Origin: Croceicoccus mobilis
Lineage (GTDB): Bacteria > Pseudomonadota > Alphaproteobacteria > Sphingomonadales > Sphingomonadaceae
Reading direction: 5' to 3'
Assembly: GCF_001661965.1 (NCBI RefSeq)
Contig: NZ_LYWZ01000023.1
Span: 62,001 to 126,000, forward strand
DNA: 64,000 nt
In this document: positions 1 through 64,000 of the stretch, one piece after another
Numbering within the stretch: the stretch's first letter is position 1
How the letters are laid out: every line of letters begins with the position of its first letter
Notes under the pieces: model-generated
Databases searched by the model: none
Seen by the model: only the letters and a program-made list of their open reading frames with translations
Told to the model about the DNA's origin: nothing
Translations under genes and position numbers: made by a program

Positions 1-231
1 CCGCCCCACCGGTCCCCTCGGCCCGAACGAAAGCAGCAGCAGCCAGCCCGTGACCACCGGCGGCAGCACCAGCGGCAAATGCACCAGCGCATCGAGCAGC
101 AGCATGCCGGGAAAGCGTTTCCGGGCCAGCACCCATGCCAGGGCGAACGCCAGCGGCAGCACGCAGGCGATCGCCACCACGCTGACCTTCAGCGAAAGCG
201 CGACGATCTGCCATTCGGTCGGCGAAAGCAT
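1..231 (-). CDS. modB: Molybdate ABC transporter permease ModB (5' part; continues beyond the window)
   Basis: Only the first 77 codons are in the window. They translate to a membrane-protein N-terminus with a first transmembrane segment (about residues 10-32) and a second (about 47-68) containing the run PLVLPPVVTGWLLLL, which is typical of ModB permeases. ModB forms the inner-membrane channel for molybdate with the ModC ATPase and receives substrate from ModA. The ATG shares one base with the modA stop (TGATG), so the two are probably translationally coupled. Molybdate supply is relevant here because xanthine dehydrogenase, a molybdenum enzyme, is encoded about 18 kb away. The gene is cut by the window boundary, not visibly broken. 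Confidence 0.9.
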   Translation of the reverse strand, partial: MLSPTEWQIVALSLKVSVVAIACVLPLAFALAWVLARKRFPGMLLLDALVHLPLVLPPVVTGWLLLLSFGPRGPVGR

Positions 232-1037
232 CAGTCGTGCGCAGCCTGCTCAGCCGGGCCGAAGCCATGGCCGGCCAGCACGGCCTGCCCGGCATCCGAC
301 AGCAGGTAATCGCGGAAATCCGCCGCCTCCGCCGCTTTCGACGTCGCCACCATGGCCACCGGATAGCGGATGGCAGGATGGCTGTGCGCCGGGAACGTGC
401 CGACAACGCGCACCCTGGGTTCGGATGCGGCATCGGTCGCATAGGTCACGCCCAAAGGCGCGGCCCCGCGCGCGACCAGCAGCAGCGCGGCACGCACATT
501 CTCGGCAGGAGCCAGCCTGTCTTTCACGCTGTCCCAGACACCCAGCTGGCTCAACGCAGCCTTTGCATAGCGGCCTGCGGGCACGCTCTCGGTTTCCGCC
601 ACGGCCAGTCGTCCACCATGCAGCGCATCGGCCAGATCGAACCCCGATACAGGATCGAGCGTCAACGAGCCATCGGACGGCCCGATCAGCACCAGCGCAT
701 TGGTCGCCATCACCGCGCGGCTGCCATCCCGGATGAAACCGCCCTCCTCCAACTCGTCCATCCATGCCTCGTCGGCAGACACGAACATATCCGCGGGCGC
801 TCCCGCCTCGATCTGGCGGGCCATGGCCGAACTTGCCGCAAAGGAGAGGACGGGCCGCGCATGCCCCTGGCCTGCCCATTCATCCGCGGCCTCTTCCAGC
901 GCGTCATGCATGGATGCTGCCGCCAGCACGACGGGCCCCCCATGTTTACCGTCATCGCTGGCACCGCCCGAACAGGCCAGCAGGGGAACCGCGAACAAAA
1001 GGGCCAGGAAGCGGCGCAACGAGAGGGAAAGGATCAT
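231..1037 (-). CDS. modA: Molybdate ABC transporter substrate-binding lipoprotein ModA
   Basis: The 268-residue product begins with RR, a hydrophobic stretch and a lipobox LLAC (Cys22), so it is predicted to be a lipid-anchored periplasmic protein. The ModA pattern follows: VLAAASMHDALEEAADEW, then SFAASSAMARQIEAGAPADM and VSADEAWMDEL, the regions that contact the oxyanion in this family. I chose the ATG at 1037 because it places the signal peptide correctly. The frame stays open upstream, but that extension adds only low-complexity residues before the signal. It is co-directional with and overlaps modB. The family binds molybdate or tungstate; the sequence alone does not separate these. Confidence 0.92.
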   Translation of the reverse strand: MILSLSLRRFLALLFAVPLLACSGGASDDGKHGGPVVLAAASMHDALEEAADEWAGQGHARPVLSFAASSAMARQIEAGAPADMFVSADEAWMDELEEGGFIRDGSRAVMATNALVLIGPSDGSLTLDPVSGFDLADALHGGRLAVAETESVPAGRYAKAALSQLGVWDSVKDRLAPAENVRAALLLVARGAAPLGVTYATDAASEPRVRVVGTFPAHSHPAIRYPVAMVATSKAAEAADFRDYLLSDAGQAVLAGHGFGPAEQAAHD

Positions 1038-1156
1038 GGAAAAAGCGCCTAGCCTGCCCGGCCCGTCAAGAAAAGCGCACATGCAGCGCGCCGGGGCTGG
1101 CACCACCGAATGAGAGCCGCTAGACCGCCAGCGACGACAGGCCAACAGGAGCAAAG

Positions 1157-1672
1157 ATGCCGCAGGACGGACCGAATGTGGATGTAGAGATCGACCCCGC
1201 GCATTTCCGCGATGTGCTGGGCAATTATCCCACCGGAGTCTGCGTCATCACCGCCAGCCATGCCAGCAACGGCGCGGTGGGCATCGTCGTCGGCTCGTTC
1301 GGCTCGGTCTCGCTGGATCCGCCGCTGGTCGCGTTCTATATCGGCAAGGGTTCGGGCAGCTGGCCACAGGTGCGCGAATGCGGGCAGTTTTGCGTCAACG
1401 TATTGGGCGAGGACCAGCTGGACCTGTGCGGCCGCATCGCCAGCCGGCGTGAGGACAAGTTCCACGATGTTGCCCATCGGCTTACGGAAAACGGCATGCC
1501 GGTGCTGGATGACGTGGTCGCCTATATCGAATGCGCCATCGACGCAGAGATCGATGCGGGCGATCATTTCATCGTGCTGGGCCGCGTGATCAACCTGACG
1601 ACCGAACGTGACGTCGGGCCACTGCTTTTCTTCCGCGGCGGCTATGGTCGTTTCAAAGAGCTGGATGAATAG
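1157..1672 (+). CDS. Flavin reductase family protein (HpaC-like, FMN binding)
   Basis: The 171-residue protein carries the flavin-reductase-like fold signature: PTGVCVITA near residue 24, then GSFGSVSLDPPLVAFYI, and GDHFIVLGRV near residue 137. Family members use NAD(P)H to reduce free FMN or FAD, often for a partner monooxygenase. No monooxygenase partner is adjacent, so the physiological electron acceptor is unknown. An AGGAG ribosome binding site (1146-1150) supports this ATG. The gene is divergent from modA across about 120 bp. Confidence 0.85.
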   Translation: MPQDGPNVDVEIDPAHFRDVLGNYPTGVCVITASHASNGAVGIVVGSFGSVSLDPPLVAFYIGKGSGSWPQVRECGQFCVNVLGEDQLDLCGRIASRREDKFHDVAHRLTENGMPVLDDVVAYIECAIDAEIDAGDHFIVLGRVINLTTERDVGPLLFFRGGYGRFKELDE

Positions 1673-1684
1673 TTCGCGCCGTTT

Positions 1685-1711
1685 CAAAAGCTTGCTCGGT
1701 TAATGCTTTTG
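1685..1711 (+). terminator. Possible weak stem-loop after the flavin reductase gene
   Basis: CAAAAGC (1685-1691) and GCTTTTG (1705-1711) form a 7-bp inverted repeat around a 13-base loop, 13 bases after the flavin reductase stop. The stem is short and AT-rich and no long T run follows, so this may be only a weak terminator. Confidence 0.35.
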
Positions 1712-1794
1712 CGACCTTTGTCTATGCCCTGAAATAGGCCGATTTCACCGCCTTTGGCTGGAAATATTTCGCACTTGCAGCTAAGGCAGCGGGC

Positions 1795-2508
1795 ATGACG
1801 GCCTCGACCCAACAGCGCACGCGCCATTTTTGTGATACTTGCGCCATCCGCAATCGGGCGATTTGCGCCGATCTCGAAAATCAGGAAATCGACCTTCTCA
1901 ACACCATCGGTCGCCGCCGTACGCTGGCACCGGGCGAACAGCTATTGTGGGAAGGCGATGAAGCGGTTTTGGTCGCCAATGTGATTGATGGCGTGCTCAA
2001 GCTCTCGACCCAGACGTCCGACGGGCGCGAACAGATTTTGGGTCTGACCTATCCGTCCGATTTCCTTGGCCGCCCCTTTGGCGAGACCACGCCTTATGGC
2101 GTGGAGGCGCTGACCGAGGCGCAGGTCTGCGTGTTCGAGCGCCGCGATTTCGACCGTTTCGCCCGCGAACATCCGCGGCTCGAACATCGCCTGCTCGAAC
2201 GCACGCTGGCAGAGCTTGATCGCACGCGCCGCTGGATGCTGCTGCTTGGCCGCATGAACGCGGAGCAGAAGCTGGCCGCCTTCCTGCTTGAAATGGTCGA
2301 CCGACTGGGCGTGAACAGTGCCACTGACAATGGCGCGGCCCTGACCCTGCCGCTCTCGCGCCAGCAGATCGCCGATGTGCTGGGCCTGACGATCGAGACG
2401 GTGAGCCGCCAGTTCACCCGTATGAAGAACGAAGGGCTGATAGACCTTCCCTCGCGCCGCGAAGTCGTGATTCTCGACCGCGGCGCGCTAGAGGACCGCG
2501 CCGCCTGA
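1795..2508 (+). CDS. FNR-type (Crp/Fnr family) oxygen-sensing transcriptional regulator
   Basis: The 237-residue protein has an N-terminal cysteine cluster C13-x2-C16-x7-C24 and a further Cys112. This matches the four ligands of the oxygen-labile [4Fe-4S] cluster of FNR/FnrL. A cNMP-type beta-barrel follows (about 35-120), then a dimer helix, and a C-terminal helix-turn-helix with recognition residues E201, S204 and R205 (ETVSR). This Glu/Ser/Arg set reads TTGAT half-sites in FNR. It probably activates microaerobic or respiratory genes. I did not find a clear FNR box in its own upstream region. The next gene starts 2 bp after its stop. Confidence 0.9.
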   Translation: MTASTQQRTRHFCDTCAIRNRAICADLENQEIDLLNTIGRRRTLAPGEQLLWEGDEAVLVANVIDGVLKLSTQTSDGREQILGLTYPSDFLGRPFGETTPYGVEALTEAQVCVFERRDFDRFAREHPRLEHRLLERTLAELDRTRRWMLLLGRMNAEQKLAAFLLEMVDRLGVNSATDNGAALTLPLSRQQIADVLGLTIETVSRQFTRMKNEGLIDLPSRREVVILDRGALEDRAA

Positions 2509-2510
2509 CG

Positions 2511-3548
2511 GTGCTGACCCGCCGCGCAGCATTGGGCGCGGCCCTTGTCGGGGGCGCATTGGCGCTGCCGATCCCTGCGCTGCCGCGCGCAAATCCGGCA
2601 AAACCCCTGCCCCTAAAACCCCTGCCCCTGCGCCCCGGCGATGTGGTGGGCGTGATCGAACCGGCCAGCCATCTCGACGATCCCGCCGGGATCGAGCGGG
2701 TGCTTTACACCATTCGCGGCATGGGACTGGTGCCAAAGGTCGGCGCCAATGTGGAAGCGCGGCACGGCTATCTGGCGGGAACCGATGCGCAGCGCGCCGC
2801 CGATTACAACGCCATGGTCGCCGACCCGCAAGTACGCGCCATCTTCGCCGTGCGCGGCGGCTGGGGCAGCGCGCGCATGCTGCCGCTGGTGGATTGGGAA
2901 GCGGTGCGCGCCCATCCCAAGCTGCTGATCGGCTTTTCCGACATCACCGCCCTGCACCTTGCCATTGCGAGGCGGGCAGGATTTGCCACGCTGCACGCCC
3001 CCAATGGCGCATCGAGCTGGCCCAATCCCAGTTGGGAAAGCTTCTGGCGCCTGGCCTTTGCCGCAGAAACCCCGACCATCGCGCTAAAGCGCGAAGGAAG
3101 CGCGCCGCCTGTCACGCTGTCGCCGGGCAAGGCCCGCGGGCGACTGCTGGGCGGCAATCTGACGGTGCTATCGACATTGATGGGCACCAAATGGCTGCCC
3201 GATTTCACCGGTGCGATCCTGTTTCTGGAGGATGTGGGCGAGGACGAATACCGCATCGACCGCATGCTGACGCAGCTGGCGCTGGCAGGCGTGCTGGGGC
3301 AGGTGTCGGGCGTAATCTTTGGCCAGTGCACCAATTGCCGCGCCGATGTCGAAGGCTATACCGGCCTGACCCTGCCGCAGATCTATGCCGAACATCTGGG
3401 CAGCCTTGGCGTGCCGGTCGTGACGGGCGCGAATATCGGTCATGTCCGCGCGCAAGTGTCCCTGCCCAGCGGCGGCATGGTCGAACTGGATGCCGATGCG
3501 GCAGTCCTGCGCCTGACAGAGCCGATTACCGCTGCCCGTGAATGGTAG
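2511..3548 (+). CDS. ldcA: LD-carboxypeptidase, peptidase family S66 (exported)
   Basis: The 345-residue product has an N-terminal twin-arginine-like or Sec signal (TRRAALGAALVGGALALP). The S66 catalytic triad is visible: Ser143 in GFSDIT, Glu240 in LFLEDVGE and His311 in NIGHV. The family removes the terminal D-Ala from muropeptide tetrapeptides during murein recycling. The best-known enzyme, LdcA, is cytoplasmic, so the apparent export signal is a notable difference. The start is GTG at 2511, 2 bp after the fnr-like stop, so the pair is probably cotranscribed. Its stop lies 1 bp from the convergent permease gene. Confidence 0.85.
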   Translation: MLTRRAALGAALVGGALALPIPALPRANPAKPLPLKPLPLRPGDVVGVIEPASHLDDPAGIERVLYTIRGMGLVPKVGANVEARHGYLAGTDAQRAADYNAMVADPQVRAIFAVRGGWGSARMLPLVDWEAVRAHPKLLIGFSDITALHLAIARRAGFATLHAPNGASSWPNPSWESFWRLAFAAETPTIALKREGSAPPVTLSPGKARGRLLGGNLTVLSTLMGTKWLPDFTGAILFLEDVGEDEYRIDRMLTQLALAGVLGQVSGVIFGQCTNCRADVEGYTGLTLPQIYAEHLGSLGVPVVTGANIGHVRAQVSLPSGGMVELDADAAVLRLTEPITAAREW

Positions 3549-3549
3549 G

Positions 3550-4941
3550 CTAAGCCTCGCGCCCCGGCACGATCAGGTTCAGCACCACCGCGATCACGGC
3601 AGCGGGCAGCACTCCCGATCCCAGCAGCACGCCCCATGTCTCTCCCGCATGGGACAGCGCCGCAGGCTCAAGCTGCAAGCCCAGCGACACCGACAGCGCA
3701 ATGCCGAAGATGAGCATGTTGCGCTGGCTCCAAGTCACCGATTGCAGGATCGACAGCGCCGCAGAGGCGACCATGCCGAACATCACGATGACCCCGCCGC
3801 CCAGCACCTCGATCGGGATGGTGGTAACGAGCGCGCCGATCTTCGGCACGAAGCCCGCAATGATCAGGAACACCGCGCCCACGGTGACGACATGGCGGCT
3901 CATCACCCCGGTAATCGCGATAAGGCCGACGTTCTGGCTGAAGCTGGTATTGGGCAATGCCCCGAAAATCGCGGCGAGGGCCGTGCCGAAGCCATCGGCC
4001 ATGGTCGCGCCTGAAAGCTCCTTGTCAGTTGCCTCGCGCCCCGCACCGCCTTCGCAAATGCCGGAAACGTCGCCCACCGTTTCGATGGCCGAAACGACTC
4101 CCATCAGGCAGAAACCGAGGATGGCCGACGCCGAAATGGCAAAGCCGAAACGAAACGGATCGGGCAACGCCACCCAGCCGACCTGCGCCACGGGATCGAG
4201 CGACACCCGGCCAAGTAATGCCGCCACGCCATAGCCCGCGATCAACCCGATCAGCACCGCCGCCGTCGCCCAGATGCCGCGCGCGAAAAAGCACAGGCCC
4301 AGCGTCACGAAGGCCACCGTCCCTGCCAGCATCCAGCCGATCCCCGCGCCATAATCAGGCCGGTCCGCCGGCAGTCCGCCAGCAGCATATTGCACCCCCA
4401 CCCGCATCAGCGAGAGGCCGATCATCAGCACCACCAACCCCGTCACCAAGGGCGGCAGCGCAAAGCGTATCTTCCCGACCACCAATGACAGCGACATGTG
4501 GAAGAGCCCGCCAAACAATGCCCCCGTAGTCAGCGCCGCCATGCCCGCCACGCCCTGCCCCGCGACAATGGGGATCATGATGGGCAGGAAGGCAAAGCTC
4601 GTCCCTTGCACGATCGGCAGGCGCGCGCCCATTGGCCCTGCGCCGATCGTCTGGAACAGCGTGGCGATCCCTGCGAACAGCATTGCCATCTGGATCATGT
4701 AGATCATCGGCGATGGATCGTCCGACCCGTACCCGAACCCTGCCGCACCCGCGACAATGATCGCAGGCGCAAGGTTTGACACGAACATCGCCAACACATG
4801 CTGGATGCCCAGCGGCACCGCGATGGCGAGGCCGGGGAAATATTCGGGATCGCGCGCCTGTTCGGGCGACATTATGCCGCGATAATCCTTGGCCGAGGGC
4901 GGGGTGCCGCCCTCCTCCAGCGTCTGGGCGAAATCGCTCAT
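3550..4941 (-). CDS. NCS2 family purine (xanthine/urate-type) permease
   Basis: The 463-residue membrane protein shows about 12-14 hydrophobic segments and NCS2 features: a QHVLAMF-type motif early (GIQHVLAMFVSN), the QGTSFAF half-helix, and a TxFSQN-like element (LPNTSFSQNVGLIAITGV). NCS2 proteins are proton-coupled nucleobase importers, and this subgroup usually carries xanthine, urate or uracil. Its start codon abuts the stop of the 8-oxoguanine deaminase gene, so the two are cotranscribed. That fits import of an oxidised purine or the export/import of xanthine and urate. Exact substrate cannot be fixed by reading. Confidence 0.88.
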   Translation of the reverse strand: MSDFAQTLEEGGTPPSAKDYRGIMSPEQARDPEYFPGLAIAVPLGIQHVLAMFVSNLAPAIIVAGAAGFGYGSDDPSPMIYMIQMAMLFAGIATLFQTIGAGPMGARLPIVQGTSFAFLPIMIPIVAGQGVAGMAALTTGALFGGLFHMSLSLVVGKIRFALPPLVTGLVVLMIGLSLMRVGVQYAAGGLPADRPDYGAGIGWMLAGTVAFVTLGLCFFARGIWATAAVLIGLIAGYGVAALLGRVSLDPVAQVGWVALPDPFRFGFAISASAILGFCLMGVVSAIETVGDVSGICEGGAGREATDKELSGATMADGFGTALAAIFGALPNTSFSQNVGLIAITGVMSRHVVTVGAVFLIIAGFVPKIGALVTTIPIEVLGGGVIVMFGMVASAALSILQSVTWSQRNMLIFGIALSVSLGLQLEPAALSHAGETWGVLLGSGVLPAAVIAVVLNLIVPGREA

Positions 4942-6300
4942 TCAGAACATCTCCATCAGGCGGGCGCGGGATCTGTTGGCGGCTTTCACAATGGCCTCTG
5001 CGTCCACCTGCGCCAGATGACCGGAGCGGACCGTCCAGCGCCCCTCCACCATGACGTCGCGCGCCTTTGGCGGCGGGCAGAGGGCGAGCGCGGCGATCGG
5101 GTCCCATGCGCCTGCCGTATCGACGCCGCCCATGTCCCAGACGGCGAGATCGGCACGCTTGCCGACCTCCAGCGATCCGCAGTCATAGCGTCCCAGAACC
5201 TGCGCCCCGCCGCGTGTCGCCAGCCACAGCGCCTCTCGCGGGTCGAAGCGGTCGGCACCATTCTCCACGCGCTGCAACAGCATGGCCTGCCGCGCCTCTT
5301 GCAGCAGATTGCCGCTGTCATTGCTGGCGCTGCCATCGACGCCTAAACCCACCGGCACACCCGCATCGCACATCGCCCGCACCGGCGCGATCCCGGAGCC
5401 AAGGCGGCAATTGGAACACGGACAATGCGCCACGCCGGTTTTCGTGCGGGCGAACAGGGCGATTTCGTCAGCGTCCAGTTGCACGCAATGGGCGTGCCAG
5501 ACATCATCGCCTGTCCAGCCCAGCTCTTGGGCATATTCACCCGGACGGCAGCCGAATTTTTCAATCGAGTAGCGAACATCATCCGCGTCCTCGGCCAGAT
5601 GGGTGTGCAGCATCACGCCCTTGTCACGCGCCAGCAGGGCGGATTCGCGCATCAGCTCGCGCGTCACCGAAAACGGCGAACAGGGCGCGACCGCGACGCG
5701 CAGCATGGCCCCATCGGACCCGTCGTGAAACCGGTCGATCACGCGGATCGTGTCGGCAAGGATCGCGTCCTCGTCCTCCACCACGGAATCGGGCGGCAGG
5801 CCGCCGTCGCTCTCGCCCAAGCTCATCGAACCGCGTGTGGCGTGAAAGCGCATGCCGGTCCCGGCGGCGGCATGGATCGTGTCGTCCAGCGTCACCCCGT
5901 CGGCGTAGATATAATGATGGTCGCTGCTCATCGTGCAGCCCGACAGGGCGAGTTCGGCCAGGCCCAGTTGCACGGCTGCGAACACGTCATCGGGCGTATA
6001 GGCCGCCCAGATCGGATAGAGACGCTTGAGCCAGCCGAACAGCGATGCGCTTTCGGCACCCGGCACGGCGCGCGTCAGGCTCTGGTAGAGATGGTGGTGC
6101 GTGTTGACGAGGCCGGGGGTGACGACACAGCCCGAAGCCTCGATCACCTCGTCCGCGCTCGCGATCTCTTTGGCGAAATCATCCGCGCCGCCAACGCCCG
6201 CGATCACGCCATCGCGCACCAGCAGCACGCCATCCGCGATCTCCCGGCGGGCATCGTCCATGCAGGCCAGCGTCGCCCCGCGAATGATCGTCAGCGGCAC
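4942..6300 (-). CDS. 8-oxoguanine deaminase (amidohydrolase superfamily)
   Basis: The 452-residue enzyme belongs to the TrzA/ATZ-like amidohydrolases. Metal and catalytic residues are visible: H68-x-H70 in NTHHHLYQSL, H234 in LHTHLAED, H271 in WHAHC and D322 in GVDGSASND. The segment LFGWLKRLYPIW and the wider pattern match the 8-oxoguanine deaminase group (the Pseudomonas aeruginosa PA0142 type), which converts 8-oxoguanine to urate and ammonia. That product would feed the urate pathway encoded from 15 to 35 kb. It is followed directly by the NCS2 permease gene and preceded by a NUP-family gene. Isocytosine or guanine deaminase activity is a possible alternative. Confidence 0.88.
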   Translation of the reverse strand: MPLTIIRGATLACMDDARREIADGVLLVRDGVIAGVGGADDFAKEIASADEVIEASGCVVTPGLVNTHHHLYQSLTRAVPGAESASLFGWLKRLYPIWAAYTPDDVFAAVQLGLAELALSGCTMSSDHHYIYADGVTLDDTIHAAAGTGMRFHATRGSMSLGESDGGLPPDSVVEDEDAILADTIRVIDRFHDGSDGAMLRVAVAPCSPFSVTRELMRESALLARDKGVMLHTHLAEDADDVRYSIEKFGCRPGEYAQELGWTGDDVWHAHCVQLDADEIALFARTKTGVAHCPCSNCRLGSGIAPVRAMCDAGVPVGLGVDGSASNDSGNLLQEARQAMLLQRVENGADRFDPREALWLATRGGAQVLGRYDCGSLEVGKRADLAVWDMGGVDTAGAWDPIAALALCPPPKARDVMVEGRWTVRSGHLAQVDAEAIVKAANRSRARLMEMF

Positions 6301-6310
6301 GCGGTCCCCC

Positions 6311-7420
6311 TCAGGGCGTGTTCTCGGCGTAATGGTCCCAATCGGAAAGGATCGTATCGACCACTTTCGAGCCGACGATATACAGGCTCTCGACCGATGC
6401 CTTCAGCCCGGCATAGCCCTCGTTTTCACCCAGCAGGTAGGTCGCGGCATCCACGCCCGGCGGGGGCATGGTGAAATTGCTGCCTGCGCGCAGCACCAGC
6501 ATGCGGTCCTTGTCGGCACGGCCAACGCGATCGAGGTAAGTCATCGCGGTCATCACGCCTGTATCCTCCATCGCGGAGGTCACGAATTCACCCTTCCCTT
6601 CGGTCCAGTAATCGACCCACTCATTGGCCCAGTCGGTCATCAGCTTGCCGTGCCAGAAGGTCATGGCGGCAAGCTGCTCGCCCTCCAGCACGAAAGGCGG
6701 CTTCTGCGCATTGGGATAGCCGGTGTAGTGGGAGCGCTCTTCGGCGATGGCCTCGTCGTCGGGAAGCTCGATGTCCTTGGTCAGCTCATAGGCCCAAGCG
6801 ACGAGCGAAGGGTTCACCTGGAACATCTCTCCACCCGAAGGATCGACAGGTGTGGTGCGGTCATTGGGCCCCTTGGTGTGGCGCGGGAAATAGCCGAACT
6901 TCCAGTCGGCCGGAATTTCACGCGGATCGATTTCGTGTGCGAGGTCGCCATCGACCAGATAGCGCGCCCATGCGGCGCTGCCGATGGATGCGTCTTCGGG
7001 GTCGATCCCGGCGATGCCGGCGACCAGCCAATAGCTTTGCGTCAGGTCGAAACGGTCATCGAGGCCCAGCGCCATGGTGGCGGAGGTGGAGCGCGCGGTG
7101 CCGATGCCGGTCACCATGCCCAGCACCTGCGTTTCGGGATTATAGTAGAGGTCGTGGAACGACTGCGGGAAAGGAATGCGCGTATCGAGCCCGCGGCGTT
7201 CCCGCCACAGCTGGAACTCGCCCGCGACATCGCCTTCGTCATCGCCGATCTCGAACAGCGAGACGATGACCATCTTCACCGGCAGCGGCGTTTCGCACGG
7301 GGCGGCGGGCTGGCAGGTTTCGAGCACCTTGGCCACGTCCTCTTCGGGCGTGGCATAGGCGGGCGTCGTAAGGGCGAAGAGGGCCGCGGCGGCGGCGATG
7401 GCGCGGGTAAGCCGCTTCAT
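6311..7420 (-). CDS. Secreted purine nucleoside permease (NUP) family protein
   Basis: The 369-residue protein has a Sec signal peptide (RAIAAAAALFALTTPAYA) and then the NUP family pattern: VKMVIVSLFEIG near residue 50, FHDLYYNPETQVLGMVTGIG, YWLVAGIAGIDPEDASIGS, and a C-terminal LVLRAGSNFTMPPPG. The family name comes from fungal nucleoside uptake, but this product has no transmembrane region after the signal. Its fold resembles nucleoside phosphorylases, so a periplasmic nucleoside-binding or nucleoside-cleaving role is more plausible. It lies between the TonB receptor and 8-oxoguanine deaminase genes, 10 bp from the latter. Confidence 0.82.
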   Translation of the reverse strand: MKRLTRAIAAAAALFALTTPAYATPEEDVAKVLETCQPAAPCETPLPVKMVIVSLFEIGDDEGDVAGEFQLWRERRGLDTRIPFPQSFHDLYYNPETQVLGMVTGIGTARSTSATMALGLDDRFDLTQSYWLVAGIAGIDPEDASIGSAAWARYLVDGDLAHEIDPREIPADWKFGYFPRHTKGPNDRTTPVDPSGGEMFQVNPSLVAWAYELTKDIELPDDEAIAEERSHYTGYPNAQKPPFVLEGEQLAAMTFWHGKLMTDWANEWVDYWTEGKGEFVTSAMEDTGVMTAMTYLDRVGRADKDRMLVLRAGSNFTMPPPGVDAATYLLGENEGYAGLKASVESLYIVGSKVVDTILSDWDHYAENTP

Positions 7421-7444
7421 GAGCGCATCCTTGGGAAAGCTGGT

Positions 7445-7474
7445 GATGCGAAGAGCGGGCGGGCCCTTCGCATC
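7445..7474 (-). terminator. Hairpin 2 between the TonB receptor and NUP genes
   Basis: A perfect 9-bp inverted repeat (GATGCGAAG at 7445-7453 with CTTCGCATC at 7466-7474) lies 25 bp before the NUP start codon on the minus strand. It has no T run. It may stabilise or separate the receptor mRNA from the downstream genes rather than act as a full terminator. Confidence 0.45.
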
Positions 7475-7480
7475 GAAAGC

Positions 7481-7511
7481 GGGCGCCGAAGCCGTGATGG
7501 CCCCGGCGCCC
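7481..7511 (-). terminator. Hairpin 1, directly after the TonB receptor stop codon
   Basis: GGGCGCCG (7481-7488) and CGGCGCCC (7504-7511) form a perfect 8-bp GC-only stem 9 bp after the receptor stop on the minus strand, followed by GCTTTC. This is terminator-like but T-poor. With the neighbouring hairpin it fills most of the 100-bp gap. Confidence 0.5.
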
Positions 7512-7520
7512 GGATCAACA

Positions 7521-9974
7521 TCAGAACTTGAAGACGAGCGATGCCTGATAGCTGCGGGGCTTTTCAGGCAGGGCGATCGTCGAGCCGAACAGCTCGGTGA
7601 AGTTCGCGCGGAAGTAATCCTCGTTCGTTGCGTTCTTCACGACGACGCGGAACAGCCACGGGCCGGTTTCATAGGTCGCGCCCACGTCCACCAGCGTATA
7701 GCCCGGCAGCTTCACCGCGCGCGACTGGCCCGAATAGACCGAATCGACGAAGGAAGCGGCGGCGTTCAGGGCCAGGCCGAAGTCGAACTTGTACGTGCCG
7801 GTGAGCGAGTACAGGTTCGTCGGGATACCGGCGCGGCGGCTTTCGGCCTTCGAGCTGATCGGGACGAGGCCGATCGGCTGACCGCCCAGATACAGCGTCG
7901 GATCCGACACGTTCACGAGGTCTTCGATACCGAAGAAGCTGAACAACACGCCATCGTTGAGACCGGTGAGGTTGAACACCTTGGTCCGCGTATAGGCGCC
8001 GGTCAGCAGCAGGTTGTCGGTGGGCGAGTAACGGAATTCCGCTTCGAGGCCCTTGGTCTCGACGGCCTGGTTCACCGTGATCGACTGCGAGGAGTAGTCG
8101 GTACGCTCCTGCTTGTAGACTGAGACGGCGGCATAGAGCGTGTCGCCCAGCCAGCTGCCCTTTACGCCGCCTTCATACAGCTTCGAGGCCGACAGCCAGG
8201 TACCGGCAACGAGGTTGTCGGGGTCAAGCTCTGCGCCCTGGCCCGCGATCACGACCGACTGACGCGCGGCGGTGACATAGGGGATCAGGCCGAAGGGCAG
8301 CTTGTACGACGCGCTGGCCGACCACGACCAGTCGCCGTCCTTGTCCTTGGCGCCCGCATAGCCCGGGTCCGATTCCATCTTGGGGATGTTGTAATAGGAT
8401 TCCCCGTCCAGCCAGTCGTAACGCGCGCCCAGCGTGATGTTGAGCCCGAAGTCGAAATCGAAATCGGCAAGGCCGGCCAGCGCGTAATCGGTGTAATTGC
8501 CCGACACATAGCTGGTGTAATTGCAGTCGCATTCGAGCGAGAGCAGGCGATCCGACAGCGGAGTATAGCCCGTGGTCAGGTCGACGCGGTGGAAATATTC
8601 GTAGTTGAAATCCTCGCCATGCTTGAAATCCGTGTAACGGATCGAAGGCGAGAACTGGAACGAGAACGTCCCCATGTCCGTCATCAGCTTCTTCGCGACG
8701 ACGAGCTTGTTTTCAAAGACATAGCTGTCGTGAAACTGCGAGAAGCCGTAGGCGTTGGTATTGTAGTTCTCGTAGCTGTCATAGAACATCTGGTTCTTGA
8801 TCTCGAGGTCGGCCGGACCTTCCCAGATGAAATCGGCATAGAGCGTGGTCGAGCGGTTATCGAGCCGGTCGTCCGTGCCGGTCAGCGTGTTCCGGCGGCT
8901 GAGCTTCGTCGTGCCGGTGTCGGTCAGCGCCAGTGCCGGATAGGTCGAGGTGAAGCACTCATCGGTGAACGCGGTTGCGAACGGGCTGAAATTGCCGCAG
9001 CCAAAGCCGCCGAAGATCGACAGGCCGCCATCGATCACCGCATTGATCTCACCCTGCGAAAGCTGGCCGTCGCCATCCATGTCGATGGGCTGCGCCGAAC
9101 CGGTGATATAGGTGCCGTTGTCGACGAGGTCCTGCGTCAGGCGGTTCCAGCCACCGTTCTGCTGGCCCTTGTAGTTCTGGTACATGCCGCCGAATTCAAG
9201 GCGCAGGTCAGGCGTGATGTCGGTATCGAACGAGCCCTGCAGAATGGTCTGCTTGGTGCTCATGTTGCGATAATACGAACCCGAATCCTCGACTTCAGCA
9301 TAAAGGCTGTAGCCGAACTCCTGGGCGCCGATGCTGCCCGGACCGCGAAGATTGGCCGACAGGACCATCTTTTCCCAGCTGCCGGTCGTGACCGAGACTT
9401 CGCCCTCGGGGCTGGAGAGGTACGAGCCGCCCTGCGCGCGGCCCGATTTGGGCACGAAGTTCATGTAGCCGCCGGTCTTCGACGGACCGAAGATCGGCGA
9501 GGCGGGGCCGCGCACGATGTCGATGCGCTCTGCCGCGGCGATCGGGGTGGGATAGTTGCCGGGGTTGTCGAGACGACGCACGCCGCGGAAATAGACTTCG
9601 CCCGGAGTGCCGCGAATGTCGAGCGCGCCGCCGACGCCGAAGAACGAGTTGGTGAAGGTGCCGGGCGTCTGCGCCATCAGGTCATAGATGTCGGTGATGC
9701 CGAAACGCTCCATCTGCTCGGAGCTGATCGACGAGGCCGAACGCGGCGTTTCCACCAGCGTCTTGTCGAAACCGAAGACCGAGCCGACGTCCTGCACCGG
9801 AAGAGCGCCCAAAGCGCCGGTCACGACGATTTCGCCGGTTTCCTCTTCCTCTTCCGCGTCCTGCGCCATGGCCGGCACGGTCAGCGCGGTGCAGGCCAGC
9901 AATGCGCCCGCAGCTGCCAGCATGCGGCTGCCCCGACGCTTATTCCCTTCAAATTCGATCGCAGTGAAATTCAT
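7521..9974 (-). CDS. TonB-dependent outer-membrane receptor (purine-locus associated)
   Basis: The 817-residue product starts with a signal peptide ending AMAQ (residue 38), an acidic linker DAEEEEET and a TonB-box-like GEIVVTG. The plug follows (about 60-180, with SSEQMERFGITDIYDLMAQTPGTF and IDIVRGPAS), then a long beta-barrel ending in phenylalanine (ASLVFKF), as expected for Omp85-recognised barrels. Start at 9974 is chosen because GGGGGA lies about 7 bases upstream; a second ATG at 9989 is possible. Residues 298-309 form a perfect EF-hand-like calcium loop inside the barrel region. Context suggests uptake of nucleosides, nucleotides or purines, but the substrate is inferred. Confidence 0.9.
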   Translation of the reverse strand: MNFTAIEFEGNKRRGSRMLAAAGALLACTALTVPAMAQDAEEEEETGEIVVTGALGALPVQDVGSVFGFDKTLVETPRSASSISSEQMERFGITDIYDLMAQTPGTFTNSFFGVGGALDIRGTPGEVYFRGVRRLDNPGNYPTPIAAAERIDIVRGPASPIFGPSKTGGYMNFVPKSGRAQGGSYLSSPEGEVSVTTGSWEKMVLSANLRGPGSIGAQEFGYSLYAEVEDSGSYYRNMSTKQTILQGSFDTDITPDLRLEFGGMYQNYKGQQNGGWNRLTQDLVDNGTYITGSAQPIDMDGDGQLSQGEINAVIDGGLSIFGGFGCGNFSPFATAFTDECFTSTYPALALTDTGTTKLSRRNTLTGTDDRLDNRSTTLYADFIWEGPADLEIKNQMFYDSYENYNTNAYGFSQFHDSYVFENKLVVAKKLMTDMGTFSFQFSPSIRYTDFKHGEDFNYEYFHRVDLTTGYTPLSDRLLSLECDCNYTSYVSGNYTDYALAGLADFDFDFGLNITLGARYDWLDGESYYNIPKMESDPGYAGAKDKDGDWSWSASASYKLPFGLIPYVTAARQSVVIAGQGAELDPDNLVAGTWLSASKLYEGGVKGSWLGDTLYAAVSVYKQERTDYSSQSITVNQAVETKGLEAEFRYSPTDNLLLTGAYTRTKVFNLTGLNDGVLFSFFGIEDLVNVSDPTLYLGGQPIGLVPISSKAESRRAGIPTNLYSLTGTYKFDFGLALNAAASFVDSVYSGQSRAVKLPGYTLVDVGATYETGPWLFRVVVKNATNEDYFRANFTELFGSTIALPEKPRSYQASLVFKF

Positions 9975-10091
9975 TTTGGGGTCCCCCATGAAACCGGCAG
10001 GGGGAAGTCTTTTCCCTTGCTGCCGGGCCTGATGTCCGTTGCCCGATTGTGCAGGCCCCCTCCCCGGGACGTGCTCGCACCTGCGATACAT

Positions 10092-10103
10092 TGCCGCGAT
10101 GCG
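10092..10103 (-). promoter_or_regulatory. Possible regulator half-site upstream of the TonB receptor gene
   Basis: Read on the minus strand these 12 bases (CGCATCGCGGCA) match 10 of 12 bases of the right half of the dyad in front of the LysR gene (CGCATCGTTGCA). The partner half is not recognisable, so this is a weak candidate about 118 bp before the receptor start. Confidence 0.25.
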
Positions 10104-10145
10104 TTCTCTGGTATTTCCGGCAGCCTAGTCCCCGGCCGCCTCTTT

Positions 10146-11690
10146 CTACTCCGACCCGGCTTCGTATGCTGCGCCGGCAAAGCGCGCAGACGACCGTTCG
10201 AATTCCTCGAATTCTTGCTCCAATGCGAGTTGAAGGCGAGCCTTCTCGCTATTTGCTAATGCTGTTTTGCACATGCGAGATACGAATGTTGCGCTGCACG
10301 CGTCGATTGGCGTCCCTACGTTGCCGTCGCGCCACAGGCTGGTACCGGGCAGGAAAGCGTATTCCAACCCATTGCGCGAAACTTGCTTCATCGCGGCATA
10401 ATCGAATCCGTGTTCTGTGACCGCGCGCTCGTATTCGCCGGTGAGATCGGTGCGCAATATGCCCTGATCGTCAGTTGAAAGCGTCACCGGCACGCCAAAG
10501 CTGCGATAAAGATCGATGGGATGTTCATCCCCCTCGACCCCAAGGATGACGGCATTGCTGGTCAGGTTCACCTCGACCGCAATGCCCTCGCTCGCCATTC
10601 GGGCCAGAGTCGCGGGTGCGTCAGCCTCATAGGCGATGCCGGTGCCATGGCCGATACGCTCGGCGCCGCTGGCGATAGCCTTGGCCATATGGTCTTTCAT
10701 CGCGGCAGGCGGGACCAGCCCGAACGCCAGCTCTCCGGCGTGCATGGTGACATGCACATCGGGGTAGCGTTCCTCCAGCAGGCGGAACATCGCCATGTGG
10801 AGGTCATAGTCGCGCATCGCCACGGCCCAGTCCTCGGGCATGACGATATTCACGCCAACGAAACGCGGATCGGCATCGGACAGGGCAAAGGAGAACAGCA
10901 GCGAGCGAAACACCTGCTGCGGCGGCAAGGCGCGAAGTGCACTGCCCAGATAGCGGATGGCGACATCGCAGGCCGCCTCGGCACCCTCCGTGCCGCAGCC
11001 CAGCCCCGTGCGCGTCTCCGCTTCCTCGGCATCCAGTTCGCTGCGCGCGGCGGCGATGTGGGGTGCGATTGCCGGGATCTCACGGTCGAGCCATGCCGCC
11101 AGATCCGCTTCCCCCAGCGGATCGGCGGAAGCGCCCATGACATAGGGCCCCATCACGACCGGATTATGCATCAGTTCGAGATAGGTGAGATTGTCGCCCG
11201 CCGCCGTGCGCAGCGCGACCATCATCATTGGCGCGACGTTGTCACGCGCGACCATGCCGAACAGGTCGAAGCTCTTGAAGAACTGCGTGTGCCCGGTAAC
11301 CTCATCGCTATCCACCCCGGCCTGCCAGCCGCGGGTCGAAAGCCGGTCGATGAGCCGGGCATAGAGGAAGGGCCGCTCCGCCGCGATGCGCCCGATCTTG
11401 TCCGCGCCCTCGCAAGGAGCGGGGACGAGACCGAGCGTAGCGGGATCGGCGCAATAGCCTTCTGCCGCAGCCCAGCCGAGGTAGTCTTCCGCCGATGGCG
11501 TGCCGGAAAGGTGATTGTGCAGGTCCGCACCCTTGGGCATCGCCTGCAGGAACATGCGCAGCATCTGCGGTTCTTCGCGGATGGTGTCGAAGACTTTCGC
11601 CGCCTCGGCCTCGCTCGCGCTGTCGGCCATGGCGGCACTGGGCACGGCAAGCATCGCGCTGGTCATAAGGGCGGCAATGGCACGCCTCAC
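10146..11690 (-). CDS. Exported adenosine deaminase-like protein (ADGF type)
   Basis: The 514-residue protein has the adenosine/AMP deaminase catalytic set: DLHNHLSG (metal His pair), HAGE (His and catalytic Glu), RIGHG and STDDQG (metal and catalytic Asp). It is longer than cytosolic adenosine deaminases (about 350 residues) and has a signal peptide, RRAIAALMTSAMLAVPSAAMA, so it should act in the periplasm, turning adenosine to inosine. The start is uncertain: GTG at 11690 gives a clean signal peptide, TTG at 11756 would add 22 residues, and ATG at 11666 would shorten the signal. It is divergent from the LysR gene and upstream of the TonB receptor gene. Confidence 0.87.
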   Translation of the reverse strand: MRRAIAALMTSAMLAVPSAAMADSASEAEAAKVFDTIREEPQMLRMFLQAMPKGADLHNHLSGTPSAEDYLGWAAAEGYCADPATLGLVPAPCEGADKIGRIAAERPFLYARLIDRLSTRGWQAGVDSDEVTGHTQFFKSFDLFGMVARDNVAPMMMVALRTAAGDNLTYLELMHNPVVMGPYVMGASADPLGEADLAAWLDREIPAIAPHIAAARSELDAEEAETRTGLGCGTEGAEAACDVAIRYLGSALRALPPQQVFRSLLFSFALSDADPRFVGVNIVMPEDWAVAMRDYDLHMAMFRLLEERYPDVHVTMHAGELAFGLVPPAAMKDHMAKAIASGAERIGHGTGIAYEADAPATLARMASEGIAVEVNLTSNAVILGVEGDEHPIDLYRSFGVPVTLSTDDQGILRTDLTGEYERAVTEHGFDYAAMKQVSRNGLEYAFLPGTSLWRDGNVGTPIDACSATFVSRMCKTALANSEKARLQLALEQEFEEFERSSARFAGAAYEAGSE

Positions 11691-12030
11691 TGCGTCTGGC
11701 CGGTCGTGTCGGAAATAAAGGATGCCGTGACCAGGGAGATCATGGAAATCGGACAAAGCGCGACTGCCGCGGGTAATACCCGCTGGCCAGCATCAGTCCC
11801 TGCTATCGCGCTCAAAGCCCGAACCCCCATGATAAGTCCCATCTGCAGCGCGTCCCCCGCTGCGAAACCTGTAATCCCTGGTCACGGCAAGCACCCGGCA
11901 TCAGAGAGGGAGCGATGCCGAAGGCCGCGGCGTTCCTAGGGCACTTGACTCTACCCGCGCAAATGCAATGAATCCCACGCATCGTTGCAAAAATGAGCGC
12001 ACCCCCTTTTTCGGATCGGAGCACCACCCC
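11691..12030. promoter_or_regulatory. Divergent intergenic region between exported adenosine deaminase and LysR genes
   Basis: This 340-bp stretch holds no convincing gene. It contains the likely leader of the deaminase gene and, near the LysR gene, a -35-like TTGACT (11945-11950), the 26-bp dyad described separately, and the LysR ribosome binding site (GGAG at 12017-12020). An open frame from 11968 that would extend LysR upstream is not favoured, because it lies across the dyad and encodes no conserved residues. Confidence 0.6.
11964..11989 (+). promoter_or_regulatory. 26-bp dyad, candidate LysR operator (site A)
   Basis: Half-sites TGCAATGA (11964-11971) and TCGTTGCA (11982-11989) are inverted with 7 of 8 matching bases. 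A dyad of identical length, with the same TGCAATGA, a central CACG and TTGCA at the same offsets, lies before the 19-gene purine run at 35361. It ends 41 bp before the LysR ATG and overlaps where a -10 box would lie for TTGACT at 11945, which suggests autoregulation. Confidence 0.6.
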
Positions 12031-12957
12031 ATGCCCGCCTTTTCCCGTTTCCTGCGCTATTTCCTCGCAGTCGGTCGCCTCGGTTCGATCCGCAAGGCAG
12101 CCGATGAGCTGAACGTCTCCGCCTCTGCCATCGACCGGCAGATCCTGAATGTCGAGGCAGAGCTTGGCACCAAGCTGTTCGAACGGCTCCCCACCGGGCT
12201 GAAGCTGACCGCGGCGGGCGAGATGATGATGCCATCGGGCATCGGCTGGCAGCAGGGGATGAGCAGCCTGCGCGCCCGGATCGAGGATCTGAAGGGCCTC
12301 AAACGCGGTCATGTCGAAATCGCGATCATCGATGCGCTGGCCAAGGGTTACATCCCTGAGACCATCCACCAGATCCAGCAGCGCTATCCCGGCGTCACCG
12401 TGGGCGTGCGGGTGCTGGGCAATGATGACGTGCGCCGCGCCATATCCGATGGCGATGTCGATTTCGGCATTTTGTTCGAACCCAATTCCTATCGCGACCT
12501 GACCGTGCGCGCCTTTGTCGACGTCGAACTGGGTTTCATCACTCCGCGCGGCCACCGTTTCGACGGATTGGCAGAGGCGCGCTTCTCCACCTGCGTCGGC
12601 GAGCCGGTGATCGCCCCGTCGCAGCCGCTGGCCGTATGGCAGCAGGTCGCCGTGCTGGAAGCGGCGACCAATGTCGCGCTGGAAAGGAAAGCCACGTCGG
12701 ATAATATCCAGTTCATCACCTCCATGGTGCTTCAGGGCGCAGGCGTGGGCATATTGACGTCGCTGGATGTGATGACCGAACTTCAGCGCGGCCTCCTTGC
12801 CTTCACCCGCATTTCCGATCCGCTGCTCAGGCCGATGACATTGGCGCTGTGCACCGCCTCTGCCCGCACCCCGTCGTACGCCGGGGCGATGGTGCTGGGC
12901 GAGATCGAGAACGGGTTTAGCCGCCTCGCCTATCCGCCCGCCCCATTGCCAGAGTGA
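12031..12957 (+). CDS. LysR-family transcriptional regulator of the purine locus (inferred)
   Basis: The 308-residue protein has an N-terminal winged helix-turn-helix (about residues 1-60: FLAVGRLGSIRKAADELNVSASAIDRQI, then LGTKLFER) and a periplasmic-binding-protein-like effector domain (about 90-300, with DGDVDFGIL and QGAGVGIL). LysR regulators usually bind an inducer related to the genes they control. I chose ATG 12031 because GGAG lies 10 bases upstream and the HTH then starts normally. It is divergent from the exported adenosine deaminase gene. The shared dyad upstream of this gene and of the 19-gene run makes it the leading candidate regulator of purine catabolism; that link is an inference. 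Confidence 0.88.
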   Translation: MPAFSRFLRYFLAVGRLGSIRKAADELNVSASAIDRQILNVEAELGTKLFERLPTGLKLTAAGEMMMPSGIGWQQGMSSLRARIEDLKGLKRGHVEIAIIDALAKGYIPETIHQIQQRYPGVTVGVRVLGNDDVRRAISDGDVDFGILFEPNSYRDLTVRAFVDVELGFITPRGHRFDGLAEARFSTCVGEPVIAPSQPLAVWQQVAVLEAATNVALERKATSDNIQFITSMVLQGAGVGILTSLDVMTELQRGLLAFTRISDPLLRPMTLALCTASARTPSYAGAMVLGEIENGFSRLAYPPAPLPE

Positions 12958-13057
12958 GCGATGGGCAAAACCGCAGCCCGGCAAATTGCCCCCGCCAGCC
13001 GCAGCCGATACTCTGCGAGGCGAATCTGATCACGCCGCCAGCAGGAGCGACAATCGC

Positions 13058-13606
13058 ATGAGCGACACGTCCACAACGGAGACGGGCGAACCGCAACTCC
13101 ACTACCTCGAATATTACGAGGACTTCCTCGCCAAGGTGCGCGAATTGTCGCGGCAGGTGGCAGACGGCGACTGGAAGCCCGATTTCATCATCGGCGTGGG
13201 GCGCGGCGGGCTGGTGCCTGCGGTCTATATCTCGCATCAGCTGGAACTACCGATGCTTTCCATCGACCATTCGTCGAAAGTGCCCGGTTTCGCCGACGAA
13301 CTGCTGGCCAGGGTGGCGAGCATGACCGCCGAGGGCACCAAGATGCTCTTTGTCGACGACATCAACGATTCAGGCGGCACCATAGCCTATATCCGCGAGC
13401 GGCTTGGCGAAGGCGGCTGCGAGACGGCGAACATGCGCTACGCCGTGGTCATCAACAACCAGTCCTCCAGCGTAAGCGTCGACATGTGGGCGGACATGAT
13501 CGACCGGGCCGAAGACAAGCGCTGGTTCGTCTTCCCGTGGGAATCGGTCGGCACGCGCGAAGCCATTATCGAGGAAGCGCAATCGGTCCCCGAACGACTT
13601 TCCTGA
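13058..13606 (+). CDS. Purine phosphoribosyltransferase family protein
   Basis: The 182-residue protein is a type I phosphoribosyltransferase: GVGRGGLVPAVYIS near residue 46, and the PRPP-binding loop MLFVDDINDSGGT at about 97-108. Members related to xanthine-guanine or hypoxanthine phosphoribosyltransferase join a purine base to PRPP to form the nucleotide. The start at 13058 has AGGAG 10 bases upstream. It follows the LysR gene by 100 bp and precedes a LOG-family gene by 40 bp. That arrangement suggests a small salvage group opposing the degradation genes. Base specificity cannot be read with certainty. Confidence 0.8.
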   Translation: MSDTSTTETGEPQLHYLEYYEDFLAKVRELSRQVADGDWKPDFIIGVGRGGLVPAVYISHQLELPMLSIDHSSKVPGFADELLARVASMTAEGTKMLFVDDINDSGGTIAYIRERLGEGGCETANMRYAVVINNQSSSVSVDMWADMIDRAEDKRWFVFPWESVGTREAIIEEAQSVPERLS

Positions 13607-13646
13607 TACCCTCCCTCCCCTCCCTCTCGCGAAAGTAATCCTCCCC

Positions 13647-14225
13647 ATGAGAATTTGCGTCTACCTCGGCTCCTCGCCGGGCCGCCTTCCTGTGTATTCG
13701 GAAATCGCCCATGAATTCGGCACGCTGCTGGCCAAGCGCGGCATCGGGCTCGTCTATGGCGGGGGCAAGGTCGGGCTGATGGGCGTGATCGCCGATGCGG
13801 TCTGCGGTGCCGGCGGCGAAGTCATCGGCGTCATCCCCGAAGCTTTGCGCGCCCGCGAGCGCGACCACCAGGGCATCACCGAGCTGCATGTCGTGAAGAC
13901 CATGCACGAGCGCAAGGCGATGATGGCGAACCTCGCCGATGGTTTCGTCACCCTGCCCGGCGGCATCGGCACGTTCGAGGAAATGTTCGAGGCATGGTGC
14001 TGGTCGCAGCTGGGCTATCACGACAAGCCGGTAGGTCTGCTGGACGTGGGCGACATCTTCGATGGCCTCAAAACACTGATCGACAAGGTGGTGGAGGAAG
14101 GCTTCCTCCAGCCCAAGCACCGTTCCATGCTGCTGGTGGAAAAGGACCCCGAAGTCCTCCTCGACCGCATCATCAGCTATATCCCGCCCGCGAACGAGCA
14201 CTGGCTCGGCAAGTCGGACGTCTGA
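13647..14225 (+). CDS. LOG family nucleoside 5'-monophosphate phosphoribohydrolase
   Basis: The 192-residue protein carries the LOG signature: VYGGGKVGLMG near residue 37, the catalytic Arg89-Lys90 pair (MHERKAMM) and PGGIGTFEE at 104-112. LOG enzymes cleave the N-glycosidic bond of AMP-like nucleotides, including cytokinin monophosphates, to release the base and ribose 5-phosphate. In bacteria the natural substrate is often AMP or another purine nucleotide. Located next to a phosphoribosyltransferase and a purine catabolic locus, a role in returning nucleotides to free bases is reasonable but inferred. Confidence 0.88.
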   Translation: MRICVYLGSSPGRLPVYSEIAHEFGTLLAKRGIGLVYGGGKVGLMGVIADAVCGAGGEVIGVIPEALRARERDHQGITELHVVKTMHERKAMMANLADGFVTLPGGIGTFEEMFEAWCWSQLGYHDKPVGLLDVGDIFDGLKTLIDKVVEEGFLQPKHRSMLLVEKDPEVLLDRIISYIPPANEHWLGKSDV

Positions 14226-14227
14226 CC

Positions 14228-14614
14228 ATGGCCCGGCGCCTCGCCCTCGCGACCTTGCTGGTGCGCGATTACGACGAGGCGCTGGCCTTTTACGTCGGCA
14301 CTCTGGGGTTCACGCTGGTCGAGGATACAAGGCTTTCGGCGGAGAAACGCTGGGTCGTGGTATCGCCGGGGACAGGCGCTTCGCTGCTGCTGGCACGGGC
14401 GTCGGGCGAAGAACAGGTAGCGCAAATCGGCCATCAGGCGGGCGGCCGCGTCGGCTTTTTCCTTGAGACCGACGATATCGCCCGCGACCTCGCCGACTGG
14501 CGCGCCAAGGGTTTGCGCGTGCTGCGCGAACCGGCAGAGCAACCATATGGCACGGTCGCGGTATTCGCCGATCTTTACGGCAACAAGTGGGACCTCATCC
14601 AGCCTGCGGGGTGA
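14228..14614 (+). CDS. VOC (glyoxalase/bleomycin resistance) superfamily protein
   Basis: The 128-residue protein has the vicinal-oxygen-chelate pattern: LLVRDYDEALAFYVGTLGF at the start and GTVAVFADLYGNKWDLIQP at the end, typical of one pair of beta-alpha-beta modules. Metal-dependent members rearrange or cleave small molecules, but the reaction here cannot be assigned. Its ATG is 2 bp after the LOG stop, so it is probably cotranscribed with it. Its last 20 bases overlap the convergent DUF4269 gene. Confidence 0.8.
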   Translation: MARRLALATLLVRDYDEALAFYVGTLGFTLVEDTRLSAEKRWVVVSPGTGASLLLARASGEEQVAQIGHQAGGRVGFFLETDDIARDLADWRAKGLRVLREPAEQPYGTVAVFADLYGNKWDLIQPAG

Positions 14615-15125
14615 AACCGGCAGTAGCCAGCAACCGCCCCAGCACCGCGTCGCTCTTTGCGGACAAAGCGGCCAGCGCCGCATAGGGATCACCCTCGACC
14701 CCCAGCACCTGCGCGAATGCAGGCTCGGTCTTTGCCCCCGTCTGCCGGGTAGCCATCACCGCGGCATGAAAGCGATCACCGCCCAGTTCCAGCAATCGCT
14801 GCTCGACAGTGAAATGCAGCCAGCCTTCCTGGCTTTCCACCGGACGCGGATCGCCGAATATTTCGAAGGGCAGATCATCAATGGTGAAGCTGGCGATCAC
14901 GGCCCGCGTGCCGCCTGTCCATTGCCGCATGGTGAAATCGGGGTAGCCGCTGGCAACACCCCACAACAAGCGCGCAAACGCATCGCCATCGGGCGCATGA
15001 CAGAGCAGATCGATATCGCTACTCCGCAGGTCCAGACCCAGCGGGAAAGTGCCCGCCACATGCGGATCGTGATCTCGCAAGGCGTCCAGCAAAGCCGAAC
15101 CGGCCAATACCGCCCGCCAGCGCAT
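14595..15125 (-). CDS. DUF4269 family protein (nucleotidyltransferase-like)
   Basis: The 176-residue protein shows AGTFPLGLDLRSSDIDLLCH near residue 24, a GTxPLGL...SDIDLL pattern like the Gly/Asp motif of nucleotidyltransferase folds. It also has the DUF4269 features FEIFGDPRPVESQ and EQRLLELGG. No activity is established for the family that I can name. Its ATG overlaps the TAA of the preceding nucleoside hydrolase-like gene (TAATG), so it is the translationally coupled last gene of the 19-gene purine run. That places an uncharacterised protein in the pathway. Confidence 0.78.
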   Translation of the reverse strand: MRWRAVLAGSALLDALRDHDPHVAGTFPLGLDLRSSDIDLLCHAPDGDAFARLLWGVASGYPDFTMRQWTGGTRAVIASFTIDDLPFEIFGDPRPVESQEGWLHFTVEQRLLELGGDRFHAAVMATRQTGAKTEPAFAQVLGVEGDPYAALAALSAKSDAVLGRLLATAGFTPQAG

Positions 15126-16234
15126 TAGCGAGCCGCCGTATTACCTTCGGCCATGGCTTCCACCATCATCGCTTCCAGCTTTTGCGCATCGATGGCGCGC
15201 ACGACATGCGCCTTTTGCTCGCCCAGCCCCGGCTGGTAATGTTCGCGCCAGCTCAGCGTATCGCCATAGCCCGGCCCGAACTGGGTGTTGTAATCGACAT
15301 AAAGATCGTCGCCCTCGGTCTCCAGCGACGGGTCGAGGACATAGGCGGCGGCGATCTCGTCCCACATCGGAAAGCCAGTCTCCATGCCGGAGATGAATTC
15401 GGCGACCTCTGGCGTGGCGACCTTTGCCATGCGCGCGATCAGTTCGGGCGTGAGCTGCGCGCCGGTCGACGGATCGGACGGGATCATCACCAGTTTCGGC
15501 CATGGCGCGCGTGAGACGATGCTGGCGGCCTCGGGATCGAAACGGGCGTTGAATTCGCGGCGCGGCGAATTGACGAATTCGCGCGCGAATTCATCGGCGG
15601 AGACATTGTCCAGCACCTGCCGCGGATTGAGCGAGCCGCCCATATAGACCAGCTCCTTCACCAGCGACGCGAATTCAGGGTCCAGCCTTTGCGCCAGCGC
15701 CAGATTGGTCAGCGGACCGCAAGCAACGATGGTGATCTGGTGCGGGTTTTCGCGCACCATGCGGATCAGGAAATTGGCCGCGATCTCGTCCGATTTTTTC
15801 AATTTCGCATTGCCGCCGGGCAGCTCCACCGGATCATGCGGGCCGTAATAGGCGGGCGTCGACTGCACCGTCGGCTCGACCCATTCCTTCATCCACGCGC
15901 CCTTCCAGGTGAGCTTGCCGTACAGCGCTTCCCACCGGTCGGTCATCGCCTCTGTATTGACGAGGGGGAAGGTCGCGCCTTCGGCGACGGGGATCTCTTC
16001 GTCCTGCGTGATCTCAAGGCCTTTCAGCTGCATGGCGGTGGCGCGATTGGCCCAGACATTGCCCGATACGCTGGTCAGGCCAACGACATCGACCTTGTCG
16101 CTTTCGATCAGCATCAGGTGCATCAGGGCAAAGCCCTCGTCATCGATGATGATCTTGGGCCTTTCCTGCGCCTGCGCGCCTGTGGCCATGAAGGCCAGAG
16201 CCAGAACCGCGAGGAGCCGCCGCCAGGAGCGCAT
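15125..16234 (-). CDS. Exported nucleoside hydrolase-like protein with atypical metal motif
   Basis: The 369-residue protein has a signal peptide (RRLLAVLALAFMATGAQAQ). Family features include ITIVACGPLTNLALAQRLDP, LVYMGGS, EFNARFDPEAASIV and a C-terminal MWDEIAAAYVLDP. Nucleoside hydrolases split ribonucleosides to base and ribose using a calcium held by a DxDxxxDD motif near the N-terminus. Here that region reads KIIIDDEGFALMHL: the loop is shortened and the usual last two aspartates are missing. Start is ATG 16234, sharing a base with the adenine deaminase stop; GTG 16237 is possible. It may be a divergent subfamily with another sugar or nucleoside substrate. Confidence 0.82.
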   Translation of the reverse strand: MRSWRRLLAVLALAFMATGAQAQERPKIIIDDEGFALMHLMLIESDKVDVVGLTSVSGNVWANRATAMQLKGLEITQDEEIPVAEGATFPLVNTEAMTDRWEALYGKLTWKGAWMKEWVEPTVQSTPAYYGPHDPVELPGGNAKLKKSDEIAANFLIRMVRENPHQITIVACGPLTNLALAQRLDPEFASLVKELVYMGGSLNPRQVLDNVSADEFAREFVNSPRREFNARFDPEAASIVSRAPWPKLVMIPSDPSTGAQLTPELIARMAKVATPEVAEFISGMETGFPMWDEIAAAYVLDPSLETEGDDLYVDYNTQFGPGYGDTLSWREHYQPGLGEQKAHVVRAIDAQKLEAMMVEAMAEGNTAAR

Positions 16235-17250
16235 CACGGCTGCGCCGCCAAATATGCGTCAAGCTTTGCGACCAGAGCCGCCGCCTTGTCCGCAGGCAGG
16301 AACGAGCCGGTAAAGCTGTTGCGCGCCAAGGCGATCACATCGTCGCGGCTCAGCCCCCGCGCATCGACGACGGCCCGGTAATTATCGCCGACATAGCCGC
16401 CGAAATAGGCCGGATCGTCGCTATTCAGTGTCGCCTTCAGCCCCGCCTCCAGCATGCGGTCGATGGGGTGGTCCTTGATATCGTCGATGACGCAAAGCTT
16501 GAGATTGGAGAGCGGACACACCGTCAGCGTCATCTGCTCCTCTCCCAGCCGCTCGGTCAGCTTTTCGTCCTCCAGCGCGCGATTGCCGTGGTCGATGCGG
16601 TCGACATGCAGCTGATCGAGCGCCTGCCAGACATATTCGGGCGGCCCTTCCTCACCCGCGTGGGCGGTGATCTTGAGCCCCTTTTCCTTTGCCGCGGCAA
16701 AAACCTGCGCGAATTTGATCGGCGGGTGCCCCACTTCCGAACTGTCGAGCCCGACGGCGGTGATATGCTCGATCCAAGGCTCGGCCATCTTCAATGTCTC
16801 GAACGCCGCCTCTTCCGAAAGGTGGCGCAGGAAGCACAGGATAAGCAGGCTCGACATGCCCAGCTCTTCCTCGGCCTGTTTCCGCGCCGACAGCAGACCC
16901 TCGATCACCTCTTCGAAGGCGATGCCGCGATCGGTGTGGGTCTGGGGGTCGAACATCAGTTCCGCATGGATCACCCCGTCAGCGGCAGCGCGGCGGAAAT
17001 AGGCCATCGCCATGTCGTGGAAATCGGCGCGGGTCTGCAGCACGTTCGCGCCCGCGTAATAGATGTCGAGGAAGTCCTGCAGACGGCTGAAATCATAAGC
17101 CGCCTTCACCTCCTCCACGCTGGCATAGGGGATGTCGATCCCGTTGCGCTTCGACAGCTCGAACATCAGCTCAGGCTCAAGGCTGCCTTCGATATGGAGG
17201 TGGAGTTCGGCCTTGGGCAGCCCGCGGATGAAATCGTCGGTTACGGTCAA
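16234..17250 (-). CDS. Adenine deaminase (adenosine deaminase-like fold)
   Basis: The 338-residue enzyme has the deaminase set AELHLHIEGSLEPELMFEL, AHAGEEG, RIDHGNRAL and NSDDPAYFGGY. The HIEGSLEPELMF form is typical of the adenine deaminases related to adenosine deaminase (the PA0148 group), not true adenosine deaminases, so the likely reaction is adenine to hypoxanthine. I place the start at TTG 17250: GGAG sits 6 bases upstream and the codon overlaps the guanine deaminase stop (TTGA). An in-frame ATG at 17295 would add 15 unconserved residues overlapping guaD. Hypoxanthine would feed XdhABC, encoded just upstream. Confidence 0.86.
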   Translation of the reverse strand: MTVTDDFIRGLPKAELHLHIEGSLEPELMFELSKRNGIDIPYASVEEVKAAYDFSRLQDFLDIYYAGANVLQTRADFHDMAMAYFRRAAADGVIHAELMFDPQTHTDRGIAFEEVIEGLLSARKQAEEELGMSSLLILCFLRHLSEEAAFETLKMAEPWIEHITAVGLDSSEVGHPPIKFAQVFAAAKEKGLKITAHAGEEGPPEYVWQALDQLHVDRIDHGNRALEDEKLTERLGEEQMTLTVCPLSNLKLCVIDDIKDHPIDRMLEAGLKATLNSDDPAYFGGYVGDNYRAVVDARGLSRDDVIALARNSFTGSFLPADKAAALVAKLDAYLAAQP

Positions 17251-18560
17251 TTTGTTCTCCGATGGTCGGAATTTTCGGGGCGGCGCCATGCGCATTCGCC
17301 CATGATATAGGTGGCCGCGATGGCGCGGTCGTCCCCCAGGATCTGGAGAGCGAAGAGCCGCTCGGCAAGGGTGGCGCCCGCGGTGCGGCGTGCGAGCAGC
17401 GGCGTTGACGCAGCGTCCAGCACGGTGAAATCCGCCTCCTGCCCCTCAGCCAACGCGCCGACGCGATCCTCGATATGCATCAGCGCGGCGCTGCCCGCCG
17501 TCGCCAGCCACAATGCGCGGAAAGGGTCGAGCCGGTCCTCCCGCATCAAGGCCGCCTGATAGGCAAGGCCGGAGGTATGGAGCATGGAAAACGACGTTCC
17601 CGCTCCGACATCGGTGCCAAGCCCCAGCCTTACCCCGTGCCGGTCCGCCTGCCCGAAATTGAAGTGGCCAGAGCCGAGGAACAGGTTCGAACTGGGGCAC
17701 ACCGCGATGCCCGCTCCGCTTTCATGCAGCCGCGTGCAGGCCCTGTCGTTCAGATGGATGCCATGCGCGAAGACCGATCGATCCGTGACGAGCCCGAAAC
17801 GGTCATAGGCGTCGAGGTAATCGGCCGCTTCGGGAAAACGCTCGGCCACGGCGGCGCATTCGTGCAAATTCTCGGCCAGATGGGTGTGCAGCAGCGCGTC
17901 TGGATGATCGGTCAGCAATCCGGCAGTCACATGCAGCTGTTCGTCACTGGAGGTCAGGATGAAACGCGGGGTAACCGCGTATCCCAGCCGCCCGCGCCCG
18001 CGCCAGCGGCGGATCAGCGCATCGCTTTCACCCCTTGCGGTTTCGGGCGTGTCGCGCAGCCCATCGGGGCCAAGATCCATCAATACCTTGCCCGACACCA
18101 TCCGCATGTTGCGTGCCAGAGCCGCTTCGAACAGCGCATCGACCGATTGTTCGTGCACCGTGGGATAGACCAGCGCGCTGGTGGTGCCGTTCCGCAGCAA
18201 TTCGCCAAGGAAGAAGGCTGCGACCTCATCGCCATAGGCCCGATCGACGAAAGCCTTTTCCGCCGGAAATATGTGCCGGTCCAGCCAGTCCAGCAATTGC
18301 TCGCCATGGCTGGCGATGCGGTCGGTCTGTGGGTAATGCACATGCGCGTCGATAAAGCCGGGCACGATCAGGCCCGCGATCTCCTGCACCGGCACATCAG
18401 AGAACTGCTCCCCCAGATCGGCATAGGCCCCGCGCGCGACGATAATGCCGTCTTCGACCACCAGCAGGCCGTCATCCTCGTGCCGCACGGCCTGGGCATC
18501 GCCGCGCGGGTCGGTGCCGACCGAAAGGATCTCACCGCGAAAGGCGCGTATTTTTCCCAT
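17247..18560 (-). CDS. guaD: Guanine deaminase
   Basis: The 437-residue enzyme belongs to the zinc amidohydrolases. It has PGFIDAHVHYPQ (metal HxH) near residue 67, then LLHTHLAEN, FAHGIHLND and LGTDVGAGTSFSM with the catalytic Asp. The PGFIDAHVHYPQTD and CPSSNLFLGSG segments are characteristic of guanine deaminases, which make xanthine from guanine. It starts 2 bp after the xdhC stop, and its own stop overlaps the adenine deaminase start. Together with XdhABC it gives a direct guanine to xanthine to urate route. Confidence 0.92.
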   Translation of the reverse strand: MGKIRAFRGEILSVGTDPRGDAQAVRHEDDGLLVVEDGIIVARGAYADLGEQFSDVPVQEIAGLIVPGFIDAHVHYPQTDRIASHGEQLLDWLDRHIFPAEKAFVDRAYGDEVAAFFLGELLRNGTTSALVYPTVHEQSVDALFEAALARNMRMVSGKVLMDLGPDGLRDTPETARGESDALIRRWRGRGRLGYAVTPRFILTSSDEQLHVTAGLLTDHPDALLHTHLAENLHECAAVAERFPEAADYLDAYDRFGLVTDRSVFAHGIHLNDRACTRLHESGAGIAVCPSSNLFLGSGHFNFGQADRHGVRLGLGTDVGAGTSFSMLHTSGLAYQAALMREDRLDPFRALWLATAGSAALMHIEDRVGALAEGQEADFTVLDAASTPLLARRTAGATLAERLFALQILGDDRAIAATYIMGECAWRRPENSDHRRTN

Positions 18561-18562
18561 GA

Positions 18563-19480
18563 CTATTGGCCCCTCAATTGCAGGAGCTGCGCAATGACGG
18601 CGATAGCGATGACATCGGGTTCCTTGCCCTTAACCCCCGGCACGCCGATGGGCGCGGTCAGGCGGGAAAGCGCCTCTTCGGGCACGCCATCGCCGATCAG
18701 GCGGGAGCGGAAGCGGGCGATCTTTGTCGACGATCCGATCAGGCCGATAAAGGCCACCGGATCACGCTGAAGCGCGGCGAGCGTGAGCGCGTAATCCAAT
18801 GGATGGTCATGCGTCAGGATCAGGATCGCGGCATCTTCGGGCGCTTCGGCAATGCAGCCTGCGATTTCCTCGACCGGCATGATGGTGACACCGTCGATGT
18901 GCCCCTGTTCCTCTCGCGTGTCGAACCATGCCAATTGCAGCGGGAGGCCGGTGATGTGGCGCGCAATCGCCTGCCCGACATGGCCCGCGCCGAACAGATA
19001 GACGGGGCGCGGAACCTCACCCACCGGCTCGATAAAGCGCGCGCCTTCGCCGGGCCGGTCCCCGCGTGCGGATTGGCGGGTGGCGGTTTCGCGTTCATGG
19101 ATGCGCCGGGTGACGGCATCGGCCTCCAGCACGGTTTCCAGCATGCGCCCCGGCTCGGCCTCTACCGCCCAGCCCAGCGCGGCGGGATCGACATGCTCGA
19201 CCAGCAGCCGCACGCGGCCGCCGCAGCATTGGCCCAGCAGCGGCCCCAGCGGATAATCCTGCACCCGCCATGCGCCCACCGGCAGGCCAAGGATCGCGCG
19301 CGCCTGTTCGATGGCGCGAAACTCCAGCTGCCCGCCGCCGATGGTGCCCTTTTGCCCCTCCGCCGTAACCAGCATGCGCGTGCCCGCGCCGCGCGGCGCG
19401 CTGCCCTCTGCGGCCAGCACCGATATCATTGCGGTCGGCGTTTCGCCCATGCCGCGCAGCCATTGCACCCATGCGCTCAT
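18563..19480 (-). CDS. xdhC: Xanthine dehydrogenase accessory protein XdhC
   Basis: The 305-residue protein has the XdhC/CoxI domains: an N-terminal segment with GSAPRGAGTRMLV and TIGGGQLEF, a GQCCGGRV element, and a C-terminal Rossmann domain starting VYLFGAGHVGQAIA with ILTHDHPLDYAL and IGLIGSSTK. XdhC binds molybdenum cofactor, supports its sulfuration and inserts it into XdhB. The ATG overlaps the xdhB stop by four bases (ATGA), which fixes the start at 19480 rather than at the longer open frame. Confidence 0.93.
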   Translation of the reverse strand: MSAWVQWLRGMGETPTAMISVLAAEGSAPRGAGTRMLVTAEGQKGTIGGGQLEFRAIEQARAILGLPVGAWRVQDYPLGPLLGQCCGGRVRLLVEHVDPAALGWAVEAEPGRMLETVLEADAVTRRIHERETATRQSARGDRPGEGARFIEPVGEVPRPVYLFGAGHVGQAIARHITGLPLQLAWFDTREEQGHIDGVTIMPVEEIAGCIAEAPEDAAILILTHDHPLDYALTLAALQRDPVAFIGLIGSSTKIARFRSRLIGDGVPEEALSRLTAPIGVPGVKGKEPDVIAIAVIAQLLQLRGQ

Positions 19481-21780
19481 GCGTGCCCCTTGATCGCTTT
19501 CAGGATCGCCTCGGGCGTGGTGGGGGCGTTCAATGGCGGGATCGCGCGCTTTTCGGGATTGGTCGCGGCGATGGCCCGCCCGATGGCTGAAAAGACCGAG
19601 ATCGCCAGCATGAAGGGCGGCTCGCCCACTGCTTTCGAGCGGTTGATGGTCGGCTCGACATTCTCGCCGTCCCACAGTTCGATAGTCATGTGTTTCGCGC
19701 GGTCTGACGCGGTCGGGATCTTGTAGGTCGCGGGGCTGTGGGTGAGGAGATGCCCGTCATCGTCCCAGACCAGCTCTTCTGTCGTCAGCCAGCCTTGCCC
19801 CTGCACGAAACCACCCTCGATCTGGCCCCGGTCGATGGCCGGGTTCAGCGAACGGCCCACGTCATGCAGGATGTCGACGGCCAGCACCTTGTGCTCTCCG
19901 GTCAGCGTGTCGATGGCGACTTCGGACACCGCTGCGCCATAGGCGAAATAATAGAAAGGCCGACCCTTATGCGCTTCACGGTCATAGGCGATGTCGGGGG
20001 TGGCATAAAAGCCGGTCGAGGACAGCGAAACCCGCCCGATATGCGCCGAGCGGGCCGCCTGTCCGAAGCTCATCAATCCGCCTGCGACCATGACGCCTTC
20101 GGGGGTGTAGCGCACCTCTTCGGGCGCGCAATCATGGCTGCGCGCAAGAAACGCGGTAAGCCTGTCGCGAATTGCCATCGCCGCTTCATGCGCCGCCATG
20201 CCGTTCAGGTCCGCACCCGAACTCGCCGCCGTGGCGCTCGTGTTGGGCACCTTGTCGGTGCGGGTCGCGGTGATGCGCACGGTTTCGATGGGTACATTGA
20301 AGACATCGGCCACGACCTGCGCGACCTTGACATAAACGCCCTGCCCCATCTCGGTCCCGCCATGGTTCAGCTGGATCGAACCGTCGGCATAGACATGCAC
20401 CAATGCGCCAGCCTGATTGAGATGGGTGGTGGTGAAGCTGATGCCGAATTTCACCGGCGTCAGCGCAATGCCTTTCTTGATGACGCGGTTCTTGGCATTG
20501 AACGCGTCGACCGCTTTGCTGCGCTCGTCATAACGCGCCGTTTTGCGCAGCCGGGCGATCATTTCGGGCGCGATATTATCCGCGACCTTCATCGCATAGG
20601 GCGTAACATCGCGGCCCGGCACGTAAAGATTCGCCAGCCGCACCTCCAGCGGGTCGAGACCGAGATGCACGGCGATGTCGTCGACGATGCGTTCGATGGC
20701 CAGCATGCCCTGCGGCCCGCCGAAACCACGGAACGCGGTAGCAGAGACGGTATTGGTGCGCAGACGTTCGGAAATGATCTCTACATCGGGTAGGAAGTAG
20801 CAATTGTCCGCATGGAACATCGCACGGTCATTGATGGCGGGCGACAGGTCGACCGTCGCGCCGCAGGGCGATGACAGGAAGAGCGACAGCGCATTAAGCA
20901 GACCGGTGTCGTCAAAGCCGACCTCGTATCGCACGTCGAAGGGATGGCGCTTGCCCGTCATCACCATGTCATCGTCGCGGTCGGCGCGGAATTTGGCTGG
21001 CTTGCCGGTCTTCGCCGCGACCAATGCTGCGGCCGCGGCGAACAGGGCCGCCTGCGTTTCCTTGCCCCCGAACGCACCGCCCATGCGGCGGACCTCTACC
21101 GTCACGTCGGCGCTGGTCAGGTCGAGCATGTCGGCGACGAGGTGCTGAATTTCGGACGGGTGCTGGGTGGAGGACAATATATGGACCTGTCCATCCTCCA
21201 TCGGTGTCGCCACCGCGATCTGGCCTTCCAGATAGAACTGTTCCTGTCCGCCCATCGAAAAACTGCCCGACAACCGATGCTGCGCAGCATCGAGAGCCGC
21301 CTTGGCATCGCCCCGGCGCATGTGCTGTGTCGGCTCGATCAGGTTCTGATGCTCGCGCGCAGCTTCCGCCGTGATAAAGGCGGGGAGCTTTTCATATTCC
21401 ACCTTGGCCAGCCGCGCCGCCTTGCGCGCCAGCTTCTGGCTGGTCGCGGCGACAAGGAAGATCGGCTGCCCCTGGCTAACCACCACCCCATCGGCCAGCA
21501 GGCGGTCGTCCTTGGCCACGGGGCCGACATTGTTCGATGCCGGAATATCCTCCGCCGTGAAAACATGGAGCACGCCCTCGGCCTCTCGCACGGCGGAAAG
21601 GTCCATGGCGGTGATATGGGCATGCGCCTCGCTCGACTGGCCGAAAGCCAGGTGCAGCATTCCATCGGGTTCGGTCACGTCATCGGCGTAATAGGCCGCT
21701 CCGCTGACATGCAGATGCGCGCTGTCATGCGGGTGCGCGGGCTTGATCATCGCCGCCCATGCTGCGTCGCGATCAGCCAT
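19477..21780 (-). CDS. xdhB: Xanthine dehydrogenase molybdenum-binding subunit XdhB
   Basis: The 767-residue subunit carries the molybdopterin-binding and active-site motifs of the xanthine oxidase family: RRMGGAFGGKE, TAFRGFGGPQG (with the purine-orienting Arg), HGGTEMGQGVYVKVAQ, and KAVGEPPFMLA containing the catalytic Glu. It oxidises hypoxanthine to xanthine and xanthine to urate, passing electrons to the XdhA iron-sulfur and FAD centres. I start it at ATG 21780, which overlaps the end of xdhA by 8 bases; the frame is open 10 codons further but those are not conserved. Mo supply may come from modAB at the left edge. Confidence 0.95.
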   Translation of the reverse strand: MADRDAAWAAMIKPAHPHDSAHLHVSGAAYYADDVTEPDGMLHLAFGQSSEAHAHITAMDLSAVREAEGVLHVFTAEDIPASNNVGPVAKDDRLLADGVVVSQGQPIFLVAATSQKLARKAARLAKVEYEKLPAFITAEAAREHQNLIEPTQHMRRGDAKAALDAAQHRLSGSFSMGGQEQFYLEGQIAVATPMEDGQVHILSSTQHPSEIQHLVADMLDLTSADVTVEVRRMGGAFGGKETQAALFAAAAALVAAKTGKPAKFRADRDDDMVMTGKRHPFDVRYEVGFDDTGLLNALSLFLSSPCGATVDLSPAINDRAMFHADNCYFLPDVEIISERLRTNTVSATAFRGFGGPQGMLAIERIVDDIAVHLGLDPLEVRLANLYVPGRDVTPYAMKVADNIAPEMIARLRKTARYDERSKAVDAFNAKNRVIKKGIALTPVKFGISFTTTHLNQAGALVHVYADGSIQLNHGGTEMGQGVYVKVAQVVADVFNVPIETVRITATRTDKVPNTSATAASSGADLNGMAAHEAAMAIRDRLTAFLARSHDCAPEEVRYTPEGVMVAGGLMSFGQAARSAHIGRVSLSSTGFYATPDIAYDREAHKGRPFYYFAYGAAVSEVAIDTLTGEHKVLAVDILHDVGRSLNPAIDRGQIEGGFVQGQGWLTTEELVWDDDGHLLTHSPATYKIPTASDRAKHMTIELWDGENVEPTINRSKAVGEPPFMLAISVFSAIGRAIAATNPEKRAIPPLNAPTTPEAILKAIKGHA

Positions 21781-23191
21781 CGAGATCCTCCAGCACGGAG
21801 ATTGTTTCACCCTGTTCGCGCAGCCACAAACGGCGCAGCAGGTTGCAGGCCGATGTCACGCGGTAATCGCTGCTGCCGCGCACGTCGGTCAGCGGCTCGA
21901 AGTCGCCCTCCAGCGCCCTGGCTGCCGCCTCGATGGTCGCCTCTGTGAAAGGTTGCCCCGTCAATGCCGCTTCGCAGGCGCTTGCCCGCCGCGGGGTCGC
22001 CGCCATGCCGCCGAATGCCACGCGGGCAGAGGCGATGGTGCCGCCTGCGACCTGCAGCATGAACGCTCCGCACACGGCGGAAATATCGCTGTCGAACCGG
22101 CGTGAAAGCTTGGCGATGTGGATCGCCGCATCGGGGCCGGGACGTGGCACGAAAACGCTCTCGACGAATTCGCCCGGCCTTCGATCCTGCTTGCCGTAAT
22201 CGAGAAAGTAATCCTCCAGCGGCATCGACCGCGTACCCGACTTGCTGCGCAGATTGAGCGTCGCGCCCAGCGCGATCAGCACCGGCGGCCCGTCACCGAT
22301 GGGCGATCCGTTGGCGATATTGCCGCCCACGGTCCCGGCATTGCGCACCTGCAGACCCGCAAACCTGCGCCAGAGTTCATCGACATCGCCATGCAGCCGC
22401 CCCAGCGCGCCATGCGCATCGGCATGACGCACGGCAGCGCCAATGGTCAGCCCCTCGGCGGTTTCCTCGATCCCCGACAGATCCGCGACATCGCCGACGA
22501 AGATCACCGTATCAAGATTCTTCAGCCCCTTCGTTACCCAGAGCCCCACATCGGTAGCGCCCGCGACCATGCGCGCATCCGGATATTGCGCCAACAGCTC
22601 GGCCAGCTCATCCGCCGTGCGCGGCGCGAACCAGCGGCGGTTTCCCCATTCGCCCGACGCGCTGCCAGCCGCCATCGCCTGCAGGGCGGCCACGGCGGCC
22701 GCATCGTCCTGCGCGATTTCAGCCACCGTCTCCCCCGCCTCGATGATCGGGCCATAGCCGGTGCAACGGCACAGGTTTCCAGCGATCACGTCTTCGACCG
22801 GCAGATCGCTGCCGGCGGCACCAATGGCGCGGCCATGCAGGCTCATCACGAAACCCGGCGTGCAGAACCCGCATTGCGAGCTGCCGTTGGCTGCCATGCA
22901 TTGCTGTAATTCGTTCAGCTGGCCGCGCGGGGCGAGGCTTTCCACCGTCATCAGCGCCTTGCCATGCAGCATGGGCAGGAACATGATGCAGGCATTGACC
23001 GCTCGCCATGCGATAGCCTCACCATTCAGCGATCCCACCAGCACGGTGCACGCGCCGCAATCGCCCTCGGCGCAGCCTTCCTTGGTGCCGGTGCGGCGCA
23101 AGCGATAGCGCAGATAATCAAGCACGGTGCCGGTCGGATCGACCGCGTCCAGCGTAATCGTCTCGCCATCAAGGGTAAAGGTCACGCTCAT
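21773..23191 (-). CDS. xdhA: Xanthine dehydrogenase iron-sulfur/FAD subunit XdhA
   Basis: The 472-residue subunit has two [2Fe-2S] sites, Cys40/45/48/68 (EGCAEGDCGAC) and Cys107/110/141/143 (QCGFC and LCRCTGYGP). From about residue 185 an FAD-binding domain of the CO-dehydrogenase type follows, with MVAGATDVGLWVTKG and NAGTVGGNIANGSPIGD. It passes electrons from the XdhB molybdenum site to NAD+ or another acceptor. ATG 23191 overlaps the puuD stop (ATGA); the frame is open far upstream, but that extension lies over puuD. The A-B-C gene order is the standard bacterial one. Confidence 0.95.
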   Translation of the reverse strand: MSVTFTLDGETITLDAVDPTGTVLDYLRYRLRRTGTKEGCAEGDCGACTVLVGSLNGEAIAWRAVNACIMFLPMLHGKALMTVESLAPRGQLNELQQCMAANGSSQCGFCTPGFVMSLHGRAIGAAGSDLPVEDVIAGNLCRCTGYGPIIEAGETVAEIAQDDAAAVAALQAMAAGSASGEWGNRRWFAPRTADELAELLAQYPDARMVAGATDVGLWVTKGLKNLDTVIFVGDVADLSGIEETAEGLTIGAAVRHADAHGALGRLHGDVDELWRRFAGLQVRNAGTVGGNIANGSPIGDGPPVLIALGATLNLRSKSGTRSMPLEDYFLDYGKQDRRPGEFVESVFVPRPGPDAAIHIAKLSRRFDSDISAVCGAFMLQVAGGTIASARVAFGGMAATPRRASACEAALTGQPFTEATIEAAARALEGDFEPLTDVRGSSDYRVTSACNLLRRLWLREQGETISVLEDLDG

Positions 23192-24393
23192 TCGGGCGCT
23201 CCTTTCGCGATCCATGCGCCCAGCGTGGCGCGTTCTTCCTCGGTCATGCCGGTCATATTGCCCAGCGGCATGACATCGCTGTCGACCGCCATCGCCTTTA
23301 CCTTGTCGCGGGCGGCGTGGACTTCGGCATAGGTCTCCAGCTTCAGCCCCAATGGCGGTTCGCTGAAAAGATCGCTGGTCGGCGCGGCGGCGTGACATTC
23401 GGTGCAGTGCTTCTGCATGATCGGCTTTATGCTCGCATAATTCAGCGTATTGGCCTGCGCGACCGGGGCAGCCGGCTTCGCACCCGCCTTCTCCATCGAA
23501 ACATAGGTGACGCTGGCCAGCGCCAGCACCACGGCCAGCGCGATCCACTTGCCGGTCTTGCCGTCGTGGTGCCGAACGTTGAACACATGGCGCACCGCGA
23601 TCCCCGTCGCGCCCAAAAGCGCCAGCACAAGCCATGGCCGGTCAGCGCCATAGGTCATCGGGTAATGATGGCTGATCATGATGAACAGCACCGGCAGCGT
23701 CATGTAGTTATTGTGCACCGACCGCTGCTTGCCCTCTGCCCCCAGCTTCGGGTCGATGGGCTCGCCCGCGCGCAGGGCGGCGACGACCTTTTTCTGGTTC
23801 GGGATGATGACGAAGAAGACATTGCCGACCATGGCCGTGCCGATGATCGCACCAATATGCAGATAGGCCCCGCGCGAATTGAACACGCTTTCCAGAAACG
23901 CCGCCGCGCCCACCAGATAGGCGAACCAGATCGCTCCCATCACTCGCGGATCGCGCCCCAAGGGCGATTTGCAGACGAGATGATAGAACAGCCAGCTGAC
24001 GATCAGCGAACTGATGCCCAGCGCAGTCGCATCGTCGACAGCAAGATTCGCCTTCGACGGGTCGATCAGGAAGCTGCGCGCGCCGATGTAATAGACCAGC
24101 ACCAGCATCGAGAAACCCGATAGCCAGGTGACATAGGCTTCCCATTTGAACCAGTGCAGGTGCTTTGGCATTTGCTCCGGCCCGACAGGGTATTTCTCAT
24201 TATGGTAGAACCCGCCCCCATGGACGGACCAGAGATGGCCGGAAACGCCCGCGGCTTCCGCATCGGCGGGCGCTTTTTCAAGGCTGTTGTCGAGCCAGAC
24301 GAAGTAAAAGGACGCCCCGATCCACGCGATGCCGGCTGTCAGATGCAGCCAGCGCACGGCGAGGTTCAGCCATTCAAGGAAGTCGATCTGCAT
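23188..24393 (-). CDS. puuD: PuuD-type membrane urate hydroxylase with C-terminal cytochrome c domain
   Basis: The 401-residue protein has about eight transmembrane segments (first at about 12-33, last about 283-298) with conserved HNEKY, HLHWFKWEAY and HHYPM, features of the PuuD/DUF989 urate oxidases. A periplasmic cytochrome c domain follows with heme motif C330-TE-C333-H334 and a probable axial Met near 375-380. It hydroxylates urate to 5-hydroxyisourate and sends electrons to the respiratory chain through the heme rather than making hydrogen peroxide. ATG 24393 shares one base with the uraH stop (TGATG). No soluble uricase is present in the window. Confidence 0.92.
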   Translation of the reverse strand: MQIDFLEWLNLAVRWLHLTAGIAWIGASFYFVWLDNSLEKAPADAEAAGVSGHLWSVHGGGFYHNEKYPVGPEQMPKHLHWFKWEAYVTWLSGFSMLVLVYYIGARSFLIDPSKANLAVDDATALGISSLIVSWLFYHLVCKSPLGRDPRVMGAIWFAYLVGAAAFLESVFNSRGAYLHIGAIIGTAMVGNVFFVIIPNQKKVVAALRAGEPIDPKLGAEGKQRSVHNNYMTLPVLFIMISHHYPMTYGADRPWLVLALLGATGIAVRHVFNVRHHDGKTGKWIALAVVLALASVTYVSMEKAGAKPAAPVAQANTLNYASIKPIMQKHCTECHAAAPTSDLFSEPPLGLKLETYAEVHAARDKVKAMAVDSDVMPLGNMTGMTEEERATLGAWIAKGAPE

Positions 24394-24734
24394 CAGCTGC
24401 CCCGATAGGTCGAATAGGACCACGGCGAGACCAGCAGCGGGACATGGTAATGCCCGTCCTTGCCGTCGGTCGCGATGCCGAAATCGATGGTCACCACGTC
24501 AAGAAACGGCGGATCGGGCAATTCCACCTTGTGCGCCCGGAAATAGGCCGCGACTGCAAAGGCGAGGCTGTAATGGCCGCTTGGCAATGGGCCGGATACA
24601 AGATCGGGGCAGCGCCCGTCGCTGTTGGTGTGGCTGCGCGCGATCTCTCCATCGGGGCCGGACAGCACGACGGTCATGCCTGATGCGGGCGTGCCGTGCA
24701 TCGTGTCGAGGACGTGGGTGGAAAGCGTGCTCAT
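24393..24734 (-). CDS. uraH: 5-hydroxyisourate hydrolase (transthyretin-like)
   Basis: The 113-residue protein is the normal length for the family and has its landmarks: LSTHVLDTMHGTPA at the start, an Arg-rich middle, HYHVPLLVSPWSYSTYRGS at the end, and the diagnostic C-terminal tetrapeptide YRGS. It converts the PuuD product to 2-oxo-4-hydroxy-4-carboxy-5-ureidoimidazoline (OHCU). It lies between uraD and puuD with four-base and one-base overlaps, so the three consecutive urate-degrading steps are translationally linked. Confidence 0.95.
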   Translation of the reverse strand: MSTLSTHVLDTMHGTPASGMTVVLSGPDGEIARSHTNSDGRCPDLVSGPLPSGHYSLAFAVAAYFRAHKVELPDPPFLDVVTIDFGIATDGKDGHYHVPLLVSPWSYSTYRGS

Positions 24735-25183
24735 GAATTCATGTCCTGAAGCCGCAGGCGCACGATTTCGCCGATCTGCTCGATGGCAGTGGCGATCTCT
24801 GTCTCGCGGTCGTTGGCAAGCCGCGCCTGCATCGCGGCAAGGATGCCCGCCTTGTCGGTCAGGCGGACGCAGATGATGAAAGGAAACCCGAATTTCTCGC
24901 GATAGGCGGTATTGAGCGCATGAAACCGCGCGAACTCCGCCTCGGTCAGCCGGTCGAGGCCCGCACTCGCCTGCTCCGCCGCGCTGGCGGAGGTGAGCGT
25001 CTTGTCGACCGCAGCCTTGCCAGCAAGTTCCGGGTGCGCGCGGATCAGTGCCAGCTGCTCTTCGGGCGCAGCGTCATGCACCACCGCCATCAGATCGGCA
25101 TGGCGGTCCCCGGAAGAGGCCCGCGCATCGGCACGCTCTTCCACCCATGGGCTGTGTTCGAAAATGGCTTCTGTCTGCGCCAT
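24731..25183 (-). CDS. uraD: OHCU decarboxylase
   Basis: The 150-residue protein shows the OHCU decarboxylase pattern: FEHSPWVEERA near residue 8, LIRAHPELAGK (with the catalytic His), and FHALNTAYREKFGFPFIICVR. It converts OHCU to S-(+)-allantoin with loss of CO2. The ATG overlaps the hpxZ stop by one base and its stop overlaps the uraH start by four. It is a little shorter than typical stand-alone UraD (about 160-170 residues), with the first helix trimmed. Confidence 0.94.
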   Translation of the reverse strand: MAQTEAIFEHSPWVEERADARASSGDRHADLMAVVHDAAPEEQLALIRAHPELAGKAAVDKTLTSASAAEQASAGLDRLTEAEFARFHALNTAYREKFGFPFIICVRLTDKAGILAAMQARLANDRETEIATAIEQIGEIVRLRLQDMNS

Positions 25184-25563
25184 CAGTGGGTGCTGCCCTC
25201 AAGGCTGACATGCGCGGAAACGACCTTCCAGCCGTCCGGAAACTTTACCCATGCCTGCGTCTGGCGGCCACGCCGGTCACTGTTTTCGCGGAAGAATTCG
25301 GCATCGGCGGTGGCGTATCTGTCGCCGTAAACGGTGATCGCCACCTTGCCCAACTTACGCTGCGGCGAACCGCCGCGCCCTTTGCGAAATTCGCGGATCT
25401 CCTCAATCCCGTACAGCACCTCACCCACGCCATAGCGGTTGGTGGTGGGGGCATCGTGGAACAGCTGGTCCATCGCCTCCACGTCGTCTTCCATCAGCGC
25501 GCGCTCATATTCCATGAAGGCAGCCTTCATCTCGGCGAGCAATTCGGGGTCGTCGATGGTCAT
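25183..25563 (-). CDS. hpxZ: HpxZ/AtzH-like protein (DUF3225, oxalurate catabolism)
   Basis: The 126-residue SnoaL/NTF2-like protein has MKAAFMEYERALMEDDVEAMDQLFH and the diagnostic GVGEVLYGIEEIREFRKGR, as in HpxZ of Klebsiella and AtzH of cyanuric acid degradation. AtzH-type proteins hydrolyse or assist with a small amide intermediate next to an AtzE amidase. Here the expected partner is the AtzE-like amidase 7.3 kb upstream in the same run, and the likely intermediate derives from oxalurate. Start at ATG 25563 overlaps the puuE stop (ATGA); a longer open frame is not favoured. Confidence 0.85.
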   Translation of the reverse strand: MTIDDPELLAEMKAAFMEYERALMEDDVEAMDQLFHDAPTTNRYGVGEVLYGIEEIREFRKGRGGSPQRKLGKVAITVYGDRYATADAEFFRENSDRRGRQTQAWVKFPDGWKVVSAHVSLEGSTH

Positions 25564-26462
25564 GCGGCGTCTCCTGTGTAGGGATGATGCTGGATCCAGT
25601 GGCGGGCGATGTCTTCGCGGCGGGCGACCCACGCCTCTTCGCTTTCCATCACATGGTCGAGGAAGCGCGCCACCCAGCGGGCGCGCGCCGGTTTGCCGGC
25701 GATCCGGCCATGCAGGCCGATACTCATCATGCGCCCGCCCTCCTCGACCAGCTGGTCGAACGTGTCGCGCATATGGCGGAAGAACTGCTCGCCCTCGGTA
25801 AAGCCGTTCAGCGCAACGATCTTCATGTCATTGACGTCGAGCGTATAGGGCACGACCAGCTGCGGCCTGTGGTACTTATCGTCCCAATAGGGCAGATCGT
25901 CGGCATAGCTATCGGCATCATAGAGGAAGCCCCCCTCCTCTGCCACCAGCCGCGCCGTGTTGGGAGAGGTGCGCCCCTGATACCAGCCCAGCGGACGGCT
26001 GCCGGTCAGCTTCTCGTGGAGCGCGATAGCCTCTGCGATATGGGCGCGCTCGACCTCCTCGGGCACATATTGGTAATCGATCCAACGAAGGCCGTGGCTG
26101 GCGATTTCCCAGTCGGCGGCTTTCATCGCGGCGACGGCTTCGGGGTTCATCTCCATCGCCTTGGCTACGCCGAACACAGTCAGTGGCAAGCCGCGTTCGG
26201 TAAAGATCCGGTGCAGCCGCCAGAACCCGGCGCGGCTGCCATATTCATAGAGGCTCTCCATCGCCATGGCCCGGTCGGGATGGCTGCCCGCGCCGACCAT
26301 TTCGGAAAGGAAAGCCTCCGACCCCTTGTCGCCATTGAGGACGGAGTTCTCGGCCCCCTCCTCGTAATTGATGACGAACTGCACGGCGACGCGCGCGCCA
26401 TTGGGCCAGTTCGGCTCCGGCGGATGGGCGCCATAGCCGACGAGATCGCGGGGCTGGCTCAT
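25560..26462 (-). CDS. puuE: Allantoinase PuuE (metal-independent, polysaccharide-deacetylase fold)
   Basis: The 300-residue enzyme has the PuuE pattern: FVINYEEGAENSVLNGD near residue 32, ESLYEYGSRAGFWR, EIASHGLRWIDY, WYQGRTSPNTR-like GWYQGRTSPNTARL, and MMSIGLHGRIAGKPAR. It hydrolyses allantoin to allantoate without the usual zinc site. The start overlaps the pucG stop by four bases, fixing ATG 26462. No other allantoinase is visible in the window. Confidence 0.94.
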   Translation of the reverse strand: MSQPRDLVGYGAHPPEPNWPNGARVAVQFVINYEEGAENSVLNGDKGSEAFLSEMVGAGSHPDRAMAMESLYEYGSRAGFWRLHRIFTERGLPLTVFGVAKAMEMNPEAVAAMKAADWEIASHGLRWIDYQYVPEEVERAHIAEAIALHEKLTGSRPLGWYQGRTSPNTARLVAEEGGFLYDADSYADDLPYWDDKYHRPQLVVPYTLDVNDMKIVALNGFTEGEQFFRHMRDTFDQLVEEGGRMMSIGLHGRIAGKPARARWVARFLDHVMESEEAWVARREDIARHWIQHHPYTGDAA

Positions 26463-27700
26463 GCCGCATCCCACGCCTGCATCGCAGCGGGCACAGCCTC
26501 ACCCAGCGGCAGCGCAAAGCCCTGCATCCGCAGGCACACTTCCAGCGCGCCCAAAGTGATCAGCACCTTGTGCTTCTGGGCATTGTAACCCATCGCGCCC
26601 AGCCGCCAGATGCGCCCGGCGAGCGGACCGAAAGCGGTGCCGATCTCGATCTCGAATTGGGTGCGCATGGCGGTGCGCACGGCTTCGCCATCGACGCCAT
26701 CGGGGATGTAGACGCCCGTCACATTGGTCATGCGCGTGGCGTCGGCCCCGAACACGGTCAGCCCCATGGCGCGCAGCCCCGCCGTCATCGCGCGGCCCGC
26801 CTCGGCATGGCGCGTAAATCGCGTCTGCAGCCCCTCACCCAGAGCAACCCGCGCACATTCGCGCGCGGCATAGAGCATGGAGGTCGCCTCGGTATGGTGG
26901 TTGAGGCGCTTTTCGGACCAGTAATCCATGATCATGGCGAGATCGAAATAGTTGGAGCCAATGCGCGGACCCTGCCCGTCGGCGATATCGTCGCGCACGA
27001 TCCCCTTCTCGACATGGCGGCGCGAAAAGATCAGCTCCGCCGCGCGGTCCGAAATCGTGATCGGCGCGCTGCCCGACGGCCCGCCAAGGCATTTCTGCAG
27101 ACCGCCCGTCACCACGTCCACGCCCCAGCGGTCGGCGGCAATCTCCATGCCGCCGATGGTCGCGGTCGCATCGACATAGCTGTATGCACCGGCTGCGCGG
27201 CACAATTCGCCCAGCCCCTCCAGCGGCTGCGCCATGGTGGTCGAGGTATCGCCATGCACGGTGGCGACGACTTTTGCGCCGGTGCGGGCAAGGGCCTCGG
27301 CGATTGCCTCCATCGGCACGGTCTCGCCCCATGGTGCTTCCACCGTTTCGATTTTCGCGCCGATGCGCTGCAGGATCTCGATCAGGAGCAGCCCGAAACG
27401 ACCGAAGTTCACCACCAGCACCGTGTCGCCCGGCGTGACGAGGCTGACAAGCGAAGCCTCGATCGCGGAACGCGCGGTGCCGTCGACCAGCATGGTCCAT
27501 TTGTTCTCAGTCCCGAAAACGGGGCGATAGAGCGCCATGACCTGGTTCATGAATCCGGTCATTTCCGGGTCGAACTGGCCCAGCAGGTCCGCGCTCATCG
27601 CGCGCAGCACGCGTGGGTGCGCGTTGATCGGGCCGGGGCCCATCAACAGGCGCTGGGGCGGATCGATCTCTCCGAACAGCAGCGGATCGAGTTCAGACAC
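26459..27700 (-). CDS. pucG: (S)-ureidoglycine--glyoxylate aminotransferase
   Basis: The 413-residue enzyme is a class V aminotransferase: LMGPGPINAHPRVLRAMS at the start, LVDGTARSAIEA, VDATATIGG and the PLP lysine K203 in TGGLQKCLGGPSG. The GQFDPEMTGFM and GSNYFDL segments match PucG/UGXT, which transfers the amino group of ureidoglycine to glyoxylate, giving oxalurate and glycine. That product choice explains why oxalurate-type genes (hpxW, hpxZ, the amidase) sit in the same operon. The start is GTG 27700, overlapping the upstream stop by eight bases. Alanine-glyoxylate transaminase is a less likely alternative. Confidence 0.9.
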   Translation of the reverse strand: MSELDPLLFGEIDPPQRLLMGPGPINAHPRVLRAMSADLLGQFDPEMTGFMNQVMALYRPVFGTENKWTMLVDGTARSAIEASLVSLVTPGDTVLVVNFGRFGLLLIEILQRIGAKIETVEAPWGETVPMEAIAEALARTGAKVVATVHGDTSTTMAQPLEGLGELCRAAGAYSYVDATATIGGMEIAADRWGVDVVTGGLQKCLGGPSGSAPITISDRAAELIFSRRHVEKGIVRDDIADGQGPRIGSNYFDLAMIMDYWSEKRLNHHTEATSMLYAARECARVALGEGLQTRFTRHAEAGRAMTAGLRAMGLTVFGADATRMTNVTGVYIPDGVDGEAVRTAMRTQFEIEIGTAFGPLAGRIWRLGAMGYNAQKHKVLITLGALEVCLRMQGFALPLGEAVPAAMQAWDAA

Positions 27701-28937
27701 AGGTCTCTCCCAGACGTTCGATAAAGCGCAACATCACGGCCAGCGCGATGGCAGTATCCTCGGCCGTGACATGTTCGGCCGGATTATGGCTGATGCCGTC
27801 GGTGCAGCGGATGAAAAGCATGGCGGTGGGGCAAATCGCGGCAAGGTTCATTGCATCGTGCCCCGCGCCCGAAACAAGGCGGCGGACAGGCTGGCCCGCA
27901 TCCTCAAGCGCGGCATCCATCAGTTCCATCAACCCGGCATCGCAGGGGCTGGCGGGCAGGTCGTGGATCCGCTCGATGTCGCATTCCAGTTCGCGCGCGG
28001 CGGCGATTTCGGCCAGTCGGGCAAGAATCTCCTGCGCCACGCGGTCGCGGCGGTCTTCGTCGCCGGAACGCACGTCGACGGTAAAGCTGACCGCACCGGG
28101 AATGACATTCGCCGCGCCGGGTTTCGCCTCAAGCACGCCGACGGTGGCGACCGCATCGCCATCGTCATGCCGCGCCGCCTGCTCGACGGCCAGCACCATG
28201 GCCGCAGCGCCCGCCAACGCATCGCGGCGCAGACGCATCGCCGTGGTCCCTGCGTGTCCGGCCATGCCGCGCACCTCGATCCTGTAGCGGAGCTGGGCGG
28301 CGATCCCGGTCACCGTGCCCACGGCAAGGCCGTCGGCTTCCAGCACCGGCCCCTGCTCGATATGCGCTTCGAGATAGGCGATTAATTCTTCCGGCCTGCG
28401 CGCCGCATCCAGATAGCTTGCCGTATCGACACCGCTGTCGGCCAGCGCCACGCCTGCGCGGTCGGCTATTTCCAGCGCTTGCCGATCCAGCGTCCCTGCA
28501 ACCGCCCGGCTGGTCAGCATGGCGGCGGGAAAGCGCGATCCTTCCTCGTCTCCAAAGGCATAGACCTCGATCGCGAAAGGCATGCGCTTGCCTGCGCCGT
28601 GCAGCGCTGCGACGCATTCGATGCCGAGCATGATGCCCAGCGGCCCGTCGTAATGCCCGCCATCGCGCACGCTATCGATATGACTGGCAATCATCAGTGC
28701 GGGCGCGCCGGGCGTGGTGCCCTCGTACCGCCCGACGAGATTGGCCGCGGGATCGCGGCGGACAAGCATGCCCGCTTCCTGCATCCAGCCGCCCACTTCG
28801 CGCAGCGCCGCGTCATATGCAGGCGTCAGATAGCCGCGATATAGCCCGCCCTCCATGTCGGAGAACGGTGCGACGCCGAGGAGGTCGCACCGGTCGACGG
28901 CGCGCTTGCCGCCATGCATTATCTCCGCGCTCACCAT
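27693..28937 (-). CDS. allC: Allantoate amidohydrolase-like M20 family enzyme
   Basis: The 414-residue protein has the metal-site pattern of M20 carbamoylases and allantoate amidohydrolases: ASHIDSVRDGGHYDGPLGIMLGIE, GDEEGSRFP, AHIEQGPVLE, GHAGTTAMRLRRDAL, SGAGHDAMN and a late HNPAEH. Allantoate amidohydrolase makes ureidoglycine plus ammonia and CO2, which is the missing step between puuE and pucG. An N-carbamoyl amino acid hydrolase or ureidoglycolase would look similar, so the name depends on context. ATG 28937 overlaps the hpxW stop by seven bases. Confidence 0.86.
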   Translation of the reverse strand: MVSAEIMHGGKRAVDRCDLLGVAPFSDMEGGLYRGYLTPAYDAALREVGGWMQEAGMLVRRDPAANLVGRYEGTTPGAPALMIASHIDSVRDGGHYDGPLGIMLGIECVAALHGAGKRMPFAIEVYAFGDEEGSRFPAAMLTSRAVAGTLDRQALEIADRAGVALADSGVDTASYLDAARRPEELIAYLEAHIEQGPVLEADGLAVGTVTGIAAQLRYRIEVRGMAGHAGTTAMRLRRDALAGAAAMVLAVEQAARHDDGDAVATVGVLEAKPGAANVIPGAVSFTVDVRSGDEDRRDRVAQEILARLAEIAAARELECDIERIHDLPASPCDAGLMELMDAALEDAGQPVRRLVSGAGHDAMNLAAICPTAMLFIRCTDGISHNPAEHVTAEDTAIALAVMLRFIERLGETCV

Positions 28938-30508
28938 GCGATTGCCGCCCCGTCGCTGCGCGGATCGCTGGCGCCGATGAAGGTGCCGTCGGCCAGACGC
29001 ACGATTGCGCCCGCATGGCCCATGGTCGCGGTCAGCGGGCCGATACGCTCGACCTCATGCCCTGCCACGGCCAGCCCGGCGTAAAGCTCGGGCGCGAAAC
29101 CGTCTTCCAGCTTCAAGGATGTCGACTGCTCACCCCATGTCCGACCCAAGAGCCAGCGCGGCGCGCTGATCGCTGCCTGCAGATCCTGCCCATATCGCGC
29201 ATAGCGGGTGAAGATCGCCGCCTGCGTCTGCGGCTGGCCTTCGCCGCCCATGGTGCCATAGGCCATCACGCGGCCGTCATCGAACACCGCCAGCGCCGGG
29301 TTCAGCGTATGAAACGGCTTGCGCCCCGGCTTCAGCGCGTTCCAACCGTCTGCGGCCAGCCGGAACGAACTGCCCCGGTTTTGCCAGGTGATGCCCGTTT
29401 GCGGCAGCACCAATCCCGAACCGAATTCGTGATAGGTCGACTGGATCGCGGACACCACGCGCCCCTCGCCATCGGCGGCTGCGAACCAGCATGTATCGCC
29501 CCATTGCGAAGGCTGCGGCCATGCCAGCGCCTTGGCCGGATCGATCTGCGCCGCCAGCGCATCCAGCGCTGCGGGATCATCCAGCAGCCCCTGAAAATCG
29601 TAATCGGTATGGGCAAGGTCGCCGACATGCGCGTCGCGCAACAAAAACGCCTGCTTCGTCGCCTCCACCAGCCCGTGGACATGGGCGAAGCCATCAGCCT
29701 CGTCAGCGGTCAGCCGGTCGAACAGAGCGAGGATAAGGAGCGAGGCAAAGCCCTGCGTCGGCGGTACCGAATTATAGAGCCGCGCGCCGGTGATCGGCAC
29801 CGTCAGCGGCGGGCAAGTCGTGGCTTTGTGCATGGCGAGATCGGCCGCGGCGACCGGGCTACCCAGTTCCGCCAGGTCGGCAGCAATCTTCTCGGCCAGT
29901 GCGCCGGTATAGAACCCGTCCAGCCCATCCTCCGCCAGAGCGCGCAAGGTTGCGGCCAGCGCAGGCTGGCGCAGCGTATCGCCTTCGCGAAGGGGGCGGC
30001 CTTCGGGTTCGAAATTCGCGGCATAGGCACCCGGCTGGACGCGCAATTCGCCGCCCTTGCCCTCGGCGATGCCAGCGCCGCCAGCCGTCACCGTCACGCC
30101 GCTTTCGGCATGGGCGATGGCATCGCGCAAAAGGCGCGAGAGGGGCAGCGTTCCCGTGCCGCTGGCCAGCACCGCTTCCCATGCGGAAATCGTGCCAGCC
30201 ACCGTGTTCGCCGCCAGCGGCCCACGGCTAGGCACCAAGTCGTGCCCGGCATAAAGCGCGAGATCCGCCGCAGCCGCCGCGCCGCCGCAGCCATTGACGG
30301 AATGGATGCGCCCATCTGGTTCGCGCACCAGCCAGAACCCGTCGCCGCCGATCCCCGTCATATGCGGATAGACCACCGCCAGCGTGGCCGCGATGGCGAC
30401 GCTCGCCTCTACCGCCGTGCCGCCATCGGCCAGCACGTCGCAGCCCGCCTGCGCCGCCAGGTGATGCGGGGCGGTGCAGATGCCATGCGTGCCTTGGACG
30501 GTTTCCAT
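28931..30508 (-). CDS. hpxW: Gamma-glutamyltransferase-like amidohydrolase, probable oxamate amidohydrolase HpxW
   Basis: The 525-residue Ntn-hydrolase precursor matches the gamma-glutamyltransferase family. Autocleavage is expected before Thr339 (WGDTCWFAAADGEGRVVSAIQ), leaving a large and a small subunit. It has no signal peptide, unlike classical periplasmic GGT. Details such as GIGGDGFWLVRE and YHEFGSGLVLPQTGI match the HpxW type, which hydrolyses oxamate to oxalate and ammonia in Klebsiella urate degradation. The presence of hpxZ, an AtzE-like amidase and pucG supports that assignment. It lies 12 bp after the nucleosidase-like gene. Confidence 0.85.
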   Translation of the reverse strand: METVQGTHGICTAPHHLAAQAGCDVLADGGTAVEASVAIAATLAVVYPHMTGIGGDGFWLVREPDGRIHSVNGCGGAAAAADLALYAGHDLVPSRGPLAANTVAGTISAWEAVLASGTGTLPLSRLLRDAIAHAESGVTVTAGGAGIAEGKGGELRVQPGAYAANFEPEGRPLREGDTLRQPALAATLRALAEDGLDGFYTGALAEKIAADLAELGSPVAAADLAMHKATTCPPLTVPITGARLYNSVPPTQGFASLLILALFDRLTADEADGFAHVHGLVEATKQAFLLRDAHVGDLAHTDYDFQGLLDDPAALDALAAQIDPAKALAWPQPSQWGDTCWFAAADGEGRVVSAIQSTYHEFGSGLVLPQTGITWQNRGSSFRLAADGWNALKPGRKPFHTLNPALAVFDDGRVMAYGTMGGEGQPQTQAAIFTRYARYGQDLQAAISAPRWLLGRTWGEQSTSLKLEDGFAPELYAGLAVAGHEVERIGPLTATMGHAGAIVRLADGTFIGASDPRSDGAAIAW

Positions 30509-30520
30509 CGCTTCAGCTCC

Positions 30521-31474
30521 TCAATCAGGCAGATCGGCAAGGAATGCGCGCACGACATGGGCGGAATTGACCGACGCCAGCGCCATGAAGGTTTCCATCT
30601 GGTTTTCGCCCTCGTCCCCGCCGGCAAGGTCGGACAGGCTGCGGAACGCGATGGTGGGCACGCGGTTCGCATAAGCGACCTGCACCACGGCTGCACTTTC
30701 CATGTCGAGCACGCGGGCATTCCACGCGGTCTGCAGATATTCGCGGAATTCCTTGTTGTCCGCAAACACGCCCGCGCTGACCCCGGTGCCGCCGACGACG
30801 ATCCTGGGTTCCTCGTTCAGGCAGTCACCGTTTTCTTGGGTAGGCTTTTCAAGGCAGCGTTTGAGCGCCGTATCCGCTGCGACCTCGCGCGCCACGGCCA
30901 GCAGGTCCGGATCGACCGCCATGCGGTACTGCCGCGTCGGTGCTTCCTCGGCATTGCCCACGCGCACGCCGCGCGGGAACATCATGCCCCAGTTTGGCGG
31001 CGCGATGTCGTCAACCGGCTCGGGCACCTTCCACCCGTCCGCAGTCTGTCGCGCAAAGGACACTTCGAGATATTGCGCCCAGTCCTCGGCCACGATGACA
31101 TCGCCGATGGAAAGATCGGGATCGACCCCGCCCGCGATCCCCGAAAACACGATGCGCGAAACGTTGAAACGGTCGATGACAAGCTGGGTGTTCATGGCAG
31201 CGTTCACCATGCTCACCCCGCTGGTCATCAATATGATCGGCTTGCCTTCGAGCGTGCCGGTAAGGAATTTGAGCCCGTTGATCGCATATTCGGTCGGCTC
31301 CTGCACGGCTGGGGCAAGCGCGTCCCATTCAGGAGAGAACGCGGTCATCACCACGGTTCGCGGCGTGGCATCCAGCTTTGCGCCGGCCTCGCTGGCCGCA
31401 TGGTGATTTGCCAGGGCAGGCGTGGCCGTGCCAAGCGCCAGTGCCAGCGGGGCAAGCAGGGTCAAGGCGCGCAT
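30521..31474 (-). CDS. Exported nucleoside phosphorylase/nucleosidase-like protein (PNP_UDP family)
   Basis: The 317-residue protein has a clear signal peptide (RALTLLAPLALALGTATPALA) and a nucleoside phosphorylase/MTA-SAH nucleosidase fold: VVMTAFSPEWDAL, IVFSGIAGGVDPDLSIGDVIVAEDW, VLDMESAAVVQVAYANRVPTIAFRSLSDLAGG. The ribose-contacting MES and the catalytic Asp region (SLSD) are present. An exported member could cleave nucleosides in the periplasm before import by AzgA, whose gene immediately precedes it with a one-base overlap. A set of cysteines near residues 228-240 (CLEKPTQENGDC) could form a disulfide, in line with export. Confidence 0.84.
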   Translation of the reverse strand: MRALTLLAPLALALGTATPALANHHAASEAGAKLDATPRTVVMTAFSPEWDALAPAVQEPTEYAINGLKFLTGTLEGKPIILMTSGVSMVNAAMNTQLVIDRFNVSRIVFSGIAGGVDPDLSIGDVIVAEDWAQYLEVSFARQTADGWKVPEPVDDIAPPNWGMMFPRGVRVGNAEEAPTRQYRMAVDPDLLAVAREVAADTALKRCLEKPTQENGDCLNEEPRIVVGGTGVSAGVFADNKEFREYLQTAWNARVLDMESAAVVQVAYANRVPTIAFRSLSDLAGGDEGENQMETFMALASVNSAHVVRAFLADLPD

Positions 31475-32850
31475 CAGGCGGCTCCCATCCAGACGAAGCG
31501 GATCACGAACAATGCGGCGAGCACCAGCAGGAACCAGTCCGTCCTGGTAATCGTGCCGCGTACCAGCTTCAGCAGCGCATGCGCCGTGATGCCAAAGGCC
31601 AGCCCGTTCGCGATCGAAAACGTCAGCGGGATCATCGCCACGGTCAGGAACGCCGGGATGGCCGAGAGCGGATCTTCCCACTCCACCTCTGCCAGCGGCA
31701 GCAGCATCAGCCCGCCCACGATGATCAGCGCAGGCGCCGTCGCCGACAGCGGAATAAGCTGCGCATAAGGCGCAACGAACATCATGGCGAGGAAGAGCAC
31801 GCCCGTCACGATGGCCGTGAGCCCCGTGCGCCCGCCCGCCTGCACACCGGCGGCGCTTTCGACATAGCTGGTCACCGTGCTGGTGCCCGCCATAGAACCC
31901 ACGACTGTCGCGGTCGCATCGGTAAAGAGGATGCGGTTGAGGCGCGGGATCTTGCCGTCGGGGGTCATCAGCCCGGCGCGCTTCGTCACCGCGACCAAAG
32001 TGCCGATATTGTCGAACAGGTCGACGAAGAGGAACACGAAGATGATCTCGACAATGCCCAGCCCCGCCGCGCCGTCGAAACCGAACACGCTGCCAAGGTC
32101 CAGCTGGAAGATCGTGGCGGTCATCGCTTCCAGCGAATAGGGTTCGGGGTTGATCGTCACCATGCCGAACGCCCAGCCCAATACGGTGGTGGCGACGATG
32201 CCGATCAGCATCGCGCCCTTCACGTTCCAGACCGACAGCGCCGCGATCAGCAGCAGGCCGAAAATGGCGAGCGCCGCGCCCGGTTCCTTCAGATCGCCCA
32301 GCGCCACGAAGGTCGCCGGATTGGCAACGATGATGCCTGCGTCCTTGAAGCCGATGAAGCCGATGAACAGGCCAATGCCGCCCGCGACGGCTGCGAACAG
32401 ATAGTTCGGGATGGCCGAAACGATCAGCTGGCGAATGCCGGTCAGCGTCAGCAGGAAAAACGCGATACCCGAAACAAATACACAGCCCAGCGCCGTCTGC
32501 CAGGGCACGCCCATCTGCTGCACCACGGTGAAGGAGAAATAGGCGTTGAGGCCCATCCCCGGCGCCATGGCCAGCGGAGTATTGCTGGTGAAACCCATCA
32601 GGATCGAGGCGAAGGCCGCCGCAAAGCAGGTCGCCGCCGCCACCGCCGCGATGGGCATGCCCGCCGCGCCCAGAATCGCGGGATTGACCAGCACGATATA
32701 GGCCATGGTGAGGAAGGTGGTGATGCCCGCCAGCACTTCCGTGCGCACATTGGTGCCGCGTGACGCCAGCTCGAACATGCGTTCCAGTCTGCTGTCGGTT
32801 GCGGCTGCGGGCGGTGCCCCTGTCGGCATGGTCGCTTCGGTCTCGCTCAC
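31474..32850 (-). CDS. AzgA-type adenine/guanine/hypoxanthine permease
   Basis: The 458-residue protein belongs to the AzgA branch of nucleobase transporters: TEVLAGITTFLTMAYIVLVNPAIL near the start, SNTPLAMAPGMGLNAYFSF, FVFLFVDLFDNIGTLVAV and the conserved GTSTVTSYVESAAGV. About 12-14 transmembrane segments are visible. AzgA proteins take up adenine, guanine and hypoxanthine with protons, complementing the xanthine/urate-type NCS2 gene at 3.5 kb. Start is GTG 32850, overlapping the amidase stop (GTGA). Confidence 0.92.
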   Translation of the reverse strand: MSETEATMPTGAPPAAATDSRLERMFELASRGTNVRTEVLAGITTFLTMAYIVLVNPAILGAAGMPIAAVAAATCFAAAFASILMGFTSNTPLAMAPGMGLNAYFSFTVVQQMGVPWQTALGCVFVSGIAFFLLTLTGIRQLIVSAIPNYLFAAVAGGIGLFIGFIGFKDAGIIVANPATFVALGDLKEPGAALAIFGLLLIAALSVWNVKGAMLIGIVATTVLGWAFGMVTINPEPYSLEAMTATIFQLDLGSVFGFDGAAGLGIVEIIFVFLFVDLFDNIGTLVAVTKRAGLMTPDGKIPRLNRILFTDATATVVGSMAGTSTVTSYVESAAGVQAGGRTGLTAIVTGVLFLAMMFVAPYAQLIPLSATAPALIIVGGLMLLPLAEVEWEDPLSAIPAFLTVAMIPLTFSIANGLAFGITAHALLKLVRGTITRTDWFLLVLAALFVIRFVWMGAA

Positions 32851-34187
32851 GCAGTTACCCCCTCTTGCGCCGATGTCGGCACGATTGATCCGATGATGCC
32901 CGCAGCCTCAAGCGTGCGGGCATAGGCAAACAGCAGCCCCTCCGATCCGGGCTTGCCGATAAGCTGCAGGCCCAGCGGCAGTTCGCCGGGCCGCTTCAAC
33001 GGCACCGCCAGCGAAGGCCAGCCGGTGAAAGTGATGGGCTGGGTATGGATGCCCAGATCCGCCCGCGCCGCCGACATGGCGCCGTCGATCATGATGCGCG
33101 GATCGTCGACCGGCGGCGCAGTGCATGGGGTCGCGGGGGCGAGGATCACGTCGTAGTTCTCCAGCGCCTCGGCAATCTGGGCGCGGAAAGCGTCGCGATA
33201 TTGATAGGCTTCGTCCAAGAGGCCCTGCGGCAGCAACGCGCCCGCGATCAGCCGGTCGCGGACCTGCGGGTCGAACTTCATCGCCTTCGATGCCAGCGCC
33301 TCGCGGTGGAGCGCCCCGCCCTCACCCGCAGTGATCAGAAACGCCGCCGAACGGGCGCGGGCGATATCGGGCAGTTCGACCAGCGGCGCATCTTTTGCCA
33401 GCGTGTCGATCGCGGCGATTTGCGCCGGGTCGACATTTTCGCGGAAGCGCCCGCCGAACCGGGCCAGACGCGGCGTAATACGCGGCTCGCCAAACGGCTC
33501 TCCCGCCAGCACGCCGCAGACCAGCGCCATGTCTTCCATGCCCAAAGTGAAAGGCCCGATGTCGTCGAAGCTTTCCGCAAAGGGGAACACGCCTGCCATC
33601 GGCAGGCCGTCATGGGTGGGTTTCAGCCCATAGATGCCAGTCAGGCTCGCCGGAACGCGGATCGATCCATTGGTGTCGGACCCCAGCGTAAAGGGCAGCA
33701 ATCCCGCCGCCACCATCGCTGCGCTGCCGCCCGAAGAACCACCGGCAAGCCGGTCGGCATCGTGCGGATTGCGGGTGGTGCCGTGCTTTGCATTGATGGT
33801 CGCAAAGCCATAGGCGAACTCGTCCATGTTGAGCGTTGCCACCAGCACCGCGCCCGCCGCATTCAGCCGCCTTATCGCCTCGGCATCCTTTGCCGCACCG
33901 GGCGCATCGCAATAGATGGCCGAGCCTGCCGTGGTGGGCAGGCCCTTCACGTCGAACAAATCCTTTACCCCATAGGGCACGCCTGCCAGCGGGCCGGGAT
34001 CTTCGCCTGCCGCTATCTTAGCATCGACGGCATCGGCCTCGTCGCGGGCGCGGGCAGCCAGCAGGCGCGTGATCGCCACCAGCGGATCGGCCTTGATCGT
34101 GATCGCTGCCAGCGTTTCTTCCAGCACCTCGCGCGCCTTGACGCGGCCGGCGCGGACATCGGCGGCGATCCGGGTCGCGGGGTTCAC
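32847..34187 (-). CDS. AtzE/HpxY-like amidase (amidase signature family), probable oxalurate step
   Basis: The 446-residue protein has the amidase-signature triad: Lys75 (GVPYGVKDLFDV), the cis-Ser in AGGSSGGSAA (residues 148-157) and nucleophile Ser175 (GSDTNGSIRVPASL). It resembles AtzE, which works with the small protein AtzG, and HpxY, which works with HpxX. The operon also has hpxZ and hpxW, so cleavage of oxalurate is the likely role. No AtzG/HpxX-like gene is found next to it: the preceding gene ends inside its GTG start (GTGA). Allophanate hydrolase or aryl amidase activity cannot be excluded. Confidence 0.82.
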   Translation of the reverse strand: MNPATRIAADVRAGRVKAREVLEETLAAITIKADPLVAITRLLAARARDEADAVDAKIAAGEDPGPLAGVPYGVKDLFDVKGLPTTAGSAIYCDAPGAAKDAEAIRRLNAAGAVLVATLNMDEFAYGFATINAKHGTTRNPHDADRLAGGSSGGSAAMVAAGLLPFTLGSDTNGSIRVPASLTGIYGLKPTHDGLPMAGVFPFAESFDDIGPFTLGMEDMALVCGVLAGEPFGEPRITPRLARFGGRFRENVDPAQIAAIDTLAKDAPLVELPDIARARSAAFLITAGEGGALHREALASKAMKFDPQVRDRLIAGALLPQGLLDEAYQYRDAFRAQIAEALENYDVILAPATPCTAPPVDDPRIMIDGAMSAARADLGIHTQPITFTGWPSLAVPLKRPGELPLGLQLIGKPGSEGLLFAYARTLEAAGIIGSIVPTSAQEGVTA

Positions 34188-35323
34188 GGGCGCTCTCCCC
34201 GCAGCGTCGCGGCATGGCGGGACAGCAAGGCGAGATTGCTCTCGACCCCGGCCTCGCACTCCGCCGGAATCGCAATCCCGCGCGCCTTCGCGGCAGCGGC
34301 GATTTCGTCAGCCCCGTGCGGGATCGTGTCGCCCTTGGGAGCGTCCAACACTTCGCCCTGTTTCGCGAACCGCCCTGCCAGCCATGCGCAAACGAACAGC
34401 TGCAACTGGTGGAAGATCATCAGCGGGATCACCACCATGCCGACCTGCGCCGGGGCGAACAGCGCGCCTGCCATCGGCACGCCCGATGCCAGCGATTTCT
34501 TCGATCCGCAGAACAGGAGGACGATAAAATCCTCTCGCGGCAGGCCCGCGATGCGGGCGACCACCACATTGACCACCATGACAATGGCAAGGATCACCGC
34601 GCTGACCACCAGCAGCAACAGCAGGTCGGCGATGCCCAGCGAATTCCAGATGCCATCGACGACAGCCGCGCTGAAGGCGGAATAGACGACCATCAGGATC
34701 GACCCGCGATCGACCGGCTGCAGCATCTTCTTGTGCTTGTCGACGAAGCTGCCGATCAGCGGCCGCAGGAAATGCCCGGCAAGGAAAGGCACCAGCAATT
34801 GCAGCGTGATCGACTGCACCGCGCCCCAGTCGAAACCCTGCCCCGTCTTGCTCGACGCGATGAACAGCCCGACCAGCAGCGGCGTGATGAAAATGCCAAG
34901 AAAATTGGAGATCGAGGCCCCGCACACCGCCGCCGCGACATTGCCGCGCGCGATTGCGGTAAAGGCGACCGACGATTGCACGGTCGAAGGCAACAGGGTG
35001 AGAAACAGGACGCCTGTGACCAGCGCCGGATCCATGATCCCTTTCAGTGCCGGATCGATGGCAAGTCCCGTCAGCGGGAACAGCACATAGGTCGAAGCCA
35101 GCGCCAGCAGGTGCAGCTTGAGCTTTCCCAGACCCTGCATGATCGCCTGCCGCGACAGCTTTGCGCCCTGCAGGAAGAACAGGAGCGCGATGGCGAGATC
35201 GGCCAGCACCTCGAACACGCTGGCGAACGCGCCGCGCGCAGGCAGCAGCGATGCCGCCGTCACGACCCCGACCAGCCAGAGCAGGAACGGGTCGACGTTA
35301 GGTATGGTAAAGCCCCGCCGCAT
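34184..35323 (-). CDS. YfeH/SBF-like transporter (bile acid:sodium symporter superfamily), first gene of the purine run
   Basis: The 379-residue protein has about 10 hydrophobic segments and the SBF-like pattern: VLADLAIALLFFLQGAKLS, FLTLLPSTVQSSVAFTAIARGN and LLFCGSKKSLASGVPMA. Superfamily members move organic anions with sodium. Substrates for this branch are poorly defined. As the first gene of the purine operon it may import or export allantoin, allantoate, oxalurate or oxalate. ATG 35323 is preceded by AAAGGG; a longer open frame begins before the candidate operator and is not favoured. Confidence 0.85.
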   Translation of the reverse strand: MRRGFTIPNVDPFLLWLVGVVTAASLLPARGAFASVFEVLADLAIALLFFLQGAKLSRQAIMQGLGKLKLHLLALASTYVLFPLTGLAIDPALKGIMDPALVTGVLFLTLLPSTVQSSVAFTAIARGNVAAAVCGASISNFLGIFITPLLVGLFIASSKTGQGFDWGAVQSITLQLLVPFLAGHFLRPLIGSFVDKHKKMLQPVDRGSILMVVYSAFSAAVVDGIWNSLGIADLLLLLVVSAVILAIVMVVNVVVARIAGLPREDFIVLLFCGSKKSLASGVPMAGALFAPAQVGMVVIPLMIFHQLQLFVCAWLAGRFAKQGEVLDAPKGDTIPHGADEIAAAAKARGIAIPAECEAGVESNLALLSRHAATLRGERP

Positions 35324-35360
35324 GTTTCGCCCTTTGCCTTTGCTTGCCCTATCGATCAAA

Positions 35361-35386
35361 TGCAATGATCTGCACGGATGATTGCA
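35361..35386 (-). promoter_or_regulatory. 26-bp dyad, candidate LysR operator (site B) before the 19-gene purine run
   Basis: Half-sites TGCAATGATC (35361-35370) and GATGATTGCA (35377-35386) are inverted with 9 of 10 bases matching. It shares with site A at 11964 the same length, TGCAATGA, a CACG at the same offset and TTGCA at the end. It ends 37 bp upstream of the first gene's ATG, almost the same distance as site A has from the LysR gene. Confidence 0.62.
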
Positions 35387-35400
35387 AAAATTCGTACACC

Positions 35401-35423
35401 CTGATGCTGTGCAGCATTATCAG
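35401..35423 (-). promoter_or_regulatory. Inverted repeat between the Rrf2 gene and the purine run
   Basis: ATGCTG (35404-35409) and CAGCAT (35412-35417) form a perfect 6-bp repeat with a 2-base loop. Outer CTGAT and ATCAG extend it with a small bulge. It lies 12 bp after the Rrf2 stop on the minus strand; a short T5 run follows about 11 bases later. It could be a weak terminator for the Rrf2 gene or a second operator. Confidence 0.4.
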
Positions 35424-35435
35424 ACCCCTGCCCCG

Positions 35436-35885
35436 TCAAGTCCCGGCCTCTTCCGCAGGGGCAAAACTCGGCTCGAGCGCTATCGGATCGGACAGGCGCA
35501 CCCCGTCCAGCAGTTCCGCGGTGCGATCGCGAACCTGAAGCATCAATGCGCGGGTGCGGCACTCGTGCTCCTCCACGCAATTCTTGCAGCATTCATGCGC
35601 GTGTCGGCTGGCGCAGGGCACCAGCGCAAGACTGCCGCGCATGACCCGGATCAGGTCGCCATAGGTGATGTCGACCGGGGGGATCGACAGGCGATAGCCG
35701 CCCGCCTTGCCCCGCTGCGATTCCACGATGCCAAAGCGCGTCAGTTCCGACAGGATGACGGTCAGGAATTTGGGCGGAATATTCTGCTTCGCCGCGATCT
35801 CGGACAGGGGCACGGTTTGCTGGCCGTAACAATCGGCCAGGTGCTGCATGGCGCGGATCGCGTAGCGGGTCTTTTGTGAAAGCAC
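35436..35885 (-). CDS. Rrf2-family transcriptional regulator with cysteine cluster
   Basis: The 149-residue protein has the Rrf2 winged helix (KTRYAIRAMQHLADCYG, then EIAAKQNIPPKFLTVILSEL and the wing RGKAGGYRLS). A cluster Cys91, Cys99, Cys100, Cys103, Cys109 follows, in the position where NsrR and IscR bind an iron-sulfur cluster, so it probably senses nitric oxide, redox state or cluster supply. The start is GTG 35885. It is co-directional with and upstream of the purine operon, separated by 112 bp that carry the candidate operator. Whether it controls that operon is unknown. Confidence 0.87.
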   Translation of the reverse strand: MLSQKTRYAIRAMQHLADCYGQQTVPLSEIAAKQNIPPKFLTVILSELTRFGIVESQRGKAGGYRLSIPPVDITYGDLIRVMRGSLALVPCASRHAHECCKNCVEEHECRTRALMLQVRDRTAELLDGVRLSDPIALEPSFAPAEEAGT

Positions 35886-35965
35886 CCCCGATCATTGCCG
35901 CAAGCGCGAGCGGCCCGCAAGACGGGCTGCAGGCCATCGACAGTCATGTTCGCACCGCGCCTGCG

Positions 35966-36898
35966 TCAGGCGATCTGCTCGGCAATCGCCGTCACATGGC
36001 GCAGGTCACCACCACAGCAGGCGCCAAAAACATTTAGCCATGGCATCGCCTGCTTCAGCTGCGCATATTGTTCGCCCAGTTCTACCGGATCGCCGGGGTC
36101 GAGATCGGGCGCCTCGTCCAGCTCGGCATGACTACGACGCGAGGCATTGGCCCTGATGCCGCGAATTCTGCGCCGCCAGTCCCCGCCCTGCAGCACGCCG
36201 GCGAAATGATCGGGGTGCGCGCAATTGACCATGAAATAGGCCGGACCGCCATCGGTGCCCGCATCGACCTGCGCGATCGCATCCTCCAGCGGCTGACCAG
36301 TGGGCATACGGCCATCTGTTTCCAGCGTAAAGGAAATCACGCAGGGAAATCCTGCGTCCTGCGCGGCCCGGACCAGCCCTTCAGCCTCTGATGCCTGCGT
36401 GAACGTCAGCCCGGTCACCATGTCGAGCGGCGTTTCGGCCAGCCAGCCGAGCTGCTCGGCATAATAGGCGGCCGCATCGTCGGCGCCGATCAGGTCCTCT
36501 GGCGCATAGGCATCGCCGCGCGGGCCGATGGGCGCGTTCAGCACGATGGGCCGGTCATTCGCCGCCCTGTCGCGCAGACTGCGAATAAGCTCGACCGCAT
36601 CGATATTGGCGCGACGCAGATATTCGATGCTCTCGCCCAGATCCGCCGCCCAATGACGATGCGCCTTCCACGTCACCGTATCCAGGATCAGCCCGGCCCC
36701 ACGACGACCGGCCAGATCGATGAACCCCTGGAAATAATCTTCCAGCGCCCGCCGCCCCTCAGGCTCGGGCAGCAGGGTATGCGCGGCGAATTCCCTGATT
36801 TCGATGCCATGGTTGAAGATCAGATCGGTTTCGATTCCTGCGTCGGTCAGGAATATGCTGCCATCAAGTTGCGGCAGGCTTCCACGGTATTTCTGCAT
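35966..36898 (-). CDS. Homocysteine S-methyltransferase family protein
   Basis: The 310-residue protein has the homocysteine-binding zinc pattern of this family: FLTDAGIETDLIFNHGI at the start, MVNCAHP (first Cys) and FGACCGGDLRHV (Cys pair) near the end. Members transfer a methyl group from S-methylmethionine or another donor to homocysteine, giving methionine. ATG 36898 has AGGGGGA 8 bases upstream; GTG 36904 is less well placed. It stands alone between the Rrf2 gene and a divergent DUF302 gene, with no visible link to the purine genes. Confidence 0.87.
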   Translation of the reverse strand: MQKYRGSLPQLDGSIFLTDAGIETDLIFNHGIEIREFAAHTLLPEPEGRRALEDYFQGFIDLAGRRGAGLILDTVTWKAHRHWAADLGESIEYLRRANIDAVELIRSLRDRAANDRPIVLNAPIGPRGDAYAPEDLIGADDAAAYYAEQLGWLAETPLDMVTGLTFTQASEAEGLVRAAQDAGFPCVISFTLETDGRMPTGQPLEDAIAQVDAGTDGGPAYFMVNCAHPDHFAGVLQGGDWRRRIRGIRANASRRSHAELDEAPDLDPGDPVELGEQYAQLKQAMPWLNVFGACCGGDLRHVTAIAEQIA

Positions 36899-37097
36899 GG
36901 CCACATCCCCCTGTGTCGGCGACCTTGTGAACTCCGTCCTGTCGGGCGATCATATCCCAAATTCCGGCCCGCGGGTTCATTTGAATGGGCAGCCTGCCGC
37001 AAGTTCGGAACATGTTGGCCGCACGAACATGCGCCGGGAACTGCGACGTGCGCCATTCGTCAGGCTCTCGAGAACTTCAAACGAGAGAAACTGAAAC

Positions 37098-37484
37098 ATG
37101 AGCTATTACATCGCCAAGACAATCGACCTGCCGATGGACGCCGCAATCGATGCGGTGACCGAAGCCCTGAAGACCGAAGGCTTTGGCGTGCTGACCCGCA
37201 TCGACATCGCCGCCACGCTCAAGGAAAAGATCGGCGTCGATTTCCATCCCTACACGATCCTTGGCGCCTGCAATCCCAAACTCGCGCATGAAGCGCTGGA
37301 GCTTGAGGACAAGGCTGGCCTGATGCTGCCGTGCAATGTCGTCGTGCAGGAAACTGGCGAAGGACACAGCGAGGTCGCCGCGATCGACCCGGTCGCGTCG
37401 ATGAAGGCGATCGACAACCCCGCCCTGCACAGCGCAGCGGCCGAAGTGCGCCAGAAGCTGACGCGGGTTATCGAGGCGCTTTGA
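37098..37484 (+). CDS. DUF302 domain protein
   Basis: The 128-residue protein matches DUF302: ALKTEGFGVLTRIDIAATLKEKIG, then the family's FHPYTILGACNPKLAHEAL and GLMLPCNVVV. The cysteines in GACNP and PCNV are conserved in the family. Function is not established; members are found in many bacteria and sometimes fused to other domains. It has no signal peptide in this gene. It lies 6 bp from the 3' end of tRNA-Gly, which is on the other strand. Confidence 0.85.
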   Translation: MSYYIAKTIDLPMDAAIDAVTEALKTEGFGVLTRIDIAATLKEKIGVDFHPYTILGACNPKLAHEALELEDKAGLMLPCNVVVQETGEGHSEVAAIDPVASMKAIDNPALHSAAAEVRQKLTRVIEAL

Positions 37485-37490
37485 AGAGGT

Positions 37491-37564
37491 TGGAGCGGGT
37501 AAGGGGAATCGAACCCCTCTAGCTAGCTTGGAAGGCTAGAGCATTACCACTATGCTATACCCGC
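37491..37564 (-). tRNA. tRNA-Gly (anticodon TCC)
   Basis: On the minus strand the 74-base sequence folds as a cloverleaf. The acceptor stem is GCGGGTA paired with TACCCGC, the D arm includes AGTGGTAATG, and the anticodon arm CTAGC-CTTCCAA-GCTAG gives anticodon TCC. The T arm GGGG-TTCGATT-CCCC is followed by discriminator T and an encoded CCA. Confidence 0.95.
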
Positions 37565-37674
37565 CCATTCGCATCGGGCCCCAAGGCACACGATCAGGCG
37601 AAGTGGCCCATTGCCACCAGTTGGCCCTTCCCGTCAATCTCGTATCGCACCGTGCCCACTGCAATAGGGGCAAG

Positions 37675-37711
37675 AAAAAAGGCCGCCCCGGATTATCCGA
37701 AGCGGCCTTTT
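37675..37711 (-). terminator. Rho-independent terminator of the petABC operon
   Basis: GGCCGC (37681-37686) pairs with GCGGCC (37702-37707), extended by flanking A and T runs, and the loop has a further CGG/CCG pairing. Read on the minus strand the stem ends in a TTTTTT run (37675-37680). It starts 33 bp after the petC stop. Confidence 0.85.
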
Positions 37712-37743
37712 CATGTCTGGTCGCGTGAACCGGGCCTTGCGGC

Positions 37744-38595
37744 TCAGTGCTTCACGTTCCGCCACACGTTGCGATAGGCAAGGAATGCCAGCACCGAGGC
37801 GAAGATCAGGAACAATACCACCGGGAAGCCGGTCGCGTGACGCTTCTGCAGCGTCGGTTCCGCCGTCCACACCAGGAATGCCGCGACGTCCTTCGCCATC
37901 TGGTCCAGCGAAGCCTCGGTTCCGTCGGCATAGGTCACCTGACCATCCGAAAGCGGTGCCGCCATCGCGAGATTGAGGTTCGGGAAATACGGATTGAAAT
38001 TGAGACCCGTGGGCGTCGTGAAGTCGGGGAATTCCTCCTTCAGCGACTTTCCGTCATGCGTGTAGGTTTCGGGATCGGCATAGCCGGTCAGCAGCGAATA
38101 CACATAATTGCCACCGTCATGACGCGCCTTGGTGATCAGCGAAAGATCGGGCGGCACGGCATTGTTGTTCGCGGCAGCCGCGGCAACGGCGTTCGGATAG
38201 GGCGACGGGAAGTAATCGGTGGGCGAACCCTCGATCAGCGTGCTTTCGCCGGTGTTGGGGTCGATGCCCGGGACCATCCAGCTCGAAGCTTCGGCCTTCA
38301 CCTCTGCTTCGGAATAGCCCAGCTCGCCCAGGTTGCGGATCGCAACATGGCGCAGCGAGTGACAGGCCGAGCAGACTTCCTTGTAGACCTGGTAGCCGCG
38401 CTGAACCTGCTGGTAGTCGAACGTGCCGGTCCAACCCGCGCTCTGCAGGTGGGCGTCGCGCGGGGTCAGGTGGAACTCGTGCTCCGCGGTCACCTCTGCC
38501 TTTTCGGTGGCGGCGGTATAGGCGCCGACCGCAAAGGTGTAGAGCAGCACCACGACGAAGCCGAGGCCGACGATGATTGAAATAAGGCGTGCCAT
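37744..38595 (-). CDS. petC: Cytochrome c1 of the bc1 complex
   Basis: The 283-residue protein has an N-terminal membrane/signal segment, heme motif C75-SA-C78-H79, the axial methionine in NLAMAAPLSDG, and a C-terminal anchor helix (VVLFLIFASVLAFLAY), as in alphaproteobacterial cytochrome c1. It accepts electrons from the Rieske protein and passes them to cytochrome c. It is the last gene of petABC and is followed by a strong terminator. Confidence 0.96.
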   Translation of the reverse strand: MARLISIIVGLGFVVVLLYTFAVGAYTAATEKAEVTAEHEFHLTPRDAHLQSAGWTGTFDYQQVQRGYQVYKEVCSACHSLRHVAIRNLGELGYSEAEVKAEASSWMVPGIDPNTGESTLIEGSPTDYFPSPYPNAVAAAAANNNAVPPDLSLITKARHDGGNYVYSLLTGYADPETYTHDGKSLKEEFPDFTTPTGLNFNPYFPNLNLAMAAPLSDGQVTYADGTEASLDQMAKDVAAFLVWTAEPTLQKRHATGFPVVLFLIFASVLAFLAYRNVWRNVKH

Positions 38596-38625
38596 CTTAC
38601 GCGTCTTTCTCTTTTCTCGTCTGCG

Positions 38626-39936
38626 TCAGGCCGAAGCCGGTGCATCGTTGGTAGTTGCAAGCGGCACCGCATCGTGCCCGCCCGTCTTGTCGCCCAGCAC
38701 CGCTTCGGTGATCGAACCGGGCAGCGGCTTCGGCGTTTCGAACGACGAGACCAGCGGCAGGATGATGAGGAAGTGCGCGAAGTAATACATCGCGGCGATC
38801 TGGCTCAGCATCACATAGGGTTCCTCTGCCGGAGCGCCGCCGCACCAGAACAGGACCGCCATGGCCACGAGCAGCGCATAGAAGAACTTGCGGAACACGG
38901 GGCGATAGAGACCTGAACGAACCGGCGAACGGTCGAGCCAGGGGAGGAAGAACCAGACCAGGATCGATGCGAACATCGCGATCACGCCCATCAGCTTTGC
39001 GGGAATGAACAGGAAGTCCTGGGTAAAGGCGCGCAGGATCGCGTAGAACGGCCAGAAGTACCATTCGGGAACGATATGCGCCGGCGTCGAGAGCGGGTTT
39101 GCCGGGATATAGTTATCCGGGTGACCCAGCGAATTCGGCATGAAGAACACGAAGAGCGTGTAGATCACGAGGAACACGCCAAGGCCGAAACCGTCCTTCG
39201 CGGTGTAATAGGGATGGAACGGCACCGTGTCCGATTCCGACTTCACTTCCACGCCGGTCGGGTTCGACGAACCCGGAATATGCAGCGCCCAGATGTGGAG
39301 GATGACCACGCCCAGGATCACGAAGGGCAGCAGGAAGTGCAGCGAGAAGAAGCGATTGAGCGCGGCGTTATCCGGCGCATAACCGCCCAGCAGCCAGATC
39401 TGCAGCGGTTCGCCCACCAGCGGGATCGCACCGAACAGACCGGTGATCACCTTCGCGCCCCAGAAGCTCATCTGCCCCCAGGGAAGGACATAGCCCATGA
39501 AAGCGGTTGCCATCATGAGGAGGAAGATCACGACGCCCAGCAGCCAGATCATCTCGCGCGGGGCCTTGTACGAGCTGAAGAACAGCCCGCGGAAGATGTG
39601 GACATAGACGACCACGAAGAAGAAGCTTGCGCCATTGGCATGGCCGTAACGCAGCATCCAGCCCCAGTTGACGTCGCGCATGATGTGCTCGGTCGAATCG
39701 AAGGCGACAAGCGCGTTCGGCGCATAGTGCATCGCGAGGATGACGCCGGTGACGATCTGGATGACGAGGCAGAAGCCCGCCAGGACACCGAAGTTCCAGA
39801 AATAGTTGAGGTTGCGCGGGACCGGATAGCCGGCGCCGACCGCATTATAGACGAAACGCGGAAGCGGAAGCTTCTCGTCGAGAAACTTCATCAAAGGAAG
39901 CTTCGGCTCGTACTGCTTTGCCCAGGGGAAGCTCAT
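38626..39936 (-). CDS. petB: Cytochrome b of the bc1 complex
   Basis: The 436-residue protein has eight membrane helices and the quinol-site and heme motifs: [59 protein letters not shown] and the [14 protein letters not shown] Qo-site motif. It binds two b hemes and forms the quinol oxidation and reduction sites. It lies 30 bp before petC and 11 bp after petA. Confidence 0.97.
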
Positions 39937-39947
39937 GTCTGTCTACC

Positions 39948-40520
39948 TCAGCCGATCTGCACGGTGGTGTCGGAGGTGAATTCATACTCCGGCACTTCCA
40001 GGTTGAGAGGGGCCGGACCCTTACGGATGCGGGCAGCGGTATCGTAGTGCGAACCGTGGCAGGGGCAGAAATAGCCGCCGAACTCGCCCTTGTTCTCACC
40101 CTCGCCCGCGCCCAGCGGCACGCAGCCCAGATGGGTGCACACGCCCATGGTGATCAGCCAGTTTTCGTAGCCTTCCTTGGTGCGTTCAGCGAGCGACTGC
40201 GGATCGCGCAGGCTGCCGGTCGGCACCGCATTGGCGGCCTCGATCTCTGCCGGGGTCAGGTTGCGCACGAAGACGGGCTGCTTGCGGAATACCGCCTTGA
40301 TCGCCTGTCCCGGTTCGATCGCGGAAACGTCGACTTCGGTCGTCGATTCGGCGAGAACGTCCTTGGACGGGGCCATCTGGCTGATCAGCGGATAAAGCAC
40401 CGCAAGGCCGCCGACGCCAGCGGCGCTGACCGCCGCTATTTCGAGGAAATCGCGGCGACGCACTTCGCCCCCGCCTTCACCTTCGACCGTATCATGCGTG
40501 TCGATGGTCGTCTCTGCCAT
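39948..40520 (-). CDS. petA: Ubiquinol-cytochrome c reductase Rieske iron-sulfur subunit
   Basis: The 190-residue protein has a twin-arginine-type N-terminal anchor ([21 protein letters not shown]) and the two Rieske [2Fe-2S] boxes, CTHLGC at 128-133 and CPCHGS at 152-157. It moves electrons from quinol at cytochrome b to cytochrome c1. ATG 40520 is chosen because the twin-arginine motif is then correctly placed; the open frame extends 14 codons further without conserved residues. Confidence 0.96.
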
Positions 40521-40744
40521 GCCACATCCCTGATTGACCGCTCGTCCGGCAGGATGCCGCACGTGCTTGCTTCGAATTATTCACGAGAGTTGCGACGAAG
40601 TATAAGTCCCCATCCAGCCCCCGCCTTGATCCATGCCAAACGGGCACGAAACATGGCCAGGGCAAACCTCGCTCCGGGGACCCCATAAACAGCCGAACGC
40701 AATTTTCCAACAGCGATTTTGCGGCAGGCTTGTGGATTGACGGG

Positions 40745-41815
40745 TCAGGCCGTGAAATAGGCCCCTTGCGGCCAGCCGGTCGAATGCCCAGCAAGCACCT
40801 TGAAAAGCGACCCCATGCGGGTTGGCGAAACAAGCCGGTCGAGCGCCTCACCCAGCGATTTTGCCTGCGCCGGATTGGCCTTTGCCAGCATGGATGCGCG
40901 TTGTGCGATGCCCAATGCGAGGAGAAATTCGCCCTGTGTCGCCATTGCGATGGCGATCCCCTGCGCCTTGGCCGTATCGGCCAATGCCGAAAAATCGACA
41001 TGCGCCGTCAGATCCGCCTCTCCCGCATGGGCGAAGGGATCGACTTTTTCATGGGCGCGCACGGCTTGCAGGCTCGATCCGGTGAACGGCTTCAGGTGCC
41101 CATAATCGAAACACAGGATCGCCCCGCCCTGTTTTTCGATCCGCGCGGCCAGATCGGCCATGATGGCAGAGGCCGCGGGACAGGCCTCGATGATTGTTTC
41201 TTCGGGCAGGTCGCGCCGGGATTCGGGTACGGCTGCGTCCATCGGCCTGTCACCGGGCACCGGGTGGAACGCACCGCTCGCGTGCCCGACCACGATTTCG
41301 CGCCAGCCTTCGCCGGTCTTGACCAGCTGGCGGATCGGCAGCGCGTCGAAGAATTCATTGGCGAGAACCAGCAGCGGGCGATCTTCGGGCAGGGATCCGG
41401 TGTCATCGTGAAAAACGACCTCACGCCCGGCCAGCGTCTTTTCCTGCGCACCGCGCAGCACGGGCGACCCTTCCACCAGATGCACGCCCGACACGGGGCC
41501 GGCGCGGTCCAGCACCCGCAGCGCGTCCTTTGCCAGAGTGCCGCGCCCCGGACCCAGTTCGACATAGGCGGCATCGGCAGCGCCCGGCACGCCTGCCGCC
41601 ATGGCGCGGGCACGAATGTCGGCGAGCCAGCCGCCCGCCATCTCGCCGAACATCTGGCTGATTTCGGGCGCGGTGGTGAAATCGCCGGTGGTGCCCAGCG
41701 GATCACGGCTGGCGTAATAATGCGCGTTCGATTCCGCCATGAACTGCGCCAGCGGCATGGGCCCCAGATGGCCGATCGTGCGCGCCAGCTTCGCGGCGAA
41801 TTCGGTCCCGCTCAT
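40745..41815 (-). CDS. MidA/NDUFAF7-like SAM-dependent methyltransferase
   Basis: The 356-residue protein matches the DUF185/MidA family: PLAQFMAESNAHYYASRDPLGTTGDFTTAPEISQMFGEM at the start (two parts of a single conserved block), YVELGPGRGTLAKD (SAM site) and LANEFFDALPIRQLV. The mitochondrial homologue NDUFAF7 methylates an arginine in complex I subunit NDUFS2, so a role in respiratory complex assembly is likely. It lies between lgt (9 bp away) and petA on the same strand, so cotranscription with lgt is probable. Confidence 0.88.
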   Translation of the reverse strand: MSGTEFAAKLARTIGHLGPMPLAQFMAESNAHYYASRDPLGTTGDFTTAPEISQMFGEMAGGWLADIRARAMAAGVPGAADAAYVELGPGRGTLAKDALRVLDRAGPVSGVHLVEGSPVLRGAQEKTLAGREVVFHDDTGSLPEDRPLLVLANEFFDALPIRQLVKTGEGWREIVVGHASGAFHPVPGDRPMDAAVPESRRDLPEETIIEACPAASAIMADLAARIEKQGGAILCFDYGHLKPFTGSSLQAVRAHEKVDPFAHAGEADLTAHVDFSALADTAKAQGIAIAMATQGEFLLALGIAQRASMLAKANPAQAKSLGEALDRLVSPTRMGSLFKVLAGHSTGWPQGAYFTA

Positions 41816-41824
41816 CCTGTCGGC

Positions 41825-42715
41825 TCAGGCCGCCGGGGCGGTCGCCCGCGTCGCGTGCTGCGGCGGACGCTTCAACGCGACCGCGATCAGCACCAGCCCG
41901 ATCAGGATCATCGGCATGGTCAGCCACTGCCCCATGGAAAAGCCGGTCTGCGCCGCGAACTCCTCCAGCTGGGCATCGGGCTCGCGGAAAAACTCCACGG
42001 TGAAGCGCGCCAGCCCATAGCCCAGCGTGAATACGCCCACGAGCAGGCCCGGACGCCAGCGCGCCCGCGTCTTCCAGAACAGGATGAGCAGAATGGCGAG
42101 AAGAACCACGCCTTCGAGCAACGCTTCATAAAGCTGGCTGGGGTGGCGGGCCAGCGGGCCTGCTGTGGGGAATACCATCGCCCATGGCACGCCCTCGCCC
42201 GCCGGGCGGCCCCACAGCTCGCCATTGATGAAATTGGCAACGCGCCCCAGCGCAAGCCCTGCCGGCACGTTGACCGCGACATAGTCGCACACCCGAATGA
42301 AATTGAGCTTGCCGCGCCACGACACCCACGCGATCGCCAGCAACACGCCGATCAGCCCGCCGTGAAAGCTCATGCCGCCATCCCAAAGGCGCAAAAGGTC
42401 CCAGCTCACGGTTTCCGTATCGGTCCAGCCGGTCCAAAGCGAAGGCTCGTAAAAGGTCGCATAGCCCAGACGCCCGCCGATGATGATGCCCAGCGTACAC
42501 CAGAAGAAAAGGTCCTCGGCATGGCGCTGCGCCAACGGGGCGCCCGGCGCCTTGATCATGCGCGACAGGTGCCAATAGCCAAAGATGATGCCGGTAAGAT
42601 ACGCCAGCGAATACCAGCGCAGCGTGAAGAAGCCGAGCTCGATCCCCGGCCTGAGGCCGAGATTTTCCCAATAGATCGGCTGATTGCTGGCCGCGATGGC
42701 GGTTTCGAGAAGCAC
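41825..42715 (-). CDS. lgt: Prolipoprotein diacylglyceryl transferase
   Basis: The 296-residue membrane protein has the Lgt signature RWYSLAYLTGIIFGYW, WDGGMSFHGGLIGV (catalytic His region) and the box GRVANFINGELWGRP with the invariant Arg and Asn. It adds diacylglycerol to the lipobox cysteine of lipoproteins; ModA and the intradiol protein in this window are examples of likely clients. I place the start at GTG 42715, with AGGA 10 bases upstream; an ATG at 42763 is a possible alternative. Confidence 0.93.
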   Translation of the reverse strand: MLLETAIAASNQPIYWENLGLRPGIELGFFTLRWYSLAYLTGIIFGYWHLSRMIKAPGAPLAQRHAEDLFFWCTLGIIIGGRLGYATFYEPSLWTGWTDTETVSWDLLRLWDGGMSFHGGLIGVLLAIAWVSWRGKLNFIRVCDYVAVNVPAGLALGRVANFINGELWGRPAGEGVPWAMVFPTAGPLARHPSQLYEALLEGVVLLAILLILFWKTRARWRPGLLVGVFTLGYGLARFTVEFFREPDAQLEEFAAQTGFSMGQWLTMPMILIGLVLIAVALKRPPQHATRATAPAA

Positions 42716-42933
42716 GTGCTGGCTTTCCTTGGACTTGAGGGCGTGTATGGCCTGACGGCGCATTCGCGCGGCTCTTTGGCACAGTGGATGCCGCGATGCC
42801 AGTGCGCCGCGCATGCGTGGGAACGCAGGCGATAAGACATGCGTGGTTTTGCGAGCCCTTCAATTCGGGCTATGGCTGCCGATATTGGGTCGATACCCTG
42901 ATCTGTCGCAATATTTCCGAAAGCCCCCGCCGC

Positions 42934-45681
42934 ATGTCCCAGACCCGCATCCCCAATCAGCGCGCCATCGTCGACCGCAGGAAGGTTTCCGCCGCGGTCG
43001 ATGCGCTGATCGAAGAAGCGGAAGGCAAGGTCCCGCGCATGAAGATCGTGGGGCTTTTGAAGGACACGCTGGCCGAAGGGCGCGAGGAAGTGGCGCGCCG
43101 TTTGGAAGCGGAACCTGCCGCCGGGCACAAGGTGGCAGCGGCGCAGGCCTTCCTGATCGACCAGCTGATCCGCGTGATCCACGATCATGTCATCACCCAT
43201 GTCTATCCTGTCAGCAACCGGTCCAAGGGCGAGCGCCTGCTGCTGATGGCGGTGGGCGGATACGGGCGCGGCGAAATGGCGCCGCAATCCGATGTCGACA
43301 TCGCCTTCATCACGCCGATCAAGAACACGCCATGGTGCGAACAGGTGATCGAGGCGATGCTCTATTACCTGTGGGATCTGGGGCTGAAGGTGGGCCATTC
43401 CAGCCGCAGCCTCGACGATATGGTCAAGATGGCGAAGCAGGACCTGACCATCCGCACCGCTTTGCTGGAGGGGCGGTTCCTGTGGGGCGATCAGGATCTT
43501 TACGAACAGGCGCGCGTGCGTTTCTGGAACGATGTCGTCGCAGGCAGCGAAAAGCAGTTCGTGGCCGAAAAGCTGATGGAGCGCGAGCAGAGGCACAAGC
43601 GCATGGGCGATTCGCGCTATGTCGTCGAACCCAATGTGAAAGAGGGCAAGGGCGGGCTGCGCGACCTGCACACGCTTTATTGGATCGGCAAATATATTCA
43701 TAAGGTCCGCACCGCATCCGAACTGGTCGATGCGGGGCTTTTGACCCGCGCCGAATATCGCGCCTTCCGCCGGGCGGAGAATTTCTTCTGGGCGGTGCGC
43801 TGCCATTTGCACACCATCACGGGACGCGAAGAGGATCGCCTCACATTCGACCTCCAGCGCGAGGTTTCCCAGCGGATGAATTTCGTCGACCGCCCCGGCA
43901 AAAGCGCGGTCGAGCGGTTCATGCGCTTTTACTTCCTGCAGGTAAAACGGGTCGGCTCGCTGACCGGCGTGTTCCTGGCAGAACTGGACGAGCAATTCGC
44001 CAAGACCAAGCGCAATTCGCTGATGAGCCGCCTGCGCGAGCGCGCCCGCACGGTTCGCGGGTTCGAAATCGCGGGCGGGCGCATCAATGTGCCCAGCGAC
44101 AATTTCTTTCAGAAGGACCCGGTCCGCCTGATCGAGATCTTCACCCTTGCGAACCGCGAGGGGCTGGAGGTGCATCCCAATGCCATGCGGCTGGCCGACC
44201 GCGACAATGCGCTGATCGACAACAAGATCCGCCGCGACAAGCGCGCCAATGCGCTGTTCCTTGATCTGCTTGCCAGCCACGACAATCCCGAACTGGCGCT
44301 GCGCTGGATGAACGAAGCAGGCGTTTTCGGGCGCATCGTTCCGGAATTCGGCCGCGTCGTCGCCCAGATGCAGTTCGACATGTATCACCATTACACGGTC
44401 GACGAACACACGATCCGCGCCATCGGCCTCTTGGCGAAGATCGAGGCTGGCGAGATGGCCGATACGCACCCCACCGCTGCCGAGCTGATCGGCAAGATCA
44501 AGCATCGCCGCGCGCTCTATGTCGCGGTGCTGATGCATGACATCGCCAAGGGGCGCGGCGGCGATCATTCGGTGCTGGGTGCGGAAGATGCGCTGAAAGT
44601 CGGCCCGCGCCTCGGCCTCGATGACGAGGAGACCGAGTTCGTGTCATGGCTGGTGCGCCAGCACCTGTTGATGAGCGCCACCGCCTTCAAGCGCGACCTC
44701 GCCGATCCCAAGACGATCAGCGATTTCGTGACCGAGGTGCAATCGCTCGACCGGCTGCGCGCGTTATTGGTGCTGACCGTGGTCGATATCGGGGCCGTCG
44801 GGCCCGGCACGTGGAACAGCTGGAAGAGCCAGCTGCTGAACGACCTCTACTACGCCGCGGAAGAGCGCATCCGCCTTGGCCACAAGGCCTATGGCCGCGA
44901 ACAGGGCGTGGAGGCGAAGAAGGCCCGCGTGGCCGAGATCCTGGGCGGCGATGCCGCGCTGATCGACACCGCGGGCGGCGCGATGCAGACATCCTACTGG
45001 ATCGCCGAAACGCCCGAGGTGATCGCGCAGAATCTCAGGCAGGTCGATGCAATGCACGGGCATCGCAACCTGTCGATCGAGACCCATTATTCCGAGACGC
45101 GCGGCGCCACGCTTGTCACCGTGATGGCGGGTGACCACCCCGGCCTGTTCAGCCGCATCGCGGGCGGCATCCATCTGGCCGGCGGCAATATCATCGATGC
45201 GCGCATCCACACCAACCGCAATGGCATGGCGATCGACAATCTGCTGGTGCAGGACCCGCTGGGCCGCCCCTTCCGCGAGGAAACGCAGATCGCCCGGCTG
45301 AAGCAGGGGATCGAGGATTCGCTGGCCCATCGCGGCGAGCTTGTCCCGCAGCTGGCCGCCCGCCCGACCCCGCGCCCGCGCGCCGATGCATTCGAAGTGC
45401 GCCCGCGGATCGAGTTCGACAATGACGCATCCAGCCGTTTCACCGTGATCGAGGTGAATGCCCGCGACCGTCCGGCGCTGCTCAATCGCCTTGCCCGCGC
45501 CTTGTTCGAAACACGGCTGATGATCCAGTCCGCCCATGTCACGCTTTATGGCGAACGGGCGGCGGATACGTTCTATGTCACGGATTTGCTGGGCGACAAG
45601 ATCACGTCCAAATCGCGGATGAAGGCGATTGAGGCGAAACTGCTGGAGGCCGTCCGCGCGACCGAAGACGCTGCGGCCTAG
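42934..45681 (+). CDS. glnD: Bifunctional uridylyltransferase/uridylyl-removing enzyme GlnD
   Basis: The 915-residue protein contains a nucleotidyltransferase domain with GGYGRGEMAPQSDVDIAF near residue 108, an HD domain with VAVLMHDIAKGRGGDHS, and two C-terminal ACT domains (TVMAGDHPGLFSRIAGG and IEVNARDRPALLNRLA). GlnD senses glutamine and adds or removes UMP on PII proteins to control nitrogen metabolism. ATG 42934 is used although the frame is open 50 codons further upstream without conserved residues. It is divergent from lgt and overlaps the convergent next gene by four bases. Confidence 0.95.
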   Translation: MSQTRIPNQRAIVDRRKVSAAVDALIEEAEGKVPRMKIVGLLKDTLAEGREEVARRLEAEPAAGHKVAAAQAFLIDQLIRVIHDHVITHVYPVSNRSKGERLLLMAVGGYGRGEMAPQSDVDIAFITPIKNTPWCEQVIEAMLYYLWDLGLKVGHSSRSLDDMVKMAKQDLTIRTALLEGRFLWGDQDLYEQARVRFWNDVVAGSEKQFVAEKLMEREQRHKRMGDSRYVVEPNVKEGKGGLRDLHTLYWIGKYIHKVRTASELVDAGLLTRAEYRAFRRAENFFWAVRCHLHTITGREEDRLTFDLQREVSQRMNFVDRPGKSAVERFMRFYFLQVKRVGSLTGVFLAELDEQFAKTKRNSLMSRLRERARTVRGFEIAGGRINVPSDNFFQKDPVRLIEIFTLANREGLEVHPNAMRLADRDNALIDNKIRRDKRANALFLDLLASHDNPELALRWMNEAGVFGRIVPEFGRVVAQMQFDMYHHYTVDEHTIRAIGLLAKIEAGEMADTHPTAAELIGKIKHRRALYVAVLMHDIAKGRGGDHSVLGAEDALKVGPRLGLDDEETEFVSWLVRQHLLMSATAFKRDLADPKTISDFVTEVQSLDRLRALLVLTVVDIGAVGPGTWNSWKSQLLNDLYYAAEERIRLGHKAYGREQGVEAKKARVAEILGGDAALIDTAGGAMQTSYWIAETPEVIAQNLRQVDAMHGHRNLSIETHYSETRGATLVTVMAGDHPGLFSRIAGGIHLAGGNIIDARIHTNRNGMAIDNLLVQDPLGRPFREETQIARLKQGIEDSLAHRGELVPQLAARPTPRPRADAFEVRPRIEFDNDASSRFTVIEVNARDRPALLNRLARALFETRLMIQSAHVTLYGERAADTFYVTDLLGDKITSKSRMKAIEAKLLEAVRATEDAAA

Positions 45682-46802
45682 GCGTCGAGCAGGATGGCGA
45701 TAGCCGCTTCCAGCTCAGCATCGCCGAGATTCAGCGCCGCGCTGCCGATCGTGATTTCGGTGCGTGCGCCCATGTCGGCTTCATCGCCCGGCATTTCGAC
45801 CGCCCTCAGATGGCCGAACAGCCAGATTCCCGTCTCACGCGCCGCGCGGTCGCGTGCGGCCAGCAGCTCGTCCACTTCGCCGCGAAGCGTCAGGTGGAAC
45901 ATATTGGTATGCGGCGGGTCGGGCAGCACCTGCGCGCGCGGCACCTGCGCGAACATGGCCGCCACTTTCCTCGCCCGCGTGATCCTGCGCGGCATCTGAT
46001 CGATGCACGCGCCCAGCCGCATGCGCGCCGAGACGATATTGCCCATGGCCGTGAACAAGGTGCCGCCCTGCCGCCGCTGCCAGATTGCCGCTTCGTCGAT
46101 GAAATCCGCAGGCCCGATCAGCATGGCACCGGGCAGCGCGCCGATATCCTTGTAGAAAGAGACATAGATCGAATCGAACAGGGCACCGATTTCGGCAAGG
46201 CTGCGGCCATAGGCGGGCGCGGCCTGCCAGATGCGGGCGCCATCGAGATGCAGGCGGATGCCACGCTCCCGGCATAATTCGCACAGCGCGACCAGTTCGT
46301 CCCAACTCGGCAATTGGCCGCCGATCTCGCGGGCAGGAAGCTCTAGCAACAGGCTGGCCAACGGCTTTTCTCCCGCCGCGCTCAGCGCGTGCAGGTCATC
46401 CGCAACGATCGGCCTGTCCGCTTCGCCGATCAGCCGCGCCTGCAGCCCGTGCAGGGCGCGATAGCCATGCTCTTCATGCAGTTCGAGATGGGAGGTCGGG
46501 TGAAAACCCGTCGTCATGTTGCCGGCCCGATCGGCCCAGACCCGCAGGGCGATAGGCTGCGCCATGCAGCCCGACGGCATGAAGCGCGCAGCAGGCTTGC
46601 CGAACATTTCGGCCAGCTCGCGCTCGAAATCCTCGACCAGCGGGCCGTTGCCGTACATGTCCGGCTGAATTTCGCGATCGCGCAGCCACGCGGCGACCGC
46701 TTCGAATTCCTCGGCAGAGTGCCGCACCCCGTCTCCGGCAAGCGGGCGTGAATCGAGACGCAGCTTCAGCCGCTGTGCTGCAAGGGAATCGGTATCGCTC
46801 AT
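45678..46802 (-). CDS. Threonine aldolase-like (beta-eliminating lyase family) PLP enzyme
   Basis: The 374-residue enzyme has the aromatic amino acid beta-eliminating lyase/threonine aldolase fold: FMPSGCMAQPIALRVWADR, ELPAREIGGQLPSWDEL, LHLDGARIWQAAPAYG (Asp contacting PLP) and SFYKDIGALPGAML with the PLP lysine. Low-specificity L-threonine aldolases split threonine or allo-threonine to glycine and acetaldehyde. Specificity is not readable; glycine produced by PucG gives no clear functional link. It overlaps glnD tail-to-tail. Confidence 0.82.
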   Translation of the reverse strand: MSDTDSLAAQRLKLRLDSRPLAGDGVRHSAEEFEAVAAWLRDREIQPDMYGNGPLVEDFERELAEMFGKPAARFMPSGCMAQPIALRVWADRAGNMTTGFHPTSHLELHEEHGYRALHGLQARLIGEADRPIVADDLHALSAAGEKPLASLLLELPAREIGGQLPSWDELVALCELCRERGIRLHLDGARIWQAAPAYGRSLAEIGALFDSIYVSFYKDIGALPGAMLIGPADFIDEAAIWQRRQGGTLFTAMGNIVSARMRLGACIDQMPRRITRARKVAAMFAQVPRAQVLPDPPHTNMFHLTLRGEVDELLAARDRAARETGIWLFGHLRAVEMPGDEADMGARTEITIGSAALNLGDAELEAAIAILLDA

Positions 46803-46902
46803 AAGCGCGGGATGCGCAGATGCCGCGCTTCCCGCAAGCCCTGCCCGTCAAGGCGGGGCATCGCCGTGGACAAGGCAGCGATTGCGGGAAGCGTTGCGCG
46901 AC

Positions 46903-47823
46903 CTACAGCGCGAGGCCGATGACGCCTTTGCCGGTGTAGCCACTCGAAGGATCGCCGGTCAGTTCCAGCGTCATCGCCGCAATGCGTTCATCGCCATTAT
47001 CGCCGAACACATTGTCAGTGGAGATGTCCTTCATCTTTTCCCACACCGGCTGGCTGTCGGCATAGGCATCGGTCGCATAAGTCGCGGCGCAATCCTCGGC
47101 GGGCAGCGCCAGCTGCGAGATGAGCGAGGCATATTTGCCGCCCGTCGCCTTTTCCTCGCTGGAAAACACCTCGAAATGGATGTGCGGATAGCGGCCCATG
47201 TAACAGCCGGGGAAGATCGTGGTGAACTTAAGCGTACCGCTATTGTCGCTGACCTGCAGCCCGCGCAGCCATGTTTCCTGCGGCAGGTCGTAAAGCGAAT
47301 AATTGCCATCGGCATCGCAGTGCCAGATATAGATCGCATAACCGGCCAGCGCCTTGCAGTCGGCGTTGACGTCGACCAGCGTCAGTTCCAGCTCCAGCGG
47401 AATGCCGGGCGCGGTGTCGCTGGTCCCGATGGAAGTGCGCACATCCGATCGCATGATGCCGTCATCGGTCAGGATGTTCGACGTCGCACCCTTGGACTGG
47501 TTGGTGCCGTCTGCGGGATAGGGGCCATTGGTCTCGGTGGTGTAGGCAGTGCAGACTTCGCCATTGGTAGAGGTGCCGGTGACGACTGGTCCATTATCGA
47601 CCTGCGGCGGCGGTCCCGGCGGGCCATTGCCCATCGACCCGCCCGCGCCTGACTGTTCGGTCGTGCCGCTTTGCGAACCGCAGCCGACCAGCAGCGCCGC
47701 GCCACCCAGCGCGCCAAAGGAAAGGAGTTTGCGGCGACCGAGGCCGCGTTCTTCCATGGCCTCCAGATCGCGTAGCAGGCCTTCGCCGCTGTGATCGTGT
47801 TTTGTGACGCTTTCGTCATGCAT
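46903..47823 (-). CDS. Intradiol ring-cleavage dioxygenase-like exported lipoprotein
   Basis: The 306-residue protein has a twin-arginine-like signal with lipobox (GRRKLLSFGALGGAALLVGCGS), a low-complexity Gly/Pro linker, and an intradiol dioxygenase core: ETNGPYPADG, YAIYIWHCDADGNYSLYD and GCYMGRYPHIHFEV with the Tyr and His-x-His iron ligands. Known cytosolic members open catechol or protocatechuate rings; exported versions are uncharacterised and could act on extracellular aromatic compounds or lignin- and humic-type phenols. The ATG is 9 bases after GAAGGGAC. It lies alone between convergent or co-directional housekeeping genes. Confidence 0.82.
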   Translation of the reverse strand: MHDESVTKHDHSGEGLLRDLEAMEERGLGRRKLLSFGALGGAALLVGCGSQSGTTEQSGAGGSMGNGPPGPPPQVDNGPVVTGTSTNGEVCTAYTTETNGPYPADGTNQSKGATSNILTDDGIMRSDVRTSIGTSDTAPGIPLELELTLVDVNADCKALAGYAIYIWHCDADGNYSLYDLPQETWLRGLQVSDNSGTLKFTTIFPGCYMGRYPHIHFEVFSSEEKATGGKYASLISQLALPAEDCAATYATDAYADSQPVWEKMKDISTDNVFGDNGDERIAAMTLELTGDPSSGYTGKGVIGLAL

Positions 47824-47944
47824 AATTGATCGTCCCTTCGCAGCACCCATTCACAATGGGCTATATGCAAAGAGAACAGCGATCACGCAGGTTTTATCCG
47901 CGCCTGTCGGTCGCATTTTGTAACGGGGCTGATACGTCCCGCGG

Positions 47945-49285
47945 TCAGCCAGCCGCCTTCTGCAACCTTTCGACTGCCCGGTCCGGCCCGATCAGCGGCA
48001 GAAGCGCATTCATATCGGGCCCGTGGTCCATGCCCGTCAGCGCCAGCCGCAGCGGCAGGAACAATGCCTTGCCCTTGCGCCCTGTGTCAGCCTTGAGCGC
48101 ATTGGTCAGCGCCTTCCACGCGCCGCCTTCCGCCTGCCAATCGATGGTGGCGGCCGCCTGCGCGGCCTGCGCGGCGAAGGCGCGGTCCTCATCGGAAAGC
48201 TCGGGCGTGGCGACGGGGCCAGTGACGACCTGCCACCATTCATGCGCCTCGGTCACTTTTTCAAGGTTCGGGCGAATGGCAAGCCATGCCGCCTCGTCCA
48301 TGCCTTCAGGCAGCAGTCCGGCGACATCGGCGTAAGCCATCGCATGCACCAGCGCCGCATTCAGGCGCAGCATTTCGGCTTCGTCAAATCGCGCGGGCGC
48401 GCGGCCAAAGCTCGACAGGTCGAAACCCTGCGCCAGCGCCGCCATGTCATGCTGCGCCTCCACCGGCTGCGAAGTGCCAATGCGCGCCAGCAGCGAATTC
48501 ACCGCCATCGGTTCCAGCCCCTGTGCGCGGAAATCCTCCACCCCCGTGGAGCCGAGGCGCTTCGACAGCTTGCCTTCCACACCGACCAGCAGCGCCTCAT
48601 GCGCGAATGCCGGGGGCTGGGTGCCCAGTGCAGTAAACATCTGAATCTGCACGGCAGTATTGGACACATGATCCTCACCACGCAGCACCTGCGTGACGCC
48701 CATGTCAATATCATCGACGCAGCTTGGCAGCATGTAGAGCCACGATCCGTCGGCACGGCGCACCACCGGATCGGATAGCAGCGCGGGATCGAAATGCTGC
48801 GGCCCGCGAACGCCGTCTTCCCATGTGATCGGCTCTTCATGATCAAGCTTGAAACGCCAATGCGGGGCGATGCCTTCCGCAGCGAAACGCTTATGATCTT
48901 CCTCTGTCAGATCCAGCGCAGCGCGGTCATAGATCGGCGGCAGCTTGCGCCCCAGCAGGATCTTCCTTTTCAGCTCCAGTTCCTGCGCGGTTTCGTAAGC
49001 GGCATAGACCCGCCCCTCGGTCTTCAGCCGTTCAAACGCGGCGTCATAAAGCGCAAGGCGCAGCGATTGGCGCTCCTCGCCATCGGGCGCGATGCCCAGC
49101 CATTGAAGATCGGCGCGGATCGCATCGACATGCTCCTCCCGGCTGCGCTCTGCATCGGTGTCGTCGATGCGCAGCATGAAGCGCCCGCCGGCTTTCTTCG
49201 CCAGCAGGTAATTATGCAGCGCCGTGCGGATGTTGCCGACATGCAGACGGCCCGTGGGCGAGGGAGCGAAACGCGTAATAATCAT
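47945..49285 (-). CDS. gltX: Glutamate--tRNA ligase
   Basis: The 446-residue class I synthetase has the HIGH-region APSPTGRLHVGNIRTALHNYL and KMSKS-region LSKRLGSTGVEDF, and the anticodon-binding C-terminal domain. The length is close to the usual 470 residues. Its start lies 20 bp after the nadE stop on the same strand. A glutamyl/glutaminyl non-discriminating form is common in alphaproteobacteria; gatCAB is not in this window. Confidence 0.95.
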   Translation of the reverse strand: MIITRFAPSPTGRLHVGNIRTALHNYLLAKKAGGRFMLRIDDTDAERSREEHVDAIRADLQWLGIAPDGEERQSLRLALYDAAFERLKTEGRVYAAYETAQELELKRKILLGRKLPPIYDRAALDLTEEDHKRFAAEGIAPHWRFKLDHEEPITWEDGVRGPQHFDPALLSDPVVRRADGSWLYMLPSCVDDIDMGVTQVLRGEDHVSNTAVQIQMFTALGTQPPAFAHEALLVGVEGKLSKRLGSTGVEDFRAQGLEPMAVNSLLARIGTSQPVEAQHDMAALAQGFDLSSFGRAPARFDEAEMLRLNAALVHAMAYADVAGLLPEGMDEAAWLAIRPNLEKVTEAHEWWQVVTGPVATPELSDEDRAFAAQAAQAAATIDWQAEGGAWKALTNALKADTGRKGKALFLPLRLALTGMDHGPDMNALLPLIGPDRAVERLQKAAG

Positions 49286-49305
49286 GCCCCGCCCTATAGC
49301 GCCAA

Positions 49306-50967
49306 TCAGCCCGAACGGAAGCTATGCGTGATCGGATAGCGCCGGTCGCGCCCGAAATTGCGCGACCCCAGCTTCACGCCCGGAGGCGCCTGCCGCCGCT
49401 TGTATTCGGAAAGGTGCAGGAGTCGCTCGATCCGGGTCACGGTTTCGCGCTCGAACCCCTCGCCCACCAGCTGGTCGACGCTCTTCTCATGCTCCACCAG
49501 CCCGTGAAGGATGCCATCCAGCACGGCATAGGGCGGGAGCGAATCCTCGTCCTTCTGGTCGGGGCGCAGTTCGGCACTGGGCGGCTTGGCGATGATGTTG
49601 GCCGGGATCACTTCGCCCGCAGGTCCCTTGCCGATCTTGGGCCGGGCGCGATTGCGCCAGTCGGCCAGCTCGAACACCGTGGTCTTGTAGGCATCCTTCA
49701 GCGGGTTGTAGCCGCCCGCCATGTCGCCATAGATCGTGGCGTAGCCGACGCTCATCTCGCTCTTGTTGCCGGTGGTGACCAGCATCGGGCCAAACTTGTT
49801 CGACAGCGCCATCAGCGTCACGCCGCGAATGCGCGACTGGATGTTCTCCTCGGTGATGTCGACGTCCTTATCGGCGAAATCATCCTCCAGCATCTGGTCG
49901 AAACCGGTCACGGCAGGCTGGATCGGAATGGTCGAGAGGCGAACGCCCAGCGCCTTGGCGCAGGCCTCGGCATCGTCGAGGCTTTCCTGGCTGGTATAGC
50001 GGCTCGGCAGCATGACGCACCACACCCGGTCTGCACCCAGCGCATCGACCGCAACGGCAGCGCATAGCGCGGAATCGATGCCGCCCGACAGGCCGATCAG
50101 GACGCCCGGAAAGCCATTGTGGTCGACATAGTCGCGAAGGCCGGTGACCATCGCGCAATAGATGTCTTCGGGATGGTCCGACAGCCGGTGCAGCGCGCCC
50201 GGAACGCACGACCAACCCTGCTTGCCGCGCACCCAGCGGGTCGCGATCTCGACCTCTTCCCAGTCGGGCATCTGCGCGGCCAGAGTGCCATCGGCGTTGA
50301 TAACGAAGCTTGCCCCGTCGAAGGCCAGCTCGTCCTGTCCGCCGACGCGGTTCAGATAGGCAAGCGGGACGCCGGTATCGATTGCCCGGCGTTTCGCCAC
50401 GCCGTCGATGCGCAAAACGTCCTTGTCGATCTCGTAAGGGCTGCCGTTGATGCAGATGAAGATTTGCGCACCCATATCGGCCAGGTGACGGCACACGTCC
50501 TGGTGCCAGATATCCTCGCAGATCGGCAGGCCCAGCATCGCCCCGCGGAAAAGCACCGGATCCGGCAGGCCGCCGGGCGTGAACAGGCGCGCCTCGTCAA
50601 ACGTGCCATAGTTGGGCAGCTCATGCTTGAAACGGGTGGCGGTGATGCGCCCGCCGTCCAGCAGCGCCACGCCATTATGCAGCGCGCCATCGCGCACGAA
50701 CACGGAGCCGACCAGCATGCCCGGCCCGTCGCTCGCGGTCGCCTTGGCCAGCTTCTCCAGTTCCTCCGCCGCGCGTTCGATCAGCGCGGGCTTCAGCACC
50801 AGATCCTCGGGCGGATAGCCGATCAGGTGCATTTCGGGAAAAACGATGAGGTCGCTGCCTGCCTTCCGTGCCCTCTCGCGGGCCTCCAGCATGGATGCGG
50901 CATTGCCGGCGATGTCGCCGACCTTTTGATTGTGCTGTGCGAAAGTGATCGTGAGCGTATCGGCCAT
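49306..50967 (-). CDS. nadE: Glutamine-dependent NAD+ synthetase
   Basis: The 553-residue enzyme has an N-terminal nitrilase-type glutaminase domain (E46 region VFPEMHLIGYPPEDL, K region TRFKHELPNYGTFDE, Cys in LPICEDIW) and a C-terminal synthetase domain with the PP-loop LIGLSGGIDSALCAAV and TGNKSEMSVGYATIYGDMAGGY. It converts nicotinic acid adenine dinucleotide to NAD+ using glutamine nitrogen. It is upstream of gltX, probably in the same unit. Confidence 0.96.
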   Translation of the reverse strand: MADTLTITFAQHNQKVGDIAGNAASMLEARERARKAGSDLIVFPEMHLIGYPPEDLVLKPALIERAAEELEKLAKATASDGPGMLVGSVFVRDGALHNGVALLDGGRITATRFKHELPNYGTFDEARLFTPGGLPDPVLFRGAMLGLPICEDIWHQDVCRHLADMGAQIFICINGSPYEIDKDVLRIDGVAKRRAIDTGVPLAYLNRVGGQDELAFDGASFVINADGTLAAQMPDWEEVEIATRWVRGKQGWSCVPGALHRLSDHPEDIYCAMVTGLRDYVDHNGFPGVLIGLSGGIDSALCAAVAVDALGADRVWCVMLPSRYTSQESLDDAEACAKALGVRLSTIPIQPAVTGFDQMLEDDFADKDVDITEENIQSRIRGVTLMALSNKFGPMLVTTGNKSEMSVGYATIYGDMAGGYNPLKDAYKTTVFELADWRNRARPKIGKGPAGEVIPANIIAKPPSAELRPDQKDEDSLPPYAVLDGILHGLVEHEKSVDQLVGEGFERETVTRIERLLHLSEYKRRQAPPGVKLGSRNFGRDRRYPITHSFRSG

Positions 50968-51046
50968 TCGCTTCGTCTAGGAAGCGGCGGGCGAACCGAC
51001 AACTGCTAATTCGCGCCCGTTGCCACCAGAGGGTGCGAAAGCGGGG

Positions 51047-53371
51047 TCAGGCCGCATTGGTGAGGCGCCGCGTGCCGCGCCGCCAGTCGTCGTCGCGCTT
51101 GCCCTCGAACGGGCGACCATCGCTCAATTCCTCCACGTTGAAGGGGTAGGAGATGTAGAAACCCTGCACTTCGGTCACGCCCGCACCCTGCAGCCAGTTG
51201 AGCTGCTCCTCGCGCTCGATCCCCTCGGCCACCGTATCTATGCCCAGCGTCCCTGCGAGCGAGGTGACGGCACGGATGATCGCCTGACAATCCTCGCGCC
51301 GTTCGAGATCGTTCACGAAGCACTTGTCGATCTTGATCTTGTCGAAAGGAAAGCTGCGCAGGTAATTCAGCGAGGAATAGCCCGTCCCGAAATCGTCAAG
51401 CGAGATGCGCACGCCAAGGTCGCGGATCTTGTGCAGGGTCGCGATATTGACCTCCGAATCCTGCATCAGCACATTCTCGGTGATCTCCAGTTCGATCCGC
51501 GAAGGATCCATGCCCGTTTCCGCGATGGAATTGATCAGCATGGGCAAGAGACGCGCGCTCCTCAGCTGGATCGGCGAAAGATTGATCGCAACGCGCTGAC
51601 CGTCGCGCCAGCCTGCTGCCTGTTTGATCGCATTGCGCATGATCCATTCGCCCAATGGGATGATCAGGCCCGTATCCTCGGCAATGGGGATGAATTCGCC
51701 GGGCATGACAACGCCGAAACGCGGATGTTCCCAGCGGACCAGCGCCTCGAAACCTGCGATCCTGCCATTTTCGATTTTGATCAACGGCTGGAAATGGAGC
51801 GCGAATTGCCCTTCCTGTATCGCTGTGCGCAGGTCCGCCTCAAGCGCGGCACGTTCGCGTTCCTTTTCCTCCATCCACGGCTCGAACTGCGCAAAACAGG
51901 AACGCCCCCGCGCCTTTGCGGCATAAAGCGCAAGGTCGGCCTGGCGAAGCAGGTCGTCGGCCTTGCCGCCCTGCCCCTTGAAAAAGGCGACGCCGACGCT
52001 GGTCGAGATATTGAGTTTCTGGCCTTCGATCCGGAAAGGCTCGACGATCGCGGCGACGATGCGCTCGGCCACGTTCAATGCCTCTTCCCGGTCACGGAAC
52101 CGGGTCAGCAACACTGCGAATTCGTCACCGCCGAGCCGCGCGACGAGATCATGGCCTTTGACCTTGCTTGAAATCCGGCGCGCCGCCTCTGTCAGCAAGA
52201 GATCGCCGCAGCTGTGACCAAGCGTGTCGTTGATCGACTTGAAATGATCGAGGTCGAGATAGAGCAGCGCACAGATATCGCCGCTGCGCTGCCGGGCAAG
52301 CTGGCCTGAGAGGGTCTCCCCGAAGAGGAAGCGGTTCGCAAGCCCTGTCAGTCCGTCGTGATGCGCCATGAAAGCGACGCGCTGTTCGGTCCGGCGGCTG
52401 GCCGTCACATCACGGGCGACCCCGCGGATCGTGCCGTCGTCACGCGGCGTTGCCGACAGCGTCCACCAACGGCCATTGTCAAAGCCGTCAAGCTCCAGCG
52501 TGATATCGCGGAATGGTTCGCGCCGCAGCAGGCGGGAGGCAAGCTGCTCACGCTGCATCCCGGCGCGGAACAGCCCCACAATTTCGCGACCCTCGATCTC
52601 GCTCTTGGGCCGGCAGGCGGCTTCGCTGAAGCGGTCGGATACATCGATGAGACAGCCCGAACCATCCACCTGCCAGAGCCAGTCGGCGCTCTGTGCCTCA
52701 TAGTCGTGCAGCAGCATGCGGATCGTTTCGGTGTTTTCGCCGACAGTGAATTCGGCTTTGAAGCGGGCCTCGTAATCGGCGGCATCGACGCGGATGCAGT
52801 GAAGCACGACCAGCGCATAAAACACGAGGACCGACATGGCGGCGAGATCCGCATGCCCGCCGCGCAGCAGCCCCGCCACGCATCCGCCAGCGGCAAGCGA
52901 AACGGTAAGCGCGATGCCCACCGTGGGCATGGACCTGAGATTAACCGTCGAGGCCGTCAACATACCGGCCAGCAGAACGCAGATCGTGACCAGCGCGGCA
53001 AGGTCGAGCATCGTCCCGATGAAGCCTAGTCCCAGCCCCCAGAACAGCGCATCGGCAAAGGCCAGCACATGGGCAAGCCCTACCTGTTTGCGGATATAGC
53101 CGAAATCGATCGTGTCATGCTGGATGCGCCCGGCCTGCCACACCCGCGCCACGCTGATTACCCCGATGATCGCCGGCCACAGCGCACACAGCCCATGCCA
53201 GAGCGAATGCGTCTGCATCGGAGCGATGGCGCAGGCGATCATCGCCGAAAGGCCGCTCAACATGGCCGCTATGGGTGCGCGCGTGGCATAATCCGCCAAT
53301 CGCCGCGCAAGCAGCAATTCGTCGCGGCTGAAAACCGCTTCCTGCTTTGCCCCCATTATCCGCCCAATCAT
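51047..53371 (-). CDS. Membrane-anchored PAS/GGDEF/EAL c-di-GMP regulator
   Basis: The 774-residue protein starts with about six membrane helices (residues 36-195). A PAS-like sensor follows (about 220-320), then an intact GGDEF domain (GGDEF at 414-418) and an EAL domain (EAL at 542-544) with LEITENVL, LDDFGTGYSSL and KIDKCFV. Both diguanylate cyclase and phosphodiesterase activities look possible. The product-inhibition I-site before GGDEF reads KGHD instead of RxxD, so feedback may be weakened. It lies between nadE and the rpoC terminator. Net activity cannot be predicted. Confidence 0.92.
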   Translation of the reverse strand: MIGRIMGAKQEAVFSRDELLLARRLADYATRAPIAAMLSGLSAMIACAIAPMQTHSLWHGLCALWPAIIGVISVARVWQAGRIQHDTIDFGYIRKQVGLAHVLAFADALFWGLGLGFIGTMLDLAALVTICVLLAGMLTASTVNLRSMPTVGIALTVSLAAGGCVAGLLRGGHADLAAMSVLVFYALVVLHCIRVDAADYEARFKAEFTVGENTETIRMLLHDYEAQSADWLWQVDGSGCLIDVSDRFSEAACRPKSEIEGREIVGLFRAGMQREQLASRLLRREPFRDITLELDGFDNGRWWTLSATPRDDGTIRGVARDVTASRRTEQRVAFMAHHDGLTGLANRFLFGETLSGQLARQRSGDICALLYLDLDHFKSINDTLGHSCGDLLLTEAARRISSKVKGHDLVARLGGDEFAVLLTRFRDREEALNVAERIVAAIVEPFRIEGQKLNISTSVGVAFFKGQGGKADDLLRQADLALYAAKARGRSCFAQFEPWMEEKERERAALEADLRTAIQEGQFALHFQPLIKIENGRIAGFEALVRWEHPRFGVVMPGEFIPIAEDTGLIIPLGEWIMRNAIKQAAGWRDGQRVAINLSPIQLRSARLLPMLINSIAETGMDPSRIELEITENVLMQDSEVNIATLHKIRDLGVRISLDDFGTGYSSLNYLRSFPFDKIKIDKCFVNDLERREDCQAIIRAVTSLAGTLGIDTVAEGIEREEQLNWLQGAGVTEVQGFYISYPFNVEELSDGRPFEGKRDDDWRRGTRRLTNAA

Positions 53372-53488
53372 GCTGCGTTCGTCGGTTAGGAGGACAGGCT
53401 AACCGTGAATGGTAAAACCGCCGTAAAATGGCGAAAACCCAATTCTTCCAGACGATTGGCAAAAGGCTGCTTTGAAATTTACATAAAG

Positions 53489-53532
53489 AAATCCCCGCAA
53501 TCGGATCGGTTTGATCACAATTGCGGGGATTT
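53489..53532 (-). terminator. Rho-independent terminator of rpoBC
   Basis: A perfect 12-bp inverted repeat (AAATCCCCGCAA at 53489-53500 with TTGCGGGGATTT at 53521-53532) encloses a 20-base loop. On the minus strand it is followed by TCTTTATG. It starts 55 bp after the rpoC stop. Confidence 0.85.
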
Positions 53533-53586
53533 TCATATTCTGTGCAGGGACCGTCCCGTGGGAAGGCCCCTGTCAGGATTTGGCTA

Positions 53587-57891
<4,305 letters not shown>

Positions 57892-57968
57892 TTTTCAAAT
57901 CCCTATGAGGGGAAAATCGTCTAGGTGGCGGGGGAAGGCGGCGGTCAGTCGACCGCCGCCTGTATCCC

Positions 57969-62141
<4,173 letters not shown>

Positions 62142-62515
62142 AAGAGAGAGAGCCTCTTTGCCTTAAAGATTGCGGACCGGGCGCATGCGATTCGCCGGGG
62201 GTGAGTCGCACGGCCTTGAATTTCGTCTCGCGTGTGAGTTCCCAACGACAAAAGGCCGCATCGCGCACGAAATCCCGCCGAAATCGGCGAGTCGTGGCCA
62301 GCAGCCGTCGCGTCGTTGTGGATCGTCCCGCTTCCATTCCTCGGCATGCCTACGCGCAAAGGCCGCCTTGCTCGAAACTGTCGGACAGGCGGCGATATAG
62401 GAGCACGTCCGCCCGCTGTCAAAGGGTTGCCGCGGCGCTTTTCGCGCATCGATTCGGCAATTTGCACCGGTCGCGCTGCCAGATGCATCGGATTTTTCGT
62501 AAAACAATCAGCGCC
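62142..62515 (-). promoter_or_regulatory. rpoB leader and upstream region, no gene seen
   Basis: This stretch between rpoB and the divergent cassette has several overlapping short open frames but none with a ribosome binding site or recognisable product. It should contain a roughly 250-base rpoB leader, from the promoter at 62394-62422 to the start codon, with AAGAGG and CT-rich DNA just before the ATG. Confidence 0.55.
62394..62422 (-). promoter_or_regulatory. Likely sigma-70-type promoter for rpoBC
   Basis: On the minus strand a perfect -35 TTGACA (62417-62422) is separated by 17 bases from TATATC (62394-62399). Transcription would start near 62387, leaving a leader of about 245 bases before the rpoB ATG. 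Confidence 0.6.
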
Positions 62516-62532
62516 ATATCGTTTTTCGATAT
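62516..62532 (+). promoter_or_regulatory. Operator-like inverted repeat 1 (ATATCG-N5-CGATAT)
   Basis: A perfect 6-bp inverted repeat with five T between the arms. It has the same geometry as the repeat 17 bp downstream and lies upstream of the DUF2975/XRE cassette. Confidence 0.5.
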
Positions 62533-62533
62533 T

Positions 62534-62548
62534 TATCGATTGACGATA
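62534..62548 (+). promoter_or_regulatory. Operator-like inverted repeat 2 (TATCG-N5-CGATA) over a TTGACG -35
   Basis: The 15 bases TATCGATTGACGATA hold a perfect 5-bp inverted repeat, and its centre includes a possible -35 (TTGACG at 62540-62545) for the small-ORF/DUF2975/XRE unit. A regulator bound here would block that promoter. Confidence 0.5.
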
Positions 62549-62567
62549 TGGCGGCTATGACTTATTG

Positions 62568-62579
62568 AATATCGATATT
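62568..62579 (+). promoter_or_regulatory. 12-bp palindrome AATATCGATATT
   Basis: A perfect palindrome built from the same TATCG/CGATA words, 20 bp before the small-ORF start codon. It is the third related element in 64 bp. Confidence 0.45.
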
Positions 62580-62599
62580 GATATTATCGGAGAACGACA

Positions 62600-62734
62600 A
62601 TGAGCACCGCACTTCACCAATCCATCGCCGCCGCTGCCGCGCTTCTCATGGCACTTACCATCTGGGTCCCGACCGTGGCGCCGGCCCCTGCAGGCACGAT
62701 GCTGGCAGTGGCCGCAGCACCGGCCCTGGCCTGA
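62600..62734 (+). CDS. Small hydrophobic Ala-rich protein, 44 residues (unknown)
   Basis: The ORF starts with ATG 8 bases after GGAGA and encodes 44 residues rich in alanine, with a hydrophobic stretch (SIAAAAALLMALTIWV) and a signal-peptidase-like ALA end. It resembles a signal peptide or a single-span membrane peptide. It is the first ORF of the unit that includes the DUF2975 and XRE genes. It could be a leader peptide or a small toxin-like membrane peptide; neither is shown. I do not recognise a family. Confidence 0.55.
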   Translation: MSTALHQSIAAAAALLMALTIWVPTVAPAPAGTMLAVAAAPALA

Positions 62735-62779
62735 AAGCCATCCCTGAATACACTGGCCTGAAGGCCGGCCCTGAATACA
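62726..62779 (+). repeat. Two imperfect 27-bp tandem repeats
   Basis: Copy 1 (62726-62752) and copy 2 (62753-62779) each begin CTGGCCTGAA and end CCCTGAATACA, and differ at only three central bases. Copy 1 covers the stop of the small ORF; copy 2 ends 17 bp before the DUF2975 start codon. Confidence 0.85.
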
Positions 62780-62796
62780 GAAGGGGGAGAATATCC

Positions 62797-63324
62797 ATGA
62801 CCCAATTCCGCAACGACCCGCTGCTCGCCATCGCGCGCTTCCTGCTGACCTTCGGGCTGGCGGTGACAGTCATCGCGCTTGCCGCCATCGCGATCACCAT
62901 TCCGGCCATCGGCATCTTTTACAGCCAGGTGTCGGCGGAGCTGGTCGCCAATGACGCGCCTTCATCGGCCTATTGGGTGATCCTGCTGATGCTGATGCTG
63001 GTGGCGGGCCTCTTGGTCATGGCCTTTTTCTTCATCCGCCACCTGCGCCGCATCGTCGATACCGTGGCGCAAGGCGATCCCTTCGTGCCGATCAACGCCA
63101 CGCGGCTGACCAGCATGGCATGGCTTTCGCTGGGCATGTTCCTGATCGCCATCCCGATCGAGGCAAGTGGCGCATGGCTGTCAGGCGCGGTCGAACATGC
63201 CGAGATGCAAGGGCAAGTCGGTGTCGAGGGCAGCTCGCTTTTCCTCATCCTCACCCTGTTCATCCTGGCCCGCGTTTTCCGCAAGGGCGCCGAGATGCGC
63301 GAAGAGCTGGAAGGAACCGTGTGA
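62797..63324 (+). CDS. DUF2975 membrane protein
   Basis: The 175-residue protein has four membrane segments (about 10-35, 55-80, 104-125 and 145-162), with the DUF2975 spacing and the conserved FFIRHLRRIVDTVAQGDPFVPINATRL segment between helices 2 and 3. Function is not established. Family members are regularly paired with a small YozG-like helix-turn-helix protein, which is what follows here with a one-base overlap (TGATG). AGGGGGAGA precedes the ATG. The pair may form a membrane-associated regulatory module. Confidence 0.85.
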   Translation: MTQFRNDPLLAIARFLLTFGLAVTVIALAAIAITIPAIGIFYSQVSAELVANDAPSSAYWVILLMLMLVAGLLVMAFFFIRHLRRIVDTVAQGDPFVPINATRLTSMAWLSLGMFLIAIPIEASGAWLSGAVEHAEMQGQVGVEGSSLFLILTLFILARVFRKGAEMREELEGTV

Positions 63325-63569
63325 TGGCGCCCAAGTCGAACAGCGAAACGGAAGGACATGGTATCGTGGTGAAACTGGATGACCTTCTTTACGAACGCCG
63401 CATGACCCTGACCGAACTGGCGGAACGAGTCGGCCTCACTCTCGCCAATCTGTCGATCCTGAAAACCGGCAAGGCCAAGGCAATCCGCTTCTCCACACTG
63501 GAGGCGATCTGCCGGGAACTGGACTGCCAGCCGGGTGACCTGCTCGGGTATGAAGCGGCAGCAGAATAA
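63324..63569 (+). CDS. Small XRE-family (YozG-like) helix-turn-helix regulator
   Basis: The 81-residue protein is a single Xre-type helix-turn-helix: DLLYERRMTLTELAERVGLTLANLSILKTGKAKAIRFSTLEAICREL, split here into a first helix pair and a recognition helix around SILKTGKA, with a CQPGDLLGY end typical of the YozG group. It should bind DNA as a dimer. The inverted repeats in front of the cassette are the obvious candidate target. Translation is coupled to the DUF2975 gene. Confidence 0.88.
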   Translation: MAPKSNSETEGHGIVVKLDDLLYERRMTLTELAERVGLTLANLSILKTGKAKAIRFSTLEAICRELDCQPGDLLGYEAAAE

Positions 63570-63590
63570 GCCCCTTACATCATCCAAAGC

Positions 63591-63616
63591 GACCGGGCAG
63601 GGCAATCTGCCCGGTC
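63591..63616 (+). terminator. Terminator-like 10-bp stem after the XRE gene
   Basis: GACCGGGCAG (63591-63600) and CTGCCCGGTC (63607-63616) form a perfect 10-bp stem with a 6-base loop, 21 bp after the XRE stop. It is followed by GAGCCTTTC, so the T run is weak. Confidence 0.6.
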
Positions 63617-63937
63617 GAGCCTTTCAGGAGAGGCTTGTGATCGCCCAGTCGAAACACCCCATGGCCGCGATCCGCTTGACTTTCCCGCGTCCACACGCCA
63701 AAGGCCCGCCCGACCGATGACGCATTGCGCGGATTCGGTCATCCGTCCGAGACAGTTGGTGACCGGAATATGCCGGTCTTAATTTCCAGCCTAGACGGGG
63801 AAACGAGATTTTCGCGGCCCCGATTGCTTCATGCGATCACTGCCGCACTCCGCGCCTTTCAGCGCACTCCTTCCCTGATCGTACGGACTCGCCTGCGCCG
63901 ACCGGCAGCAATGCCGCACGCGTGGACACAATGAGCC

Positions 63938-63965
63938 GATCATGCGCGCCCCGGCGGGCATGATC
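63938..63965 (+). promoter_or_regulatory. Inverted repeat just before the last gene
   Basis: GATCATGC (63938-63945) and GCATGATC (63958-63965) are a perfect 8-bp inverted repeat with a 12-base GC-rich centre, 7 bp before the AAGGAG of the partial gene. It could be an operator or a leader hairpin controlling translation. Confidence 0.4.
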
Positions 63966-63983
63966 ATATGTGAAGGAGTAAGC

Positions 63984-64000
63984 ATGGATCGTTCGCAGAA
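63984..64000 (+). CDS. Start of an unidentified gene (cut by window edge)
   Basis: An ATG at 63984 follows a strong AAGGAG (63973-63978) and reads MDRSQ before the window ends. Too little is present to name the product. Confidence 0.5.

Follow-up and report, generated by a model that had tools for sequence, protein, structure and literature searches.

A purine-degradation locus of Croceicoccus mobilis with a predicted oxalurate amidase subunit fused to an SBF_like transporter

The 64,000-nucleotide stretch of Croceicoccus mobilis DNA analyzed here (the window) carries genes for purine degradation by a pathway of an already known kind, together with a new variant of one of its components: HpxX, as identified by homology, forms the C-terminal domain of an SBF_like transporter and is encoded directly before the predicted oxalurate amidase HpxY. 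The best explanation overall, which is considered probable, is that the locus is a single regulon for aerobic purine use via the Hpx route, probably LysR-controlled, in which HpxY would be assembled on the SBF-HpxX protein. The pathway is expected to degrade purines, oxidized ones included, to oxalate.

Locus layout and shared element

Open reading frames and profile matches define two minus-strand runs. The longer (35323-14595) is an operon of 19 genes that encodes the Klebsiella-type Hpx route (xanthine dehydrogenase, PuuD, UraH, UraD, PuuE, an AllC-like enzyme, HpxJ/PucG, HpxY, HpxZ and HpxW), with intergenic spacings of -8 to +22 bp for the start codons that we chose. The second (11666-3550) has genes for 8-oxoguanine deaminase and a permease as well as for a TonB receptor and exported nucleoside enzymes. 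Between the runs lie plus-strand genes for LysR, phosphoribosyltransferase, LOG-like and glyoxalase-family proteins (11968-14614). Given the operon spacing and a gene order that proved to be conserved in other genomes, a comparison that the initial annotation had proposed, chance grouping is very unlikely. Matches to profiles or PDB sequences recover every gene family named in that annotation, all of them within 3550-35323. The features concerned with uptake, nucleoside cleavage, early purine conversion and regulation are as follows (paired scores are match versus cut-off):

3550..4941, minus, NCS2 xanthine-type permease (TIGR03173, 387.4 bits, under the cut-off of 414.15)
4942..6300, minus, 8-oxoguanine deaminase (NF006055, 680.7 vs 532 bits)
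6311..7420, minus, exported NUP-family protein (PF06516, E 9e-114)
7521..9989, minus, TonB-dependent receptor (PF00593, PF07715)
10146..11666, minus, exported adenosine-deaminase-like protein (PF00962, E 4.8e-26; N-terminus judged by eye)
11946..11995, minus, conserved element copy 2 (PWM score 40.1), between the second run and the divergent LysR gene
11968..12957, plus, LysR-type protein, candidate regulator of both runs (PF00126, PF03466; true start perhaps 12031)
13058..13606, plus, phosphoribosyltransferase (PF00156, E 6e-18)
14595..15125, minus, DUF4269 protein, encoded at the operon's end (PF14091, E 1.8e-46; start may be 15059)
15125..16237, minus, exported nucleoside hydrolase, IU_nuc_hydro (PF01156, E 2.4e-53; N-terminus judged by eye)
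16234..17250, minus, adenine/adenosine deaminase (NCBIfam adenosine deaminase, 530.4 vs 419; best PDB match 3ou8, E 4e-116)
17247..18560, minus, guanine deaminase (NF006679, 569 vs 351 bits)
18563..19480, minus, XdhC (TIGR02964, 259.9 vs 161.6)
19477..21750, minus, XdhB (TIGR02965, 1182 vs 849.5)
21773..23191, minus, XdhA (TIGR02963, 579.5 vs 467)
30521..31474, minus, exported PNP/MTAN-like nucleoside-cleaving protein (PF01048, E 2.7e-41; N-terminus judged by eye)
31474..32850, minus, AzgA-like purine base permease, Xan_ur_permease (PF00860, E 6e-46)
35343..35392, minus, conserved element copy 1 (PWM score 67.5), its end 19 bp upstream of the first start codon of the operon

Element copy 1 has an Rrf2 gene closer to it than the LysR gene.

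The outer-membrane and periplasmic proteins would take up and cleave nucleosides, the permeases would import the bases, and the deaminases and XdhABC would convert these to urate. The top NCBIfam match of the receptor is a siderophore-receptor model, under its cut-off (133 vs 223.5 bits). The adenine deaminase of the initial annotation agrees with the best PDB match (3ou8, which we take to be the adenine deaminase PA0148), whereas NCBIfam names the protein an adenosine deaminase. The exported deaminase-like and nucleosidase-like proteins, the PucG/HpxJ aminotransferase and HpxW, like the receptor and the NCS2 permease, are named from PDB or Pfam, their NCBIfam matches being below cut-off or lacking.

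The conserved element is about 50 bp long and scored highly at only two sites in the window, one ahead of each run, with a position weight matrix from whose construction the C. mobilis window had been excluded; the best unrelated score was -8.8, and five mononucleotide shuffles gave -12.3 or less. The placement of the element ahead of each run supports the two runs being one regulon. The LysR-type protein may bind it; in another locus (L154) a LysR homologue also lies between two element sites. Gene content, conserved order and the shared element thus uphold the purine-to-oxalate route of the initial annotation, in which the role of the receptor and the enzyme activities are predictions from sequence.

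Predicted route from urate to oxalate

The enzymes of the later steps are encoded in the long operon:

23188..24393, minus, membrane urate oxidase PuuD with cytochrome c domain (ATG at 24393; PF06181, E 7e-127)
24393..24734, minus, HIU hydrolase UraH (PF00576, E 2.6e-32)
24731..25183, minus, OHCU decarboxylase UraD (TIGR03164, 182.7 vs 96.25; start may be 25144)
25183..25563, minus, HpxZ, AtzH-like (NF033625, 153.3 vs 135; alignments to AtzH 6bjt and 6d63)
25560..26462, minus, allantoinase PuuE (TIGR03212, 499.9 vs 424.6 bits)
26459..27700, minus, ureidoglycine-glyoxylate aminotransferase HpxJ/PucG (best PDB match 3nnk, E 2.6e-145, then 3isl, E 3.4e-127)
27693..28937, minus, allantoate amidohydrolase, AllC-like (NF006775, 578.7 vs 479 bits)
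28931..30508, minus, HpxW, oxamate amidohydrolase-like Ntn hydrolase (best PDB match 5hft, both chains)
32847..34187, minus, HpxY/AtzE-family amidase, predicted oxalurate amidase (530.3 vs 461 bits for the longer reading, from 34259)

Urate would be converted to ureidoglycine by PuuD, UraH, UraD, PuuE and the AllC-like enzyme. Both the Urate_ox_N membrane part and a cytochrome c motif (CTECH, of the CxxCH type) are present in PuuD, whose linkage to UraH and UraD is that of the PuuD-type urate clusters described in PMC4562309; unlike those clusters, the C. mobilis operon runs on to oxalate. HpxJ/PucG would then transfer the amino group of ureidoglycine to glyoxylate, giving glycine and oxalurate, and HpxXY would cleave the terminal amide of oxalurate by hydrolysis. 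If these proteins act as AtzEG and AtzH do, the product may be N-carboxyoxamate, the decarboxylation of which to oxamate HpxZ may aid; HpxW would convert oxamate to oxalate. The initial annotation had listed oxalate, glycine, ammonia and CO2 as products; for nitrogen, the expected chemistry would leave one of the four ring nitrogens in glycine and release the other three as ammonia, with none as urea.

The late enzymes are the same as those of the Klebsiella hpx pathway (HpxJ, allantoate amidohydrolase, HpxW and HpxXYZ), a likeness that rests on 3nnk (labelled ureidoglycine-glyoxylate aminotransferase), on 5hft, presumably Klebsiella HpxW, and on the match of HpxZ over its cut-off. In contrast to Klebsiella, where urate is oxidized by HpxO, C. 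mobilis would use PuuD; its HpxX is fused to an SBF_like transporter, and its probable regulon also includes the receptor and exported enzymes. In alignment, Thr339 of HpxW falls opposite the first residue of chain B in 5hft, the position of the threonine that begins the beta chain. HpxW is described as an oxamate amidohydrolase in PMC5270733.

HpxY contains the amidase motifs and has as its best PDB match 6c62 (E 1.8e-99), an entry labelled biuret hydrolase and taken here to be AtzE of the cyanuric acid pathway of Pseudomonas sp. ADP. In the alignments of HpxZ to 6bjt and 6d63, Tyr19, Arg43 and Arg69 are kept, equivalent to Tyr22, Arg46 and Arg73 of AtzH, with a spacing of 24 between the first two in both proteins. 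The roles of Tyr22 and Arg46 are described in PMC6219798, where AtzH is reported to speed ammonia release, AtzG to be non-catalytic and AtzE to be insoluble without AtzG. The two systems differ in their substrates (1-carboxybiuret for Atz, predicted oxalurate in C. mobilis), in that C. mobilis hpxZ is separate from hpxY, and in that the small subunit is transporter-fused. The analogy suggests HpxXYZ chemistry between oxalurate and oxamate, and also a use for atzG-atzE-atzH clusters, the role of which was left open in PMC6219798.

Ureidoglycine is labile (PMC4016543), and it could instead decay or be converted to ureidoglycolate, and then to glyoxylate and urea, leaving the hpx genes to serve other amides. 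This is improbable. The genome, rated 100% complete, yielded no match at E<=0.001 to ureidoglycolate lyase AllA (E. coli being the sole control over the cut-off), to ureidoglycine aminohydrolase AllE/UGHY (one control over the cut-off) or to AllG (again E. coli alone), nor was there a match to urease alpha, for which the control was positive. These absences favor the oxalurate branch and argue against the diversion to ureidoglycolate that the initial annotation had named as refuting its route, as do the aminotransferase, closest to 3nnk and PucG, and HpxW, closest to 5hft. Neither of two oxalate-degrading families searched for in the genome exceeded its cut-off, and oxalate is therefore probably terminal.

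The HpxJ/PucG-type aminotransferase, HpxW, HpxY, HpxX and HpxZ occur together in one cluster. The presence of both pathway ends in one locus, from which the initial annotation had argued, is not unusual: the late genes are grouped in most of the 80 loci examined. Within the DNA examined, only 4 of the 26 loci from Acetobacteraceae contained an HpxZ homologue, and HpxW is absent from just those four loci and from L113. HpxZ is therefore not always required between HpxXY and HpxW, which slightly lowers confidence in the overall explanation.

The transporter-HpxX fusion

The first gene of the operon was covered by the range of the initial annotation but left unnamed, and both HpxX and the relationship of HpxXYZ to AtzGEH were overlooked:

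34184..35323, minus, SBF_like (PF13593) 10-helix transporter with C-terminal AtzG-like HpxX domain (approximately residues 335-379, 34184-34321)

The transporter part matches PF13593 over its full length and has the ASBT fold in an AlphaFold/ASBT comparison; this match and the positive-inside pattern place the tail, by prediction, in the cytoplasm. Unlike BASS/ASBT and SBF_like proteins, it carries a C-terminal enzyme-subunit domain and lies in a probable purine regulon.

The tail lies directly before the AtzE-type amidase, a position at which tblastn finds stand-alone homologues in other loci. That it is an unrelated two-helix extension, with HpxY partner-free, is very improbable. The C. mobilis tail alone does fall under the Pfam cut-off for PF13318 (15.5 vs 24 bits), AtzG was not listed when the tail profile was searched against the PDB, and the genome contains no other AtzG match, in a search whose controls were also silent. 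However, PF13318 is matched at E<=0.1 by 24 of the 26 fused tails (lowest E 2.5e-7) and by 19 of 23 stand-alone HpxX proteins; an hhalign comparison of the tail gave 98.8%; and stand-alone genes at the same position, for example in L047, L054, L068, L069, L071 and L074, are 44-62% identical over 43-49 residues. By homology, then, the tail is HpxX. No EPAxxYxP stretch, as found at the C-terminus of acetobacter HpxX, is present in the fused tails.

The fusion was found in 24 of the 80 related loci, including some of Novosphingobium, Sphingobium and Sphingomonas. Of those SBF matches that were listed across 397 genomes of the family, four extend beyond query residue 370: that of C. mobilis and three others, all three directly before hpxY. 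The fused SBFs form one clade (support 100/99, and 98 in another tree) that includes one tail-less SBF. The HpxY trees, in which many forks are weak, need 10 changes between fused and unfused states, 6 of them forced by starred branches. Read as vertical descent, the trees fit a single fusion, after which the transporter part was lost some nine or ten times with HpxX retained. The pre-fusion state is represented by L154, in which the SBF gene and hpxX overlap by ATGA and are followed by hpxY. The series of pre-fusion, fused and transporter-less loci is a natural model for an enzyme subunit joining a membrane protein.

Predicted membrane assembly and possible transporter cargo

By analogy with AtzG, HpxX would be an obligate non-catalytic subunit, here as the cytoplasmic C-terminal domain of the transporter. 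HpxY is therefore expected at the inner membrane, and the oxalurate amidase is likely to be membrane-located. As a first guess, the transporter may carry a small purine-derived acid, with oxalurate moving in, or oxalate or oxamate out. True coupling of transport and hydrolysis is somewhat doubtful, and a transporter-enzyme machine, in which the carrier moves a purine-derived acid and holds the amidase at its inner mouth via HpxX, is unlikely. If true, such a machine would define a substrate class for SBF_like proteins for the first time and would be a rare instance of an essential enzyme subunit joined to a secondary carrier. We know of no proven substrate for the SBF_like family, which presumably includes the human carrier SLC10A7; the present member is tied to a pathway with few candidate substrates and is testable with few compounds.

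It is quite possible that the transporter only anchors the amidase, or has an unrelated substrate, with transport uncoupled from oxalurate hydrolysis. The transporter part has been lost many times while the pathway was kept and is thus not essential; a hydrophobic stretch precedes HpxX in L071 (and, in the longest reading, in L076 and L035); and unfused SBF relatives often have non-purine neighbors, as does the closest tail-less SBF, whose neighborhood is without purine genes except for one weak 53-residue match. Most stand-alone HpxX proteins, however, have no preceding helix by a simple hydropathy window, which would make tethering itself dispensable. Unfused SBF genes also occur within hpx loci (L035, L101 and its twin L034, L116 and L154), and 9 of 24 inspected unfused relatives adjoin homologues of genes from the C. 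mobilis locus.

The frequent loss would also suit an accidental fusion, in which a frameshift joined overlapping genes and HpxX works unchanged, the fusion having no special role; the ATGA overlap of the pre-fusion state could be fused by a small indel. This is unlikely: loci of Novosphingobium, Sphingobium and Sphingomonas have kept the fused form, whose invariant columns lie mostly in the transporter and in part in the tail, so that both parts appear to be under selection.

Gene content and the proposed route to oxalate

Genes were assigned by codon-usage scoring together with NCBIfam, Pfam and PDB-sequence searches, and these searches confirmed the gene list of the initial annotation, which had placed a purine scavenging and degradation locus at 3550-35323. 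The genome bearing the window is 4.2 Mb in size (completeness 100, contamination 1.31). The region is arranged as follows:

35323-14595, minus strand: main operon of 19 leftward genes, in order SBF_like-HpxX fusion (34184-35323), HpxY, AzgA-like permease, exported PNP-like protein, HpxW, AllC-like enzyme, PucG/HpxJ, PuuE, HpxZ, UraD, UraH, PuuD, XdhA, XdhB, XdhC, guanine deaminase, adenine/adenosine deaminase, exported nucleoside hydrolase and DUF4269 protein
11666-3550, minus strand: second run, leftward, of exported deaminase-like protein, TonB receptor, exported NUP protein, 8-oxoguanine deaminase and NCS2 permease
Between the runs, plus strand: LysR, phosphoribosyltransferase, LOG-like and glyoxalase-family genes (codon scoring and Pfam)
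37744-62141, right of the locus: housekeeping region including cytochrome c1 and b, lgt, glnD, glutamyl/glutaminyl-tRNA synthetase, NAD synthase, a GGDEF-EAL protein, rpoC and rpoB

With the starts chosen here, junctions in the main operon range from -8 to +22 bp; codon scoring offers alternative starts 39 bp (UraD) and 66 bp (DUF4269) further in, and the ATG of PuuD sits 3 bp inside the start that codon scoring assumed. The gaps in the second run are, in order, 156, 100, 10 and 0 bp. Export was called from N-termini judged by eye, and the top NCBIfam match of the TonB receptor, a siderophore-receptor model, fell under that model's cut-off.

The proposed route from purines to oxalate was largely supported, both by the aminotransferase and HpxW matches and by the lack of matches to competing enzymes in the genome. 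The best PDB match of the aminotransferase was 3nnk, a ureidoglycine-glyoxylate aminotransferase (E 2.6e-145), with PucG next. Profile searches of the genome, in which positive controls matched, returned no match for ureidoglycolate lyase, ureidoglycine aminohydrolase, urease alpha or AllG. HpxW best matched both chains of 5hft, which we take to be the HpxW oxamate amidohydrolase, and its T339 falls where the beta chain begins, at residue 1. A passage of PMC5270733 cites HpxW as an oxamate amidohydrolase; E. coli instead has AllFGH, according to part of PMC11326118. The pathway is of an already known kind. Two genome matches to oxalyl-CoA decarboxylase (187.8 and 171.1 bits against a cut-off of 739.4) were rejected, and a profile search of the genome found no bicupin oxalate decarboxylase. 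As neither of the two oxalate-degrading families searched passed its cut-off, oxalate may be excreted.

In cyanuric acid degradation, as described in sections of PMC6219798, 1-carboxybiuret is deaminated by AtzE, which is insoluble without its non-catalytic partner AtzG, and the role proposed for AtzH is that of a decarboxylating amidohydrolase dependent on Tyr22 and Arg46. The same sections report that enterobacteria have atzG-atzE-atzH clusters adjoining a gamma-glutamyl transferase gene, with genes for a transaminase and allantoate amidohydrolase close by, and leave the role of these clusters open; we read these clusters as hpx genes. HpxZ of the window aligns with AtzH, with its Tyr19, Arg43 and Arg69 retained. 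HpxXY would convert oxalurate to N-carboxyoxamate, which would yield oxamate with the aid of HpxZ, and HpxW would then form oxalate. The name of hpxY is not settled, since the portions of PMC12625717 concerned with it use oxalurate amidohydrolase in the running text and, in one legend, oxamate carbamoyltransferase.

The best 80 of 325 confirmed loci included 26 from Acetobacteraceae, four of which have an HpxZ homologue (L105, L109, L111 and L112). In the DNA examined, HpxW was missing from exactly these four and from L113, which has neither gene; the 21 others have HpxW and no HpxZ. This distribution counts against a general need for HpxZ. The two genes look mutually exclusive in the examined DNA of the Acetobacteraceae loci within L087-L120. 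In two further loci (L038 and L040), an HpxZ-like gene is flanked by two different AtzE/HpxY-like amidase genes, with no other genes of the window's locus within the 4.3 kb examined.

Identity and spread of the transporter-fused HpxX

An independent hpxX gene is lacking from the main operon, which opens with a gene for an SBF_like transporter (PF13593, E 2e-94) extended by about 55 residues. This tail is absent from homologous SBFs at 21 loci elsewhere in 20 relatives, which end shortly past the last helix. The window's tail alone matched AtzG-like PF13318 weakly (E 0.02); 24 of 26 fused tails matched it at E<=0.1 (best 2.5e-7), and alignment of the tail with stand-alone HpxX gave 98.8% probability. 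Related loci that lack the transporter carry a short tail-homologous gene in the same position before hpxY, that of L074 matching the tail at 62% over 45 residues (E 6e-8). A ferredoxin-like tail was considered and rejected: PF00111 matched the window's tail only (E 0.065-0.069), and the ferredoxin matches in the PDB were weak. When the tail profile was searched against the PDB, AtzG was not among the matches (the top one, a ferredoxin, had E 0.025), so the AtzG assignment is based on Pfam, stand-alone homologues and position. A genome search with PF13318 was uninformative, its controls being silent, and a VIA-align structure comparison covered residues 6-331, with the tail outside. Two other SBF_like matches in the genome are weak, at 29.2 and 28.9 bits.

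In alignments A2 and A3, the EPAxxYxP stretch present at the C-terminus of acetobacter HpxX is missing from fused tails; A3 comprises 23 stand-alone HpxX picked outside the fused clade. L025, a twin of L043, is absent from A1 and A2. A hydrophobic stretch precedes HpxX in L071, and likewise in L076 and L035 in the longest reading only; these three proteins are possibly membrane-anchored without a transporter.

The full fusion occurs in 24 of the 80 best of 325 confirmed loci. An 88-residue reading in L083, fused by the script's count, was excluded by us, and the motif filter for HpxX missed genes visible otherwise, mostly in acetobacters. The closest HpxY relatives in named genomes among these 80 loci are from Novosphingobium and Sphingobium, and on this basis we regard the window's host as a sphingomonad. 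Within the family HpxY is patchy (16 of 298 genomes at E<=1e-90), and an SBF match at E<=1e-85 was obtained in 88 of 397 genomes. Among the matches listed for those 397, only four SBFs extend beyond query residue 370: that of the window and three others, each of which stands directly before hpxY. One contig with a typical sphingomonad fusion (L073) is titled Actinobacteria bacterium 21-64-8 and is perhaps mis-binned.

No SBF-AtzG/HpxX fusion was found among the titles and abstract openings listed from the open literature, a weak negative with subscription papers and preprints outside its scope. As far as these searches go, three things are new: the fusion of HpxX to a transporter, the series of evolutionary states of this fusion, and the element shared by the two runs.

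A shared element before the two runs

A conserved element of about 50 bp, with the consensus CATTTTTGCAACGATCCGTTCCGATCATTGCGTTTGATCGATAGGGGGGA, precedes the main operon. It was scored with a matrix derived from 27 other loci, which supplied 26 distinct sites:

35343-35392: copy ahead of the main operon, score 67.5
11946-11995: copy between the second run and LysR, score 40.1

The top unrelated score in the window was -8.8, and five mononucleotide shuffles gave at most -12.3. An exact pattern also matched, by construction, because it was derived from the window's own sequence; the matrix is the independent test. Scores of at least 15 were found in 44 of the named loci (best 80 of 325), 27 of these being matrix sources, in 43 of the 46 loci L041-L086, and in none of the 26 Acetobacteraceae loci among the best 80. 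The matrix scan found no element in some hpx loci (L047, L084, L093 and L101).

In two Novosphingobium loci among the best 80 (L066 and L078), both runs are joined into a single series that begins with LysR, exported deaminase, receptor, NUP, 8-oxoguanine deaminase and permease and continues with the SBF fusion and the remaining genes. Each has a second site beside LysR (23.1 and 17.9, respectively), and in L154, a locus with separate SBF and hpxX genes, two sites flank LysR (37.3 and 28.7). Because the two runs share the element and are contiguous in L066 and L078, we read them as one regulon, of which LysR would most likely be the regulator. An Rrf2-family regulator gene lies directly before the main operon (35436-35885) and is a rival candidate for its control.

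Evolutionary history and possible cargo of the transporter

The fused transporters form one clade (SH-aLRT 98; 100/99 in another tree, built on 16 fused SBF rows including the window, 12 rows linked to purine genes and 21 others). The exception inside it is a tail-less SBF from genome G007 (L003 and L123; 9891-10976 in L123), which of all tail-less SBFs is the nearest to that of the window. It stands after genes readable by eye as ethanolamine ammonia-lyase eutBC, its surroundings hold no genes of the window's locus except one weak 53-residue PucG match, and it keeps the purine element (score 51.3). On an HpxY tree of 52 loci plus the window, with bootstrap not settled, the fused state takes 10 changes (bootstrap 9-11; 6 forced); it takes 11 on another, which left out L025, L026, L032, L033, L034, L038, L039, L040 and 20 Acetobacteraceae loci. 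Since these changes combine with a single fused SBF clade, the history would read as one fusion followed by about nine or ten transporter losses in which HpxX was kept, a number that is only approximate, given the weakly supported branchings and the possibility of gene transfer. L041, L052 and L083 retain an apparent remnant of the last helix (41-44% over 85-86 residues).

A likely starting point of the fusion is represented by L154, ordered receptor, LysR, SBF, hpxX, hpxY and the rest, in which the SBF stop and hpxX start share ATGA. Its SBF belongs to a group (99/96) that is sister to the fused clade, the two being united at 96/92. The sister group also contains SBFs adjoining adenine deaminase and phosphoribosyltransferase (L132-L134) or AzgA (L135), and SBFs without such neighbours (L130, L131 and L138).

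Homologues of window-locus genes lie within 1.5 kb of the SBF in nine of 24 unfused family loci, from five genera (L132, L133, L134, L135, L136, L144, L146, L150 and L153; L130-L153 being the best of the matches listed); an 8-oxoguanine-deaminase-like neighbour (30%) in L152 was left uncounted. A tie to purine genes everywhere was rejected, as none of the 21 loci L003-L023 has another gene of the window's locus. Pfam neighbours of other unfused SBFs were mixed (histidine kinase, TauD, isochorismatase, carboxylesterase), drawn from 20 neighbours at 11 of the 15 loci where no neighbour had been counted. As a first guess, the transporter would carry a purine-derived acid. SLC10A7 is a member of the SBF_like family. 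It was termed an orphan carrier in 2020, in a passage of PMC7190670. The phosphoribosyltransferase and LOG-like genes lie together at 13058-14225, and the pair also occurs beside an unfused SBF in L136 and L144; it is perhaps a salvage module linked to the SBF transporter.
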